A DNA stretch of 64,000 nt. It comes from Alkalicoccobacillus plakortidis. GTDB taxonomy: Bacteria; Bacillota; Bacilli; Bacillales; Bacillaceae_D. The notes under the pieces are model-generated. The model searched no databases and was not told where the DNA came from. It saw nothing but the letters and a program-made list of their open reading frames with translations. Position 1 is the stretch's first letter, and every line of letters begins with the position of its first letter. Shown here piece after piece: positions 1-64,000 of this stretch. The DNA lies in NCBI RefSeq assembly GCF_023703085.1, contig NZ_JAMQJY010000002.1:124001-188000 (forward strand), written 5' to 3'. The position numbers were made by a program, and so were the translations under genes.

Positions 1-440
1 CAACCCGATCCAGCAAGTTCTACTTTTTCAACTGCCTTGAGCTTTTTCATTTGTTCAAATAGTTCATCTAACTGCATAGTAATTGGCGCCGTATCAATTG
101 ATAGCGTGATATGAGCTCTTCCTTGAAGGGGAATGGTTTGATTAATTGTTAAAATATTCGCCCCTGTACCCGAAACAATCGTTAATAATTCAGACAGTGT
201 CCCTGCTCTATCTAATAAATTGATCGACAACGTCACAATCTTTTCTTTAGCCATGGCGTGAAAAGGAAATATGCCGTCTTTATATTTATAAAACGCACTC
301 CGGCTTAGACCAACCTTCTGAGCTGCTTCGTTGATCTTTTTTGCTTCGCCTGATTGCAGCATAGACTTTGCTTCTAACGTTTTGATCATTGCATCTGTTA
401 ATATATCTTCTCTAATAAGGAAGAACCGTCTCGCTGACAT
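1..440 (-). CDS. pheB: ACT-domain protein PheB (cut by the left edge)
   Basis: The reading frame starts at ATG (438-440) and stays open to the window edge, giving about 146 residues, so only the last one or two residues and the stop are missing if it matches the usual length of about 147. The N-terminal third holds a helix-turn-helix-like segment (NEAAQKVGLSRSAFYKYKDG). The second half is an ACT domain (IVTLSINLLDRAGTLSELL, then a GANILTINQ strand). ACT domains bind amino acids; in Bacillus this gene sits beside pheA, prephenate dehydratase, and is thought to take part in regulating aromatic amino acid synthesis. It follows obg on the same strand, the order known in Bacillus. An intact CCAGC pentamer at 10-14 keeps its frame, unlike similar sites elsewhere in the window. 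Confidence 0.9.
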   Translation of the reverse strand, partial: MSARRFFLIREDILTDAMIKTLEAKSMLQSGEAKKINEAAQKVGLSRSAFYKYKDGIFPFHAMAKEKIVTLSINLLDRAGTLSELLTIVSGTGANILTINQTIPLQGRAHITLSIDTAPITMQLDELFEQMKKLKAVEKVELAGSG

Positions 441-467
441 ATATCTCTTTCATCTCCCTAGCTTATA

Positions 468-481
468 CACTGTTCACAGTG
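468..481. promoter_or_regulatory. Short inverted repeat upstream of pheB
   Basis: CACTGT and ACAGTG are separated by two bases, about 28 bp upstream of the pheB start and within the obg-pheB gap. The position would suit an operator or the 5' leader of pheB. No regulator can be assigned, and a 6-bp dyad may occur by chance. Confidence 0.25.
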
Positions 482-536
482 AGTGTACATAAGTACTCTT
501 ACCTATTATAGGAGGATCGGCACTATTTGACAACCG

Positions 537-565
537 AAAAAAGGAGATGCGAGCACCTCCCCTTT
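537..565. terminator. Weak hairpin after obg
   Basis: The segment reads as an A-run, GGAG, a mismatch, TGC/GCA and CTCC, then CCTTT. On the minus strand the hairpin is followed by a T-run, just past the obg stop codon. The stem is short and interrupted, so it may be only a partial terminator before pheB. Confidence 0.4.
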
Positions 566-567
566 GC

Positions 568-1850
568 TTATTCTACAAATTCAAATTCATAATTTAAGAT
601 ACGGACAAGATCACCGTTCTCGGCACCTCGTTCACGTAAGGCTGCATCCACACCCATTTTACGTAACTGACGGGCAAACCGACGAACAGACTCATCCCGT
701 TGAAAATCAGTCATTTTAAAGACACGCTCAAGCTCCACACCAACAACATCGTACACACCATCATCTGCACGAGTGATGATAAATGGCTCTTTTCGTTTTT
801 CATGCTTGTACAGTACTCGAGTATCCTCATCCGTTTCCTCATAAAGTGGAAACTCTGGAGCATTTTCTAACTCATCAGCAATTTGTTGCAACAAGATCTT
901 TAATCCATTTTTCGTTAATGCGGAAACTGGAAAAATCGCTGTCTCTTCATTTAGCTGTTCTTTAAATTGGGTAAGGTTCTCTTCAGCATCTGGCATGTCC
1001 ATTTTGTTAGCTACAATCATTTTTGGACGCTCAGTTAAACGAAGATTATATTGTTTAAGCTCATCTTGAATACTTAGGTAATCCTGATATGGATCACGGC
1101 CTTCAATTGATGCCATGTCAATCACATGTACGATGACTCTTGTCCGTTCAATATGGCGCAAGAATTGGTGACCAAGACCTGTGCCTTCATGTGCTCCTTC
1201 AATTAAACCTGGAAGGTCTGCCATCACAAAGCTACGATGGTCAGCCGTTTCGACCACTCCTAAGTTAGGAGAGAGCGTTGTAAAATGATAATCACCAATT
1301 TTGGGTTTTGCTGCAGAGACTACAGACAAAAGCGTTGACTTTCCTACACTTGGGAAACCAACTAAACCAACATCAGCTAATAACTTAAGCTCTAAGACAA
1401 CTTCACGTTCTTGTCCGGGTTCTCCGTTTTCAGCTGTATCAGGTGCAGGATTGGCAGGTGTGGCAAATCGTGAGTTGCCGCGTCCTCCTCTGCCGCCTTT
1501 TGCGATGACAGCCTTTTGACCAGCATCTGTTAAATCGGCGATAATTTGACCAGTTAGTTCATCCACTACAGTTGTACCTGGTGGGACTTTAACAATCATA
1601 TCATCGGCATTTGCACCGTGTTGGTTTTTTGGACGTCCATTCTCCCCTTTTGGTGCTTTAAAGTGACGGTTATAACGGAAATCCATTAAAGTACGCAGAC
1701 CTTCTTCTACAATAAAAACAACACTTGCTCCGCGTCCACCATCTCCACCAACTTGGCCCGCCATCTGGTACATATTTCTCTTCGGTAGGAGACCTGACCG
1801 TTTCCGCCATCTCCTCCTTTAGCATAAATCTTTACCTTATCTACAAACAT
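568..1850 (-). CDS. obg: GTPase Obg (frameshifted in this sequence)
   Basis: Essential ribosome-associated GTPase, involved in 50S assembly and stress and sporulation signalling. The main frame (568-1773) has the glycine-rich Obg fold, then the G domain with P-loop [18 protein letters not shown] switch II, NKMD and a SAL motif, and the C-terminal OCT domain. The normal N-terminus ([18 protein letters not shown]) is encoded just upstream from ATG 1850 in another frame. Two indels separate them: an A-run near 1773 that appears short by two, and CCAACTTGG at 1748-1756. The family motif GGPAGGDGG predicts CCAGCTGG at the latter. Corrected length is about 427 residues, as usual. The gene is essential, so sequence error is likelier than a true mutation. 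It lies downstream of spo0B, the conserved sporulation operon. Confidence 0.95.
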
Positions 1851-1907
1851 CTACTTTCACCTCTAGTACGTATTCAACAGCTTGATTAAAACTAATCTGC
1901 CATGTCC

Positions 1908-2450
1908 TCACGCTTCTTTTATTAATATAGTAAATACACACTCATACCGATCCTGATGTAGCAATGAACCTTTCAAACCAGAATCCGTTGTTCGGTTGAT
2001 TATACCTTGCCAATCGGCTTCTTTTAGCTCTGTTTTTCCTACAAACCTAAACGTTAGTGAACAGATTTCCTCCACAAAGTTGAAAGTAATCATTACACTG
2101 TTCTCAGAAGTAAAAGAAGACGATCGATCTAGATGATCCATAATCGCACGTACAAGCAAATAAAGAGGCTCTGCCCAATCTTTTAGGGATTTCACTTCGC
2201 CTATTACTTCATAATTCATGTCTACTTTTTGACTAGTCCAGTTATAACCAATCAAGAATAAACTTAGTTCAGGTGCATGTATATTACACAATTTGCTTTC
2301 AGAGATTGATTTTTGAGTAATCTGCTCAATTATTTCTTCGATACGTTTATAATGACCAAGAGCTAAATTCCCTTTTATCAGTTGTATGGTATTTAACCAA
2401 TCATGTCGTGTATGTTTAATTGTTGATAAAAGCTCATCATGTTGGCTCAT
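1908..2450 (-). CDS. spo0B: Sporulation initiation phosphotransferase Spo0B
   Basis: Phosphorelay protein that passes phosphate from Spo0F to Spo0A at the start of sporulation. The helical-hairpin N-terminus contains RHDWLNTIQLIKGNLALG; the histidine of the HDWLN motif is the known phosphorylation site. The C-terminal part is a degenerate histidine-kinase-like ATPase fold. The ATG at 2450 is preferred over an upstream GTG (2471) because GAGGAG lies at the right distance before it; the product is 180 residues, close to the usual 190. The gene is followed by obg on the same strand, a classic Bacillus arrangement, although the usual upstream rplU-rpmA genes are absent. Confidence 0.93.
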   Translation of the reverse strand: MSQHDELLSTIKHTRHDWLNTIQLIKGNLALGHYKRIEEIIEQITQKSISESKLCNIHAPELSLFLIGYNWTSQKVDMNYEVIGEVKSLKDWAEPLYLLVRAIMDHLDRSSSFTSENSVMITFNFVEEICSLTFRFVGKTELKEADWQGIINRTTDSGLKGSLLHQDRYECVFTILIKEA

Positions 2451-2667
2451 TCTAACTCTCCTCGTTTTCACTTAACGTGAACAGAGTGTATAAAGTGTAC
2501 AAATCATTTTATCACAGAATAACTTAATCAAACAGGAAACTTAATAATAATCATGCGGAGTTTTAGCTCCATTCCTATCCTTACCAACATTTAACTATTC
2601 TAACATAATAAAAAATGTTTATGTCAAGAGTTATTGCGATATTGTCGAATTTTTTTCACAATAAACC

Positions 2668-2696
2668 TTTACAAATTTCCAATCATTAGCTATAAT
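2668..2696 (+). promoter_or_regulatory. SigA-type promoter for the small-peptide cluster
   Basis: TTTACA at 2668-2673 and a perfect TATAAT at 2691-2696 are separated by 17 bp. The likely transcription start near 2703 lies about 35 bases before the first small ORF. This is one of the best consensus promoters in the window, and it drives a region with no long gene. Confidence 0.75.
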
Positions 2697-2738
2697 TTGA
2701 AACGTACAAAACAAATTCAAGAAGGGAGCTGAGCAAAA

Positions 2739-2819
2739 ATGATGACATTAACATTTGATCTAATGACTACATCTAACCAACTAAATAACAAAATTGCTCA
2801 TGCCCAAATTCTTCGTTGA
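2739..2819 (+). CDS. Putative 26-residue peptide or leader ORF
   Basis: The ORF starts at ATG after AAGGGAGCT and ends at TGA after 26 codons (MMTLTFDLMTTSNQ at its start). It begins about 35 bases after a near-consensus promoter and is followed at once by paired segments and two terminators. That layout suits a leader peptide or an independently expressed small peptide. I do not recognise the sequence. It is too short to judge from composition. Confidence 0.45.
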   Translation: MMTLTFDLMTTSNQLNNKIAHAQILR

Positions 2820-2868
2820 ATGTCGACTACTAAAATTGCGCTTCCCCAAAAAGGGAATTCGATATAGT

Positions 2869-2897
2869 CGCAGGGATGATGCTCCCTGCGGCTTTTT
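2869..2897 (+). terminator. Terminator 1 in the small-peptide cluster
   Basis: CGCAGGGA and TCCCTGCG form an 8-bp GC-rich stem around TGATGC, followed by GCTTTTTAT. Just upstream, CGACTA (about 2824) can pair with TAGTCG (about 2865-2870), so the region before the terminator is also structured. Confidence 0.75.
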
Positions 2898-2903
2898 ATA
2901 TCT

Positions 2904-2935
2904 AAAAAACCCGCAGAAATGACTGCGGGTTTTTT
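2904..2935. terminator. Terminator 2 in the small-peptide cluster
   Basis: ACCCGCAG and CTGCGGGT pair around AAATGA, with an A-run before and a six-T run after, so it could work in either direction. It lies only seven bases after terminator 1 and upstream of the second small ORF and the YrzI-like gene. Confidence 0.8.
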
Positions 2936-2982
2936 GTGCACTTTTTTAGTAGAAATAATTTGAATAGGAGGAATAAAATGTG

Positions 2983-3045
2983 ATGAATGTATTGAAAGGC
3001 TCACTCGTATTAGATTGGTACAAAAAGGTGAAAGGTCTTACCTGA
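2983..3045 (+). CDS. Putative 20-residue peptide upstream of the YrzI-like gene
   Basis: ATG at 2983 opens a 20-codon frame (MNVLKGSLVLDWYKKVKGLT) ending at TGA 3043. A strong AGGAGG site lies 5' of it. An ATG-TGA start-stop at 2978-2983 overlaps the start. In B. subtilis the yrzI messenger carries cryptic short ORFs, one of which is a target of the ribosome-dependent endonuclease Rae1; this ORF sits in the matching place, but equivalence is inference. Confidence 0.42.
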   Translation: MNVLKGSLVLDWYKKVKGLT

Positions 3046-3078
3046 AGGAATCAACCGAACAGACAGGAGGAAAAAAAC

Positions 3079-3222
3079 ATGAACGTACACTTTATATTTT
3101 TTACAATTATAATTAAAAAACGAACGTATTCAGAAGCTGAACTTAGAGAATTAGCTTATCATCAGCAGATTGTTGAAGAAATTGAAACAAATCGCACAAA
3201 ATACTTTATGCACATTCGTTAA
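3079..3222 (+). CDS. yrzI: YrzI-like small protein
   Basis: A 47-residue product begins MNVHFIFFTIIIKKRTYSE. A short hydrophobic N-terminus followed by a KKR turn and a charged helical tail is the pattern of the YrzI family of small Bacillus proteins, whose function is unknown to me. A consensus AGGAGG site lies about nine bases before the ATG. A strong hairpin terminator follows at 3241-3284. The gene is the last in a cluster of tiny ORFs transcribed from the promoter at 2668. Confidence 0.82.
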   Translation: MNVHFIFFTIIIKKRTYSEAELRELAYHQQIVEEIETNRTKYFMHIR

Positions 3223-3240
3223 TTTGAGATTAAGAATGTG

Positions 3241-3284
3241 AAAAAAGCGCAGTACCGGATTATTTCGGTCTGCGCTTTTATTTT
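3241..3284. terminator. Bidirectional terminator between the yrzI-like gene and hemY
   Basis: AAAAGCGCAG and CTGCGCTTTT form the outer stem, with ACCG/CGGT inside. A-run and T-run flanks let it end both the plus-strand YrzI transcript and the minus-strand hemY transcript, whose stop codon is three bases away. Confidence 0.85.
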
Positions 3285-3286
3285 GA

Positions 3287-4673
3287 CTATTTATGAAGTA
3301 TGGCTTTGGCCGCTGCATTTCCTTGATCTATGCAGTCTGGCAACCCTACTCCTTCAAGACCAGCTCCAAGCAATATAAAGACCTGGCATTTGTGTAGAAA
3401 TATCTTCTCTCATTTTCTCAAGCTTAAAGGTATGTCCAACTTGATACTGTGGATTTGACCACCGGCTTACATAATAAAATTCTGGTTTCTCCCGGATCTC
3501 AACAACATTTGATAAATCGTTTAACACAGTTTGTACAATTTCTTCATCTGATTGCTGAACAATTTCGCTGTGTCCAGGTCGTCCTACATAACAACGAAGG
3601 ATGACTTTACCATTTGGTGTTGTATGATGCCATTTTTTACTCGTCCACGTACATGCCGTAATGGTATATCCACTCTTTCTAGAAATGACAAAACCCGTAC
3701 CCTCTTCAGTCTGATGAACAGCGTCTTCTGGAAAAGCCATCGCAACTGTTGCAACCGAGGTCATCTCCATCTGTTTAAAATAATCAAAATAAGTATACTG
3801 CGCTAACATTTTGGCAGTTACCGGTGGAGGAGTTGTCACGATTACCTCATCAAATAGTTCAGACTCGACGTTATCAAAATCGATTAAGAATCCCGATTCA
3901 GTCTTTGTGATATTTTTCACAATTTTATTCAACTGAATGCTTTGTGGATGTAAGTTGTCAGCCACGGCTTCTACTAATGATTCTAACCCGTTTTTTAATG
4001 TTTGGAACATGCCTACTTTTTTCACAGGCTTACCTTGGGGTTTTGGTCGACTCTGTTTTATCCCTTTTATTAAACTGCGATTTTTTTCTTCCATCTGTTG
4101 AAAATGTGGAAACGTCGCTTTTAAACTAAGCTTATCCATATCTCCACCATAGATGCCTGATAGAAGAGGTTCAATTAGATGATCAACAATTTCATTGCCC
4201 AAACGTCTTCTAAAAAAATGACCAAGAGAGATGTCTTCATTTGGACCAATCGTTGCCGGAATAAAAAAGTCACCTAATGCACGGATTTTGCCTAACGGAC
4301 TAAATAAGGCTGTCGTAACAAATGGTGTTAGTTCAGTAGGAACTCCCATTACTGCACCAGCCGGAATCGGATATAATTTTTTTCCTTTTAGAATATATGA
4401 TTGGCCCGTATCATTTGTTGTGAGATCTTCTTCAAGCCCAACCTCGCGAATTAAATCGGTCATACTTTCTTTTCGTTTTAGATAGGAGTCAGGACCCGCT
4501 TCGATCACGAATCCATCTTTTTTGAATGTACGAATTTTACCACCCAATCGATTTGAGGCCTCAATGACTTGATACTCAATGTTTGCCTCACCACGTTGGT
4601 TCGCTTTCTCTAGCTGATAGGCGGCGGCGAGTCCCGTAATCCCGCCACCTATAATCGCAACCTTTTTCTTCAC
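3287..4673 (-). CDS. hemY: Coproporphyrinogen III/protoporphyrinogen oxidase HemY (frameshifted at the end)
   Basis: FAD-dependent oxidase of heme synthesis; in Firmicutes it oxidises coproporphyrinogen III to coproporphyrin III. The N-terminus has the dinucleotide-binding motif [14 protein letters not shown], followed by the acidic end of the second strand ([12 protein letters not shown]). The start is GTG at 4673, overlapping the hemH stop as GTGA. The raw frame ends early at 3354. Removing one base in CCAAGC at 3366-3371 restores the expected FAD-contacting tail ([17 protein letters not shown]) and a stop at 3287, giving about 461 residues. A CCAGC six bases away (3360-3364) is intact. It is the third gene of hemE-hemH-hemY. 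Confidence 0.95.
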
Positions 4674-5613
4674 ACCGAGTCCCTTCCTTCAATCAGCTTT
4701 TTCCGAACAACGTTTGCCAGACTTGCAAGAAACTCTGGGTTTGTATTTGGCATCTTTGGTCGGAAATAATCAACACCAAGCTCGTCCGTCACAATCTTAC
4801 ACTCGTAATCATTATCAAAAAGAACTTCCAGATGATCAGCAACAAAACCAACCGGGCAATAGACAAATGCCTTATATCCTTTTTCATGATAAAGAGTTCG
4901 GGTCAAATCCTGAACATCTGGACCAATCCAAGGATCTGGTGTATTCCCTTCACTCTGCCAACCTATCTCGTAATGAGTTAGTCCAGCCTTATCAGCGAGT
5001 ATATCGGCTGTTTCTTTTAACTGATCCGGATATGGATCCCCAGCAGCAATAATTTTTTCCGGTAGACTGTGAGCTGAGAAAATGACACACGTCTCTTCTC
5101 GGTTTGGTACCTGTTTCATTATCTCTTTAATTTGTGTTGTCCAATACTCTAAAAATCCCGGTTCCTTGTACCAAGCTCTCCACACTATGGATCGTTAATC
5201 CACCCAAACGCTCTGCCTCTGCCTGAGCACGTCCATTGTAAGATTTCACACTAAAGGTTGAGAAATGCGGTGCAAGAACAAGACTAACCGCTTCCTCCAC
5301 ACCATCTTTCACCATTTCTGCAACGGCATCCTCAATAAACGGGCTAATGTGCTTAAGGCCAAGATAGGCTTTTACCTCATAGTTTTCCAAGCGTTTCATT
5401 TAAAATATCTTCAATTCCTTGAGCTTGTTGCTCGGTTATGATGGCCAATGGGCTTAAACCACCTATCGCCTCATATCGATCCATTAAATCTTGAAGTGCT
5501 TCTTCACTCGGCTTTCTACCACGTCGAATATGAGTATAATAGGGCTCCACTTCTTCTTTTGAACGTGGCGTTCCATATGCCATAACAAGTAATCCCAGTT
5601 TCTTTTTAGCCAT
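4670..5613 (-). CDS. hemH: Coproporphyrin ferrochelatase HemH (two frameshifts)
   Basis: Inserts iron into coproporphyrin III in the Firmicute heme pathway. The three frames 5377-5613, 5127-5399 and 4670-5185 together give about 314 residues, the usual length. They contain the N-terminal VMAYGTP motif, the catalytic histidine region [10 protein letters not shown] and the [13 protein letters not shown] motif with its conserved glutamate. Both breaks lie at CCAAGC, at 5387-5392 and 5171-5176. Deleting one A in each restores the family sequence across the join (for example [14 protein letters not shown]). The gene starts 24 bases after hemE and overlaps hemY, so the three are surely co-transcribed. 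Confidence 0.95.
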
Positions 5614-5637
5614 AACTATGATCTCCTTCGAACAACC

Positions 5638-6694
5638 TTATGATGTATGTGTTTGCTTAAATGCCGATGAATATTCATGAACAAATGCCGTTAATCTACG
5701 TAATACCGCGGGATCAACTTCAGGGAATACCCCATGACCGAGATTGAAAACGAAATGATTTGACTTCATTCCCTCATCTAAAATTTCTTTTGCTTTCTTT
5801 TCGATAACCGGCCAAGGAGCAAGTAGAAGCGCTTGGGTCTAGGTTACCCTGAACCGTTTTTGTTACTCCTAGTGCTCTTGCTTCGTCGACACTTAGTCTC
5901 CAGTCAAGCCCCACTACATCCAGAGGTAAACTATTCCATTCCGTTGCTAAATGACTAGCTCCCACACCATGCATGATAAGTGGAACACCTTCAGGTCGAA
6001 GTGTAGCAAAAATCCGTTCCATAACTGGCTTAATGAAGGTTACATAATCCTTGCGACACAACGCGCCAACCCATGAATCAAATAGTTGAATCGCTTGAGC
6101 TCCAGCTTTAATTTGAGCTTTTACATAAGCAATGGTAACGTCACCAAGCTTGTCCATTAGCAAAAACCATGCCTCAGGATTTGAGTACATAAACGCTTTT
6201 GTGTTGTGATAATTTTTAGAAGGACCACCTTCAATCATATAACTAGCTAGAGTAAAAGGTGCACCCCCAAAGCTAATCAAAGGTACTTCAAGCTGTGTTC
6301 TAAGTAATTTAATTGTATCTAATACATAATCAACATCTTTTTCCGGCTCAATCATTCCCAGTCGCTCAACGTCTGCCTTTGATTGGATCGGATTATGTAT
6401 CACAGGACCAATACCTGACTTTATCTCAACGTCCACACCAATCGCTGGCAATGGAGTCATAATATCTTTATATAAAATAGCTGCATCATTGTTATACTGA
6501 TCAACCGGGAGTTTGGTCACATATGCACATAACTCTGGCTGATGTGTAATTTCAAATAAAGAGTATTTCTCCTTGATTTTTCGATATTCCGGCTGAGATC
6601 TGCCTGCCTGCCTCATATACCAAACTGGTACATGGTCATGCGCTTCCCCTCTACACGCCTTTAAAAATGTATCATTCCATTGCTTTTCTCCCAT
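5638..6694 (-). CDS. hemE: Uroporphyrinogen decarboxylase HemE (frameshifted)
   Basis: Decarboxylates uroporphyrinogen III to coproporphyrinogen III. Family signatures are the substrate-binding [15 protein letters not shown] near residue 25, [16 protein letters not shown], and GLDWR near residue 280. The frame breaks at GCTTGG, 5831-5836 (CCAAGC on the coding strand). With one base removed it reads [20 protein letters not shown] and runs to the stop at 5638, for about 352 residues, as in B. subtilis. The ATG at 6694 follows AAGGGTGG. It is the first gene of the heme operon; a 20-bp repeat array lies about 200 bp upstream. Confidence 0.95.
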
Positions 6695-6892
6695 AGCGTT
6701 TGTCCACCCTTCTCTACTTCTAGAACCCGAACACTTTTTAATCCACTATATAGTTTACTTTATTTTATAAAGAAAAGCATTCTATGCGAATTAATTACTC
6801 ACCTTTCACTATAATAACCTGATTAACCATTGTATACACACAATGAGCAACTGTCATAAATTTGATGAAAACTAGAAGGTGCGTGGACGGGG
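6695..6892. other. hemE upstream region
   Basis: This AT-rich stretch lies between the hemE start and array A and must hold the hem operon promoter. On the minus strand several TATA-like hexamers occur, but I cannot choose a clear -35/-10 pair. Confidence 0.4.
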
Positions 6893-7412
6893 TTCTTTAC
6901 TGATATGAGGGGCTCTTTCTCGATTTCCTGTTCTCTTTACCGATATGCGGAGCTCTTTCTCGATTCCGTCCTCTCTTCCTCGATTCCGCTCTCTCTTCCT
7001 CGATTCCGCTCTCTCTTCCTCGATTCCGTCCTCTTATCCTCGATTCCGTCCTCTCTTCCTCGATTCCTCACTCTCTTCCTCGATTCCGCTTCCTCATCCC
7101 CGATTCCTCACTCTCTTCCTCGATTCCGACCTCTCTTCCTCGATTCCGCTCTCTCATCCTCGATTCCGTCCTCTCATCCTCGATTCCGCTCTCTCTTCCT
7201 CGATTCCATCCTCTCATCCTCGATTCCGCTCTCTCATCCTCGATTCCGTCCTCTCATCCTCGATTCCGTCCTCTCATCCTCGATTCCGTCCTCTCATCCT
7301 CGATTCCGTCCTCTCATCCTCGATTCCGTCCTCTCATCCTCGATTCCGCTCTCTCATCCTCGATTCCGCTCTCTCATCCTCGATTCCGCTCTCTCATCCT
7401 CGATTCCGCTCA
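6893..7412 (+). repeat. Array A: about 26 tandem copies of a 20-bp unit
   Basis: The period is exactly 20 bp: successive 60-base lines begin with the same CGATTCCG. The main unit is CTCTTCCTCGATTCCGCTCT, with CTCTCATCC and CCGTCCT variants. The first and third units are of another type (CTCTTTACCGATATGCGGAG), the same unit that builds array B. Twenty is not a multiple of three, so the array is open in more than one frame and yields false ORFs rich in LDS and SIP residues. One strand is almost purely pyrimidine. It lies between the pbpF terminator and the hemE upstream region. Confidence 0.93.
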
Positions 7413-7420
7413 CGCCGAAA

Positions 7421-7453
7421 AACAAAAAACCGGCGAGAGCTCTCACCGGTTCT
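7421..7453 (-). terminator. pbpF terminator
   Basis: AACCGG...CCGGTT with an inner GAGAG/CTCTC stem lies directly after the pbpF stop. On the minus strand it is followed by a long T-rich run (TTTTTTGTTTTT). Confidence 0.8.
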
Positions 7454-9605
7454 AAAATGAAAATCCTATGTTAAAATCTGCTTCGGCTATGTTGGAGGTT
7501 TCTCCTTCGATGCCGGCGTTTGAATCATATGGAACCACTTCATAGGTTTTGGAGGAGAAGGGATTTAGCCTTGAATGTGCGTAGCTACCGCCTTCTATTC
7601 CAGAGGCTACTAATTCTTTTTCGCCTTTATGCACCTCATAAATGTTATACCGAACGCGTTCGTCTTCTGATGGTGTCCATTCTAAATCGACTGTTAGTAA
7701 TCCTTTGCCACCTACTCGCATGGATGCTTTTAGATCTTCTACTGCTAGGAGTGGAATTGGTGGTGAGAGGTCCTCAACATCGTCTGGTTTTTCAAAGGCT
7801 ACGTTCCGCAACTCATCCGGCAAGTCATTTACAATGTTCTTGAATAATACCGTTGGATAGGCGCTACCTTCATTTAAATAATGATCTTTATTCGTAGTAT
7901 CATAACCCATCCAGACAGCCCCTACCACTGTTGGTGTGTACCCAACAAACCAAGCATCCGTAGTGGCTCCTTCAACACCCTGATAGGCAGTAGTACCGGT
8001 TTTTCCGGCAATTGGTGTTTGCGCAGTTCCTGCCGTTCCTGTTCCGTCCGTAATAACGGATTCAAGCATTCTAGTGATATTCCAGGCATTCTGCTTAGAT
8101 AAGACTTCTGTTTGAACAGGGCTTGCTTCTCCAATTTTTTCGCCACTGTGATCATAGAGTTCTTTAATAAAATAAGGCTCAATAATTCGACCTTCTTCAT
8201 TAAATGCACGATACGCCTTTGTTAGTTGGTAAGGTGTTACGCCTTCGTTTAGTCCTCCTAAAGCAAGCGATAAACCGTGGTCTGATATTTTGAATCCAAA
8301 TTCTCCGACCATTTTTAACGATCGATTAATGCCTATTTCATTCAACAACCAGACAGCTTGGTGCATTGGCAGATTGTACTAGTGCATCGTACATCGTCAT
8401 TTCACCCGTGTACTGCTTGTTGTAATTTTGTGGTCTATATGTTCCATATGCCAATCTTTCATCACGCAGCATTGAGTACGGGCTATATGCACCTGATTCA
8501 AGAGCTGGTGCATAGACAGAAATTGGTTTAAAGGTAGATCCTGGCGAACGTTTGACATTAACCCGGTTTAACCCTAAGCGAACGTAATCTCTGCCTCCTT
8601 GCACGGCAAGGACGCCTCCTGATTCACTATCCATCATCATGACACTCGCTTGTGCATCCTCATTACCTTCAGGGAAGTAAACATCATCTTGCAATTTATC
8701 GTAGGTTGATTGTTGCAAAGACTTGTCCATAGGCACAACAATTCGGTACCCACCTGTCATTAGTTCCTCTTGAGAAAGGTGATAACGATTTTCTGCTTCT
8801 TCCATCACCATATCTATGTACGTATATAGTGCTTCATCCTTAACTGGATTTTGCAGGTCTAGTGCGATAGTTTTGCCTTTAGAGCGTACACTTTCTTCCG
8901 CCGTGATAAATCCTTGATTCTCCATTAACGTGAGGATTAGATCTCGACGTTCCTTACTTCGATCTGGATCATTAATCGGTGAGTAGCTATTTGGTGCTTT
9001 TGGTAATCCTGCTAGAAGGGCGCCCTCATCAACAGTAAGCTCACTTACATCTTTATTAAAATAAAGATTAGAAGCAGTTTGCAGACCGTACGCTCCATGA
9101 CCAAAATAAATTTGGTTTAAGTACATTTCTAAAATTTCATCCTTGCTATAACGTCGTTCTAAATTTATAGAAATAAAGACTTCTTTTATTTTTCGAAGCC
9201 ATGATTTTTCATTTGTAAGGAACACATTTTTGGTGAGCTGTTGGGTAATCGTACTTCCCCCTCAGACTTGCCACCTGCTATAATATTTCGATACATCGCT
9301 CTACCAATGGACCTGAAATCAATGCCTGAATGCTCATAAAAGCGATTGTCTTCTACAGCAACAAAGGCTTCCTGTACATGTTCTGGAATGGTATCAATCG
9401 AGACAGGCTGTCGATTTTCAACATATACTCTTGTGATTAACTCTCCAGATTCATCAACCAATGAACTTGAGTTGTTCATAATAAGTTTTTCATTATCAAT
9501 AACATAATTACCTGCTAAAATAACAATGGCATAAACAAGTAGACCGGTTACGAGGGCAATACCCGCCAATATGAAATAGGTAAGTATTTTTTTCAACACT
9601 GTCAT
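7452..9605 (-). CDS. pbpF: Bifunctional penicillin-binding protein, PbpF type (two frameshifts)
   Basis: Class A PBP that polymerises glycan strands and cross-links peptides at the outer face of the membrane. It has a single N-terminal membrane anchor (residues 8-32), a glycosyltransferase domain (EDNRFYEHSGIDF, then a GGSTITQQLTKN motif, then RYSKDEILEMYLNQIYFG), and a transpeptidase domain with SPGSTFKP as the SxxK motif, SAN, and GKTGTT as the KTG motif. A fibronectin-like tail follows. Three frames join to about 717 residues, the PbpF length. One break is a G-run near 9258, one base short. The other is GCTTGG at 8356-8361, the recurrent CCAGC lesion. Its position beside hemE matches B. 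subtilis pbpF. Confidence 0.93.
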
Positions 9606-9662
9606 TCCCCCCCTTTTGTTGCAACTAGTTTACCCAAGCTTTCCCTTATTTTACATATGCTT

Positions 9663-10295
9663 CTACTCAACAAGTCCATGCCGATGTGCGTATATGGCTA
9701 GTTGAGTTCGATCATCCAAGTCTAACTTGTGTAGAATATTACTGACATGTGTTTTTACTGTCTTGATCCCGATGTATAAATGCTCAGCAATTTCCGAATT
9801 GGTTTTCCCATCTCCTATTAATAAAAGCACATCAAGCTCCCTTGCAGTCAGTTCTTCATGTAATAGTTTCACTTGGTTTGTTCTCATCTTGTTCATCATC
9901 TTTGTTGCGACCTTTGATTCTACAACCGGTTCTCCTTTGGCTGCAGAACGAATCGCCTTTGCAATATCAGAGGCAGACGTTGTTTTTAATAAATAGCTAA
10001 AAGCACCCGCTTCTATCACCGGGTACACCATGTCATCGTCTATAAAACTAGTTAAAACAATAATTTTACTATCTGGTTTTTGCTCCATAATCTTTTTTGT
10101 TGCCTCTATGCCATTCATGTTTTCCATTAGGAGATCCATTAAAATGACATCAACCTCATGCTCTAAAGCGAGCTTTGTCCCACTCTCTCCATCATTTGCT
10201 TCACCAATCACCTGAATGTCTGCCTGCGTGGACAGATAAGCACTAACACCCATTCTAACCATTTCGTGGTCATCAATTAATAGTACTTTAATCAT
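9663..10295 (-). CDS. liaR: Response regulator LiaR
   Basis: NarL/FixJ-type regulator of 210 residues. The receiver domain carries the acidic pair near DDHE, the phosphoacceptor in VDVILMDLLMENMNG (about residue 54), a threonine in VLTSF and a lysine in LLKTT. The C-terminal LuxR-type helix-turn-helix reads LTARELDVLLLIGDGKTNSEIAEHLYIGIKTVKTHVSNIL. It overlaps liaS by eight bases and is the last gene of the lia operon. LiaR activates the lia promoter in response to cell-wall antibiotics that disturb the lipid II cycle. Confidence 0.93.
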   Translation of the reverse strand: MIKVLLIDDHEMVRMGVSAYLSTQADIQVIGEANDGESGTKLALEHEVDVILMDLLMENMNGIEATKKIMEQKPDSKIIVLTSFIDDDMVYPVIEAGAFSYLLKTTSASDIAKAIRSAAKGEPVVESKVATKMMNKMRTNQVKLLHEELTARELDVLLLIGDGKTNSEIAEHLYIGIKTVKTHVSNILHKLDLDDRTQLAIYAHRHGLVE

Positions 10296-11346
10296 CCTTC
10301 TTTTCCCTCCATGCTAACGGAACCTTAGCTTCAATCTGAGTGCCCTTACCCTTAGCTGATTTCACTTGAAGTAACCCACCTATTTCAATCATTCGTTCTT
10401 TCATTGTCTGCAAACCATAGGAACCTTGACTAATCTGGGCAGGATCAAAGCCATTCCCGTTATCAATGATGGATAGCTTCCATTCGGATTTGCCGGCTTT
10501 AAGTGTACACTCAACTTTGGTTGCTTCAGCATGTCGGAGAATATTAGAAAAAGCCTCCTGTACCATTCGAAATAGTTGATCTTCAAAGCCTTGTGGAAGA
10601 TTTAAATTTGGTTCAATTTCATACACGATCTGTAAGTCTTGCTTCTCTTCCATCTCGAGGAATAATTGGTTGAGTCCTTCTTGAAGACTTCTTCCTTTTA
10701 ATTGAGTTGGTCTCAAATGTAGCAGTAAACTTCTCATTTCAGATTGAGCGAGGTTTGCCATCTTTTCAACACTTTTAAGTTGTGTCAGATTAATCTCTTG
10801 GTTGAGTTCTGCACCCTCTTTGATCGCTGCTGTCATCATGGAAATCGCAAATAGTTGCTGACTCACTGCATCATGCAGCTCTCTGGCTAAACGCTGCCTC
10901 TCTTCTGTTACTGCAGCCCGTTTGACCGTGTCCTGCATGTTTGCATTTCGAGTCGACAATCTTTGTAACGAGGCGACCTGTTCTTCTACATGCTCAGCCA
11001 TTGAATTCATTCTTGTGACTAGCTCTGTGAGTTCATCCTCTCCTTCTATACGAATACGATGAGAAAAGGTTCCACGTTCATATAAGGCCGCGCCATGTAA
11101 CAGAGATTCCATCCGTCGTTTTAATGGTTCTGCCTGAAGAAAACCACTAATGAATCCTGAACCGATAATTAGTGCTAAAATCCACAATAGTAATGGTACA
11201 CCAAATAATTGACGATCGAATAATACTAAAAATCCGCGGTTTTCTTCGTTTGTAACCATCAGTATGACTAAAATGGTCACTAATAAGGAATGAACTAATC
11301 CATGTTTAACAAACTGCCATAAAAAACTTGAAAGGCGCTTCTTCAT
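10288..11346 (-). CDS. liaS: Sensor histidine kinase LiaS
   Basis: Kinase of 352 residues. Two membrane helices (about 12-30 and 46-68) flank a very short extracellular loop, which is the intramembrane-sensing layout. A HAMP segment, the HisKA_3 motif ERQRLARELHDAVSQQLFA with the phosphorylated histidine, and a HATPase_c domain with NGNGFD follow. Its start overlaps the end of liaF and its end overlaps liaR. LiaS is held off by LiaF until envelope stress. Confidence 0.93.
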   Translation of the reverse strand: MKKRLSSFLWQFVKHGLVHSLLVTILVILMVTNEENRGFLVLFDRQLFGVPLLLWILALIIGSGFISGFLQAEPLKRRMESLLHGAALYERGTFSHRIRIEGEDELTELVTRMNSMAEHVEEQVASLQRLSTRNANMQDTVKRAAVTEERQRLARELHDAVSQQLFAISMMTAAIKEGAELNQEINLTQLKSVEKMANLAQSEMRSLLLHLRPTQLKGRSLQEGLNQLFLEMEEKQDLQIVYEIEPNLNLPQGFEDQLFRMVQEAFSNILRHAEATKVECTLKAGKSEWKLSIIDNGNGFDPAQISQGSYGLQTMKERMIEIGGLLQVKSAKGKGTQIEAKVPLAWREKKDD

Positions 11347-12089
11347 ATCTCACGCACCTTGACAGATCCTACAGCACAGGAAAGAACAAGTTTCACTTTT
11401 CTTACGCTGTTTTGATAATCAGGTGATCGTAGAAGAACCGTTTGATTAAAACCACCTTGTTTAGAATGCAAGATGGAGCTTTCACCCACCAAAACATACG
11501 ATTGAATGGCGTATCCTAAATCCTCAGGCATGTAAATATGAACGTCACCAATCACATTTTGTACGATAATTAACGTTTCACCCTCTGGAATAATGGCTTT
11601 TGCTAAATCAATGCGAACATCGCCAATGCCATTCCAAATCGTCATATCTGTTAATTCGAAGGCAGAGTGGGTATAACGGACTTCTCCAAGCAGACTTCTT
11701 TTTATAATGGTTTGGTTGTCTCCAACTTGTTGAATTGGTTTTTCCTCTTCAATTGGTTGTTTCTGCTCTTCAACCTTCTTTTTCTGTCTCTGTTTCTTTT
11801 TCGGTTTTGTTTTTTTATCTGAACGAACCATTTGCCAACCAGCGTATAACAAACATAAAGACAAAAATAACGTAAAGAAATTTATATGAAACAACTGACC
11901 AAAAAAGATAACAATAGCTAGAAAGAAAAATAATCTTCCGAGCCTCCGCTTTTGTTTTTTAACGAAAAATACCCCTAAGGCAAGGAAGACCAACGGCGCC
12001 ACTAAGGAGTTCGAGAAAAAGGCAAGTGTATTAAATAGAATGATTAAACCAACTGCTGCAAAAATACTCCCTATTATCGTTCTGCGCAC
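11343..12089 (-). CDS. liaF: LiaF, inhibitor of the LiaRS system
   Basis: Membrane protein of 248 residues with a GTG start after AAAGGAGGG. The N-terminal half holds several hydrophobic segments, then a Lys/Gln/Glu-rich linker (about residues 95-120). The C-terminal soluble domain is the LiaF-type beta-rich domain (GDVRIDLAKAIIPEGETLIIVQNVIGDVHIYMPED). In B. subtilis LiaF keeps LiaS inactive in the absence of stress. It overlaps liaS by four bases. Confidence 0.9.
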   Translation of the reverse strand: MRRTIIGSIFAAVGLIILFNTLAFFSNSLVAPLVFLALGVFFVKKQKRRLGRLFFFLAIVIFFGQLFHINFFTLFLSLCLLYAGWQMVRSDKKTKPKKKQRQKKKVEEQKQPIEEEKPIQQVGDNQTIIKRSLLGEVRYTHSAFELTDMTIWNGIGDVRIDLAKAIIPEGETLIIVQNVIGDVHIYMPEDLGYAIQSYVLVGESSILHSKQGGFNQTVLLRSPDYQNSVRKVKLVLSCAVGSVKVREI

Positions 12090-12116
12090 GATCTTCCCTC
12101 CTTTCCGCTGTCAAAT

Positions 12117-12920
12117 TTATTCGAATGTGATATCTCCAGAAAGAGTTGATATGCTTATCTGATAGTCTCCATCACCTATTGAATTGCTATACTCTCTTGC
12201 TTTTACACTGCTGCCTTGTTCAGTTATTGTCCCACTTAACGTATCAACATTATAATGAGCATTCCATTTAGGTGCTGAAACTCGAACATCCCCTGATACT
12301 GTGTCCACTTGGATATCCCCTTGCTCATCAGAGTAACCAAATTCTATATTTCCAGATACGGAATCCGCTTGAACTTCATCACTTGTTATATCCGCCAATT
12401 CCACCTTACCTGAAACTGAATCAACATTTACAGTTTCCGCGTGCAAAAGCCCTGAGTTGGTAAACCCTCCAGAAACCATCTCAACATCAATGTCTTCGAA
12501 CGTAAAATCACCATCTAGAGTTAAGACACCTGACACTGTTGAAAGATTAAGATCTTTTGTATAGTTTTTTGGGAGGTAGACAACAGCTTCTCGATCCTTT
12601 AGATCACCAAAAAATGATGGGAACCAACGAAATCCTTTTTGCTCGGTAAGGATTTCTAGCTTACGACTATTTCGTTTCACATTAAAGATGTCCTTTACTT
12701 CTTCTCCAGTTATGCTTACTCTTAATTCTTTGTCATCAGTTGGTACAATTGTCCAATTAACAGCCTTGCTTTCTAATGACAATTCATTGATTCCATCTAT
12801 ATTTTCCGTTACTTCTGATACTTTAGAATTTGCGTTTTTTGTATAAAAGAAAGTCGAGGCTGTTACCAGTAATAGTATAACACCAACACCCATCATGACG
12901 AAGCCTAGTAGTTTTTTCAC
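12117..12920 (-). CDS. liaG: LiaG-like DUF4097 protein
   Basis: A short signal anchor (residues 4-24) is followed by an extracytoplasmic domain with repeated beta-strand motifs, VSGGF, DSVSGKVEL, DSVSGNIEF, DTVSGDVRV and DTLSGTITE, the right-handed beta-helix typical of DUF4097. The GTG at 12920 is chosen because GGGCGGTG lies just before it. The product has 267 residues. Its place between liaH and liaF matches liaG in B. subtilis, where its exact role is unclear. A hairpin before it probably lowers its expression relative to liaIH. Confidence 0.87.
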   Translation of the reverse strand: MKKLLGFVMMGVGVILLLVTASTFFYTKNANSKVSEVTENIDGINELSLESKAVNWTIVPTDDKELRVSITGEEVKDIFNVKRNSRKLEILTEQKGFRWFPSFFGDLKDREAVVYLPKNYTKDLNLSTVSGVLTLDGDFTFEDIDVEMVSGGFTNSGLLHAETVNVDSVSGKVELADITSDEVQADSVSGNIEFGYSDEQGDIQVDTVSGDVRVSAPKWNAHYNVDTLSGTITEQGSSVKAREYSNSIGDGDYQISISTLSGDITFE

Positions 12921-12980
12921 GCACACACCGCCCTTGTCTATTAGTCACTATAAATGGTTTTCTTCGTTTTCACAAGATAG

Positions 12981-13000
12981 AAAAGCGAGGTTTCCCTCGC
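12981..13000 (-). terminator. Attenuating terminator between liaH and liaG
   Basis: GCGAGG, GAAA loop and CCTCGC followed by TTTTCT on the minus strand. It would let the strong inducible transcript end after liaIH with some readthrough into liaGFSR, as in B. subtilis. Confidence 0.7.
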
Positions 13001-13015
13001 CTATCTAATCTCTCA

Positions 13016-13627
13016 TTATGACTTTTGTGACGCCTTTAATTGTGCAAGCTCTTCTTCAATCTCTGCTTTTAGGTCGTCGTTTTCAATTTCAATTGCTGCC
13101 TGTTTCCACTGATCAAATACCTCAGGTTCACCCTGCTTAAATGAACGGCTTGTGCGCGAGAACATTTTCTCAAGCTCTGCTCCGGCTTTTGCTACTTCTT
13201 TTTGTTGCTCAAGCTCTTGCTGCTGTTCAGCCTTATAATGTAAAGATTGCTCTAGCTCTTGAACCTCATCATTAAGGCTTGCAATCAACTCTTTATTTTG
13301 CTCAATAAGAGCACGATATTTTTCTTGCTCGCCTAGAGCATGCCTTTTTTCCAAAAGGGCTCTTCTCGCAAAGTCTTCTTCTTCCTTCTCAATGGCAACT
13401 GTCGCTTGTTGTTGTCTTTTCTCAGCTAGCTTGCCTGCCATTTCAATAGAGCGTTCAAATGTTGTATACATACGCTCCTGCTTAGCGATTTGGTCTTTTT
13501 TCTTTCTGATTAAATCCTTTGTATCACGAATATCCTGCTTTAACAGTGCCAATGGATCCTCCATGCGCTCTAATCCCTCATGGATAGACGCTTTTACCAA
13601 ACGTTGAACTCGTGTCGTAATACTCAT
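13016..13627 (-). CDS. liaH: PspA/IM30 family protein LiaH
   Basis: A 203-residue, almost wholly coiled-coil protein of the phage-shock family; such proteins form large rings on the inner face of the membrane and protect it under stress. The start is MSITTRVQRLVKASIHEGLERMEDP, typical of the PspA amphipathic N-terminus, and the DIRDTKDLIRKKKDQIAKQE heptads follow. AGGAGG precedes the ATG. It lies 20 bases after liaI in the lia operon. A second family member is at 39930. Confidence 0.92.
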   Translation of the reverse strand: MSITTRVQRLVKASIHEGLERMEDPLALLKQDIRDTKDLIRKKKDQIAKQERMYTTFERSIEMAGKLAEKRQQQATVAIEKEEEDFARRALLEKRHALGEQEKYRALIEQNKELIASLNDEVQELEQSLHYKAEQQQELEQQKEVAKAGAELEKMFSRTSRSFKQGEPEVFDQWKQAAIEIENDDLKAEIEEELAQLKASQKS

Positions 13628-13647
13628 TATGACATCCTCCTCTATTA

Positions 13648-14036
13648 TTATTTATTCATGATTCTTGAGAACTCTTCATCTAACGAACGACTTTTCTTTA
13701 CGACCGGATTAGTGTGATAATCCGTATCGGAGTCACTTCCTTCATCCTCATCCTTAAAGTAACGATAGCCCCAAAATACAAGCAAACTAGCAATGAAAAA
13801 TGGAATCAATGCTCCGACTCCACTAAGAGTCATCATTCCTCCAAAAATAAATAACACGATACTACAGCTGATATGCCGCCTTTTTGCTGGTACTTTTTAT
13901 ATCCCCAATACAGAAGACCAAGTCCAATCGCAAAAGGAACAAGTCCACCTAAATGAACACCAATCATTCCAAGCAATATCACAACACCGATAATCATCAA
14001 TACAATACCTAAACCAGGATTCTTACGTTTTTTCAA
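13648..14036 (-). CDS. liaI: Membrane protein LiaI (frameshifted)
   Basis: The start is TTG at 14036 after AAAGGAGGAG. The first frame gives two hydrophobic segments (GLGIVLMIIGVVILLGMIGV and LVPFAIGLGLLYWGY) and then leaves frame after GGISA. The second frame continues with VLFIFGGMMTLSGVGALIP and a charged tail. The join is at about 13864 (observed ACAGC). Adding one base to make CCAGC gives GGISAGSIVLFIFGG and one protein of about 129 residues, matching B. subtilis LiaI (126). LiaI is the membrane anchor for LiaH. Confidence 0.82.
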
Positions 14037-14267
14037 TGTTTTTCTCCTCCTTTCCTTTCGTTATCCTTATTGTAGGTGAGCTGAGCTTTTTTTACGCCAA
14101 GCTGCAGCATGGTTTTCTCTCCGTCTTCAGGCTGATCCTACTCTAAGCCTCTCGCGTTGAATCCGCCTTCATTTTGTCATGGTTATAGGGACAAAAGTTC
14201 GTTATACTAGAAGTGCAAGTCTTACATAGACTAAAAGAAAAGTGTGAAATCAGGAGTGTGAATGATA

Positions 14268-14983
14268 TGGAGGTTTCAATATGGTTGGCGTTTTTCGCTT
14301 GGAATGGTTTCGTTTCTGTCTCCATGTATCTTTCCATTAGTGCCTGCCTACTTAGCCCAATTAACAGGCTCCACTATAGCCGATGGACAAGTGCAAGCTG
14401 AGAGGCATTTGATTTTAACAAGAAGTTTGGGGTTTATTTTAGGGTTCACAATTATATTTGTCCTAATGGGTGCATCATCTTCGTTTTTAGGACAGATCTT
14501 CGCAAATAACCGTCAATTAATTGAACAGCTTGGTGGAATTTTTATTGTTTTATTTGGGTTACAGATGGTTGGAGTAATCTTCTCAGATCATTGCTTACAG
14601 AAAAAAAGTTACCAATAAAACCACGAAAATCAGCCAGCTTTTCTAATTCTTTGTTGATTGGATTTTTGTTTGGAGCAGGTTGGATGCCTTGTATTGGTTT
14701 AGTTCTAGGATCAATTCTTATTATTGCGAGTAACGGGGAGACGATGAGTTTTGGTATTCTTTTACTCTTTGTATACTCAGCGGGTCTTGGAGTGCCGTTT
14801 TTAATTGTAGCATTTTTCTGGTCAAAATCTTTATCAAAGCTCAGAGTGATAAACAGATGGTTACCAACGATTCAACGTGTGAGCGGGATATTAATGATCA
14901 TTCTAGGAATTTTACTCTTTACGGGTTATTTCCGTGTTCTCTCGGCATACTTTGCACGTTTTGTTCCGTTTTTTAATTTTTGA
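14268..14983 (+). CDS. ccdA: Cytochrome c biogenesis protein CcdA (two frameshifts)
   Basis: Polytopic thiol-disulfide transporter that carries reductant across the membrane for cytochrome c maturation and spore coat synthesis. ATG 14268 follows AGGAGTG and gives MEVSIWLAFFAG; the frame then leaves at GCTTGG (14297-14302). Removing one T continues as MVSFLSPCIFPLVPAYLAQLTGS, with the first conserved Pro-Cys motif. A second break near 14590, not at CCAGC, leads into LLTEKKLPIKP and then GAGWMPCIGLVLGSIL with the second conserved cysteine. Total about 238 residues, the usual size. It is transcribed away from the lia operon. Confidence 0.92.
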
Positions 14984-15024
14984 GTACAGAAGTAAACAGG
15001 ATAATAAATACACGGACGAAACAA

Positions 15025-15064
15025 AACAACAAACGATATTATTAATAGGATCGTTTGTTGTTTT
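15025..15064 (+). terminator. ccdA terminator
   Basis: AACAACAAACGAT pairs with ATCGTTTGTTGTT around an AT-rich loop, with TTTTATATTT after it. It belongs to the recurrent hairpins carrying a CGATC-type core. Confidence 0.8.
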
Positions 15065-15246
15065 ATATTTAGGAATGATTATGGTGATTGGGCATCTGGA
15101 GACTACCTCCTTGCTGCGTGTACCTACGTTATAAAAAGAGTTAGGGTTTCTGGTAACAATGACTTCCAGATCCATTTCCTCAACCGATTTAAAATAACTC
15201 GCAGCGTCACCATAAATAAATGTTAGTTGTTAATAATATCCACAAA

Positions 15247-15274
15247 AAAATAGGAAGTAGTAACTCCCTATTTT
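15247..15274 (-). terminator. Terminator of the nuclease-fold lipoprotein gene
   Basis: AAAATAGG(A)AGT pairs with ACTCCCTATTTT around a short TAGTA loop. It lies downstream of the minus-strand gene that ends at 15303. Confidence 0.7.
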
Positions 15275-15302
15275 CGCTTTTCCTATAATGCTGCTGTTTT
15301 GT

Positions 15303-16037
15303 TCAGTTGTTTGAGTTTTCTTCTTCCCATTTCTTTAGTGACTCTTCAAGTACATCATAATCAAACCCCGATTCGGTCACAAATCCTTCTAAAGACCAAA
15401 TGTATATTTCTGCATTTTTGATATGTTCCTCAGCTTCTACTAGCCTATCTTTGTATCGTTCATCCTCAAAATCAGGTAGCACACGCGCCAATCCACCACT
15501 AACTAAAGCGTAATTAATATTATGCGTTTCTTTGCCTTCACCTACATACCAAATGTATCCAAGCGATTCTCCATCCTCATTTTCACTAGGATTGGCACGT
15601 ACTAATTTTACGGTTTCACCTACAGCTTGATACGGCTCGGCCCAACCTTGTGCGCCTGTAACCCATTCATGATCCCCTTCTGTCGGTGCTTCAAGTCCTG
15701 CAAGTCGGATCGTTTCTTGTCCGTTTTCAGTTTCGACAACAACATTATTACCATCAATTGCTTCCACTAAGGTGACTTCTTCGTACTCATTATCTCCTAT
15801 TGCGATTCCTCCCTCTGCTTCCGCTTCAGCGTCTGCTTCCGCTTCTAGTTCTGCTTCTGTTGGTTCGGGATCTTCAGCTTGCGTTTCTTGTTCACTCTCA
15901 CCAGAGGACTGTACTGCATTGTCGCTTTCTGAATCACTGTTGCATCCTACAAGAGTAATGGCTAACGTCATTGTAAAAATGGACATGTACCATTTGAATG
16001 ATTTTGTTGAATCTGCTCCGTTCGCTATTTTAATCAC
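15303..16037 (-). CDS. Lipoprotein with a staphylococcal-nuclease-like domain
   Basis: Product of about 244 residues. A hydrophobic signal ends in the lipobox ITLVGC (cysteine near residue 32), followed by a very acidic linker rich in Glu and Ala (about 40-78). The C-terminal half resembles the thermonuclease fold: AIDGNNVVVETENGQETIRLAGLEAP, then LGYIWYVGEG and NYALVSGGLARV. Compared with the S. aureus nuclease signature, the second metal-binding aspartate of DGD is Asn, the Asp of DTPE is Glu and the catalytic Glu is Thr; the Arg is kept. It may bind ligands without cutting DNA. The GTG start is uncertain, as a later ATG also precedes a usable signal. Confidence 0.75.
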   Translation of the reverse strand: MIKIANGADSTKSFKWYMSIFTMTLAITLVGCNSDSESDNAVQSSGESEQETQAEDPEPTEAELEAEADAEAEAEGGIAIGDNEYEEVTLVEAIDGNNVVVETENGQETIRLAGLEAPTEGDHEWVTGAQGWAEPYQAVGETVKLVRANPSENEDGESLGYIWYVGEGKETHNINYALVSGGLARVLPDFEDERYKDRLVEAEEHIKNAEIYIWSLEGFVTESGFDYDVLEESLKKWEEENSNN

Positions 16038-16133
16038 AGTCCTGCACCTATCCTTTTCAAATTAATTTATATAGATCAATCCACAATTACTCTAATATCC
16101 TTTTTTCAACAAATATAAACTGATTTTTATAAG

Positions 16134-16322
16134 CTATCCTTTTTTTACCTCAACCCTACTTTTATCGGTTTTTATCTTTTTAGCTATCCACTCTTTCATA
16201 TAATGGACACGATCACCACGCTCTAATGTTCTAAGTTCCTTAGTAAGCATCTCAATTTCATCATACTCATCAGAAAGAAAAGAACAGAAAAGAACGATAT
16301 TCATATGAATTTGTTTTACCAT
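16134..16322 (-). CDS. Doubtful small ORF, 62 residues
   Basis: A short frame with charged content (LTKELRTLERGDRVHYMKEWIAKKIK). There is no visible ribosome binding site before the ATG, and no family is recognised. It may be a gene remnant or chance. Confidence 0.28.
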   Translation of the reverse strand: MVKQIHMNIVLFCSFLSDEYDEIEMLTKELRTLERGDRVHYMKEWIAKKIKTDKSRVEVKKG

Positions 16323-16450
16323 CGAGAACAGCTATTGATTTTTTAATTTACTAAAATTAGTGTTTGGATGCAGTCAAGAAACTTAACATGTCAAAAGACT
16401 GTTTATCTAATCTTTTAAGAGTCTGAGACAGTCTTTGTTGGAACAAAATA

Positions 16451-16497
16451 AAATCGGCGAACGATCCTGACAATAGGACCGTTCGCCGTTTGATTTT
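16451..16497 (-). terminator. ecsC terminator
   Basis: GGCGAACGATCCT pairs with AGGACCGTTCGCC, with one mismatch, and A/T-rich flanks. It lies downstream of ecsC on the minus strand. It is a member of the recurrent GAACGATCCT hairpins. Confidence 0.8.
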
Positions 16498-16558
16498 GGA
16501 AACTGATTAGCTATTAGTATTCTCATTAAGCTAATTTGTATTTTGAAACAGATGAACA

Positions 16559-17275
16559 TCATAAATTAGGACCTTCACCTTGGGTCAACATGCGCATCCG
16601 GTAGCTGTTCATGGCAGTTACTTTAAGCAGGTCTAGGAAGTGGCTGTTGGCTGCGGCTCCTACTACTGCGCCAAAGCCAGGAATTAGTTGGAGCATTTTT
16701 GGGAGATCAATAAAATCTCGATAGCTTAATTGGAATGCCTTCCAATCCATTGTGAGTGGGTCTTCTGGGTTTGTTGGGAGTTGCTTGGCATAGTCCTCCC
16801 AGTTCTCGACTCTCTCTAATAACTTAGCCCGTTCCTCGCCTTCAGAAAAAGCAAGTTGGAAAATGGTTAGTAGAAATAGCCGTTCTTGAAATTCCCTGCA
16901 GTCGTATCCATAGGTAATGGCTGTATCAAACAAACATTTCATTTTAATACTTAACAGCAAAGGGAAGTCAGCCATGCCGAGCAATATCCCACCTGCTCCC
17001 GTACCAATACCCTCTGCAATCGCCGTATTTTTATAAGTACGGAAGAGTTCTTGAACCTCTTGCTCACGCTCTTCAAATGTAGTTGTTAAATCCAACTCTT
17101 TTTTTGAAATATACTCTGATCCAGTTAACGTTGCCTGCACCATATGCTTCACACTTACAGTGACAACCGAATGAACTTTTTCTGGTATAAAGGTGTTCAT
17201 TTTCTTCTGCCACTTCTTCGCAAAACGACCAGTCATGGATTGGCTTTTGCCGAGCTTACGTTTCCACCTGATCAT
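16559..17275 (-). CDS. ecsC: EcsC family protein
   Basis: A 238-residue product with the EcsC signature: an amphipathic N-terminus, a glycine-rich hydrophobic stretch (IAEGIGTGAGGILLGMADFPLLLSIKMKC) and a C-terminal LIPGFGAVVGAAANSHFLDLL segment. Its molecular function is not known. In B. subtilis it is the third gene of the ecs operon, as here, 55 bases after ecsB. Confidence 0.9.
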   Translation of the reverse strand: MIRWKRKLGKSQSMTGRFAKKWQKKMNTFIPEKVHSVVTVSVKHMVQATLTGSEYISKKELDLTTTFEEREQEVQELFRTYKNTAIAEGIGTGAGGILLGMADFPLLLSIKMKCLFDTAITYGYDCREFQERLFLLTIFQLAFSEGEERAKLLERVENWEDYAKQLPTNPEDPLTMDWKAFQLSYRDFIDLPKMLQLIPGFGAVVGAAANSHFLDLLKVTAMNSYRMRMLTQGEGPNL

Positions 17276-17329
17276 TTCCTCTTTTGCTTCCTCTTCATAT
17301 AAAGAAACGATTGTGCCTCACCTCTCTAC

Positions 17330-18544
17330 TTAAACGGCTTGTTTTTTGCGGCGGTGAATAAATGATGTGCTACCTAAATACGCGAATACTAGTCCTGCTG
17401 CTAAGCCAACAACTGCGATTAACGCATCTCCTACTAGAAAAAGCACAACAGCTAAAACCACAGCCATAAATGATAGGAGCTTTAAACTTAGTGATGTTAG
17501 TGCTTTTTTTCTTCCTTCTGGTTCAGCAGGGTAAATATCTACCCACATATTCATATCGTAATGATACCAAATCGTTGAGAGCTGCATCATAACCATATGC
17601 ATAAAAACAATAATTATCGCTATTTGAATCCAACCACCCGGTAGAATGTATAGAACAAACGCACCCACTGCCATCAATCGTAGATAAATCCCAAGATAAT
17701 CGTTCGCTCGAATAAAAGAACGACTCATTAAGAATGTGTAAACGGATTGATTTTTTCCAACAAGGATAGGGATCAACCAGCTTAAGTATTTGCGTTCTCG
17801 TACTTGATTACGCAGCTGTGGTACATCGGTAAAGGCATTTGCAATCCGGTAGAAGAACATGACCATACTCTCTTCGACCTCTATCAAATGGTTCCATTTC
17901 AACGAGTAGGTTCGGGCAAGTTTTTTCCAATATAGAAAATAGAGTCCAAACATCAATAGCAGAACGATGCCTACAAAGGCGATCCCTGCTTGGGAAAACA
18001 ATAAATACAGAAGCACTACATTAATAATAGCGCGGAGTACCATATGAGATACTCTCTCCTGCTTACTTTGTAAACGTTGCTCCTCCCAACTCGAAAGCAC
18101 GTTCCAAAGTTTAGCCAGAACTAAAACAGCAAGTGTTGACCAAAATACAGGACCTGTACCGATTCTTAGGACAAATAACGGACCTAATAACAGGAGACAG
18201 AGCACAATGAGTCCAACCTGGATAAAAAACGAGTAACGAATGGCGGAACGGAAATAATCACTCATTTTTGCTTCAAACGGTAATAAAAACACCACATCAG
18301 CCTGCTTCACAAATGTACGCACGCGACTTCTTGTTAAAATAAATAGAAATACAACTGTAAAAAGTTCTACCGTAGGAAATTGTTCAGGTAGCTGCTCTAA
18401 AATTTGTTGGTAATAATAGCTTCCAACAATAAACAAAAAGTAAACCGTAAACAAAAATCCGCTATTTCCAATTAACTTTAAGTAACGTCCTGCTTCACTC
18501 CAATAAGATTGGACCCTCTCTTGCCATAAGCTTTGCGCATTCAT
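17330..18544 (-). CDS. ecsB: ABC transporter permease EcsB
   Basis: A 404-residue protein with many hydrophobic helices in two groups and a charged loop between them (about residues 155-175), the EcsB pattern. It forms the membrane part of the EcsAB transporter. Ecs affects protein secretion, competence and intramembrane proteolysis by RasP in B. subtilis. Its ATG overlaps the ecsA stop by four bases. Confidence 0.93.
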   Translation of the reverse strand: MNAQSLWQERVQSYWSEAGRYLKLIGNSGFLFTVYFLFIVGSYYYQQILEQLPEQFPTVELFTVVFLFILTRSRVRTFVKQADVVFLLPFEAKMSDYFRSAIRYSFFIQVGLIVLCLLLLGPLFVLRIGTGPVFWSTLAVLVLAKLWNVLSSWEEQRLQSKQERVSHMVLRAIINVVLLYLLFSQAGIAFVGIVLLLMFGLYFLYWKKLARTYSLKWNHLIEVEESMVMFFYRIANAFTDVPQLRNQVRERKYLSWLIPILVGKNQSVYTFLMSRSFIRANDYLGIYLRLMAVGAFVLYILPGGWIQIAIIIVFMHMVMMQLSTIWYHYDMNMWVDIYPAEPEGRKKALTSLSLKLLSFMAVVLAVVLFLVGDALIAVVGLAAGLVFAYLGSTSFIHRRKKQAV

Positions 18545-19287
18545 ATCGTTTCATCCTTGGTCATTTCAATATAAATGTCATCAAGGGTTGCCTTAGGCTG
18601 TCCAATATGTTGCTGCATTTCAGCTAATGTGCCTTCTAGTACCTTACGTCCGTGATGCAAGATGATGAATCGGTCACAATACCTTTCGGCTGTTGCTAAT
18701 ATATGCGTCGACATTAAAACAGCAGACCCTCGTTTTTTCATATCCGAAATAAAATTCAGGAAGGACTGAATGCCCAGTGGATCTAAACCAACAATCGGTT
18801 CGTCTACAATGTATACAGGTGGTTCGATTAAAAATGCGCTCATAATCATTACTTTCTGACGCATTCCTTTAGAAAAATGGCTCGGATACCATTTTTTCAT
18901 TTTTGTCATTTTGAATTCTTTTAGTAACCTCTCTGCACGCTCTTCAAAATGCTTAGGATCAAGTCCATAAGCGACACTAGTGAGCTCAAGATGCTCCCAA
19001 AGAGTTAGTTCATCATATAAAACAGGTGTTTCAGGTATGTACGCATATGAGCGACGGTATTGATTGGCATCTTCTTTAAATGAAATTCCATCTATTGTGA
19101 TTTCACCTTTTTGTGGCTGAAGCAATCCTAAGATATGTTTAATGGTTGTGCTTTTACCAACCCCGTTTAAGCCGATTAATCCTACAATCTCTTGCTTGTT
19201 AACGGAAAGGTTCACATCATGTAGGACTGGTTTTTTTGGGTGGTATCCACCAGTTAGACCAGTGATTTTCAATAGCTCTGTCATCAT
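18541..19287 (-). CDS. ecsA: ABC transporter ATP-binding protein EcsA
   Basis: ATPase subunit of 248 residues. Walker A is GLNGVGKSTT (about residue 40), the signature is HFSKGMRQKVMIMSAF, Walker B is VYIVDEPIVGLDP, and the switch histidine is in STHIL. GGGAGTGGAG precedes the double ATG; the second ATG may be the true start. It is the first gene of ecsABC, divergent from the hit gene across a lipoprotein gene. Confidence 0.94.
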   Translation of the reverse strand: MMTELLKITGLTGGYHPKKPVLHDVNLSVNKQEIVGLIGLNGVGKSTTIKHILGLLQPQKGEITIDGISFKEDANQYRRSYAYIPETPVLYDELTLWEHLELTSVAYGLDPKHFEERAERLLKEFKMTKMKKWYPSHFSKGMRQKVMIMSAFLIEPPVYIVDEPIVGLDPLGIQSFLNFISDMKKRGSAVLMSTHILATAERYCDRFIILHHGRKVLEGTLAEMQQHIGQPKATLDDIYIEMTKDETI

Positions 19288-19400
19288 ACTCCACTCCCTT
19301 ATGTATGTATCTTACCAAAATCAGCTTATGAAAAACCAGTCACAGCTCAATGAATTGTAAGATAAAGGCTTGTCCTTTGCTCATTGTATTCTAATCAATA

Positions 19401-19432
19401 AAAAAAGAGACTTAAAAAACCGTCTCTTTTTT
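19401..19432 (-). terminator. Terminator of the small lipoprotein gene
   Basis: AAAAAGAGAC pairs with GTCTCTTTTTT around an AT-rich loop, 20 bases after the stop at 19453. Confidence 0.75.
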
Positions 19433-19452
19433 CTTTAGCTGTCTAATCCTGA

Positions 19453-19878
19453 CTAGCTTCCCTCACCGTATTGATTAACAACGGCTTCTCGAATTTCTTC
19501 AATTGACTTATCGTTTTGCCATGCTTCAATGCTGTATGCTGCCGAGTCAATACAGGCATTACATCTGGCTCCATGATCATTCCAAGTAACCGTACCATCA
19601 TCAGCTTGATCATAAATAAAGGATTGATATAAATTGTCTAATTCTCCTGGCTCACCATTTACATCATAACTAGGTAATTGCTCGAGCACCTCTTGAAAAT
19701 CGGATATGCCCTTATAAAGATTGCCTATATTATCAGGATAATATTCTAGGAAACTTGGAAGGTTCTGCACGGATGCAGTTTCTTCAAGTACATCTTGATT
19801 ATCATTTTGATCCGTTTGAGTTTGGCACCCTGCCAGTAGGATTAAAAAAGCTGTACCTATTACAAAAAATCGTTTCAT
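19453..19878 (-). CDS. Small lipoprotein, divergent PCYCGC-like
   Basis: A 141-residue precursor begins MKRFFVIGTAFLILLAGC, with lipobox LLAGC; the ATG at 19878 follows TGGAGTG. The C-terminal WNDHGARCNACIDSAAYSIEAWQNDKSIEEIREAV closely matches the end of PCYCGC-motif lipoproteins (a CxxC pair and a charged helix). At the place of the eponymous PCYCGCG motif, however, it reads PSYDVNG, so those cysteines are gone. Family assignment is from memory of the pattern and is moderate. It is not known what PCYCGC proteins bind; metals or redox roles are usually suspected. Confidence 0.72.
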   Translation of the reverse strand: MKRFFVIGTAFLILLAGCQTQTDQNDNQDVLEETASVQNLPSFLEYYPDNIGNLYKGISDFQEVLEQLPSYDVNGEPGELDNLYQSFIYDQADDGTVTWNDHGARCNACIDSAAYSIEAWQNDKSIEEIREAVVNQYGEGS

Positions 19879-20033
19879 ACGTCCACTCCATTTCAACAAA
19901 CAATTCTTTCAAAGTATACCACAGGATGATTTGTTCACTTCTTACAATCTAACGAATTCTCATTGAAAAACCTAATAGTAGAGAGTAAGCTAATGGACAA
20001 GATCTAATATTACTTAAGAGAGGATGAACCACT

Positions 20034-20459
20034 ATGACTTCATGCATATTTTGTAGCATTATTGCAGGAGATATTCCATCTAAAAAAATTTACGAGGATG
20101 AGCATACCTATGCTTTTTTTGATATTAGCCAAGTAACCAAAGGACACACATTAGTTGTACCCAAAAATCACCATGAGAACTTATTTGATTTACCAGAGTC
20201 TGAACTAAATCATGTATATCAATCCGTACAAAAAGTTGGTCACGCTCTAAAAGAAACGTTTTCTCCTGCTGGTTTAAATCTTGTAAATAATAATGGTGAG
20301 GCTGCTGGACAAACCGTTTTCCATTATCATGTTCACCTTATCCCTAGATACGACTCAACTGATGGTTTTCGAGCAAAATGGGAAGAACACGGATCAGAAT
20401 ATTCTGAAGCAGACCTCGAAGCAATGCGAGTAGAACTCGTCCAATCACTTTCTAAATAA
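20034..20459 (+). CDS. hit: HIT family hydrolase
   Basis: A 141-residue histidine-triad protein that hydrolyses nucleotide phosphoramidates or dinucleoside polyphosphates. The N-terminal CIFCSIIAGDIPSKKIYEDE has paired cysteines, and the active site HYHVHLIPR holds the HxHxH triad (about residues 99-103). GAGAGGATG precedes the ATG. It lies between ecsA and serC as in B. subtilis, transcribed divergently from ecs. Confidence 0.95.
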   Translation: MTSCIFCSIIAGDIPSKKIYEDEHTYAFFDISQVTKGHTLVVPKNHHENLFDLPESELNHVYQSVQKVGHALKETFSPAGLNLVNNNGEAAGQTVFHYHVHLIPRYDSTDGFRAKWEEHGSEYSEADLEAMRVELVQSLSK

Positions 20460-20562
20460 GGAATTTACTTAGCTAACTTAAAAAAAGAAAATGTTATGTG
20501 TTTCTATGATAGGATAGAGTTACATTGACACGCACTAAAGTGGTAAAGGGGAGAGATTATAG

Positions 20563-21648
20563 ATGAGTCCAGTGTATAACTTTAATGCAGGACCTGCAGC
20601 ACTGCCAAAACCTGCGCTTGAAGCAGCCCAAAAAGAACTGCTTAACTTTAATCATACGGGAATGTCCGTTATGGAACTCAGTCATCGCAGTTCAGATTAT
20701 GATGCTGTTCATCAACAAACAAAACAATTACTAAAAAAATTAATGAACATTCCAGACACACATGAGATCTTATTTATCCAAGGTGGAGCAAGTCTTCAAT
20801 TTGCGATGCTACCGTACAATTTATTATCGTCAAATAAGATTGGTCAATATGTGTTAACAGGGTCATGGTCTGAGAAAGCAGTAAAAGAAGCAAGTTTTAT
20901 TGGAGAAACAAATATAGCTGCTTCTACAAAAGAGTCCAACTATACTTCTATTCCCGACTTAAAAAATGTACATTTCTCAGACAACGACGCGTATGTTCAT
21001 ATCACATCAAATAACACAATTTATGGAACCCAGTGGAAGCAATTCCCCGATTTGACTCATGCTCCATTGGTAGCAGACATGTCCAGTGACATCCTATCAA
21101 GAAGTCTGGATGTTGAGAAATTTGGACTCATTTATGCAGGAGCCCAAAAGAATCTTGGTCCATCAGGAGTCACTGTTGTTATTGCAAAAAAAGAAATTAT
21201 TGATTCTGCACAAACAAATCATGTGCCAACGATGCTGCGTTACAGTACGTTCTCTAAAAATGATTCATTGTACAATACACCTCCTACCTTTGGCATCTAT
21301 CTTTTAGGGAAGGTACTTGAATGGGTTGAATCAATTGGTGGGCTTACTAAACTTGAAGAAGCAAATGAGGAGAAAGCTAGGGTTATTTACGAAACAATTG
21401 ACGAAAACAACGGATTCTTCAGTGGCCATGCCGAAGCGTCAAGTCGTTCATTAATGAATGTAACCTTTACACTACCTAACGAAGAATTAAGCAAATCGTT
21501 CTTAACACTTGCAAAAGAACGAGGCTTTGTTGGACTAAATGGTCACCGTTCAATCGGTGGGTGCAGAGCCTCCATTTATAACGCAGTTCCACTGGAAGCA
21601 TGTGTTGCCTTACGTGACTTAATGATTGAATTTAAACAAGCTAACTAA
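20563..21648 (+). CDS. serC: Phosphoserine aminotransferase SerC
   Basis: PLP enzyme of serine synthesis that makes phosphoserine from 3-phosphohydroxypyruvate and glutamate. It has 361 residues. Signatures are YNFNAGPAALP at the N-terminus, FIQGGASLQF, DMSSDILSR with the PLP aspartate, YAGAQKNLGPSGV with the Schiff-base lysine (about residue 196), and NGHRSIGGCRASIYNAV at the end. GGGGAGAG lies before the ATG. In B. subtilis it is also next to hit. Confidence 0.96.
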   Translation: MSPVYNFNAGPAALPKPALEAAQKELLNFNHTGMSVMELSHRSSDYDAVHQQTKQLLKKLMNIPDTHEILFIQGGASLQFAMLPYNLLSSNKIGQYVLTGSWSEKAVKEASFIGETNIAASTKESNYTSIPDLKNVHFSDNDAYVHITSNNTIYGTQWKQFPDLTHAPLVADMSSDILSRSLDVEKFGLIYAGAQKNLGPSGVTVVIAKKEIIDSAQTNHVPTMLRYSTFSKNDSLYNTPPTFGIYLLGKVLEWVESIGGLTKLEEANEEKARVIYETIDENNGFFSGHAEASSRSLMNVTFTLPNEELSKSFLTLAKERGFVGLNGHRSIGGCRASIYNAVPLEACVALRDLMIEFKQAN

Positions 21649-21805
21649 TAACAATCAACCATCCGGCACACGAAAGAAAAAAAACAATCGCAATGATGTA
21701 CAGAATCAGTGCAGGACGATGTTTTCGAACATGTTCTGCCTGAAAGATGCAATAAAGCCCTACAAGGCTAGCGGTAATAAATAGCATTATAATTCCCTCA
21801 ATCAT
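21641..21805 (-). CDS. Small two-helix membrane protein
   Basis: A 54-residue product starts MIEGIIMLFITASLVGLYC and carries a second hydrophobic helix (ALILYIIAIVFFLSCAGWLI). The ATG at 21805 follows AGAGGGGTG. Its 3' end overlaps the end of serC by eight bases in a tail-to-tail arrangement. No family is recognised; it sits where B. subtilis has trpP. Confidence 0.6.
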   Translation of the reverse strand: MIEGIIMLFITASLVGLYCIFQAEHVRKHRPALILYIIAIVFFLSCAGWLIVIS

Positions 21806-21875
21806 AAAAAACACCCCTCTCATTATGTGTATGCAAATGATTGGTCCTAAGACTATTTAAAAGGAGAGTTCTTCT

Positions 21876-22232
21876 ATGAATCTAAAATCAGTTGGAATTG
21901 GCTTGTTAACAGGTACTGTCATATCTGGAGTTGCCGTTTTACTTACAGCCCCTGCGTCCGGTAGGGACATAAGAAATGGCTGTCAAAGTTCTATTCAATC
22001 CTTTCGTCAATCAGCAAAACAATTGTCCAGAGAAGGAATTGAAATTAAAGACCAAGCAGTTGAGACTATTAAATTTGGCGGGGACATCTTAAAAACCGCA
22101 AGTAGTGAGCTTAAGACATCTTTCGAGCAATGGCAGGAAGATACCGCACCCTCCATCGATCGAATTAAAGCCGAAGTTGAAGGAGTTCAAAAAAATATAG
22201 AAGAACTTCAACAGCTGACTAAAAAAGATTGA
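21876..22232 (+). CDS. yhaH: YtxH-domain protein YhaH
   Basis: A 118-residue protein with one N-terminal membrane segment (LKSVGIGLLTGTVISGVAVLLTAP), then SGRDIRNG, the hallmark of YtxH/YhaH proteins, and a long amphipathic coiled-coil tail. AAAGGAGAG precedes the ATG. Such proteins are tied to the general stress response, though their function is unknown. Its place before hpr matches B. subtilis yhaH. Confidence 0.86.
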   Translation: MNLKSVGIGLLTGTVISGVAVLLTAPASGRDIRNGCQSSIQSFRQSAKQLSREGIEIKDQAVETIKFGGDILKTASSELKTSFEQWQEDTAPSIDRIKAEVEGVQKNIEELQQLTKKD

Positions 22233-22370
22233 GTAGGATTTTTGTATTTTCCGAAAATTAGTACTTTATTTCTTACCCATTTCTTGTCATAATAAAAGTA
22301 TTCAAAAATAATGTTGTGAGTATTGGTGTAGAGTATTTTTTGTTGACGGATTATGGACGGAGGAGATTAG

Positions 22371-22958
22371 ATGGAACACCAGACGCCGCACTCCTTAAAG
22401 CAATCGGTTATGTTTAGTCATCGACTTGCTCAATTGAGTAAAGCCCTTTGGAAATCAGTTGAAAAAGATTGGCAAGCATGGATCAAACCTTTTGACTTGA
22501 ATTTAAATGAACATCATATTCTTTGGATTGCCTATCAATTAGATGGCGCTTCTATTACAGACATAGCTAACTTTGGTGTAATGCATGTCTCCACTGCCTT
22601 TAACTTTTCAAAGAAGTTGGAATCACGGGGGCTTTTGACATTTTCTAAAAAAGAAAATGATAAACGAAATACGTATATCTATTTAACTGACGAAGGTCAA
22701 AAATTATTACTCGAAACATTCCAAAGCTACGATGAACATACGTATAGTGTATACGGTGGAGCACTTCCAATAAAAGAATTGTATGGAAAATTCCCTGAAT
22801 TCTCTGAGTTAATTAGTATTGTTCGCCATGTATATGGAAGTGATTTTGTCGATCGTTTTGAGACTTCTTTACTTAAATTTGAAGATTGTTTAAATGATGA
22901 TGATGGCTATCTGTCTATTAAAAACGAAAATGAAGAGAAACCAGTGGATGTTTCCTAA
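22371..22958 (+). CDS. hpr: MarR-family transition-state regulator Hpr (ScoC)
   Basis: A 195-residue winged-helix repressor that in B. subtilis controls protease production, sporulation and motility during the transition state. The DNA-binding part reads [28 protein letters not shown] (about residues 63-90), with the wing in [17 protein letters not shown]. The family length is about 200. GGAGGAG precedes the ATG. It ends in a long perfect hairpin shared with ypmS. Confidence 0.94.
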
Positions 22959-22964
22959 ATCTCT

Positions 22965-23012
22965 TAATACGTGAAGAAGGCTGACTTTTTAGTCAGCCTT
23001 CTTCACGTATTA
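22965..23012. terminator. Perfect 21-bp bidirectional terminator between hpr and ypmS
   Basis: TAATACGTGAAGAAGGCTGAC is repeated exactly in inverted form around a TTTTTA loop. The distal three bases form the ypmS stop codon, so this hairpin closes both convergent genes. Confidence 0.85.
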
Positions 23013-23597
23013 CTCATTCACAAACATTTCTACTTCAATCTCATCATTTGCTAAATCAAATGCTTGTACTCTAAAGGAATAGCGATCATCAAATTGAGCA
23101 TTTGTCACTTGTACTTCAATCATCGATTCTGACGGATGGATGACTATCCAATCTGGAAGCTCCGTATTATTTTTCAGAAGCTGCATCGCCTGATCAGATG
23201 GGATGTTAAAGATCCCAAACGAAAAGGACTCTGCTGTAAGCAACAAATCTCCGCTATTTGCCACTTCAGGTTCAAACTCCACAGATATAGGCACAGATTG
23301 TCCAAGTATACTAAAGGTTGAACGAAACTCTACAAAATCAGAAAGCAACTCCACCGTGTACGGTGTTTCTTCTTCCAATTGGCTAGATGCCTCGGCAATT
23401 AATTGATTCATTTGTTCACGTGTTGAGCTTATGGTTAAAAGACCTTCTTCATTTGCAGGAAGATTAGGCGTATAATGTGATTCCTCCGCTTCGGGGAAGA
23501 ATGTACGAACCATTATAAATAATACAATGATCAAAATGAATACAACAGCCGCTAAAAGGAAAAATGCAAATTTCCAACCATTTTTACTAGATCTCAT
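23010..23597 (-). CDS. ypmS: YpmS-like membrane-anchored protein
   Basis: A 195-residue product from ATG 23597 with one N-terminal transmembrane helix (FAFFLLAAVVFILIIVLFIMV) and an extracytoplasmic domain of the DUF2140/YpmS type: LTISSTREQMNQLI, then VPISVEFEPEVANSGDLLLTAESFSFG and LPDWIVIHPSESMIEVQV. The function is unknown. Stretches upstream of the chosen start are open but lack a sensible signal sequence. Confidence 0.8.
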   Translation of the reverse strand: MRSSKNGWKFAFFLLAAVVFILIIVLFIMVRTFFPEAEESHYTPNLPANEEGLLTISSTREQMNQLIAEASSQLEEETPYTVELLSDFVEFRSTFSILGQSVPISVEFEPEVANSGDLLLTAESFSFGIFNIPSDQAMQLLKNNTELPDWIVIHPSESMIEVQVTNAQFDDRYSFRVQAFDLANDEIEVEMFVNE

Positions 23598-23769
23598 ACA
23601 TACCAACCACCCTCTCCACCTAATCATAATGCGGATAAACATCAGCTGTAAAGGCTGGTACATCATTAGTAAAAAGTAGAAAAATAGAGAAGTTCAATCG
23701 TTTTTCTATCTTTTTCTTAGATTCTTTGATAAAGTTTAAGATAATACAAGATCAACAGGAGGCAGTATT

Positions 23770-23949
23770 ATGCTCTTCCCTCTTATTATGTTTGCGGTCT
23801 TTATTCTTTACATCATTAACTCGATGGCAGATGCATTCTGCGCAAGAAGAGAAGTTCCGACCGAAAAACAGGCGAAGGTATTTCGCGTTACAAATATATG
23901 TCTAACGATTCTTTTGACATCTACATATGTAAAACTGTTTTTCACTTAA
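23770..23949 (+). CDS. Small two-helix membrane protein, 59 residues
   Basis: The product starts MLFPLIMFAVFILYIINSM and has a second hydrophobic segment (VTNICLTILLTSTYVKLFF), with a charged loop (RREVPTEKQAK) between them. CAGGAGG lies before the ATG and a strong terminator follows. I do not recognise a named family. Confidence 0.65.
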   Translation: MLFPLIMFAVFILYIINSMADAFCARREVPTEKQAKVFRVTNICLTILLTSTYVKLFFT

Positions 23950-23982
23950 AAGAAGCTCGGACAGAAATGTCTTAGCTATCAT

Positions 23983-24021
23983 AAAAACCGAACCGTTAAT
24001 TATGATGGTTCGGTTTTTTTG
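23983..24021 (+). terminator. Terminator of the 59-residue membrane protein gene
   Basis: AAAAACCGAACC pairs with GGTTCGGTTTTTTT around a 12-base loop. Confidence 0.85.
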
Positions 24022-24247
24022 TTTATTAAAAATAATGGAGCAATGCTCCGCTCCGGACATTTACTCCACACCCGCACCTGCAGGGCGGTTTAAGACGCTC
24101 CCACAAAACAGACGGGATGAGGAGGCCAACTCCTATGGGACTTACGGGCAAGGTTGAAATGAAAAGGCGTAGTCGGTTTAAGCTGCCGTCTTCCCGTAGC
24201 GATTAGACTGCAGATTCCTCATATCTCTCATTTGTAACGTAAACCAA

Positions 24248-24284
24248 AACGAAGAACGATCCTAAATGTAGGATCGTCCGTCTG
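24248..24284 (-). terminator. Hairpin downstream of the yjcZ-like gene
   Basis: GAACGATCCT pairs with AGGATCGTCC around AAATGT. It has a T-rich but not continuous tail on the minus strand. It is one of the recurrent GAACGATCCT hairpins. Confidence 0.65.
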
Positions 24285-24310
24285 TATATCTCTCTCCCAG
24301 GCTCTATTTC

Positions 24311-24397
24311 TTAGTACACCCAAGAAGCTCCGATGATTACTAATAAAATAAACAGCACCACGATTAAAGCAAATCCATTGTTGAGTCCAGAACTCAT
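24311..24397 (-). CDS. yjcZ: YjcZ family sporulation peptide
   Basis: A 28-residue peptide (MSSGLNNGFALIVVLFILL at the start) that ends in IGASWVY. The pattern GFALIVVLFILLVIIGA is the hallmark of YjcZ-family peptides, small hydrophobic products made in sporulating Bacillaceae. AAAGGAGG lies before the ATG, at the right spacing. Function is unknown. Confidence 0.85.
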   Translation of the reverse strand: MSSGLNNGFALIVVLFILLVIIGASWVY

Positions 24398-24645
24398 AGA
24401 AAACGCCTCCTTTATTCTTTAAAAAGCAACACGAGTACGTGACTTCATGCGCTTTATAGATTTATACTATGCAGAGTAAATCATTTCGTACTGGGCGTTA
24501 GCCTTATTTGCCCAATGTACTTTTATTGGAATTACTTTCTATTCATATCTTTAATATGGTATAGTAGTGGTTGTGTTGATGGCTAATGCTAATTGGACAG
24601 GCTGGCCATATTTTACGTGATAACAACTTTTGAGGAGTGTACACA

Positions 24646-25590
24646 ATGAAAAAAATGATTGTAGCAATTGCAGGATTAGCTAGTATTGCAGTTTTTTCGG
24701 CTTGTAATAATGAAGCAGCCCCAGAGGATGCGGTTGTAACGATTAATGGAACAGACATTACAGAAGCTGAATTTGTGGAGTCATTAAAAGAACAAGTAGG
24801 AGATCAAAGCCTACTTTCTTTAATCCAGCTTCAGCTATTAAAGGATAAAGAATCAGAACTTGATATTACGGATGAAGATATTGATCAAGAAGTAGATGAA
24901 TTAAAAAATAATCTTGGTGCTGAATCTGATGAAGATTTGTTAAATGCATTAACAGAACAATCCCAAGGACAAGTCGATTTGGAATCAAAGGATGAGCTTA
25001 TTGAGGAATTTATTAAACCACAGCTTGTTATTCAACAGCTAGCTTCTGAAGGTGTAGAAGTGACGGAAGAGGAAAAAGAAGCTTTTTATGAAGAGCAAAA
25101 AGATTCTTTCCCTACAGAAGTTCACGCTCGCCATATTCTAGTTGAGGACCAAGAGACGGCTGATGACCTTAAAGCTCAATTAGATGACGGAGCAGACTTC
25201 GCAGAGCTTGCTGAAGAAAACTCTACAGATCCTGGTTCTGCTGCAAACGGTGGTGAATTAGGATTCTTCCCTGAGGGACAAATGGATCCTGCATTTGAAG
25301 AGGTTGCGTTTTCGCTTGATATTGATGAAATTAGCGATCCTGTAGAGTCTTCTCATGGCTTCCACATTATCCAAGTGTTAGATCGTCACGATTCGTATGA
25401 GGATTATGCCGATGAAATTGAAGAAATCCTAATTCAACAAAAATCTAAATCACCAACTGAAGTGTTCTCTGATTTAGTGAGAGCAGCTGACATTAACATT
25501 GAAGATTCAAGATATGAAGACCTACTTGCTCCATTTGAACAGACTGAAGATGATTCAGCTGATGAAGAGGACGAAGAGGCTCAAGGATAA
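24646..25590 (+). CDS. prsA: Foldase lipoprotein PrsA
   Basis: Parvulin-type peptidyl-prolyl isomerase on the outer face of the membrane that helps secreted proteins fold. The signal peptide ends in the lipobox VFSAC. A helical N-domain, then the PPIase domain begins at VHARHILVEDQETADDL (about residue 160) with GGELGFFPEGQMDPAFEEVAF and SSHGFHIIQVLD. A very acidic C-terminus follows. The ATG at 24646, after GAGGAG, is preferred to a GTG nine bases upstream. The product has 314 residues. Confidence 0.95.
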   Translation: MKKMIVAIAGLASIAVFSACNNEAAPEDAVVTINGTDITEAEFVESLKEQVGDQSLLSLIQLQLLKDKESELDITDEDIDQEVDELKNNLGAESDEDLLNALTEQSQGQVDLESKDELIEEFIKPQLVIQQLASEGVEVTEEEKEAFYEEQKDSFPTEVHARHILVEDQETADDLKAQLDDGADFAELAEENSTDPGSAANGGELGFFPEGQMDPAFEEVAFSLDIDEISDPVESSHGFHIIQVLDRHDSYEDYADEIEEILIQQKSKSPTEVFSDLVRAADINIEDSRYEDLLAPFEQTEDDSADEEDEEAQG

Positions 25591-25592
25591 AT

Positions 25593-25624
25593 AAAAAAAA
25601 GGATGCTGCGGCATCCTTTTTTTT
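25593..25624. terminator. Terminator shared by prsA and yhaL
   Basis: AAAAAAAGGATGC pairs with GCATCCTTTTTTTT around TGCG. It is symmetric enough to end both convergent genes. Confidence 0.9.
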
Positions 25625-25895
25625 ATGACTTGCTTTCTTTTTTTAGTCTAGCTTCTTCTAATCTTTCCATAAATACATGACCTTCCTGTTCAATCCACGC
25701 CTGTTCCTGGCGTCGATCTTCAAGAAGATACTTAATACTAAGATAGCCGCTAATTAAAACTCCTAGCATCACTAGATACACCCACCATGGGTCCTGGGCA
25801 ACAACAGATAGAAGATTCGTTTGAGTCGTAATAAACACAATCACTAAAATAGCTAGAAAAGCCACGGCCAACTTTTGTTTCAACTGATCAGTCAT
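25623..25895 (-). CDS. yhaL: Sporulation protein YhaL
   Basis: A 90-residue protein with two hydrophobic segments (AVAFLAILVIVFITT and WWVYLVMLGVLISGYLSI) and a charged C-terminal helix ending in KKESKS. It lies between prsA and yhaM as yhaL does in B. subtilis. GGGGGAGA precedes the ATG. Its biochemical role is unknown. Confidence 0.8.
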   Translation of the reverse strand: MTDQLKQKLAVAFLAILVIVFITTQTNLLSVVAQDPWWVYLVMLGVLISGYLSIKYLLEDRRQEQAWIEQEGHVFMERLEEARLKKESKS

Positions 25896-25968
25896 AATCT
25901 TTCTCCCCCGCTTGTCTACTTGGTGTATTCTATGTGGGGAGTTAGATCATTAGAACAAACGATTTTAT

Positions 25969-26922
25969 TCAGCTTGGAGGATCTTGAAATGTTGGCTTGT
26001 AGAAGCTGCGATTTTCAAGTGGCATCACACGTTCAGAGAACGCACCAGGCAGAACACGATCCAATGCTCGATCCATCATATTAATCTTCGCATCTACGTT
26101 ATCAATCAAGTGCAATACCTCAGCCTCTCGGATAACCGGAACCTTAGGACTACCCCACTCGCCTTTTCCATGATGGCTTAGAACCAGATGCTGTAGCACG
26201 GTTACTTCTTCACCCTCAATTTTTAGTTCTCTAGCAGCTGCATCAATTTCATTAGAAACTATTGAGATGTGGCCCATTAACTTTCCTTCAATCGTATAAC
26301 TTGTATCAATAGGACCAGAAAGCTCTCGTACCTTTCCTAAATCATGCAAAATGACACCCGAATATAATAAATCGGTATCAAGACTAGGATAGAGCTCTGA
26401 TAAACTCTTAGCTAACCTCAGCATCGATACGACATGAAATGCTAGCCCTGAAACGAATTCATGATGATTACGCGTAGCAGCAGGTGATTCTAAAAACTCC
26501 TGTTGATGCTTTTTTAGTAGGTGCCTGGTTATACGCTGTATATTAGGATTTTTCATTTCAAAAATATATTGTGTAATCTCCTCCAGCATATCTTCCGCTG
26601 ATATAGGAGCCGACCGGACAAAATCATTCATTTTCACGTTATCCAAAGCCGATACTGGGCGTATACTAGATATCTTTAACTGATTGCGTCCGCGATAATC
26701 AATCAGATCTCCCTGCACATGTATTAAGGCCCTACTGGCAAAGGATGCTTCATCCTCAGGAGATGCACCCCAGAGCTTTGTCTCAATATCACCGGTCTTA
26801 TCACTTAAAATTAACGTTAAAAAAGGTTTACTGTTACTTGCAATACTTTTTGTTGAAGATTTTATTAGAAAATAACTATCTACCTTTTCACCGACCTGAT
26901 AATTACGAATTCCTTTGCTCAT
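25969..26922 (-). CDS. yhaM: 3'-5' exoribonuclease YhaM
   Basis: A 317-residue exonuclease that removes nucleotides from RNA (and single-stranded DNA) 3' ends. The N-terminal OB fold ([19 protein letters not shown]) is followed by an HD phosphohydrolase domain with the metal-binding HDLGK (about residue 193) and [10 protein letters not shown] motifs. Near the C-terminus, [29 protein letters not shown] is typical of the family. GAGGTGA precedes the ATG. Confidence 0.94.
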
Positions 26923-26995
26923 CTTGTCACCTCTTTAACTAGTCATCAAGCTCAGTATACCATACCAACCTGCATTGGATATAAAGAAAAACGAG

Positions 26996-27030
26996 AAAAA
27001 AGGCCAAAGCTGTAAAGCCTTGGTCCTTTT
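26996..27030 (-). terminator. Terminator of the two-component operon
   Basis: AAGGACCAAGGC pairs with GCTTTGGCCTTTTTT on the minus strand, starting at the stop codon of the kinase gene. Confidence 0.75.
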
Positions 27031-28449
27031 ATAAATCCGATTTTTTATCTTTCTTTCGATCTCTTTTCCGAGGTTTATTCGTCTGTTCCTCAATAAGCAA
27101 ATCATCCTGCTTAGGCAATGTAACAGTAAAGAGAACACCATGCTCCGTATTTTCTACTTTAGGTGAGCCATGATGCAGCTCTGCAATTTGTTTTACAATC
27201 GCAAGCCCAAGGCCAAATTTCCCTTTATTCCCTTTATAAAATGGCTTAAATAACTCATTGATCTCGTCATCCTCAATCGGATCACCATTATTCTCAACTC
27301 GAATTTGAACACCTTGAGATGTTGCTTCTGCAGAAATCCAAATCGCATCGTCAGCATAGCGTAAAGCATTCTCAACTAAATTCTCAAGTAATACTTCAAG
27401 TTGATCGAGATCGCCATTAATCTCAACCTCTGGTGAAACAACATGAATCGTCACGTCTTCACGCTGATAACGAAAACGCTCTTCAATCTGATAGGCTAAA
27501 CTACCGAATACAAACGTACTGCGATTTAATTGATTCTTTTTCATCTGCTCGAGTTTGGTGAAATAAAGCATTTCAATGACTCGACGCTCCATACGATTTG
27601 CTTCTTCAGTAATTACTTCCATTGTTTGTTCCAGACTCTCTTTAGGCATAATGCCATCCTTCACGGACTGGGCATAACTTTTGATCACCATAATGGGAGT
27701 CTTAAGCTCATGAGAAGTATGCTGAATAAACGTTTTTTGCGCCCGATCATAGCTGTTTAAATTCAACCTCATCCGCTCAAATTGGGTGGACAACCGTTCA
27801 AAGTCCTCATCGCCTTCTAACTGAAGAGGCTCTTGCCAATCTCGATTAGCAATTTGATCCAAATGATTACCCAAAATCGTCAACGGCTGCTGTAAATAAT
27901 ATTTTAGCCAGATAGCCGGTAACAATGCCAATACACTGGTCAACATCAGTAAGTAAAGTAATCTCTCCCAAAGTCTGTCTACCATAGAATTTCGATATTC
28001 ATCAAACATATACGAAATCAAATAACCAGATTTATTCAGCTCCGTATTCGTTACCTGACTGATCACATAAAAAATCGTTGCATCACCAAACTGAATTTCA
28101 TATCTTCCACGCTGAGATTCCTGATTAATAGCATTTGTGACCATCTCAGCGTAGATTTCACTTGGTGGTGGTGAACCATATTGCAAACTTATTTCTTCAG
28201 GGTAAACAAAATGACTCACAGCTCTAGATTGATTTTGTGCATCAATAAACTCATACTGATTTGCTGTGGATTAAATTCTGACGGATTGATGATGTTCTGA
28301 GATTGTATTTGTTCAATCATTCGGTACGTTTCTTCTGTTAATGTCCCCTTTATAGACAGAGGATAGACAATCGTAATAGAAAGCCCAACCAGCAGGATAA
28401 GTGAAATAAAGGCAAGCCAGATCCGCTGTGTCAGATTAACCTTTATCAT
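27029..28449 (-). CDS. Sensor histidine kinase, YkoH-like (frameshifted)
   Basis: About 473 residues after correction. Two membrane helices (near residues 11-30 and 160-180) enclose an extracellular sensor region; then HAMP, the HisKA motif HTSHELKTPIMVIKSYAQS with the phosphorylated histidine, and HATPase_c with NLVENALRYADD and GLGLAIVKQIAELH. The frame changes at GCTGTGG (28263-28269), which is CCACAGC on the coding strand. Reading it as CCAGC restores NPANQYEFIDAQNQSRAVSHFVYP. The gene overlaps its response regulator by four bases. The ligand is unknown; YkoH is the nearest relative I recall. Confidence 0.88.
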
Positions 28450-29129
28450 GAGGAGAGGATCCTGTACCCATAACCATAAAGTGTCTCAAGATGTATACGG
28501 TTCATCTTTTTACGAACTCTCCTGACGACATCATCAACAGCTCGCTCTGAACCAAAGTAATTTTCGCCCCAGACAAACTCAATGATTTTTTCCCGAGAAA
28601 AGGCTTTTCCAATATCACCAGTCAAAAGAAGGATCAAGTCCATTTCTTTTGTTGTCAAATCAACAATTTCCTCACCTGCAGCTAACGTATCCGTCACTGT
28701 TCGACCAATTGGATCAATTAAATATTGATTAAGTTCAATTTTCTTCTGCTCTTGCGTCGAGGTGCCATAAATCCGATTAAGAATCTTTTTCGCACGAATA
28801 ATCAATTCCTGCGGGAGAAATGGTTTAGATAAATAATCATCACTACCCATCTCAAGACCAAGTACACGATCTAAATCCTGATCACGTGCAGAGATAAAGA
28901 TCACAGGACGATCCTCAGTTTCTTTAATCGCCTTTAACAACTGATATCCATCCGTACCAGGTAGCATAATATCTAATATCCATAAATGAGGCTTGTCCTC
29001 AATCGCTTCAAGCGCATCATTTCCATCATTAAATACCTTTACATTCCAATTTTCTTTTTCTAAGTATGCTTTAAGTACCGCAGATAAATTATCTTCATCT
29101 TCTACGAGATAAACTAAATATTGTTCCAT
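28446..29129 (-). CDS. OmpR-family response regulator, YkoG-like
   Basis: A 227-residue regulator. Receiver residues are VEDED, HLWILDIMLPGTDG (phosphoaspartate near residue 52) and SKPFLPQELI; the winged-helix domain ends RAVDDVVRRVRKKMNRIHLETLYGYGYR. The ATG at 29129 follows AAGGAGG and is preferred to the in-frame upstream codon. It is the first gene of a kinase-regulator operon, with four bases of overlap. Confidence 0.92.
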   Translation of the reverse strand: MEQYLVYLVEDEDNLSAVLKAYLEKENWNVKVFNDGNDALEAIEDKPHLWILDIMLPGTDGYQLLKAIKETEDRPVIFISARDQDLDRVLGLEMGSDDYLSKPFLPQELIIRAKKILNRIYGTSTQEQKKIELNQYLIDPIGRTVTDTLAAGEEIVDLTTKEMDLILLLTGDIGKAFSREKIIEFVWGENYFGSERAVDDVVRRVRKKMNRIHLETLYGYGYRILSS

Positions 29130-29327
29130 TTTTATGTCCTCCTTTTTCAAAAAACACTCTGAGATAAAAAAATAATAGCTATATCTACCTATTTTAACCC
29201 ATTCGACCCTCTATCGCGAGTTTAGTACATTTTTTACGTATTTATTCACAACATTTACATGAAACATGCTATTTGTGAAGGAATTCCTTAAAAATATGTA
29301 GAATGATTGAGAAAAGGGGGCATTGAT

Positions 29328-30279
29328 TTGATTGTAAAGAAACGTTATGCACCAATCCAACTGTTAGGATTGGAAGCTCTTATCCGCCGAAGTAGTTCTG
29401 TAACCGATGTGATGAATACAGACCTACACAAATGGCAGATCGGGTACAGAGGAGAGTGCTCCATTCATTATTATCTCAATCAACTCGATGGTTTTATGAT
29501 TTTGCACGATTTGAGGCTACCAGCTGAGCCAAGCGGATTTTTTCAAATCGACTCGCTGTTATTAAGTAAGTATGGAATCATCATTCTTGAAGTTAAAAAT
29601 TTTCATGGCGTCATTCAATTTAATGAGCAATCTCATCAGGTGCTACGCATTCTTAACGATAAGGAAGAACGTATCCCCAATCCACTTATTCAAGCTTCAC
29701 GCCAACAAGCACAACTAGACTCATTTCTCATTCGAAATGGGCTGCCGTCACTCCCAGTAAGTGCTTACGTCGTGTATAGCTCCCCGCTTACCATTTTTCG
29801 TACCTCACATGCAAAAGTTATACACGCAGAAGCAATCCCTGTTCAACTGGAAAGTTATAAGCAAAAGGCAAAACGCGAATATCTAACGCGAACACAAATG
29901 GAGCACATTAGTTCATTGTTGATGGGCGCAAATAAGACTTTTGTGCCGGATTTATTGAAGAAGTATGGCCTTAGTTCAAAAAATATACAGAACGGAGTAC
30001 ACTGTACGCACTGCAACAAACTTACAATGATTCGGCCAAGTCGCATTCGGAAGTGGACATGTCAAAACTGCTATTTTTCTTCTCAAAATGCTCACATACC
30101 AACCCTCCAAGATTATGCCGTGCTTTTCCAAGCCTAGGATCAAAAATCATCAAGCACGTGAATTCCTCAAACTTCCCACTACAACAATGGCTAAATATCT
30201 TTTGAAAAATTTAAACTTAACTACTACCGGAAATAACAAAGGTCGTATCTATCACATTCCACTACCTTTTGAGATTTAG
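29328..30279 (+). CDS. NERD nuclease-related protein with zinc ribbon (frameshifted)
   Basis: After a TTG start preceded by AAAAGGGGG, the N-terminal NERD domain has QIGYRGECSIHYYLNQL and IDSLLLSKYGIIILEVKNFHG, where D, E and K form the PD-(D/E)xK-like site. A zinc ribbon with CTHC and CQNC follows (about residues 225-250). The frame then stops at 30137, but reading CCAAGC (30128-30133) as CCAGC continues as QPRIKNHQAREFLKLPTTTM to 30279. That adds a basic C-terminal segment for about 316 residues. NERD proteins are poorly studied and are assumed to act on nucleic acid. Confidence 0.82.
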
Positions 30280-30306
30280 CATTGAATAGTGATGGTTATG
30301 TAAGCT

Positions 30307-30650
30307 CTCTTTGCTGATATCCTGCTATCTTTGCTGATATCTGCTACTCTTTACTGATATCTCGCTCTCTTTACCGATATCTCGCTCTCTTTGCTGATAT
30401 CTGCTCCTCTTTACCGATATCTGCTCCTCTTTACCGATATCTGCTCCTCTTTACCGATATCTGCTCCTCTTTACCGATATCTGCTCCTCTTTACCGATAT
30501 CTGCTCCTCTTTACCGTTATCTGCTCCTCTTTACCGTTATCCCGCTCTCTTTACCGATATCCCGCTCTCTTTACCGATATCTGCTCCTCTTTACTGATAT
30601 CTCGCCTCTCATCCTCGATTCCACACTCTCATCCTCGACTCTGCTCCCTC
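30307..30650 (+). repeat. Array B: about 15 tandem copies of a 20-bp unit, with array-A units at the end
   Basis: The unit is CTCTTTACCGATATCTGCTC with variants (GCTGATAT, CTCGCT, CGTTATC). The last copies after 30606 switch to CTCTCATCCTCGATTCCACA, which is the array-A unit. The array lies between the NERD gene and a convergent minus-strand gene. It creates an artificial 68-residue ORF made of LFTDICSSLPIS repeats. Confidence 0.92.
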
Positions 30651-30678
30651 ATTCCCACCTCACCACCCCACCCAAACA

Positions 30679-30709
30679 AAAAAACCAGCCTCAATCCAGG
30701 CTGGTTTTC
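30679..30709 (-). terminator. Terminator of the Pro/Tyr-rich protein gene
   Basis: AAAACCAGCCT pairs with AGGCTGGTTTT around CAATCC. It contains an unaltered CCAGC at 30685-30689. Confidence 0.85.
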
Positions 30710-30711
30710 TC

Positions 30712-31074
30712 TTACAACAGAGCAAATGCAGTTAATGCGGCTAGTGGGAAGATGAGTCGTCTCCAACCGTATGGACGCGGGCGTGGATAGTAGGGGTAAT
30801 ATCCTGGATAGTAAGGCTGGTATGGGTAGCCGTAGCGTTCCTGTCCAGACGTCATCGTTTGTTCTTCTGGTTGGTTCATTGATGCGATGACTTCATGCAT
30901 ACTCATAAATTGGCCCTGTTCATCTACAGGAACCATCACATACACATGATGCTCATCAACTGTCTCGACTACACCTTCATAATCTACTCCGTTGGCTTGC
31001 ATTTTAACAGCTTGATTAATGTGTTGTTCACACATTTCTTTCATCTGCTGATTATACGCGGCTTGTTGATCCAA
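30712..31074 (-). CDS. Small Pro/Tyr-rich hypothetical protein
   Basis: A 120-residue product from TTG 31074, chosen because AAAGGAGG lies eight bases before it; upstream ATG codons lack such a site. An N-terminal helix (QMKEMCEQHINQAVKMQ) is followed by a small beta domain (YEGVVETVDEHHVYVMVPVD), then a tyrosine/proline-rich segment (PYYPGYYPYYPRP) and a hydrophobic end (LIFPLAALTAFALL). This layout occurs in unnamed Bacillus proteins; the rich segment recalls spore coat proteins, but no function can be given. Confidence 0.68.
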   Translation of the reverse strand: MDQQAAYNQQMKEMCEQHINQAVKMQANGVDYEGVVETVDEHHVYVMVPVDEQGQFMSMHEVIASMNQPEEQTMTSGQERYGYPYQPYYPGYYPYYPRPRPYGWRRLIFPLAALTAFALL

Positions 31075-31142
31075 AGTGATCGCCTCCTTTTTTCTTAGTG
31101 TATTCACCCATGCCCAATTGGTGCACTAAACTTGTGATCGTG

Positions 31143-31172
31143 AAAAAACACAGCCTCTTATTTGAGACTGTG
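31143..31172 (-). terminator. Terminator overlapping the end of the HAD gene
   Basis: ACACAG(C)CTC pairs with GAG(A)CTGTGT around TTATTT, which contains the stop codon of the gene ending at 31158. A T-run follows on the minus strand. Confidence 0.7.
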
Positions 31173-32018
31173 TCTGTCGAGATTGATGCGTAGTTGTTTT
31201 CTAAATACTTCGTGAATCATATAGGAGACGCCATCTTCATCAACAGAGCGTGTGATCCAATCGGCTTTGTCTTTTAAAGGCTTTGGCGCATTTCCCATCG
31301 CTACTCCGAGTCCGGCCATTTGCATCATTTCTATATCTTCCTCAAACGCTCCGATGGTGATTAGTTCATCGTTACTTATTCCTTTTCGATGACACAGCCA
31401 CTGAAGTGCTTTTGCTTTTGATACTTCCGCTGATACTACGGATAGGCGGTCCTTGCCTATTCGCTTGATTCTCACATCTTCTGTTTTTTCGTTCAGCAAA
31501 TCAAGTGCTTGTTTTCGCTGAATGGATGACTCAAATTGGATTTGCATGGTTAGTGGGCCTTGCCCTTCTTCCATTGCATAATTGTATAACGAATCTACAT
31601 AGGTTAACGGATAATAAAGTTGATCAGTTGCGCCAAGAGTCATCTTAGCGATAAGGTGATTTTTTTGCTTTTCTTTACTTGTAACGGCGTGTGTTTCATA
31701 CATTAAATGGATGCGGCATTGATATCGTTCTAGTGCCTCCATCATTTCCATAACGGTTTGCTCTGGTAGTTCCCGTGACATCAGCTTCTTTTTCTTCACT
31801 TCACTGACGTAGGCTCCATCATGTGCAATCAAATACCCCTCTAGCTTCAGACTTTTTGCGATTTTTTGGGCTGATAAGTAGGGCCTTGAGGTAACCAGAG
31901 CTATTTCTACTCCTTTTTTGGTTAAGTACTCCATGGATTGACGTGTTGATTTGCTCAATTTTGAATTGGATCGGAGCAACGCGCCATCAATATTTACCGC
32001 TATAAATTTGTAAGTCAT
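31158..32018 (-). CDS. HAD-superfamily Cof-type phosphatase
   Basis: A 286-residue protein. Motif I is degenerate: FIAVNIDGALL in place of DxDGT, so the nucleophile aspartate is replaced by Asn, while the second aspartate is kept. Motif II is in LVTSRP, the lysine in VSKAKALQWL, and motif IV in TIGAFEEDIEMMQMAGLGVAMGNAP, where the usual GDxxND reads GAFEED. The missing nucleophile suggests weak or no phosphatase activity. ATG 32018 follows GAGGGGAAG. It resembles B. subtilis YhaX by position near yheA. Confidence 0.82.
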   Translation of the reverse strand: MTYKFIAVNIDGALLRSNSKLSKSTRQSMEYLTKKGVEIALVTSRPYLSAQKIAKSLKLEGYLIAHDGAYVSEVKKKKLMSRELPEQTVMEMMEALERYQCRIHLMYETHAVTSKEKQKNHLIAKMTLGATDQLYYPLTYVDSLYNYAMEEGQGPLTMQIQFESSIQRKQALDLLNEKTEDVRIKRIGKDRLSVVSAEVSKAKALQWLCHRKGISNDELITIGAFEEDIEMMQMAGLGVAMGNAPKPLKDKADWITRSVDEDGVSYMIHEVFRKQLRINLDRHSLK

Positions 32019-32150
32019 CCACGCTTCTTCCCCTCTTGTTGTATTCTCCTTAGAAGTCACTCAGGAGGCTCGTCGGTTCTGATTTAAGCATATGTATGTC
32101 CTTCACTAGTCAGAACTTGATTTAGAAGTTTCTCAAGAATTCGCGCATGA

Positions 32151-32187
32151 AAAAAATCCCTCTGAGTGATTACTCAGAAGGATTCTC
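32151..32187 (-). terminator. yheA terminator
   Basis: AATCCCTCTGAGT pairs with ACTCAGAAGGATT around GATT with an A-run on the other side. It lies after the yheA stop. Confidence 0.75.
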
Positions 32188-32200
32188 TACATTCTTGTTC

Positions 32201-32551
32201 TTATTGTTCTGGTGAGCCATAGATTTCTTCTAGTGGCTCTGTGATGATTTTGTTAATATCTCCAATAATTACGCTAAGTTGTTGCTCAGCTTCCATTAGT
32301 TTAGAGATAAGATCGTGTTGTTGAACAAGTTCAAACTGTTGTTGTGCTTGTTGTGCTTCTTCTTCAGAGATCTGAACACCTTGCATTTGTTTCTGTTGAA
32401 GCTCCAATTGCAATTGACGGAAGTTGTCCAACATTTTTTTAGCAATTTCGTCTTCCTCAATTTGTGAGTGAAGTGATTGAAGTGATTTAAACTCATCACT
32501 TTCTGCTAATGCTAGTTTCAATTCTTGCGCTTTGTCTTGAAGTTGTGCCAT
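32201..32551 (-). CDS. yheA: YlbF/YmcA-family protein YheA
   Basis: A 116-residue helical protein (ELKLALAESDEFKSLQSLHSQIEEDEIAKKMLDNFRQLQ) of the YlbF/YmcA type, rich in glutamine. Related proteins form a complex that affects RNA maturation and development in B. subtilis; YheA itself is less studied. AGAGGGGGAA precedes the ATG. It follows yheB on the same strand. Confidence 0.9.
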   Translation of the reverse strand: MAQLQDKAQELKLALAESDEFKSLQSLHSQIEEDEIAKKMLDNFRQLQLELQQKQMQGVQISEEEAQQAQQQFELVQQHDLISKLMEAEQQLSVIIGDINKIITEPLEEIYGSPEQ

Positions 32552-32638
32552 GTTTAATTCCCCCTCTTAATTGTCTACACGACTATAACATGTTCTCGTA
32601 TAGAATTCACGGAAAGTCCCGTATTCCTTACTAAAATC

Positions 32639-33785
32639 TTATAATCCATTGATGAGTAGGACAAACAATCCTTGAAATAATCCTACTATGCCACCAATTA
32701 ATGCACCTAAATAGGTAATGAGCTTAAGCTCTTTTGAAGCAACAGACATGACTAGGTCTTCTAAATGTTTAGTTGAAAAGGATTGAACCTGGTCGCTAAT
32801 AATTTTTTCGATTTGAAAGGCTTTAAGGAAAGCCCCAACTTGAGTGGCTGCTACTTCAATAAGTACATTCACCCCACTTGGAATCCATGAGCTGAGAATT
32901 CGTTCCTCATAATCAGGAACCCAACTATTTAAAGGCGCATCCAACGACCTTAACACAGGTGTCTTGTCTTTGACCAGCTGACTTAAAAAATGGCTGACTT
33001 TTCCTTGATTAATAAAATGATTTACTTCATGAAGAGGCATCTCCTTAGCTTTTGCCCATTCCTTAACAAGCAATTCACTTAACAATTGGTTTGTCCGCTC
33101 ATTTTGTAAAAAACGTAAAATTTCTGGCTGAACCTTATCTACTAAGCGTTCATTCCCCATAAACATTTGGATCATACTTCCTAAGCGCCCCTTATGATCA
33201 AGGAACTCCTCAATCATGCCACTTAGCTTCTCTTTTCCTTCACTGCTCTCAAAGTAATCAGTTGTCTTGTTTAACACTGCTTGAGAAAGCTGAGGTATAT
33301 AGGATTCAATTCTTATCACCAGTGCATTCGGCAAAATATTTTCTATTTTTTTATCTTGATTATTCATTAAAAACCGATTGATTCCAAGCGTTAATCATTT
33401 TATCCGTACGTTCATACGTGGATTCTTTCATGTTAGGAACACCAATAGTCTTCTCTACATACTCGACTAAAGTCTGTTCACTATGAATGATTTTACTTGC
33501 TTCTTCCTCCAACCAGTCAGTCACACCTGTTTTAAATGAAGAATGTTTGATTTGTTTTTGAAGTCCTTCTGCTGTTAAAAGGTAGGTCCCTACCATTTGA
33601 CCAAGCTGAACAGAAATTTCTTTATGACGTTTTGGAATAAGCCCTGGTGTAAAAGGTACCTTCCAATCACCAAGATAATAGGCTCGATGTGGTTTAAATA
33701 ACATACGAATCGCTAATGCGTTTGTTAGGCCACCAAGTGCAGCCCCAACAACCACCATAAAACTAATAAACATCCATGGATCCAC
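32639..33785 (-). CDS. yheB: DUF445 membrane protein YheB (frameshifted)
   Basis: The two frames (33360-33785 and 32639-33367) join to about 382 residues. It has a hydrophobic N-terminus (MFISFMVVVGAALGGLTNALAIRMLFKP) and a C-terminal helix (YLGALIGGIVGLFQGLFVLLI), the DUF445 pattern. The start is GTG 33785 after AAGGAGTG. The break is CCAAGC at 33383-33388. Removing one base gives NAGINRFLMNNQDKKIENIL across the join. The function is unknown. Confidence 0.88.
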
Positions 33786-33938
33786 TGTTTACACTCCTTC
33801 AATTGCTTAGAAAAGTTCGACCTACCTAGTATAATCGATTTTCCTTCTATAGGAAAACACTTGATGCTAAGCCTTTTAGAATAACCCAAAAATAGATCAG
33901 GAATACTAGTTACACTGTGATAAGAAAGGAGACGACTC

Positions 33939-34115
33939 ATGGAAAAGTCTAAGCAACAAAAAGAATCTGATCAAGGAAAAGATAAGTATTTTATGGACGT
34001 CGATCGAATGATCAATGAAGGTTTAGGCGGTGGTAAAATTGCCGGTCATCATGCAGGCAACATAGAAGAAGCGCGAGAACTTGAAGAAGAAGAACCTCCT
34101 GCAAAACATGAATAG
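33939..34115 (+). CDS. Small acidic hypothetical protein, 58 residues
   Basis: Charged, soluble product with MDVDRMINEGLGGGKIAGHH in the middle and a Glu-rich tail. AAAGGAG lies before the ATG. It is divergent from yheB and followed by a regulator gene. The DVDRMINEGLGGG pattern looks like a conserved Bacillus motif, but I cannot name the family. Confidence 0.7.
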   Translation: MEKSKQQKESDQGKDKYFMDVDRMINEGLGGGKIAGHHAGNIEEARELEEEEPPAKHE

Positions 34116-34182
34116 TGCTTTTCGGATGTATCTGTAAACGATATACTGGATATATTCTACAGTGGCGAGGAGTGCTTAAGCT

Positions 34183-35070
34183 ATGATTACACAATCATTA
34201 AAGCGGCAATTTGGACAAGCCGTTACAACAGATCCGGCTAATTATCATCGATTAGATGTACTGTGGTTGCAGGATGAACAATCAAAACCAATTGGGTTCT
34301 ATAGAGAGCATTTAACAAAACGAGAGCAGCAATTACTCATGCTGCTCTTACCAATATGGAAGCCATTTCCTGAGCCTGAAACGGTGTCTGAAAAGCGGTG
34401 GAAAGACTGGCTTTTTCAAGATCAATCAGAAAAGGTTGCCCCACCAACAGATGAAGCGGTAAGGTTCATTCATTTCTCATTAGCTGAAACAATTGATACA
34501 TACAGCGATTTTTATGAAGCCTGGCAAAACAAGCTTGCTGGACTACATACTATTATATGGATAGACTCTTTACACGGTGTTGTGATTGACCATGGAGACG
34601 ATGAAGTGAATGGATTTTCAAATTTTGTACAGGCCATTGCCTCTGACTTTTATGTAGACCTCACATTACTCATTGGCTCTACTTGTTTGATTGATCATGC
34701 TCGTTCAACTTTTAATTGGGAACAGGCTTGTTTTAAGGCGGCACTTCCATATGTAAATGCTCAGCATATCTTTAAGGAACATGAGGCTGTACCTTATTAC
34801 CTCACGCAATTCATTCCAGAGTCAGAACGTACATATATCCGTTCGCAAATTTTAACGGATGCTGTATTAGCTGATCCAGATATGATTAAAAGTATTTCTG
34901 CTTATCTTCATCATCATTTAAACCTATCTTCTGCAGCTAAAAGTCTACATATGCATCGAAATAGCCTACAATATCGTATCGACAAATTTATTGAGCGCAC
35001 AGGCATTGATATCAAACAGTTCCAACACGCGTCCTTTATGCATTTTGTTCTGCTATTACAAGATCACTGA
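34183..35070 (+). CDS. CdaR/PucR-type helix-turn-helix regulator
   Basis: A 295-residue protein whose C-terminus carries the PucR-type DNA-binding domain: YLHHHLNLSSAAKSLHMHRNSLQYRIDKFIERTGID (about residues 245-280). The N-terminal part has no recognised ligand domain. GCGAGGAGTG precedes the ATG. It lies directly upstream of msmX, on the same strand with its own gap, so it may regulate carbohydrate uptake; this is inference. Confidence 0.82.
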   Translation: MITQSLKRQFGQAVTTDPANYHRLDVLWLQDEQSKPIGFYREHLTKREQQLLMLLLPIWKPFPEPETVSEKRWKDWLFQDQSEKVAPPTDEAVRFIHFSLAETIDTYSDFYEAWQNKLAGLHTIIWIDSLHGVVIDHGDDEVNGFSNFVQAIASDFYVDLTLLIGSTCLIDHARSTFNWEQACFKAALPYVNAQHIFKEHEAVPYYLTQFIPESERTYIRSQILTDAVLADPDMIKSISAYLHHHLNLSSAAKSLHMHRNSLQYRIDKFIERTGIDIKQFQHASFMHFVLLLQDH

Positions 35071-35185
35071 CCCTTTCTGTGCAACTTGCCTAGAAATTCA
35101 AGTGATCTTTGTGCACCTTCCCCATAGTCCAACCTAATGAAAAGGCTTACAATTCATTTATACTTAAATTTTGGAGGGGTTACAC

Positions 35186-36283
35186 ATGGCAGAGATTAGT
35201 TTAGATAGTATCTATAAAATTTACGATGGTGATGTTACAGCCGTATCAGATTTCAACTTATCAATTGAGGATAAAGAATTCATCGTTTTTGTTGGTCCCT
35301 CAGGTTGTGGGAAGTCAACAACTCTTCGAATGATTGCTGGTCTAGAGGATATCTCTAAAGGTGATCTTGTTATTGGAGATAAACGAATGAATGATGTAGC
35401 CCCTAAAGATCGTGATATTGCAATGGTATTCCAGAACTACGCCCTATATCCACATATGAACGTATACGATAACATGGCTTTTGGTCTAAAACTACGTAAA
35501 TTTAAAAAAGATGAAATTGATAAACGAGTTAAAAATGCTGCTCAAATTCTTGGTTTAACAGAAATGCTTGACCGTAAACCAAAAGCGATGTCTGGTGGTC
35601 AGCGTCAGCGTGTTGCATTAGGACGTGCAATTGTCCGTGATCCACAAGTATTCTTAATGGATGAGCCGCTCTCTAACTTAGATGCTAAGCTCCGTGTACA
35701 AATGAGAGCTGAAATTACAAAGCTTCACAAACGTCTACAAACAACAACAATCTACGTAACACATGATCAGACAGAAGCCATGACGATGGCCACGAGGATC
35801 GTTATTATGAAAGACGGCTTTATCCAACAAGTTGGTTCACCAAAAGAAGTATACGATAATCCAGAAAACGTGTTTGTTGGTGGATTTATCGGGTCACCTT
35901 CTATGAACTTCCTTTCTGGTCGTCTTAATGGAGATAACTTCATTGTTGGTGATGTATCCCTTAAAGTTCCTGAAGGCAAGTTAAAAACATTACGTGAAAA
36001 AGGCTATGCAGATAAAGAAATTATTCTTGGTGTTCGTCCTGAAGATGTTCACGATGAGCTATTATTCCTACAATCTTCTCCAGATACAAAGTTAAATGCT
36101 ATCATTGATGTTGCTGAGTTAACTGGTGCTGAAACGGTACTTTACTCAAGTGTAAATGGTCAAGAATTAGTAGCTAGGGTTGATTCTCGAACTGATATCA
36201 CATCAGGTCAAAAGATTGACCTTGCTCTTGACTTAAACAAATGTCACTTCTTTGATGCTGATAACGAGCAACGCATTCGCTAA
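35186..36283 (+). CDS. msmX: Multi-sugar ABC transporter ATPase MsmX
   Basis: A 365-residue ATPase that energises several oligosaccharide importers in Bacillus. Walker A is GPSGCGKST (about residue 38), the signature MSGGQRQRVALGRAIVRDP, Walker B FLMDEPLSNLDAKLR and the switch THDQTEAM. The C-terminal TOBE/MOI-type regulatory domain includes GVRPEDVHD. ATG 35186 follows GGAGGGG; the in-frame TTG at 35171 is not needed. The length equals that of B. subtilis MsmX. No permease genes are adjacent, as is usual for msmX. Confidence 0.93.
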   Translation: MAEISLDSIYKIYDGDVTAVSDFNLSIEDKEFIVFVGPSGCGKSTTLRMIAGLEDISKGDLVIGDKRMNDVAPKDRDIAMVFQNYALYPHMNVYDNMAFGLKLRKFKKDEIDKRVKNAAQILGLTEMLDRKPKAMSGGQRQRVALGRAIVRDPQVFLMDEPLSNLDAKLRVQMRAEITKLHKRLQTTTIYVTHDQTEAMTMATRIVIMKDGFIQQVGSPKEVYDNPENVFVGGFIGSPSMNFLSGRLNGDNFIVGDVSLKVPEGKLKTLREKGYADKEIILGVRPEDVHDELLFLQSSPDTKLNAIIDVAELTGAETVLYSSVNGQELVARVDSRTDITSGQKIDLALDLNKCHFFDADNEQRIR

Positions 36284-36297
36284 TTTTAAAGGCTGAT

Positions 36298-36340
36298 AAA
36301 ACGGACCATTATGTTCACACACATAATGGTCCGTTTTTTT
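36298..36340. terminator. msmX terminator
   Basis: AAACGGACCATTATGT pairs with ACATAATGGTCCGTTTTTTT around a CACAC loop. The stem is 15 bp or more. Confidence 0.9.
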
Positions 36341-36568
36341 AATCATCACGCTTTGCACCAGCTCCGTCTAACTACGGAATGTCACAGGTTCTGTTCTTCT
36401 CTCACCGAAGTTCTATGTTCACTGCTCTAAATCCACACTACCAAATGTACTGTTACATAATGGGTATCGTTTGCTATTCAATAAGTTGGCATATAATTTG
36501 TAAGTTGTTTGAGTTTTTTAATTAAAAACGGTCCAAAATGCGGCCATTTTCTTTTAAGTACAAATAGA

Positions 36569-36595
36569 AAGGGAATGGCGTAGTGCCATTCCCTT
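36569..36595 (-). terminator. SASP gene terminator
   Basis: AAGGGAATGGC pairs with GCCATTCCCTT around GTAGT, just past the stop codon. Confidence 0.8.
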
Positions 36596-36605
36596 AAATC
36601 CATTA

Positions 36606-36806
36606 TTATTTTTGGTATCCACCAAGTTGTTGTTCAGCAGCTTGTACTAAACGTTTAGTGATTTCTCCACCAACTGAACCGTTAGCGCGAGCTGTAGAAT
36701 CTGGTCCAAGAGTTACGCCAAATTCAGAAGCGATTTCGTATTTCATTTGATCAAGAGCTTGTTGTACACCAGGTACTACAAGTTGATTTGAACTGTTGTT
36801 AGCCAT
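36606..36806 (-). CDS. Alpha/beta-type small acid-soluble spore protein
   Basis: A 66-residue DNA-binding spore protein that protects dormant spore DNA. It has the family sequence [16 protein letters not shown], which includes the cleavage site for germination protease GPR, and [12 protein letters not shown] for DNA binding. ATG 36806 is chosen because AGGGGGTG stands at the right distance; a GTG three codons upstream is not required. SigG control is expected from the family but no clear promoter was picked. Confidence 0.95.
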
Positions 36807-37011
36807 GTATGTCACCCCCTTAACTAATCATAGTGTAGGTCATTTGATGATTAACTATGTATCAGATAAATTGGTAATACTTAGATTTTATTTTGTGAAT
36901 AATTTCTGTACATATTAGCTAAATACTCGTGCTACACTGATTAATAAATGAAACCATATGAACAAACAAAACGTAACAGTATTATTGCTTGCAGATGAAA
37001 GGATGATCGAG

Positions 37012-37566
37012 ATGGGATTTTTAATCGCCGGAGGAATTATCATCATTATCGGTGGATTTTGGATTATGAATTATAATGGATTAATTAAATTAAGAGGATG
37101 GAAAGAAGAATCTTGGTCGCAAATTGATGTGCAGCTTAAAAGGCGGTATGATCTAATCCCAAACTTAGTTAACACGGCAAAAACCTACATGAAGCACGAA
37201 CGATCAACTTTGGCTGAAATCGTTGAAAAACGAAACCAAATCACTTCACCCGACTTAACCCGCGAAGAACAGGTGCAGGCAGATAATCAGCTTTCAGGTG
37301 CACTAAGACAATTCTTTTCACTAACTGAAGCCTATCCTGATTTAAAAGCAAATGAAAGCTTCTCTAAATTACATGAGGATCTAGTTGCAACCGAAAATAA
37401 AGTGGCTTATTCTAAACAGCTTTATAACAAAACAGTCATGCAATATAACAATAAGGTCGAGTCTTTTCCAAGCAATCTTATTGCATCTGTTCATAATTTC
37501 CGTAAGCATGGATACCTAGAAGCAACAAATGAAGAACGCCAATCAGTAAAAGTGGATTTTGATTAA
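37012..37566 (+). CDS. LemA family protein
   Basis: About 184 residues from ATG 37012, preceded by GAAAGGATG. There is one N-terminal membrane helix (FLIAGGIIIIIGGFWIMNYNGLI), then NGLIKLRGWKEESWSQIDVQLKRRYDLIPNLV, which is the LemA signature. Four helices follow. It is 20 bases from the HtpX-like protease gene, a common pairing of unknown purpose. The first in-frame ATG (36958) would add 18 unneeded residues. Confidence 0.9.
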   Translation: MGFLIAGGIIIIIGGFWIMNYNGLIKLRGWKEESWSQIDVQLKRRYDLIPNLVNTAKTYMKHERSTLAEIVEKRNQITSPDLTREEQVQADNQLSGALRQFFSLTEAYPDLKANESFSKLHEDLVATENKVAYSKQLYNKTVMQYNNKVESFPSNLIASVHNFRKHGYLEATNEERQSVKVDFD

Positions 37567-37586
37567 ATATGAGATGAGGTAAATCC

Positions 37587-38468
37587 ATGCATCTATACCA
37601 ACAAATCAGTCGTAATAAACGGAAAACAATTTTCATTGTTGCTGGATTTGTTTTTTTTGTTCTTGCTGTTGGAGCTGCCATTACTTATCTATACTTTGGC
37701 GACTACATTAGCGGAATGATATTAGCTACATTATTTGGCGGTGGTTACACCCTTATCATGCTGCTTAGCAGTACAAATGTTGTCATGAAAATGAATCATG
37801 CAAAAGAAATCCGCAGTTCAAATGATCATGCATATTTGTGGAATACAGTAGACAGTCTTTCGTTGGTGGCACAAATTCCACAACCACGAATCTTTATTAT
37901 TCGTGATGAAAGTCCAAATGCCTTTGCAACTGGTACATCGCCAAAAAAAGCTGCTGTCGCTGTAACAACTGGACTTTTGGATCAATTAAATAGAGAAGAG
38001 TTAGAAGGAGTCATCGCACATGAAATTGCTCATGTTCGTAATTATGATGTGCGACTAGCTACCATTGCCGTTGCACTTGTATCCGCCATTGCCATCTTAA
38101 GTGACATTGGGGCACGTAGTATGATGTATGGCTCAAGAGGTAGAAGAGACAACAAACAAAATGGACTGATTTTAATTTTATCGATCGTATTAATTTTGTT
38201 ATCTCCCTTAATTGCCACTTTAATTCGGCTAGCTATTTCAAGAAATCGTGAATTCCTTGCTGATGCAACGGCAGCAGAACTGACAAGAAATCCATATGCA
38301 CTAGCTAATGCACTTAAAAAGATTACCAATTCACACACACCTGTTAAGGAAGCTTCAAGCACCTCTGCATCACTTTATTTTGCAGACCCTTTAAAGAAAA
38401 AAGCTGCTGGTCTTTTTTCTACACACCCACAGCCAGGTGAAAGAATTAAACGGCTAGAAGCCATGTAA
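37587..38468 (+). CDS. htpX: HtpX-like M48 membrane metalloprotease
   Basis: A 293-residue integral membrane zinc protease used for membrane protein quality control. Two N-terminal helices (near 10-30 and 35-55), the metal-binding motif HEIAHVRNYDVRLATI (about residue 140), two more helices and the third zinc ligand in NREFLADATAAELT follow. The C-terminus has LFSTHPQPGERIKRLEAM. GAGATGAGG precedes the ATG. It is co-transcribed with the LemA gene. Confidence 0.93.
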   Translation: MHLYQQISRNKRKTIFIVAGFVFFVLAVGAAITYLYFGDYISGMILATLFGGGYTLIMLLSSTNVVMKMNHAKEIRSSNDHAYLWNTVDSLSLVAQIPQPRIFIIRDESPNAFATGTSPKKAAVAVTTGLLDQLNREELEGVIAHEIAHVRNYDVRLATIAVALVSAIAILSDIGARSMMYGSRGRRDNKQNGLILILSIVLILLSPLIATLIRLAISRNREFLADATAAELTRNPYALANALKKITNSHTPVKEASSTSASLYFADPLKKKAAGLFSTHPQPGERIKRLEAM

Positions 38469-38473
38469 AAAAT

Positions 38474-38516
38474 AAAAAAACGGTCCCGCGCTTTAATGAG
38501 CTCGGGACCATTTTAT
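38474..38516. terminator. Bidirectional terminator between htpX and the aminotransferase gene
   Basis: ACGGTCCCG(C)G(C) pairs with CTCGGGACCATT around TTTAATGA with A-run and TTTTATT flanks. It separates convergent genes. Confidence 0.8.
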
Positions 38517-39720
38517 TAGATTACTGTTTCAATCCTATCATCAGTGTGTGTAAACACTTCAGCAAGTAAGTTCATTCCTCTTTTTATTTCCTCATCCGTA
38601 GCATGTGTAAAATTAAGACGCATTGTATTGGTTTTTGGGACCCCGGCATAAAACGGAGCTCCTGGCACATAGGCTACGCCTTTTTTGACAGCTTCTGTCA
38701 ACATGGCTGTTGTATTCACTCGTTCATCTAGCTCAATCCAGAGAAACATTCCACCCTTTGGTTCAACAAAATGAACATTTGGTAAGTTTGATTCTCTTAG
38801 ACATTCCATCATTATATCTCTTCTGTGGCGATATAGATCCGTTACTCCTTTAATATGTCCATCAAAGTCAAAGTGCGTACAGAGCTGATAGATCGCTTGC
38901 TGTGAAAGTGAATTTGAATGAAGATCATTTGCTTGCTTAGCCTGTGCCATCATTCGGATCACTTGAAACGGTCCAACAATCCAACCCGTTCGCAATGCTG
39001 GAACAGCTGTTTTAGAAAAGGTGCTCGTATACATGACACGTGACCCATCATCTAAAGCAGCCATTGGTGTATACGTTTCATCAGGATTAAATTGAATATC
39101 ACCATAAGGATCATCTTCAAGGATTAAACAGTTATACTTATGAGCTAATCTCACTAACATCTTACGGCGTTCTAAAGACCATACCTTTCCAAGCTTGGGT
39201 TAGAAAAGGTTGGCACAACATAGATACATTTAGGACGAAGGGTACGAAGCTTAGCCTCTAAGTCCTCCTGAATCATTCCTTCGTTATCTGATTCCACTGC
39301 AACAATGTCAGCTTCATATGATTGAAACACCTGAAGTGCGGCAAGATATGTTGGATCTTCTGTTAAAACAATATCTCCTGGGCTAAACATGACCCTTGAA
39401 AATAAATCAATTGCTTGCTGTGAGCCGGTCGTTAATAAAACATCATCAGCAGTAAATCCAGTAATTTCCTTACGACTCATTCGCTCCACTACAAGCTCCC
39501 TTAATGGTCTGTAGCCTTCAGTCTCAATATACTGTAAAGCCTTTGTTCCAGAAGCAAAAGCTCTAGAAAATGCCTGTTCAATGGCTTCTACTGGAAATAA
39601 ATCATCTGCGGGAAGTCCTCCTGCAAATGAAATGACATCACCGTTCCCCACAACCTTTAAAATGTCTCGTACAGCGGAAGACTGTAAGTGCCGTACTCGT
39701 TTTGAAAATGCATATCTCAT
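38516..39720 (-). CDS. PLP-dependent aminotransferase, 2-aminoadipate transaminase-like (frameshifted)
   Basis: The two frames give about 400 residues of fold-type I. Motifs are VISFAGGLPADDLFP at the N-terminus, TGSQQAIDL, the PLP aspartate region EDDPYG, the Schiff-base lysine in YTSTFSKTAVPALRTGW and the arginine in NTMRLNFTH. The frames separate at CCAAGCTTGG (39189-39198). The true sequence is probably the palindrome CCAGCTGG, hit on both strands; it restores SNPAGKVWSLERRKML. The family includes LysN-like and MocR-related transaminases; the substrate is uncertain. Confidence 0.9.
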
Positions 39721-39929
39721 CCCTCAACACCTCTGTATGTCTCTCTGTATTATCTTATTGTAATAGGTTTTATTTTATCTGATTTATCAGTAAAGTCAAT
39801 CTTTAGATTCTATTCACAAAAAATGAAACGTTTTAGCCTTTCATTCGTATATACAAATAACAACTAATCACAGAATGAAATGCCTGTGATAAACTAATGA
39901 TAGTGAACATACCATAGGAGGGATTTTAC

Positions 39930-40616
39930 ATGTTTCGTTTCTTTTCTCGAGTTCGTACCATTGTTTCATCTGAATTAAATTCTCTACTTAACAAAGCTGA
40001 GGATCCAGGTAAAATGCTAGATCAATTTATTGTTGATATGAAAAATGATATTTCAGAAGTTGAAGCAGCAGTGGCTAAGCAAATAGCAAGTGAAAAGCTA
40101 CTAAAGAAACAACTTGATGAGTCTACACAAGCTGTAACAAAGCGTGAAGAGCAAGCGATGGTAGCGTTAGAGTCTGGTGATGAGGACCTTGCTCGTAGAG
40201 TTTTAGAAGAGAAAACAAAGCAACAGACACATGCAAGCAGCTTACAGGTTTCATATGATGAAGCGACAAAATTGTCATCAGAACTACGAGATAAGCTCCG
40301 TGAAATGAAGGATGAACTTCGTGATATGACCATGAAAAAAGATTCCCTCAAAGCACGTAATGAGAGCGCACAAGCACGAGCTAAAGTAAATCGTTCACTT
40401 TCTGGAATGGATTCTGGTGCTAAAAGCGGTTTTGATCGTATGGAAGAAAAAGTTATGCGAAGTGAAGCTGAGGCAGAGTCTTCTGAAGAACTTAGAAGTA
40501 TAAATAAAACGTTGGATGACGACCTTGCAGCATTAACAACAAAAAGTACAGTTGATAGTGAACTTGAACAATTAAAAGCTAAAATGGCCGAGAAAAAAGC
40601 CTCTGCTTCCGAGTAA
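39930..40616 (+). CDS. pspA: Second PspA/IM30 family protein
   Basis: A 228-residue protein starting MFRFFSRVRTIVSSELNSLLNKAEDPGKML, the amphipathic PspA N-terminus with a longer coiled-coil body than LiaH. The family guards membrane integrity; this paralogue lies outside the lia operon. GGAGGGA precedes the ATG. The neighbour is a convergent coiled-coil membrane protein gene, so no partner is clear. Confidence 0.92.
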   Translation: MFRFFSRVRTIVSSELNSLLNKAEDPGKMLDQFIVDMKNDISEVEAAVAKQIASEKLLKKQLDESTQAVTKREEQAMVALESGDEDLARRVLEEKTKQQTHASSLQVSYDEATKLSSELRDKLREMKDELRDMTMKKDSLKARNESAQARAKVNRSLSGMDSGAKSGFDRMEEKVMRSEAEAESSEELRSINKTLDDDLAALTTKSTVDSELEQLKAKMAEKKASASE

Positions 40617-40618
40617 CA

Positions 40619-40661
40619 AAAAGCTCAGTACCCTTCTAATCCTAGGTACTGAGCTTTTTTT
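40619..40661. terminator. Terminator after the second pspA gene
   Basis: AAAAGCTCAGTACC pairs with GGTACTGAGCTTTT around CTTCTAATCCTA, then TTTT. It can serve both convergent genes. Confidence 0.9.
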
Positions 40662-40664
40662 ATC

Positions 40665-41502
40665 TTATAGGGAATGAGTCATTTCCTCACGCACTTTTTT
40701 CAAATATGCCTCTGCTCGATCAACTTCTCCAAGCCTTGAGAGCTAATGTAAAACGTTCGTACGAATCAGGTAATGATGACTTCTCTTTAAATTCAAATTG
40801 GGAGTCAATGTCACGCTGTTCCCTAAGTAGCGTATGGAGCCTATTTATTCGATCCTCAAGTTCAATCCTGTCATTTTGTAGGTGCTCAAGATCTTTTTTA
40901 GCCGACATCGAATCAAGTTGTTCAATTTGTGAAGATATTTCTTCGAGCTCGCGTTTTAAGTACTTGGTTTTTTGAACTAAATTTGTTAAAGGGTACTCCA
41001 TTTTATTTGCTAAGGAGTGTAGCTGCTTTTCTATATTCGCAATGTTAGCCGTTTCTTCTTTTTCAAGTGATGCTATATGCGTATCCTCTTGATCAAAGTC
41101 TTCAAGCTCCTGTTTCAATTTATGAAGCTTTTCAAATTCTTCTTCTAACTGAGACTTTGCACGCGGTAACACCGCTATTACTGACCCGTAAGAGGCTCTT
41201 GTTACACGTAAGCCATCAAGGTTTTGTTGGGCTTCTTTTGCATTGTGTAGGATACTAAAAAAACCCTCGCTTAATTCTTCATAGCGTTCTTTTGTTTTCC
41301 CACGAGAAAGTTTTAACTTGTCTGAGGAATCATGATATGGCTGCAATACTTCTGCAAGCAGCTTGTCATGTTTTTTTGAAACTTCTTCTACTTCTTGCTC
41401 TAAATAACGGTTTCGTTTATTTTGTAGCGAATGTCTAATGAATAAAATAATGACTGCAAACACCACTAATGTCACTACAATCTGAATGAACATGACTAAC
41501 AT
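40665..41502 (-). CDS. Membrane-anchored coiled-coil protein (frameshifted near the end)
   Basis: One N-terminal helix (MFIQIVVTLVVFAVIILFI) and then almost 240 residues of coiled coil, for example VEEVSKKHDKLLAEVL and EKEETANIANIEKQLHSL. The overall look recalls EzrA-like proteins but it is much shorter (278 residues corrected). The frame breaks at CCAAGC, 40729-40734. Correcting it extends the protein by ALKAGEVDRAEAYLKKVREE to a stop at 40665. Function unknown; the family is not recognised. Confidence 0.78.
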
Positions 41503-41623
41503 CTAAGAACACCCCTTTCTCTTCTGTTTATGAATACCCTATTTTGCTCTTGTTACTTCATTATCTCAAAATTCTTTTGATTCATCATACATATACGTTA
41601 CTAAGTGTAAAAATGTTGCATAT

Positions 41624-41653
41624 AAAAAACGCGCCTCAACCGAAGCGCGTTTT
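41624..41653 (-). terminator. ABC exporter operon terminator
   Basis: AAAACGCGC pairs with GCGCGTTTT around CTCAACCGAA, downstream of the second exporter gene. Confidence 0.85.
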
Positions 41654-41656
41654 GAC

Positions 41657-43472
41657 CTATTTCTCTAATGCTGCATATTGTGATTTGACTAACTCGTAAT
41701 ACTTGCCTTCAGAATTAATTAATTCCTGATGGTTCCCTTGTTCAATCACATTCCCGTGCTCTAAAACAATGATTTGATCTGAATCACGAATAGTCGATAA
41801 GCGATGAGCAATCATAATCGCTGTCCGGTTATGAAGAAGTCGTTTTAAGCCATTTTGAATAATTAACTCTGTTTCGGTATCAATGCTGGCTGTTGCTTCA
41901 TCAAGGATGAGAATTCGTGGATCAGCTAACAATGCTCGAGCAAATGATAATAGCTGTCTCTCCCCTACAGAGAGAACACTACCCTGCTCTTCTACTTCTG
42001 TCTGATAGCCTTTTTCCAATTTCGAAATAAATGTATCGGCACCAATTGCTTTTGCGGCCTCAATCACTTGCTCGTCTGTTGCACGAACATTACCGAAACG
42101 AATATTCTCCATAATGGTTCCTGCAAAAATAAAGGTATCTTGCAGCACATAACTAACATTTGTACGTAACTCATTTAGTTTCAGATCTCTTAAATCATGA
42201 CCATCAAGTAATACGCGGCCTTTGGTTGGATCATAAAAACGACTCATAAGATTAACAATGGTTGATTTACCTGAGCCAGTATGTCCAACTAAGGCAATCG
42301 TTTTTCCTGCCTCAAAAGTTAAATTAATCTCATTTAATGCTTTTCTTGATGAATCGTATGCAAACTCAACATTTTCGAATACTAATTCACCTTTAACATC
42401 TTTCAACGATTTTGCATCTGGCTTTTCAGGAACAGATGGTTTCTCATCAAGAAATTCAAAAATACGCTCAGATGATGCCATACCAACAAGTAGCTGGTTA
42501 TACACTTGACCAAGTCTAGAGATTGGCTCCCAGAACATTCCTAAGTAGAAGGCAAAAGAAACAAATACACCAATTGTAATATTTGGATCGTTTCCTTGAA
42601 TGAGATGAGCACCATACCAGATCAAGATCGCGCCACCAAGAGCACTTGCCATTTCTACAAATGGTCTAAACATCGCGTTCATTCGTGATGCCTGCTTCCA
42701 AGCTCTCATAGTTATCTGTATTCACAGTATCAAAGAACTCCATGTTTTCTTTTTCTTGAGCATATGCTTGGGTTACACGAATGCCTTGAATACTTTCATT
42801 TAAATGCGAGTTTAGCCTAGATTGTCTAATCCGAACGACCTGCCACGCACGACGAATTTTGCGTCGTAGCTTAGTAGAAATGAAAAACATAATTGGTAGG
42901 ACAATCAGTATGGCCAAAGCAAGCTGTGGACTCAATGTAAATAAAATAATGACAATCCCAACTAGCATCACTAAATCCATTAATAAATTTACAACACCAT
43001 TTGTAAACAGATCCTGAAGGGAATTAATATCATTAATGACACGAACTAAAATGGATCCTGCTGATCGTTTATCAAAAAAGCGGTGAGACAGCCTCTGAAT
43101 ATGCTTAAATAAATCAGAGCGAATATCATAGATAATATGCTGTCCCAGCTCGTTCATCCATCGAATACGATAATAGTTTGACACGTATGACAAGATATAC
43201 ATCCCAAAAACAATAGCAGCTAACATAAACATAAACGATACATCATTACTTGAGATCCCATAATCCAGTGCGTAGACGCCAATGAAAATTGGAATGGCGA
43301 GTCGCACAAGAGTGGAGATAAGCATCGCAATAATTGTTTTTGGGAGTTGTGATTTAGCATAAGGTTTCATATATCCAAAGAGTCTTGTCATTTGTAACCA
43401 GTTAAACGGTTTTTCAATGATCTGCTCTACTGGATAATGAAATCGCGATTTCTTTGTCGTCTGTTCCATCAT
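41657..43472 (-). CDS. yfiC: ABC exporter subunit, YfiC-like (frameshifted)
   Basis: Half-transporter of about 605 residues, the YfiC size. The membrane domain (first 330 residues) is split between two frames at CCAAGC, 42698-42703. The correction gives NYESWKQASRMNAMFRPFVEM. The ATPase domain has Walker A VGHTGSGKST, signature LSVGERQLLSFARALL and Walker B ILILDEATASIDTETE. It lies nine bases after its partner gene, so a heterodimeric drug or lipid exporter is likely. Confidence 0.9.
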
Positions 43473-43481
43473 CCTACCCCC

Positions 43482-45230
43482 TTACGCCCGTTGCAACACA
43501 TGTTGCTGGTCCTGATTCTGAATATCATAAATTCTGCGGTAGATACCTTGCTTTTGACGCAATAATTCTTCATGCGTTCCACGTTCCGTAATTTCACCAT
43601 CATCTAATACTAAAATCTCATCAGCATGCTTCACGGATGAAATTCTGTGAGCAATGATGAAAGTTGTTCTACCTTTCATCACTTCTTTAAACGCTTTTTG
43701 GATTTTCACTTCCGTTTGCATATCGACAGCACTAGTAGCATCGTCCAAAATTAAAATACTAGGATTCATTATGATGGCTCGTGCAATGGCAATTCGCTGT
43801 TTCTGACCACCAGATAAACCGAGACCACGTTCTCCTAGCACTGTTTCATAACCGTTTGGTAATTCTTCAATAAATTCATGAGCATCAGCCCGTTTTGCTG
43901 CATCAATAATCTCTTCCATTGTTGCATCCGGATTTCCGTATGATAAATTATCACGAATAGTTGATGAAAACAGGAATGTTTGCTGAAGGACCACACCTAT
44001 ATTTCTTCTTAATTCTTTTAATGTGTAGTTTTCAAGCGGGCGTCCATCAATTAGAATGTCTCCTGATTGTCTTTCATAAAAACGAAGCATTAGCTGAATC
44101 AATGTTGATTTTCCTGAGCCAGTTGCTCCAACCAATCCAATTGTTTTTCCTTGAGTTGCTTCAAAGCTAATGTCTTTGACAGTTGGTTTGTTTTTAGAAT
44201 CATATTGAGACGTGACATTTTGGAAGCTCACTTCTCCAACAAGACGTTGTGTCTGTTCATCTGCAACACCATCTGGTCGTTCTTCTTCATCAAGCACTTC
44301 AAGTAAACGCTCGCCTGAAGCTTTTGATTGCGAAAAAGTATTAATGATAAATCCTAATCCCATAATTGGTCCTGTAATGTAGGCAACGAGACTAAAAAAG
44401 GCAACGAGTTCTCCTGGAGTAAGCGAACCTGTTATCGTTAAATACCCACCAAATGCCAAGAGAATAACCGCTGCCAAATTCCCTACAAGTTCCATCAAAG
44501 GAAAGTATGTTCCCCATATTTTTGCTACATGAAGATGTTTACTTCGGTAATCTTCATTTTTTCCAGAAAAACGAACGATTTCCTCATCTTCTTGAGACAA
44601 GGCTTTTACCGTTTGCATCCCACTAACATTTTCCTGTACTTTTGTATTTAATTGAGCGAGAGATTTTCTGATTCCTCTAAAAGCTGGATGGACACGCTTG
44701 TCAAACCGAATGACCACGAGTACAAGTAACGGAACCATTGTCATTGTGGCAAGAGCTAATGGAATCGAGTAATAAAACATAACCGCCATACTAAAACCAA
44801 TTAGCAAAACAAGGTTGACAAGCTGCGCACAGCCAAATGATAAGAAGAATCTGAAGGCTTCAACATCAGCCGTTAATCGTGACATTAAATCTCCAGTTTT
44901 GGCGTTATCATAATAGCGAAAGGGTAAGAATTGAAGTTTTTCATACAGAGAATTTCGAAGTCGATACACAGCTCTTACTCCAAACATATCTCCTAAATAT
45001 TGATGAATATAAACGGCTCCCCCTTTTAGCATCATAATTCCTATAAATCCTAAAGCCAGATATGGTATTAAACCATATTGTCCACCAACTACAGCTGTAT
45101 CAATGGTGTACTGTAAAATAATCGGATACAACACCGTTAATCCTGATACAACAGCCAAAGAAATTAATGACCAGATAAACATCTTCTTATCCGGCAAGTA
45201 AAATCTCGAAAGCCTTTTAAACGTATCCAT
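43482..45230 (-). CDS. yfiB: ABC exporter subunit, YfiB-like
   Basis: A 582-residue half-transporter with a six-helix exporter domain, Walker A VGATGSGKST, signature LSGGQKQRIAIARAI and Walker B ILILDDATSAVDMQTE. Walker B ends in Asp-Asp, where the catalytic base is normally Glu; in heterodimeric exporters one ATP site is often degenerate in this way. ATG 45230 follows GAGGTGGGGG, better than the in-frame GTG at 45242. It precedes the YfiC-like partner. Confidence 0.9.
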   Translation of the reverse strand: MDTFKRLSRFYLPDKKMFIWSLISLAVVSGLTVLYPIILQYTIDTAVVGGQYGLIPYLALGFIGIMMLKGGAVYIHQYLGDMFGVRAVYRLRNSLYEKLQFLPFRYYDNAKTGDLMSRLTADVEAFRFFLSFGCAQLVNLVLLIGFSMAVMFYYSIPLALATMTMVPLLVLVVIRFDKRVHPAFRGIRKSLAQLNTKVQENVSGMQTVKALSQEDEEIVRFSGKNEDYRSKHLHVAKIWGTYFPLMELVGNLAAVILLAFGGYLTITGSLTPGELVAFFSLVAYITGPIMGLGFIINTFSQSKASGERLLEVLDEEERPDGVADEQTQRLVGEVSFQNVTSQYDSKNKPTVKDISFEATQGKTIGLVGATGSGKSTLIQLMLRFYERQSGDILIDGRPLENYTLKELRRNIGVVLQQTFLFSSTIRDNLSYGNPDATMEEIIDAAKRADAHEFIEELPNGYETVLGERGLGLSGGQKQRIAIARAIIMNPSILILDDATSAVDMQTEVKIQKAFKEVMKGRTTFIIAHRISSVKHADEILVLDDGEITERGTHEELLRQKQGIYRRIYDIQNQDQQHVLQRA

Positions 45231-45423
45231 GCTAACCCCCACCTCAAATCAATCGCTCTCTAATTATTTAGAGCCACGAAGAATAAAATAGCAAAGTTAA
45301 TCTTACCTTGATCCCCCCGAACAGTCAATTGTTTATCACTAATTTTTTTATATTTCTGATCTTTTTAAAATAGCGCTTTCATTCTATGTATACTGGGCTT
45401 GGATTATTCGAGAATGATAAAAG

Positions 45424-45447
45424 AAAAACGACCTTAATGATCGTTTG
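45424..45447 (-). terminator. Weak hairpin at the end of the lipoprotein gene
   Basis: AAACGA and TCGTTT pair around TCATTAAGG at the end of the coding region, then a TTTTTC run on the minus strand. The stem is short. Confidence 0.45.
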
Positions 45448-45853
45448 TCTCATAATGCTTTTTTGTTCCATCGGCAAATGTGATGTGAAGATCAAGGATA
45501 TCGTACGTACCACCAAATTCAAATACATATCTTGCCTGTTGGATGACTTCTTCGGTGAATGTTGCCTTATCAATTGTCAAAAGCTCTATCTTCTCAGACA
45601 ATTGATCTTCATTAATTGAATTTGAATTCAATAAATCGTTGTGATACATCCACTGTTCTGGCTCACCCTGCACATATTGTGCTCTGACTTCTTCCCCGTT
45701 CTCATAGACAACTTGTAACGTTAATTCTTTAATTTGATCAACGTAATCACCAACGGATTGAACTTTCGCGGGAGTTGCGTCCTTTTCGTTTACTTGACTC
45801 TGACAACTAGTTACTAACAACAACATGAATAAACCATAGACAATTCTTCGCAT
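45434..45853 (-). CDS. Small lipoprotein, possibly YusW-like
   Basis: A 139-residue precursor starting MRRIVYGLFMLLLVTSCQSQ, with lipobox LVTSC. The mature part has ELTLQVVYENGEEVRAQYV, a helix around KIELLTIDKATFTEEVIQQA, and a final DLHITFADGTKKHYE strand. The overall order resembles YusW-type lipoproteins, from memory only. No signal for its regulation is visible. Confidence 0.7.
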   Translation of the reverse strand: MRRIVYGLFMLLLVTSCQSQVNEKDATPAKVQSVGDYVDQIKELTLQVVYENGEEVRAQYVQGEPEQWMYHNDLLNSNSINEDQLSEKIELLTIDKATFTEEVIQQARYVFEFGGTYDILDLHITFADGTKKHYETNDH

Positions 45854-45915
45854 ACCACGGTCTCCTTTAGACTTAAGTTAACCCTAGTATGTCCAGCTTT
45901 ACTTGTATACTATGT

Positions 45916-45950
45916 AAAAAACTGCCCACTTTAATTAGCTGGGCAGCTTC
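45916..45950 (-). terminator. spoVR terminator
   Basis: CTGCCCA and TGGGCAG pair around CTTTAATTAGC, 5' of the spoVR stop on the plus strand, thus downstream of spoVR. Confidence 0.75.
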
Positions 45951-45953
45951 ACA

Positions 45954-47366
45954 TTAAATATATTTACGCTGCATTTTTTTCCCGTCATAAAAAAAGCAAA
46001 TCGGTTTATCATTGATTTTTGATTCAATGTGAACAGGTCTACCCCACAATTGATTGATATATGGCATTACCTTCTCCAAATAAGACACGTCGAGCTCTGT
46101 ATCTTCAAAGCTGTGCGTAATATATAGCTCTCCATTTTTCAAATAATCTCCATCTGTAATGCTTAAGTATGGAAATCCTCCATTCACTCTTGATGATGCA
46201 AGTTGATCACGAACGGACTCCCATTGCTTATCGATCACTTTGTATTCGTTACCTTGCTTTTGAAACAAATACATATCTTCTCGCATCACTAAGTCTCTTG
46301 TTAAATAGTTTCGGATAAATGAAATGTCTGATTCAATTTCGCGCACTTCAAACATTTTTTCACGACCACTACCAGGCTTAATGCCTTGGCGTTTTTGCAT
46401 CTCTTCCGTTGGATGATCATATTCATGTTCAATATTTTCAAAGATCTTTAATCCAAGATAGTACGGATTAATTGATGTTTTTGATGGTTGAACCACTCCT
46501 GCATTCAGCTTTGCAAATTCAATCGTTTCACTTGTTGTTAAGTCCATCTCTCGAAGTATTCGAGCATGCCAATAGGATGCCCATCCCTCATTCATAATTT
46601 TTGTTTCAAGCTGAGGCCAAAAATAGAGCATTTCCTCACGCATCATCGTTAATATATCTCGCTGCCAGTCCTCAAGTTCACGACTATATTCTTCTATAAA
46701 TAATAAGATGTCTTTTTCAGGTTGTGGTGGGAAGTGTTGTTTTTTTCTAGGAAGTGATTCTGGGTCTTGTTTCTTCGAGTTCTCTAATTCCCATAGATCA
46801 TCATAGTCACCTCGACGCCTTACCTGCTTCTCTTCTTTTTCATCAAGAGACCATGATAATTTTGGTCGAAGTAAGCTCGGATCAATATGCTCTTGAATAG
46901 CTAGTACAGCATCTAAAAAAGTCTCGACTTCATCTTTTCCATGTAGATGTTCATAATGAGCGATGCGTTCCGATGTCGCACTCATGCTTTCTACCATATC
47001 TCGTCTTGTATTCGAAAAACGTACGTTGTTTTTAAAGAAATCACAGTGTGCTAAAACATGAGCAACAATTAATTTATTTTGAATAAGTGAGTTACTATCA
47101 AGCAAAAAGGCGTAACAAGGATCTGAATTGATCACTAGTTCATAAATCTTGCTTAATCCTAAATCGTATTGCAGCTTACTTTTATGAAACTGCTTACCAA
47201 ATGACCAATGACTATAACGTGTTGGCATGCCATAGGCTCCAATAGTATATATAATTTCTGCCGGACAGATTTCATAGCGCATTTCGTAAAAATCCAATCC
47301 GAAACCAGTTGCAATTTCTGTTATTTCACCAATTGCCTGTTTAAGATCATTCCAATCATTTGACAC
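45954..47366 (-). CDS. spoVR: Stage V sporulation protein SpoVR
   Basis: A 470-residue protein of the SpoVR family, which is needed for normal spore cortex formation in B. subtilis. It contains [39 protein letters not shown] near the start, FYLDSNS-like [26 protein letters not shown], and [13 protein letters not shown], all typical of the family. The start is GTG 47366 after GAGGGGA. Its biochemical action is not known. Confidence 0.94.
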
Positions 47367-47522
47367 GTGTGTTTTCCCCTCACTTTCGCTTTTTTTACTA
47401 TATGAGTGTACATGTAGATTTTATGAGCGAATTAAAAATGTAGAAGGGTAAAAGCTAGAATTACACTATGAAAGGTCAAAAGATGCAGAATAAGAATCCT
47501 ACGCTGATTGGTACCTTGAAAC

Positions 47523-47558
47523 GAAAAGACGAACGATCATTTAAGATCGTTCGTCTTG
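47523..47558 (-). terminator. galE terminator
   Basis: AAGACGAACGATC pairs with GATCGTTCGTCTT around ATTTAA. It is the most perfect of the recurrent GAACGATC hairpins. Confidence 0.85.
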
Positions 47559-47577
47559 GAAATTCGTCAGTATAAAA

Positions 47578-48564
47578 TTAGTTCTGATAACCGTTTGGAT
47601 GGGCAGAATGCCAGCTCCACGCGTGTTTAACTATATCTTTTAAATTAGTAAATTTCGGTTCCCAAGAAAGCTCGGATTTTGCTTTTTCAGGAGATGCAAT
47701 TAAAACAGCGGGATCGCCTGCACGACGAGGTGCAATCGCTGCTGGATCTCGTGTCCTGTTACTTCTCTACAAACATCAATGACTTGTTTAACAGAGAAAC
47801 CTTGACCAATTCCTAAATTATAAATTGAGCTAATTCCATCATTCTTCAGCTTCTTAACGGCTAAAAAGTGAGCATCTGCTAAGTCCATAACATGGATATA
47901 GTCTCGGATACACGAGCCGTCTTCCGTCTGATAATCATCACCAAATACTTGAACCTGATCTCTTTGTCCTAACGCCGTTTGCAAAACAATTGGAATAAGA
48001 TGAGATTCCGGATCATGATCTTCACCAATACGTCCTTCTGGATCTGCCCCAAGCTGCGTTAAAGTAACGAAGGCATACTGATTTTAAGCCATACGCCTGA
48101 TCTGACCATTTTAACATCTTTTCAATAGCAAGCTTAGTTTCACCATATGGATTTGTCGGATTAGTTGGTAATGTTTCCACAATTGGTACTTGCTTTGGTT
48201 CTCCGTATGTTGCTGCAGTAGAGGAGAACACGATGTTTTTTACATTATGTTCAACCATCTTAGTTAGTAGTGAATGAGTTCCAATCACATTATTGTGATA
48301 GTATTTTAATGGTTCTTTTACACTTTCTCCAACTAGTGAATCCGCTGCAAAATGAATAACCGCATCAATATTTTGTTCAGTAAACACCTTGTCAAGAAAG
48401 ACTCCGTCCAAAAGATCCCCTTCATATAAGGTTGCACCTTGTAGTGCATCACGGTGTCCTTTTGAAAGATTATCCAGCACTACTACATCTTCACCTTTAT
48501 CTAACAAATGAAGTACGGTATGGCTGCCGATGTATCCAGCACCACCAGTAACTAAAATAGCCAT
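47578..48564 (-). CDS. galE: UDP-glucose 4-epimerase GalE (two frameshifts)
   Basis: Interconverts UDP-glucose and UDP-galactose. The N-terminus has the NAD motif [17 protein letters not shown]; the catalytic SSTAATYGE and YGETK motifs are at about 120 and 145. The frame leaves after CLRYFNAA at CCAAGC (48049-48054) and again at 47741-47745. At the second site CCAGC is one C short of the CCCAGC needed for [17 protein letters not shown]. The two errors cancel, giving 328 residues with the end YQN. It follows pgcA by 18 bases and is probably in one operon with it. Confidence 0.94.
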
Positions 48565-48582
48565 TTTCTTTTTCCCACTCTC

Positions 48583-50319
48583 TTAAATAAATTGGTTCAC
48601 GTAATTCATCACTGCTGTGCGAAGTGACGCTAATTTCTCGTTGCTCTCTTCTTCATTATCTGCGTTGACACCAAAGTAAAATTTCACTTTAGGTTCTGTG
48701 CCAGATGGACGTATGCAGAACCATGATCCGTCCGCTAGTTTATATTTTAAGACATTGGAAACAGGTAGTGTGATCAATTCCTTTGCACTAGTTTCCAGAG
48801 TGATTCTTTCACTTGATTGGTAATCTTCAACGGATTCAATTGGAACATCGTTCATTTGTTTAGGTGGGTCCAATCGGAATGAGGAAAGAATGCTATTAAT
48901 TTTCTCAGCTCCCGCTTTCCCTTTTAACGTTAACGATTCAAGTCCCTCACGATAAAATCCATACTTACGGAATACTTCCTGTAAGCCTTCGAAAACAGTC
49001 ATGTCACGCGACTTATAATAAAGAGCTAGTTCAGCAGCTAAAAGACACGCTTGCACTGCGTCCTTATCACGAACAAAATCACCAATTAAATAGCCATAAC
49101 TTTCTTCATAACCAAATAAGAAGGTATGTTCACCAGATTCTTCATATTCTTTTATTTTCTCACCGATAAACTTGAATCCTGTTAACGTATCAAGTGAGCT
49201 TAATCCAAATTGTTCTGCAATCTTGGCACCAATTTCAGAAGTAACAATTGTCTTTAATACAATACCGTTTTCAGGAAGTGTGCCATTTTCCTTATGTTGA
49301 CTGAGCAAATAATCAAGCAGCAGGGCACCCGTTTGGTTACCTGTTAAAACTTGATAGTCACCCTCATGATTCTTAACAGCTAATCCAACACGATCAGCAT
49401 CGGGGTCTGTAGCCAGCAAGATATCTGCTTCTTCTTTCTCCCCATATTTCATTGCAAGCTCAAAAGCTGCATGTTCTTCTGGGTTTGGAGACGATACAGT
49501 CGAAAAATTAGGGTCAGGAAGCTCCTGTTCAGGAACAATCGTTAAGTTAGTAAATCCAGAGTCTTCTAGAACACGACGAACAGGAATATTAGCTGTACCA
49601 TGTAACGGTGTAAATACAATTTTCACTGTTAGCCCTTGATTTCGAACTAAATCAGGTTGAACCAAAATCGTTTGCAGCTGATCATTATAAGCATCATCTA
49701 CATCTTGAGGTACAACTTGATAGGTAAGTTCACTTTTCAGTTCTGTTTCATCTCCAACTTCTATCAGCAACTCATTTTGAATAGCGTCCACATAGCTAAC
49801 AAGCTCATCAGCCGGTCCAGGAGGCAATTGTCCACCATCAGGTCCATACACTTTAAAACCATTGTATTCAGGTGGATTATGACTTGCCGTTATGACGATG
49901 CCTGCATATGCATTTAAGTGGCGCACGGCAAATGACAACTCCGGTGTTGGGCGCAAATCATTAAACACATAAGCGGTAACTCCTTGTTTGCCTAAAGTTA
50001 ATGCGGCTTCTCTAGCAAATTGAGGAGATTTGTGACGTGAATCAAACGCAATTACCACACCACGTTTTTTTGCTTCTTCTCCTTCGCTTTCAAGGTAATC
50101 CGCCAAACCTTTTGCGGCACGGCGAACTGTATATGTATTCATTCGATTTGGACCTGGGCCAATTTCTCCCCGCATACCGCCCGTTCCAAATTCAAGGTTT
50201 TTATAAAAACAATCCTCAAGCGCCGTCTCATTTCCTGAAAGGGCTTTTAGCTCTGTTTTCACATCTTCTTCAAGTGTTAAAAAGCTAGACCACTTCTCAT
50301 AGCTCTGCTTCCAATCCAA
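48583..50319 (-). CDS. pgcA: Alpha-phosphoglucomutase PgcA
   Basis: Interconverts glucose-6-phosphate and glucose-1-phosphate, feeding UDP-glucose for teichoic acids, glycolipid anchors and the glycogen genes nearby. The 578 residues include [17 protein letters not shown], the phosphoserine loop [18 protein letters not shown] (about residue 145), the metal loop [11 protein letters not shown] (about 305), the sugar-binding GYEESYGYL and the phosphate-binding [12 protein letters not shown]. The start is TTG after GGAGGAG. It is upstream of galE. Confidence 0.95.
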
Positions 50320-50405
50320 AAAATCTCCTCCTTATTTAGCAACTAATTAACAAATTCACAATGTCTTTAGTTTACTACTTTTTTCCTATGCCTGCTAGTG
50401 TTCGT

Positions 50406-52028
50406 TTACTTTCCGATCAAGCTATTTTTCTTAATTTCTTTTTCCATTTCACTCTGCCAATACAAGCTTTCCTGTTCATCCCATTGGAAACGATCCTGCA
50501 TATAACGAAAAACCGGATTCATCCATTTCTCCATTAAAACACGATTAAAGTAAAGGGCATGTGTTCTTCGCATTAAAAAATCAACAGGAGAGATTACCAT
50601 CTCCTCATCTATTGCATACGTCAGCTGGGCAAATAGGATAGGAGGTAGTCCTGACTCTGCAGCTCGTCTTCTGCTTGTCCGTACTCTTGACCATATATTG
50701 GTGACATTTGACCCATAAAGGATAGTTAGCGCATACGCTTCTTCATACGCAAGACCAAGCGATTCTCCTTCAGTAGCCTTTGTTTTTAAGTAGCTCTCAA
50801 AACGATCTACTCCACCAACTTGTCCACCAGATAATGTGATTGAATCGGTTTGACTTCCTATAGATTGTCCATGTTCCTTCTCGATTGAATCAATGACTCG
50901 TTCTGCTAAAAGGCGGTACCCTGCCATGTAATGTCCGCACACAGACCTGAGACCAGAAGAAGAGACTACGAGCTCCTCTGTTTTGTTTGAGCGTTGATGA
51001 ACATGGTTTCGTTCTTTATCAATCCACAACGATTCAACATGATCTTTAGTTAACTCAACTGACGGAAAAGTCTGATTTACCGAATCAAGTAATAGTTGAG
51101 CTGCGATGAGAAATTGATCTTCATCACTTAGTAAACCTACATCGGTTGAACCAATATAGATTTTTTGCCCAAAAGGAATAGCATAAAGCATTTCTCCTTT
51201 GCTACTCTCAAAATACATACCTTGATGAATCGGCAGAGACTTTCGGTCAACAACAATATGTAGCTTATTTGTATATGTATGTGGTGGTCCTTCTATTGAA
51301 CGGTCTTGCTCACGCAAATGATCAATATTCGCCCCAGTTGCATTCACGATATATGTGGCAAATAGTTTATGAGCTTCACCCGTTAATTGGTCAACGGCCA
51401 TAACACCAACAACTTTTCCTTGTTCGTATAAAAATGACTCTGCCTTAAGATAATTTGCTGCTAGGGCACCTCTTGCCGAAGCAACTTTTAACACTTCAAT
51501 TGTTAATCTGGCGTCATTAATTTGATATTCAGTATAAAGGCCCCCACCTTTAAGATTATCCATTTTCAAAAGTGGCTCTTGTTTTTGAGTTTGTTTCTTA
51601 TTTAACATATGCCGACGATCTTTTTTGTTCAACTCAACCCAACGATCATAGATACGTAAACTCAAGGATGCCTGAATTCGACCAAAAGCACCTTTTTTAT
51701 ATACAGGAAGCAACATACTAATCGGTGACACTAAATGTGGAGCGTTATCAAGAATGATAGCTCTTTCTCTTCCTAATTCTGCAAAAGCCTTAACATCTAG
51801 ATGTTTAAGTTCACTTAATCCACCTTGAATTAGTTTATTTGATCGACTAGACGATCCACCTGAAAAATCATGTTGATCAATAATACCTGTCCTAAAACCC
51901 CTTACCTGAGCATCTAAGGCAATACCTGCACCTGTAATACCTCCACCAATAACTAATACTTCAAGTCCTTCTTGTTTCAGTGCTTCAATTTGGTCAAGTC
52001 TTCTCTCCCCTGAAAACGTTCCACTCAT
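50406..52028 (-). CDS. glpD: Aerobic glycerol-3-phosphate dehydrogenase GlpD
   Basis: Membrane-bound flavoprotein that oxidises glycerol-3-phosphate to dihydroxyacetone phosphate and passes electrons to quinones. The FAD motif is VIGGGITGAGIALDAQVRGF; GGSSSRSNKLIQGGLSELKH follows, then the family motif IYIGSTDVG (about residue 290) and the C-terminal helical domain. ATG 52028 follows GGGGGAG, three codons inside the longest frame. It has 540 residues. No glpFK or glpP lies beside it here. Confidence 0.94.
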   Translation of the reverse strand: MSGTFSGERRLDQIEALKQEGLEVLVIGGGITGAGIALDAQVRGFRTGIIDQHDFSGGSSSRSNKLIQGGLSELKHLDVKAFAELGRERAIILDNAPHLVSPISMLLPVYKKGAFGRIQASLSLRIYDRWVELNKKDRRHMLNKKQTQKQEPLLKMDNLKGGGLYTEYQINDARLTIEVLKVASARGALAANYLKAESFLYEQGKVVGVMAVDQLTGEAHKLFATYIVNATGANIDHLREQDRSIEGPPHTYTNKLHIVVDRKSLPIHQGMYFESSKGEMLYAIPFGQKIYIGSTDVGLLSDEDQFLIAAQLLLDSVNQTFPSVELTKDHVESLWIDKERNHVHQRSNKTEELVVSSSGLRSVCGHYMAGYRLLAERVIDSIEKEHGQSIGSQTDSITLSGGQVGGVDRFESYLKTKATEGESLGLAYEEAYALTILYGSNVTNIWSRVRTSRRRAAESGLPPILFAQLTYAIDEEMVISPVDFLMRRTHALYFNRVLMEKWMNPVFRYMQDRFQWDEQESLYWQSEMEKEIKKNSLIGK

Positions 52029-52140
52029 CGGGCCCACTCCCCCTTACATCCCTATCTACAAGTACTATACGGAATTCCCTAGGTAATTGTTTCAGATTGA
52101 TTTCCTTTTCTTGTAGTATACATCAAACAAGCCTTTCATT

Positions 52141-52587
52141 CTATTTTCTATTTTCACTCGGATCCATTTTTGTGGCCCCAGGTTGAACCATTAACGAATA
52201 CGTAAACTGTTGTTGACTTCGATTGTTAGAAACCTCTATCTGAACTTGCCACTCTCCAGATTCCGTAAATAAATAATCAGTCTCAAACAAACCTTGCTCT
52301 ACATGATGCATCCATTGTTTTTCAGTAATTCCTGTCTCTACATGACTGACTTCAAACTGCACTTGCCCATTCTCCATAGGACGACCTTGCGTATCTTCAA
52401 GAAATAATTGAACCTTTTCAACTCGATATGGACGGTAACCCTCTGCTACATGTACTTCATGGATTTGCCATTGGTCTTCCTGAACCGTTAAAGACGGATA
52501 AAACAAGCCATAAAATAGAACAATCATCAGTACAATCATCACTGCTATAATTTGCCCGTATTCTTTTGTTTGTGTTTTTTCTAACAT
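52141..52587 (-). CDS. FixH/YtkA-like membrane-anchored protein
   Basis: A 148-residue protein with one N-terminal transmembrane helix (IIAVMIVLMIVLFYGLFYPSL) and an extracytoplasmic beta-sandwich domain: KVQLFLEDTQGRPMENGQVQFEV, ESGEWQVQIEVSNNRS. This is the layout of FixH and YtkA-like domains, some of which serve copper or oxidase assembly. No such genes are next to it, so the function is open. Confidence 0.75.
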   Translation of the reverse strand: MLEKTQTKEYGQIIAVMIVLMIVLFYGLFYPSLTVQEDQWQIHEVHVAEGYRPYRVEKVQLFLEDTQGRPMENGQVQFEVSHVETGITEKQWMHHVEQGLFETDYLFTESGEWQVQIEVSNNRSQQQFTYSLMVQPGATKMDPSENRK

Positions 52588-52646
52588 GTCCTATCCCCAC
52601 TCTGTCTTTTTCCTTTAGTCTCGCCATTAAAGGAGGAATGCAAACA

Positions 52647-52680
52647 AAAAGAGAAGCACCTACTATAGGTACTTCTCGAT
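52647..52680 (-). terminator. Terminator without an obvious upstream gene
   Basis: GAGAAG(T)ACCTA pairs with TAGGT(G)CTTCTC, followed on the minus strand by TTTTTGTTT. The nearest minus-strand gene already has its own terminator at 52906-52936, so this one may end a small transcript from about 52690-52900. Confidence 0.7.
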
Positions 52681-52750
52681 TAGTCTTTATATGGTAGTCT
52701 ATAGTCTCGCAAAAGGAAGCAACGTACATTTGCGTTCCTAAATTCGCTAC

Positions 52751-52797
52751 CGGAACGGGCGGCACGCTTTCCTAGGAAGGGCGTGCCGCTCGTTCCG
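52751..52797. repeat. GC-rich 17-bp hairpin element
   Basis: CGGAACGGGCGGCACGC pairs with GCGTGCCGCTCGTTCCG with a single mismatch around a loop containing palindromic TTCCTAGGAA. It is far richer in G+C than the flanks and lacks a T-run. It resembles the palindromic repeats seen dispersed between genes in some Bacillus genomes; only one copy is in this window. Confidence 0.75.
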
Positions 52798-52905
52798 TCA
52801 GCTAAGTATGAGAAAAGCCGTAAGTTTGTCCTTCCTTACTTTATAAAGCTCAGGAAATAGATCTAAGAAACACTGAGAGATAAGGTAAAAGCAACATTAT
52901 TAAAA

Positions 52906-52936
52906 AAACAGCAAATCCAAAAAAGGATTCGCTGTA
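52906..52936 (-). terminator. Terminator of the acetyltransferase-nitrilase gene
   Basis: ACAGC(A)AATCC pairs with GGATT(C)GCTGT around AAAAAA, just past the stop at 52952. Confidence 0.7.
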
Positions 52937-52951
52937 TACATAATACGCCTA

Positions 52952-54491
52952 TTAAGGCTGTTTATAAGAAATGTGATACACGTCATGACGGCGATCACGT
53001 AACTGATTCACACTGCCTGATCGTCTGTGTCTGCGGAGGATCTCAAGATCGACATCTCCAACAACAACTGTTTCAATGTTAGGATTACACTCTCCAACAA
53101 TACCATCACGAGGGAATGTAAAATCAGATGGACTGAAAATTCCTGACTGTGCGTATTGAATATCCATGTTTTCAACGTCAGGAAGATTACCAACAGTTCC
53201 TGAGATGACAGTATATATTTGATTCTCAATTGCCCGTGCTTGAGAGCAATATCTCACTCGTAGATACCCTTGACGGTCATCCGTACAGAACGGCGTAAAG
53301 ATGATATTAGCGCCTTTATCAACAGCGATTCTTGCAAGCTCTGGGAACTCAATATCATAGCAAATTTGAATGGCAATTTTTCCACAATCCGTGTCAAACA
53401 CCTTTACTTCATCTCCGCCAGAAATTCCCCAGAATAAACGCTCATTTGGTGTAACATGAATTTTATATTGCTTTTCAATCGTACCATCACGACGGAACAG
53501 ATAAGCAATGTTAAAAATCTTGCCTTCTTCTTCCACAAAATGAGACCCACCAACAATGTTAATGTTGTAACGAACGGCAAGCGTAGTAAACAGCTCAATA
53601 TAATCTTCCGTAAACTCTGTTAGCCTTCTTATCGCTCTACTTGGACTTTTTTCTGGTAGAAACGAGAGAAGCTGAAGGGTAAAAATTTCTGGAAAAATGG
53701 CAAAGTCCGAATTAAAACACCGCTACATCTGTGTAATATTCACACTGTACAGCAAATTCTTCAAAAGACGAAATCTTCTTCATTTCATATTGAATTGTAG
53801 TAATACGAACCGGGAAAGACGTTTTAAACTTACGCTTTGGAATCGTTGGTCTATAATCGATATTGTTCCATTCCATAAGAGTCGCATAACGCATAGATGC
53901 CTTATCATCATCCAGATAGTTAGAATTCACACGTTTTAATGTAAATCCATTTACAACTTGGAAGGTAAGCACAGGATCATACAAATTATGCATGGTCACT
54001 TCTTCAACGTATTGTCGTGGAGTTAACTCAGCTGCATGCTTTGAGTAATTGGGAATTCGTCCTCCAATGATAATACTTTTTAGATTCATTTCTCGAGCTA
54101 GGTCTTTACGCGCTTCATACAATCTGCGTCCAATTTTCATTCTTCTAAAGTTCGGGTGAACCATTACTTCGATTCCATATAAATTATAGCCTTCAGGATC
54201 GTGGTTTGTGATATACCCTTCATCTGTAATCTCGTCCCATGTGTGCTGATCATCATACTCATCAAAGTTGATGATTAAGCTAGAACAGGAGCCAATTATT
54301 TCTCCATCATACTCAACACAAAACTGGCCCTCTGGAAAAATTTCAATATGACTACGTAGCTGATCATACTGCCACGGTTCCATATTTTTAAAACATACCT
54401 TAGACATTTCTATAATATCATCGAAGTCTTTTGCTTCGATGTTTCGAATAATCATTTTTTTCTCAAACTTTGAAACATCAATTTCTTTCAA
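52952..54491 (-). CDS. yhcX: GNAT acetyltransferase fused to a nitrilase-family amidohydrolase, YhcX-like (frameshifted)
   Basis: About 513 residues, the length of B. subtilis YhcX. The N-terminal GNAT domain has [24 protein letters not shown], with the acetyl-CoA loop (about residue 115). The C-terminal carbon-nitrogen hydrolase holds the Glu of FPE, the Lys of [10 protein letters not shown] and the Cys of [11 protein letters not shown], the full E-K-C triad. The frame breaks near 53707 at a TTTT run, where one base seems to be extra; this is not a CCAGC site. The TTG start follows GGAAGGAGTG. Its substrate is unknown. Confidence 0.9.
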
Positions 54492-54697
54492 TGCCGTTCA
54501 CTCCTTCCAAATCATACAGAGATTACGATAGGTAGTGTACCTCTTTTTAGATCGTTTGAATAGTATTTTCAATTGAATTTAAAAAATCCGCACATTTAGT
54601 ACGGATTTCTCATTATAAAGTTTTGGAATAAGTGGAAGCACTTCGCTTAGGAGAATTCTCATCATCATCTAGTGTGAAGAATCTAGGTTGAGCTCTA
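54492..54697. other. Upstream region of the YhcX-like gene
   Basis: It contains a small hairpin (54574-54600: AAATCCG/CGGATTT) and otherwise AT-rich sequence before array C. No ORF is supported. Confidence 0.5.
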
Positions 54698-55098
54698 GAT
54701 ATCAGGAATAAGAGTGGGATATCAGGAATAAGCGGCTTTTATCGGTAATTAGAACTCGTTATCAGCAATGAGCCTCACTTATCGGTAATTAGAACTCGTT
54801 ATCGGCAATGAGCGGCACTTATCGGTATTTAGAACTCGTTATCGGCAATGAGCCTCACTTATCGGTATTTAGAACTCGTTATCGGCAATGGGCCTCACTT
54901 ATCGGTATTTAGAACTCGTTATCAGCAATGGGCCTCACTTATCGGTTATTAGAACCCGTTATCGGCAATGAGCCTCACTTATCGGTTATTAGAACCCGTT
55001 ATCGGCAATGAGCCTCACTTATCGGTTATTAGAACCCGTTATCGGCAATGAGCCGCACTTATCGGTTATTAGAACCCGTTATCGGCAATGAGCCGCAC
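54698..55098 (-). repeat. Array C: about 20 tandem copies of the 20-bp unit, in the opposite orientation
   Basis: On the minus strand the units alternate: CTCATTGCCGATAACGAGTT type and CTAATTACCGATAAGTGAGG type, giving a 40-bp higher-order period. The copies closest to the YhcX-like gene read CTTATTCCTGATATCCCACT. All keep the core of arrays A and B (about CTCTTTACCGATA). Array C lies between cheX and the YhcX-like gene. Confidence 0.9.
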
Positions 55099-55156
55099 GT
55101 CCGTAAGACTTAGCGCCGAATCATTCCGCACTCACTGCCTCGACGTGCATTAAGAA

Positions 55157-55205
55157 CCAAAACGACGAACGATCCTATCTTCAGAATCGTTCGTCGTTTT
55201 GGTTT
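55157..55205 (-). terminator. cheX terminator
   Basis: AAAACGACGAACGAT(C)CT pairs with AG(A)ATCGTTCGTCGTTTT, an almost perfect 20-bp stem around ATCTTC with T-runs both ways. It is one of the GAACGATCCT hairpins. Confidence 0.9.
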
Positions 55206-55245
55206 GTCATTCATATATTTCTGTCATCCATGCTCTTTACACTTA

Positions 55246-55722
55246 TTACGCTCGAATCGTTTCTTCTACAACCTGAAATGACAGATGAATGTCAATTTGG
55301 CCTAACGAGCTATCAAGAGACAACGTTAGATACTTTTCAGACGAGTGAAAGATAGAAGAGCCTTCATTTGTAACCGGAGGCGTCACATCAATTATACATT
55401 GTTCATTCGACAACTCTGTCGCCGTAGTACCCGCAATCCAGTTCCCAAATTCCTTCACCGCACTCCAAGCTCATTGCATCTAATTCAGTAACCGTCATAC
55501 CGCCCATCATTGTACTAACAATATTTAAAGCAGTCTCTTTCTTAAAACTACAAATGATTTGACCAGCTAACTGACCTTTTACACCAAGGATTACAGAAAT
55601 GTCATTACTCGTGACGCTTGCATCTCCAGCTTAGGAGTTAGTGAGTGTACCTCTGCCCCTAGATGATTCATTAAAATTCCTTTTGTTGCTCGCACAATTG
55701 CATTAACATATCTAGCTTCCAT
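55246..55722 (-). CDS. cheX: CheX-like chemotaxis phosphatase family protein (two frameshifts)
   Basis: ATG 55722 follows GTAGGGGAA and opens MEARYVNAIVRATKGILMNHLG, the CheX N-terminus. The frame is lost at 55626-55630 (CCAGC, one C short) and restored by reading CCCAGC as VILGVKGQLAGQIICSF. It is lost again at CCAAGC (55465-55470), where the fix gives ELDAMSWSAVKEFGNWIAG. The two cancel, giving 158 residues. The central EFGNWIAG carries the expected E..N pair of CheC/CheX phosphatases that act on CheY-P. No other chemotaxis genes are beside it. Confidence 0.88.
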
Positions 55723-55842
55723 TAAATTCCCCTACCTTACTCATTTATATTCGATAATATTCGACATAATTCTTTATGATCATTGTTACCTATTTATCGA
55801 CCGAGTCCAAGCAAAAATTAAAGGGTTTATAAACTGAACAAG

Positions 55843-55870
55843 TTGTTTTTTTATAAAGGTTCTTTATAGA
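55843..55870 (+). promoter_or_regulatory. Candidate promoter of the glycogen operon
   Basis: TTGTTT (55843-55848) and TATAGA (55865-55870) are 16 bp apart. The predicted start falls in the cre-like site just downstream. Confidence 0.5.
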
Positions 55871-55875
55871 GGAAT

Positions 55876-55889
55876 AGAAAGCGGTTACA
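55876..55889 (+). promoter_or_regulatory. cre-like CcpA site before glgC
   Basis: AGAAAGCGGTTACA agrees with the cre consensus TGWAANCGNTNWCA at 13 of 14 positions, only the first base differing. Its place at or after the likely transcription start would suit repression by CcpA when preferred sugars are present. Confidence 0.6.
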
Positions 55890-55951
55890 CATTCATACGT
55901 ATCAATACATATCCACCTAAAAAACATGGTATGAGAAAAAGGGGGAATTAC

Positions 55952-57094
55952 GTGAGCTCTACGGTGAAATGTGTAGCTATGATTTTAGCAGGAGGTGCAG
56001 GTACAAGATTAGGAGCTTTAACAAGAGAAGAGTCGAAACCCGCAGTCTCCTTTGGAGGCAGCAATCGCATTATTGATTACACACTAAGCAATTGTATTCA
56101 TTCTGGGATCAAGCATGTTGGAGTGTTAACTCAATATAAGCCTGAAACCCTGCATTCCCATCTGCAAAATAGTGAACCTAAGGGCTTAACCATTCAATGC
56201 CTGCCCTCTACTGATTCATCTTATGAGGGTACGGCAGATGCTGTAGGAAAAAACATAGATTATATTCAACAGCATGATCCAACCCATGTTCTTATTCTTT
56301 CAGGTGATCATATCTATCAGATGAATTATCAGGAATTAATTGATTTTCATAGACAAAAAGACGCAGACATGACAGTCGCCTCTATTCAAGTTTCTAAAAG
56401 TGAAGCAAGCCGCTTCGGAATTTTGAGTGTTGATCAAAATGGGGCTGTTACGGAATTTGAAGAAAAACCCACACATCCCAAGAGTCAGATCGCTTCAATG
56501 GGCATCTATTTATTTAATTGGTCCTTCTTAAAAAAATGTCTTCTGGCTGATGCAAACAATCCAACTTCTAGTCACGACTTTGGCAAAGATATCTTACCAA
56601 CAATGCTTGCTACTCATTCGAGATTGTTTGCCTATAATTATGACCAATACTGGAGAGATGTTGGGACCATTCAAACCTACTGGGAAACTCAAATGGATTT
56701 AAACCGTAGCAAATCACCATTCAAATATAGTCAAAATGAATGGCCGCTATTCACTTCCTATCCTGCTGCTTTTGTTCCGATTTCAATTCAAACTGTTTCT
56801 GAGTCAAAAAAACGAAAAATATCTGAATCAGTCATATCCCCTAGTGCATATATTTCAGATGGTGCTGCTATTTATCAATCAATTATTCTTCCAGGTTCAT
56901 CTGTTGGAAAAAATGTCTATCTCCACAAAGTAATCGTTGCTGAAAACACTCATATACCTGACAATCTTTCATTTGCCTCAAACGACGAAGTGATGTTGAT
57001 TACTCAAGCAGTTGTGCACCGTTATCTCTCTAAAACAAAAAGCAACGATACAGAGCATTCAGCAACAAATCAACTGTTAAAGAAAATCAAGTAA
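55952..57094 (+). CDS. glgC: Glucose-1-phosphate adenylyltransferase GlgC
   Basis: Makes ADP-glucose, the first dedicated step of glycogen synthesis. The 380 residues include the nucleotide loop ILAGGAGTRLGALTREESKPAVSFGG, LSNCIHSGI, the sugar site SGDHIYQMNY, EFEEKP, SSHDFGKDILPTML and YWRDVGTI. The C-terminal part is a left-handed beta-helix. GTG 55952 after AAGGGGGAA is a better start than the ATG at 55931. The usual partners glgB and glgD are not found upstream; the operon here is glgC-glgA-glgP. Confidence 0.94.
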   Translation: MSSTVKCVAMILAGGAGTRLGALTREESKPAVSFGGSNRIIDYTLSNCIHSGIKHVGVLTQYKPETLHSHLQNSEPKGLTIQCLPSTDSSYEGTADAVGKNIDYIQQHDPTHVLILSGDHIYQMNYQELIDFHRQKDADMTVASIQVSKSEASRFGILSVDQNGAVTEFEEKPTHPKSQIASMGIYLFNWSFLKKCLLADANNPTSSHDFGKDILPTMLATHSRLFAYNYDQYWRDVGTIQTYWETQMDLNRSKSPFKYSQNEWPLFTSYPAAFVPISIQTVSESKKRKISESVISPSAYISDGAAIYQSIILPGSSVGKNVYLHKVIVAENTHIPDNLSFASNDEVMLITQAVVHRYLSKTKSNDTEHSATNQLLKKIK

Positions 57095-57109
57095 AAAGGA
57101 GCTTTATTG

Positions 57110-58609
57110 ATGACTGACAATTGGACGGATATCTGTCATGTAGCGACAGAGTGCACCCCTTTTTATAAGACGGGAGGATTAGCAGATGTCATAGGATCTC
57201 TTCCTCAGGCTCTAGATATGCCCCGCGGTACTGTAACCGTGATTTTACCCAAGCATCAAACACTCTCTGATAAGTGGGGCAGCCAATTAAACTGGATCTA
57301 TACTCTCTCCGTTTGGGTGAAATGGAGGAAGCAGTCCTGCCAAGTTTACGAGCTGTATCATCAGGAGATTCGGTACTTATTTTTTGAAAATGATTATTAC
57401 TTTAATCGCCCTGTTCTTTACGGTTGCCACGATGACGGTGAGCGATATGCGTTTTTTTGTCATGCGGTCATTGAATGGATTGATCAGCAAAAGGAGAAAC
57501 CTTCTATCCTACATTGTCATGACTGGCAGACTGGATTGTTGCCAGCTTATATACGCGCTAGGAATTGGCAAGAGCAAATAAAAACCGTGTTAACGATTCA
57601 CAATCTTGCTTATCAAGGTCAATTCCCCTCCTCTGTGTTTAAGGAATTACTTCATTTTGATGATTCGGCTTATCCTATTTTAGAGATGGATGATCATGTA
57701 AATTATTTGAAAGCAGGCATTGCAGAAGCTGACAAGATCACAACAGTAAGTCCTTCTTATGCGCTAGAAATTCAAGAACCTTCATTCGGGTATAAACTTG
57801 ATGGACTACTCAGACAACGATCTGATGACCTAGTTGGCATTGTGAATGGAATTGATTTAAAGGATTATAATCCAGCAGAAGATAAAGAGCTTGTAGCACC
57901 CTATACAAAACGTTCAAGTGCGTCTGAGATTAATAAACGTAGTTTGCAAGTGGAAGCTGGCTTGTCTATGTCTATTTCTACTCCTTTATTTGCCGTTGTA
58001 TCAAGACTTGTGCCTGAAAAAGGAATTGGCCTCTTACTTGAGACCTTAAATCAGATGCTCCCTCATGAACGCATTCAAGTTATTGTTCTCGGAAGTGGTT
58101 CCCCCGAGCTTGAACACGAGCTACATGTGATGCAAAGCCGATTTCCTAAGAAGCTTTGTTTTTTCCATGGGTTTGATGAAGGTAAAGCTCGAAGAATCTA
58201 TGCAGGCGCAGACATGCTTTTAATGCCTTCTTTGTATGAACCATGTGGGTTAAGTCAATTAATTGCCCTGCGTTACGGCTGTGTACCTATTGTTAGAGAA
58301 ACAGGTGGATTAAAGGATACGATACAATCCTATCAACCCCACACCGGTACAGGAAATGGATTCACCTTTTTAAATAGAACATCTGGTGATTTACGTTTGA
58401 CGATGAATCGAGCCCTATCTATCTTTCATCATAAACATCAGTGGAATAAATTGCTCGCGAGCTTTGCATCCTCTGACCTTAGCTGGCTGGCATCGGCTTC
58501 ACTTTATCATCTTGTTTATGATGGCCTTCGTGATCGAAAAGGAGTGTTAAATCAACATGCTGATCAACAAGAGAACATTCAAGGAAACGTTATCGAAGCA
58601 ATTAGTTGA
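57110..58609 (+). CDS. glgA: Glycogen synthase GlgA
   Basis: Extends alpha-1,4-glucan from ADP-glucose. The 499 residues are a GT5 glycosyltransferase: the N-terminal ADP-glucose motif FYKTGGLADVIGSLP, HCHDWQTGLLPAY, TIHNLAYQG, VNGIDLKDYNP, SRLVPEKGIGLL and the C-terminal LLMPSLYEPCGLSQLIALRYG. ATG 57110 follows AAGGAG. Its 3' end overlaps glgP by 53 bases. Confidence 0.95.
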   Translation: MTDNWTDICHVATECTPFYKTGGLADVIGSLPQALDMPRGTVTVILPKHQTLSDKWGSQLNWIYTLSVWVKWRKQSCQVYELYHQEIRYLFFENDYYFNRPVLYGCHDDGERYAFFCHAVIEWIDQQKEKPSILHCHDWQTGLLPAYIRARNWQEQIKTVLTIHNLAYQGQFPSSVFKELLHFDDSAYPILEMDDHVNYLKAGIAEADKITTVSPSYALEIQEPSFGYKLDGLLRQRSDDLVGIVNGIDLKDYNPAEDKELVAPYTKRSSASEINKRSLQVEAGLSMSISTPLFAVVSRLVPEKGIGLLLETLNQMLPHERIQVIVLGSGSPELEHELHVMQSRFPKKLCFFHGFDEGKARRIYAGADMLLMPSLYEPCGLSQLIALRYGCVPIVRETGGLKDTIQSYQPHTGTGNGFTFLNRTSGDLRLTMNRALSIFHHKHQWNKLLASFASSDLSWLASASLYHLVYDGLRDRKGVLNQHADQQENIQGNVIEAIS

Positions 58610-60933
58610 TGCTGGCCCTCTACCTTCTAGTCATGTTCTACTAATGATCGCATCAATCATTAAAGAGTTGCTTTCAGACAAGGCAGCATCTGCTCTTGAT
58701 TTTAAGCAAAAACAAGTGTATTACTTCTCAATGGAATTTCTACCCGGCCGTTTTATTGAGACCAATCTTTTAAACCTGGATCTGCTAGATTCCTGTAAAG
58801 AAATTCTTTGCTCCAATCAGTATGATCCAGATCTCATTTTTCAAAGTGAATTAGATGCGGCGCTTGGCAACGGTGGATTAGGTAGACTAGCTGCTTGTTT
58901 TTTAGATTCATTGGCTGCCCTAAACTTCGTTGGTCATGGCATGGGGCTTCGTTATCAATATGGTCTGTTTGAACAAAAAATCTCAGAGCAGAAACAGGTC
59001 GAACTACCTGATCAATGGTTTAATGGTTCCGGTTATGTTTGGGAAAAGGTTCAAGCAGACAAGGCTTTAATTGTTCATTTTGGTGGGGCAATTCAATCAA
59101 GTGTTCAAAATAACCGACTAACTTTCCACGTAAATGATGCTGAAGAAGTAAAAGCAATCCCATATACTATACCGATTTTCGGCTATCAAAATGAACAAGT
59201 TAATCAGCTAACCGTTTGGAAAGCCGAAACGATGCCAGCGAGTCCCCATGTTGAGTTTGAAGCGTATGCCAAAGGAAAAAGAAAAGCTGAAGAAATCACT
59301 GAATTTCTCTATCCCGATGATTCACACTACGATGGAAAAGTTTTGAGATTACGCCAACAATATTTTTTGGTTTCTGCAGGTTTACAATCGATTTTATCAA
59401 GTTTTCTTCATTCTGAAGGTGTCATCGAGAACCTAGCAAAGAAGCTAGCAATCCAAATCAACGACACACATCCAAGCCCTCATTATTCCAGAGTTTATGA
59501 GATTATTGATTGATGAACATGAGCTTTCATGGGATGTTGCATGGGGTATTGTTCGTGCAACCGTCTCCTATACAAACCATACATTGATGGATGAAGCCTT
59601 AGAAAAATGGCCTGTTTTTTTAGTAAAAGAACAGCTTCCTAGAGTGTATTTGCTAATTGAAGAAATTAATCGCAGGCACTGTCTTGAGGTTGAATATGAG
59701 GGATTACACGAATGGGAAAAAATCGAGGATATATCGATTATTACAAACAATGAAATCCATATGGCAAGACTTGCAGTGATAGGTAGCCATTCTGTAAATG
59801 GCGTGGCGAAGCTTCATTCAAGCATTTTAAAGAATCGATTAATGAAATCGTTTTCTAGTCGCTTTCCTTCTCGATTTACAAATAAAACAAATGGGATTAG
59901 TCATAGACAATGGTTATTAAATGCAAATCCACTGCTGGCAACATTTATTACCGAATTGATTGGAGACGAATGGAAAAGCAATCCGCAATCATTAGAAAAA
60001 TTACTAGCTTTTACAGAAGACTCTGCCGTTCTATCTGAACTCGCATCGATTAAGTACACCAACAAACAAAGGCTCTCGCAAAAAATCTATGCCAAAACCG
60101 GTCAACACATTATGGTTGAATCATTATTTGACGTTCACATCAAGCGACTACATGGCTATAAGCGACAACTGTTAAACCTTCTGCATATTTTGTATCTTTG
60201 GGATGTATGTCATGAAAAACCTGAATTAATAAAAGTTCCTCGTACGTTCATTTTTGGGGCAAAAGCAGCGCCAGGTTATCTATATGCCAAGCGTGTCATT
60301 TCATTAATTACGTCTGTTTCAGAACAACTTAATCAGGACCCAATAACAAAAGGAAAGCTTCAGGTACTATTTTTACCTAATTACAATGTGACTCAAGCGG
60401 AATTGATTATTCCTGCAGCAGACCTCAGTGAACAGATTTCTACCGCCTCTAAAGAAGCATCAGGCACAGGTAATATGAAAATGATGATGAATGGCGCCTT
60501 AACAATTGGCACAATGGATGGGGCAAATATTGAAATGACAGATTTAATCTCAACTGAACATTTTTTTGAATTTGGCATTGGTGCGGAGGAAGTGCTTGCG
60601 TATGAACAAAACGGACGATATTCGCCTCGTGAAGTATATAACCAGGACCAACGTCTACAAAAAGTATTGAAAAAACTAGTGGATGGCACAATTAAAGGGG
60701 ATCAGGTTGCTTTTAAAGATATCTATTATTCTCTCTTGTATAACGGCGATGAATATTTCCTATTGAAAGACTTTGGCAGCTATGTACACGCACAAAACCA
60801 GGTACAGAATCAGTATCTCGATTCACATACCTGGCAAAAAAAATGCTTAATTAATATTGCCCATTCAGGCTATTTTTCAAGCGATCGAACCATCTCTGAA
60901 TATGCAACTGATATTTGGGGCTTAGGAACCTAA
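58557..60933 (+). CDS. glgP: Glycogen phosphorylase GlgP (frameshifted)
   Basis: Releases glucose-1-phosphate from glycogen. About 791 residues after correction. Motifs are MEFLPGRFIETNLLNL, LDAALGNGGLGRLAACFLDS, NDTHP, and the PLP site EASGTGNMKMMMNGALTIGTMDGANIEM (PLP lysine at K of GNMK). It starts inside glgA with AAGGAGTG upstream. The frame breaks after INDTHP at CCAAGC (59472-59477); the fix gives [28 protein letters not shown]. Its end overlaps the convergent phosphodiesterase gene by 12 bases. Confidence 0.95.
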
Positions 60934-61650
60934 TCTCCTTTTATCGCGCACATCTAGAGCCAAATCAGGGTAATCCGTGAAGATCCCTTCACTGCCCCAT
61001 GCATAAAATTGGTTCATTCGATCAACCGTGTTTACTGTGTATGGACGAATTCGATAGCCTTGCTCTTGTAGCTCTTGAGCCTCATGCATAAGCAAAGTAG
61101 ATGATTTAAAATGAATACCCTCTACCTTTAACATCTGCAGATACTCACCAGGATCCACCATTGCCTGATGAACAAGAGCAGCCGCCTCAATATGCGGCTT
61201 TTCTTGTTTCGCCAGATAAAGCGCCTTGTGATCAAAGGAAGACAGGATTGTCCGCTCTTCAACACCATATGTCTCAAGCAATGGTAGAATTAGCTCTTTA
61301 ATTTGAGAACGGTCAGATAATTCTGTTTTCAATTCAACATTTAGCCTTAATGAATGATTTTGAGTCCAATCAAGAAATTCCTCAAAGGTAGGAATTCGCT
61401 CGTCTTCATCTGTAATCATCCTAAGCTTCTGAATCTCTTCTAAAGTAAATGAGCAAACAGATCCCTTGCCATTTGTCACTCGATTTACTGTGCGATCGTG
61501 AATGATAACGGGAATGGCGTCCTTAGTCAGTTGAACATCCAATTCTAAACCATCTGCACCTGCTTTGGCAGCCTGCTTAAAGGCTGTCATTGTGTTTTCT
61601 GGATATCTCCCTGAAAACCCTCTATGTGCAAAAATCTGAGTATGTGACAT
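60922..61650 (-). CDS. Glycerophosphodiester phosphodiesterase
   Basis: A 242-residue cytoplasmic enzyme, with no signal peptide. It has the GDPD signature FAHRGFSGRYPENTMTAFKQAAKAGADGLELDVQLTKDAIPVIIHDRTVNRVT, including the His-Arg, Glu-Asp and HD catalytic residues, and LNVELKTELSDRS. It cleaves glycerophosphodiesters to glycerol-3-phosphate and alcohols. The gene is convergent with glgP and 13 bases downstream of the FAH gene on the same strand. Confidence 0.9.
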   Translation of the reverse strand: MSHTQIFAHRGFSGRYPENTMTAFKQAAKAGADGLELDVQLTKDAIPVIIHDRTVNRVTNGKGSVCSFTLEEIQKLRMITDEDERIPTFEEFLDWTQNHSLRLNVELKTELSDRSQIKELILPLLETYGVEERTILSSFDHKALYLAKQEKPHIEAAALVHQAMVDPGEYLQMLKVEGIHFKSSTLLMHEAQELQEQGYRIRPYTVNTVDRMNQFYAWGSEGIFTDYPDLALDVRDKRRLGS

Positions 61651-61663
61651 GATTCCTCCTCAG

Positions 61664-62296
61664 TTATTCTGTAAATGAAACGTAAAAGCTTCCCTTTTCT
61701 TCTTCTCCCCAATGTAGCGTAAAGTGATCACCTTCTGCAATTGGACCTACGCCCTCAGGAGTACCTGTAAAAATAATATCTCCCTCAGATAATCCAAATG
61801 CCTGCTCGCATTCATCTAGTACCTGTTGAAAATCAAATAACATCTCCGTGCTGTTTCCAGACTGAATGATTTCTCCATTTTTTTGAAGAGAGAACGTTGT
61901 TTGTTTGATTTCATCCACATTAGTTAATGGCCAAAATGGCGTTAAAATAGCTGAATTACGAAAGCCTTTAGCTCGCTCCCAAGGATGGCCCTTCTTTTTT
62001 AGCTTTGATTGAAGGTCACGTAACGTTAAGTCAATTCCAAGAGCAATTTCAACAACACGATCGTTCACTGATTGAGAGTTCGATTTCTTTCCCACTTTCA
62101 GCACAATTTCAAGCTCGTGATGGATCTCTCCTTGTCCACTTGGGTAGCTAAGAGTTTGTCCGTTTGCAAAGGCCAAAGCACCTGTAGGTTTTGTGAACAG
62201 CAAAGGTGTATCAGGTACCTCATTTCCTAATTCTTTTGCATGCTGAGCGTAATTACGTCCAATACAGAATATATTTTGAATGTCTTGTAAAGTCAT
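61664..62296 (-). CDS. Fumarylacetoacetate hydrolase family protein
   Basis: A 210-residue enzyme of the FAH fold: CIGRNYAQHAKELGNEVP, KPTGALAF, HHELEIVLKVGK, ALGIDLTLRDLQSKLKKKGHPWERAKGFRNSAILTPF and IIFTGTPEGVGPI. Metal ligands are the glutamates in HELE and the aspartate in GID. Such enzymes open carbon-carbon bonds or decarboxylate keto acids; the substrate here is not clear. It lies 47 bases after mtnE. Confidence 0.87.
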   Translation of the reverse strand: MTLQDIQNIFCIGRNYAQHAKELGNEVPDTPLLFTKPTGALAFANGQTLSYPSGQGEIHHELEIVLKVGKKSNSQSVNDRVVEIALGIDLTLRDLQSKLKKKGHPWERAKGFRNSAILTPFWPLTNVDEIKQTTFSLQKNGEIIQSGNSTEMLFDFQQVLDECEQAFGLSEGDIIFTGTPEGVGPIAEGDHFTLHWGEEEKGSFYVSFTE

Positions 62297-62343
62297 GTTC
62301 TCTTCTCCCCTTTATCATATGTATTGACTACATAGTTAGTCCC

Positions 62344-63513
62344 CTAAAATAAGTCCAACTCTGCAATCCTTTGAACTGCTTCTTTAAGTTCATCCTCTTC
62401 ACACAACAAGCCAAGTCGAACAAATCCTTCTCCGTATGTACCAAATCCGTTTCCAGGTGCCACAACCACTCTAGCCTTATACAATAATAAATCCGCAAAT
62501 TCCTCAGAAGTGTAGCCTTCAGGAACAGGAAACCATGCAAAAAAGGAGCCTGATGGAGCTGATACCTTCCATCCTATACGCGCCGCTTCTTTAACTAAAA
62601 CATTTCTTCTTGCCTCATATGTAGCCACCAATTCTGTTACACACGATTGATCAGCTGTCAGCGCATAGGCTGCTGCCTCCTGAATTCCACCAAATAGGCT
62701 GCAGTAATAATGATCCTGAATTAGGTTGATCGCTTCAATGATCTGTGCGTTTCCAACAGCAAAACCAACTCGCAGCAAGCCATATTGTAGGTTTTGGAGA
62801 GGGTCATCATTTCAATCCCTACATCCTTTGCTCCGGGTACCTCCAGGAAACTAAGCGGTCTCTTGCCATCAAACCCAATCGCACCGTATGCATAATCATG
62901 TATGATTGCGATGTTATTTTTCTTCCCAAGTTCTATCGCCTTTTCAAATAGATCATGATCAGCCACAGCACCCGTAGGATTATTAGGATAATTAAGAAAC
63001 ATCATTTTTGCCTGATCTAATACTTCATCTGAAATGATGGAAAAATCCGGTTGGAAATTATTCTTAGATTGAAGAGACATTGTCTCCATTTTTGCACCAA
63101 GCCAACGCAATTCCTGACCAATAATCAGGATAACCAGGGTCAGGAACCAAGGCTGTGTCTCCCGGATTCAACAAACATTGACTCACTTCAACAAGTCCTG
63201 TTTTTGTACCGGATAGAATGGCTACTTCCGTTTCTGGATTAATCTCGACACCACACTCTCGTTTATAATACTCAGCAACGGCTTCTTTTAAAAATCCATA
63301 GCCAGTAAACGGAGAATATTTGTGATAAAGCGGATTAGAAGACGCTTCTTTTAATTTCTCAACGATATGTTCTGGTGTTGGCTGATCAGGGTTTCCCTGC
63401 CCTAAATTAATCACATCATCGTGTGTCTTTTTTACTTCGATAGTTTTACGCACTAGCTCTGCAAAAAACTGCTCTGGTAACCGATTAATAGCCTCACTTT
63501 TTTCGATGTTCAC
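62344..63513 (-). CDS. mtnE: Aminotransferase MtnE (methionine salvage type; two frameshifts)
   Basis: The three frames (63064-63513, 62721-63110, 62344-62778) match B. subtilis MtnE/YkrV closely from memory: NLGQGNPDQPTPEHIVEKLKEA, VPDPGYPDYWSGIALAGAKM, FLNYPNNPTGAVA, TLSKTYNMAGWRVGFAVGNAQ and GFVRLGLL. It transaminates 2-keto-4-methylthiobutyrate to methionine. The first break is CCAAGC at 63097-63102. The second (62771-62780) reads CGCAGCAAGC where CCAGCCAGC is expected, so a deletion and a substitution affect two overlapping pentamers. About 389 residues corrected. No other mtn genes are present in the window. Confidence 0.92.
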
Positions 63514-63553
63514 AGCGTTCCCTCTTCTCTCACCAAGCTTAATCTCTTTACCT

Positions 63554-64000
63554 TTATTTCAAATCGGTTAAAAAACCTTGCTTCCTCAAAAACTCATTTA
63601 TATGCGGACGGTTTGGTTTACCCATATAACTAGCCATTTGTTCAGACCACGTCTGTTGCTTTGCATTGGTTTGACGTGTTCCATAATAAGTTAGCATCGT
63701 CTCATTATACTCATCAAGTGATTTTGGAATAGAGGTTCTTTGATAGGACTCATAAAAAACAGAAGCATCTTTTGGAAGTCTAGGTTTCTGTGCAATATCC
63801 TGATTTGGATAACCTAAACATAACCCCATAACAGGGAACGTACTTGGTGGCAGGTCTAGAAGATTTGTGACTTCTTCTGGTTGATTTCTTATTCCACCAA
63901 TCATCACTCCACCGAGTCCCATTGACTCAGCAGCCAATAAAAGATTCTGAGCAACAAGTGCTGCATCTACAGCTCCAACAAGAAGCTGTTCCGCGCCTCC
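63554..64000 (-). CDS. NADPH-dependent nitroreductase, NfsA/NfrA-like (cut by the right edge)
   Basis: The frame is open from the window edge to the stop at 63554. The visible part begins with GGAEQLLVGAVDAALVAQNLL and then has AAESMGLGGVMIGGIRN, FPVMGLCLGYPNQD and KPRLP, the C-terminal half of the FMN-dependent NfsA/NfrA family. The N-terminal FMN-binding part lies beyond the window. It reduces nitro compounds, quinones or flavins with NADPH. Confidence 0.85.
   Translation of the reverse strand, partial: GGAEQLLVGAVDAALVAQNLLLAAESMGLGGVMIGGIRNQPEEVTNLLDLPPSTFPVMGLCLGYPNQDIAQKPRLPKDASVFYESYQRTSIPKSLDEYNETMLTYYGTRQTNAKQQTWSEQMASYMGKPNRPHINEFLRKQGFLTDLK

Follow-up and report, generated by a model that had tools for sequence, protein, structure and literature searches.

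Frame breaks in an Alkalicoccobacillus plakortidis assembly cluster at the pentamer CCAGC and probably reflect consensus errors at a modified word

The window analysed here is a 64,000-nt stretch of the Alkalicoccobacillus plakortidis assembly GCF_023703085.1 (contig NZ_JAMQJY010000002.1, positions 124,001 to 188,000). Gene names follow the original prediction, and at the CCAAGC sites, from 3366 on, the strand given is that of the word. On the plus strand, CCAAGC coincides with gained-base breaks in hemY (3366..3371), in hemH (5171..5176 and 5387..5392), in a NERD gene (30128..30133), in yheB (33384..33389), in yfiC (42698..42703), in galE (48049..48054), in glgP (59472..59477, ahead of the glycogen phosphorylase family match) and in mtnE (63097..63102). 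GCTTGG marks gained-base breaks on the minus strand in hemE (5831..5836), in a PBP1A-like gene named pbpF (8356..8361) and in ccdA (14297..14302). CCAAGC also lies near the end of a coiled-coil gene (40729..40734, plus strand), where the relatives' last residues run on in another frame, and in cheX (55465..55470, plus strand), where it is one of two mutually cancelling breaks, the second falling at approximately 55620..55632 (minus strand).

Lost-base breaks on the minus strand occur in liaI (13864, adjoining CAGCTG, with no CCAGC here in two relatives), in a kinase gene (28265, at CACAGC, where relative G004 has CCAGC), in galE (47746, adjoining a standing CCAGC) and in mtnE (62776). The obg gene (1748..1785, minus strand) contains two gained-base breaks, at 1751 and 1782; the break predicted from 1748 was thus recovered, though its word is CCAACTTGG and not CCAAGC. 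An automatic search with the relatives' proteins returned 23 events in the window, six of them (1782, 9262, 14581, 35185, 39192 and 53719) additional to the predicted set. Only 39192 among these six carries CCAAGC, in the form of overlapping CCAAGC and GCTTGG words (39189..39198, no strand assigned) with one or more gained-base breaks. Three of the other five are lost-base events that lack a link to the motif: one at a G/C run in the PBP1A-like gene (9262, minus strand), one detected from one relative only (14581, plus strand) and a doubtful one, also from one relative, at an ORF start (35185, plus strand). The break at 53719 (minus strand) is a gained base without the motif. All 14 coordinates that had been read as CCAAGC do carry CCAAGC or GCTTGG, and 17 of the 20 predicted positions (19 coordinates and the start 1748) lie within 12 bases of an automatically found break; the remaining three (40729, 55465 and 55626) were missed automatically and were confirmed by three-frame reading beside the relatives' proteins.

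A search of 400 kb of the contig, window included, against the proteins of two relatives identified 89 frame breaks. Breaks of this kind, which the original prediction expected a relative's genome not to share, are nearly absent from a mutual comparison of the two relatives (1 break each way, from 193 proteins in one direction and 194 in the other). The prediction's central claim was that breaks cluster at CCAGC. Counting a gained-base event as motif-linked if it lies within 8 bases of CCAAGC or GCTTGG, 60 of the 69 such events fall at the word, where a random-position rate of 0.0084 predicts 0.58, and 9 fall away from it. Among the 20 lost-base events, 13 are near CAGC or GCTG (random rate 0.089) and 7 are away from the word, and a relative has CCAGC or GCTGG within 12 bases in 5 of the 20. 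The claim is strong for gained bases and mixed for lost ones. Homopolymer error was rejected as the pattern, since a G/C run accounts for just one of the lost-base events.

The word occurs in both orientations at the CCAAGC breaks (41 on one contig strand and 20 on the other), a lean that exceeds the 152 to 137 of standing CCAGC sites. One or both relatives carry CCAGC within 12 bases of 26 of the 61 CCAAGC breaks, compared with 21 of 160 unbroken CCAAGC and 132 of 3033 aligned positions taken at random. In aligned coding sequence, approximately 17% of CCAGC sites, or about one in six, are affected, and nonsynonymous mismatches at CCAGC number 4 against 2.0 expected, which is no clear rise. 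The near absence of breaks between relatives, the single pentamer, its two orientations and the lack of a clear increase in substitutions together lend strong support to the predicted motif-specific consensus error.

By our score, no pentamer is more depleted than CCAGC (396, versus 604 and 585 in relatives), and CCAAGC is more frequent (280, versus 212 and 207 in two relatives). Genome-wide, CCAAGC occurs 3178 times, where the densities of four congeners, with their sizes rounded, predict about 2210 to 2380. The counted indels make up somewhat less than half of the shortfall in CCAGC, and composition or avoidance may account for the remainder. A longer or bipartite word was rejected, as a comparison of 61 error sites with 289 standing sites revealed no required flank; preferences at the error sites in this comparison are mild (T before, less A after). 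A screen for CCAAGC excess in 397 genomes of the order provided no usable outlier test because density differs between genera.

We consider it highly likely that most of the frame breaks are systematic long-read consensus errors at modified CCAGC and are absent from the organism's DNA. The cell would carry a modified base in CCAGC/GCTGG, an asymmetric word, and the resulting distortion of the raw signal would lead base calling or polishing to write CCAAGC, with one extra A, or more rarely to drop a base, the error being made at about one CCAGC site in six. The assembly is probably a nanopore-only consensus. A modified base is the suggested cause because a published case at the same word was restored by whole-genome amplification and because the genome contains a methyltransferase family that is lacking in three of four congeners. 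Motif-linked consensus error is a known kind of artefact, to which A. plakortidis probably adds a case; in Klebsiella, for example, the available text describes strain-linked motifs at nanopore errors (PMC11610573). The closest precedent is Listeria monocytogenes R20-0026 (ST1081), a nanopore-only genome in which modification-linked errors were reported at GCTGG/CCAGC, quality was regained with whole-genome amplification, and Illumina reads together with amplified DNA exposed the cause (Chiou et al. 2023, PMC10687267). The pentamer is the same in both organisms, and the available text of that report does not name the enzyme for the word. Errors in the Listeria strain are mainly mismatches, whereas those in A. 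plakortidis are mainly indels, in another genus and with a cause that we infer; mismatch dominance, a feature of the Listeria case rather than of the error kind, is absent from A. plakortidis.

Other accounts of the breaks have to be weighed against this one. The breaks do stand in the assembled sequence and motif-specific mutation is conceivable, so that the strain might be losing genes or harbor a mutator acting at CCAGC. Such real mutations are nonetheless very improbable in view of 89 events in 400 kb compared with almost none between relatives, the mutual cancellation of the two shifts in cheX and the absence of a clear rise in substitutions at CCAGC. Some breaks, moreover, fall in genes that, going by the names given in the original prediction, we take to be usually needed for life. 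The position of most breaks on one fixed hexamer would also be expected if ribosomes took CCAAGC as a signal for recoding or programmed frameshifting, but 145 CCAAGC words in aligned coding sequence have no detected break, compared with 61 at breaks. The hexamer alone therefore does not shift the frame, and we reject recoding as having next to no chance of being correct.

A platform or polisher that errs at CCAGC in any DNA, modified or not, is harder to distinguish, since a base-caller weakness would look alike in the consensus. We nevertheless find it quite unlikely. Seven Listeria strains read on the same nanopore platform are described with 0-40 mismatches, and amplification improved those of poor quality (PMC10687267, from the available text); CCAGC therefore poses no intrinsic difficulty to that platform. 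The A. plakortidis genome, furthermore, carries a methyltransferase family that most congeners lack. Error at a modified word thus remains our preferred reading, and its likelihood includes a variant in which the base is N6-methyladenine, made by a type III ModD1-like enzyme, and not C5-methylcytosine. ModD1 of Neisseria meningitidis, a phase-variable Mod, shares the recognition word and is described as acting via 5'-CCAGC-3' methylation (PMC13248682, from the available text). The A. plakortidis genome differs in having no PF01555 (N6_N4_Mtase) match, in a search whose control was positive in 11 of 14 named genomes. It also lacks a PF02086 match, its PF07669 matches are all sub-threshold, and its single weak PF02384 match is of a kind that all five genomes share. 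Four family searches of the genome hence gave no convincing adenine-type gene, in an incomplete assembly (completeness score 96.9, versus 99 in each of four congeners) from which an unassembled or frame-broken gene could escape. We regard the adenine variant as improbable. DndC (TIGR03183) had no match in 5 genomes, a search with a weak control in which 0 of 14 named genomes pass the cut-off.

With 89 breaks detected in 400 kb, the record would be misread as pseudogene-rich, and the whole genome may contain near a thousand breaks if they are uniform. Its completeness score, below those of the congeners, is in line with such errors. The artefact is worth flagging, as it spoils many genes in the A. 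plakortidis record. That the same word is affected in Listeria suggests that a CCAGC modification unfamiliar to base callers may be more widespread. Frame-break statistics from the assembly alone picked out one exact word, which makes them a cheap screen for public genomes.

The original prediction further held that the strain has a DNA methyltransferase, or other modification system, of this specificity. Methyltransferase genes were found: the genome contains C5-cytosine methyltransferases at three loci, with four PF00145 matches, whereas a profile search of four congeners (clean frames were checked in two of them only) found none in three and one in the fourth. Homology searches linked none of the genome's methyltransferases to CCAGC. 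We infer that the responsible enzyme is one of these C5 methyltransferases. The best candidate, unproved, is a low-GC island on contig C1 in which two tandem C5 methyltransferases (414 and 388 aa; locus L089, 8245-9489 and 9500-10666) and an HNH gene (10974-12107) lie side by side, coordinates being given without strand. This arrangement suits an asymmetric site, and we favor the pair because methylation of an asymmetric word is commonly divided between two enzymes, one per strand, as in LlaJI; two prophage-like methyltransferases are possible alternatives. One of the latter, of 353 aa, has an L. grayi homologue (P0227, 59%), a match that does not reveal which enzyme acts in ST1081.

Tentatively, the tandem pair and the HNH gene may form a restriction-modification system for CCAGC/GCTGG that places 5-methylcytosine on both strands. 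The island contains 0 CCAGC against 4.5 expected, and zero was reached in 2 of 300 simulations; CCAGC is not avoided at the loci of M1 homologues in 12 other genomes. At E up to 1e-100, an M1 homologue occurs in 13 of 397 genomes of the order, A. plakortidis included, and three of these genomes (G154, G224 and G371) have no CCAAGC excess, judged by eye against genus mates. Were this assignment true, it would supply the genes behind a CCAGC modification by which nanopore genomes are spoiled, and motif-specific frame breaks in public assemblies would reveal methyltransferase specificity from the assembled sequence, without raw data.

Among the papers listed by literature searches, none was seen to offer a C5 enzyme specific to CCAGC or GCTGG. 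One paper describes CCAGCG, a longer word with 4mC (PMC9296519, from the available text), and CCAGC in PMC10745947 and GCTGG in PMC11134628 each occur once, in a primer. LlaJI of Lactococcus lactis is described as using two m5C methyltransferases for an asymmetric pentamer, GACGC/GCGTC (PMC1459862, from the available text). The A. plakortidis island resembles it in its tandem C5 pair and in the AAA and DUF2357/PDDEXK_7 genes that follow at some distance in the same orientation, a likeness drawn without comparing LlaJI's sequence. It differs in that the LlaJI word is GACGC, that the A. plakortidis pair adjoins an HNH gene and that its AAA/PDDEXK genes are set apart by short broken frames, IS-helper-like by eye. 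Both members of a pair on the L. lactis plasmid p275D (NZ_CP016702.1) are homologous to the A. plakortidis pair (65.8% and 56.6%), though the plasmid pair adjoins a PLD-domain nuclease gene where A. plakortidis has the HNH gene.

We compared 400 kb of contig C2 of Alkalicoccobacillus plakortidis, window included, with 400 kb from each of two congeners (G004 and G002). The relatives' 739 ORF proteins (370 from G004) served as queries in a translated search against the A. plakortidis assembly (9 contigs, 4,366,190 bases), and breaks were placed by frame-aware alignment. Against 294 G004 proteins this located 79 junctions at which the frame changes, and against 186 G002 proteins it located 54; the control comparison between the two relatives gave one junction with 193 proteins and one with 194. 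Merging produced 89 events in the 400 kb, of which 45 are seen with both relatives and 23 lie in the window. The assembly's completeness score is 96.9, as against 99 in each of four congeners; proteins of Alkalicoccobacillus murimartini, porphyridii and gibsonii match one window protein at 84-86%.

The original prediction placed these breaks at CCAGC. All 14 of its CCAAGC coordinates are correct, and 17 of its 20 places were recovered by the automatic search, the other 3 by frame reading. The claim stands for gained bases, where CCAAGC/GCTTGG is the top hexamer and lies within 8 bases of 60 of 69 events (0.58 expected). Lost-base events form a mixed class: CAGC or GCTG is near 13 of 20, but a relative carries CCAGC/GCTGG within 12 bases at just 5. 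In an alignment-free count of the same 400 kb, no pentamer is more depleted by our score than CCAGC (396 versus 604 and 585 in the relatives), and CCAAGC is raised. The whole assembly contains 3178 CCAAGC versus about 2210 to 2380 expected from the densities of four congeners, whose genome sizes were rounded.

Aligned coding sequence contains 61 CCAAGC at breaks and 289 standing CCAGC, so about 17% of CCAGC sites are affected. No flanking base is obligatory at error relative to standing sites in this sequence; a preceding T and a following C or G go with a higher error rate (many tests, uncorrected). Both orientations are affected (41 and 20 error sites, 152 and 137 standing), and the 61 error words of C2 1-400000 favour the + strand more than standing CCAGC does. 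CCAGC substitutions show no clear rise. Of the CCAGC shortfall in the 400 kb, the counted indels explain a little less than half; the remainder, a little more than half, may reflect composition or avoidance. Words containing CCAA (ACCAA and CCAAC, for example) occur more often in this stretch than in the relatives.

CCAAGC might itself be a frameshift signal, a reading ruled out by the 145 CCAAGC that stand in aligned coding sequence with no detected break. Real gene decay, which the original prediction thought implausible, is an unlikely account of so many events: they concentrate on a single word, breaks are nearly absent between the relatives, and in one gene two shifts cancel each other. 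The majority of the breaks are sequencing artefacts, and a real biological cause very likely underlies them. In long contigs whose frames are otherwise intact, nanopore consensus errors at a single short word are what one expects from a modified base that the base caller does not know. A modified base within CCAGC, foreign to the base caller, would produce such errors in this presumably nanopore-derived consensus. The artefact is of a known kind and the word has been reported: the portions of a Listeria monocytogenes study drawn on here describe errors at GCTGG/CCAGC in one of 12 strains, R20-0026 (ST1081), errors at GCAGC in four, and recovery of sequence quality after whole-genome amplification, and name no enzyme for GCTGG (PMC10687267). 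The word is shared with R20-0026, but the errors described there are mainly mismatches whereas ours are mainly indels (PMC10687267). What is new here is a case in another genus, dominated by indels and accompanied by candidate genes.

The original prediction implied a DNA methyltransferase or other modification system, and profile searches of five genus genomes returned four PF00145 (C5 methyltransferase) matches in A. plakortidis, one in G001 and none in G002, G003 or G004. The G001 protein is not a close homologue of M1, a member of a tandem pair on contig C1. In A. plakortidis, PF01555 and PF02086 had no match, PF07669 matched only below threshold and PF02384 gave one weak match of a kind common to all five genomes; DndC was found in none of the five, in a search whose control was weak.

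The tandem pair (388 and 414 aa) sits in a low-GC island (GC 0.30-0.34) at positions 2875-12300 of locus L089 (C1 2585001-2605000). Adjoining it is an HNH gene (L089 10974-12107, 377 aa), whose best NCBIfam match, to a phosphorothioated-DNA restriction endonuclease, covers the HNH part and falls below cut-off. Its closest homologues are longer (426-436 aa), and the similarity to them extends upstream beyond the given start; either that start is wrongly placed or the gene is itself affected. Short broken frames, IS-helper-like by eye, separate these genes from a 232-aa gene with no match, an AAA gene and a DUF2357/PDDEXK_7 gene. M1-like and HNH-like proteins occur on equal-sized contigs in Paraliobacillus zengyii and Paenibacillus oryzisoli. 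CCAGC is absent from the 9.4-kb island (4.5 expected; zero in 2 of 300 simulations), a weak sign of specificity since this is one test among several and homologous loci show no avoidance. LlaJI is described, in the portion of the work cited, as using two methyltransferases for the asymmetric word GACGC (PMC1459862). The pair would similarly suit an asymmetric word, yet it would suit other words too.

The remaining two C5 methyltransferase genes have prophage-like surroundings: one of 353 aa beside a phage terminase gene (L090 8836-9897) and one of 224 aa near RecT (L091 9590-10264). The latter stops about half way through its domain and contains a CCAAGC, and thus may itself be broken by the same error. 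If CCAGC is modified, the tandem pair would tentatively be our first choice for the enzyme, though somewhat less likely than not; the two prophage-like genes, taken jointly, come close behind, and something unassembled or unrecognised is rather unlikely. These gradings are judgements and were not computed.

Within the window, consecutive genes at 9663-12926 encode a response regulator, a LiaS-like kinase, LiaF and a LiaG-like protein, LiaF matching above its cut-off and the LiaS-like and LiaG-like proteins below theirs; the Lia envelope-stress operon has this arrangement.
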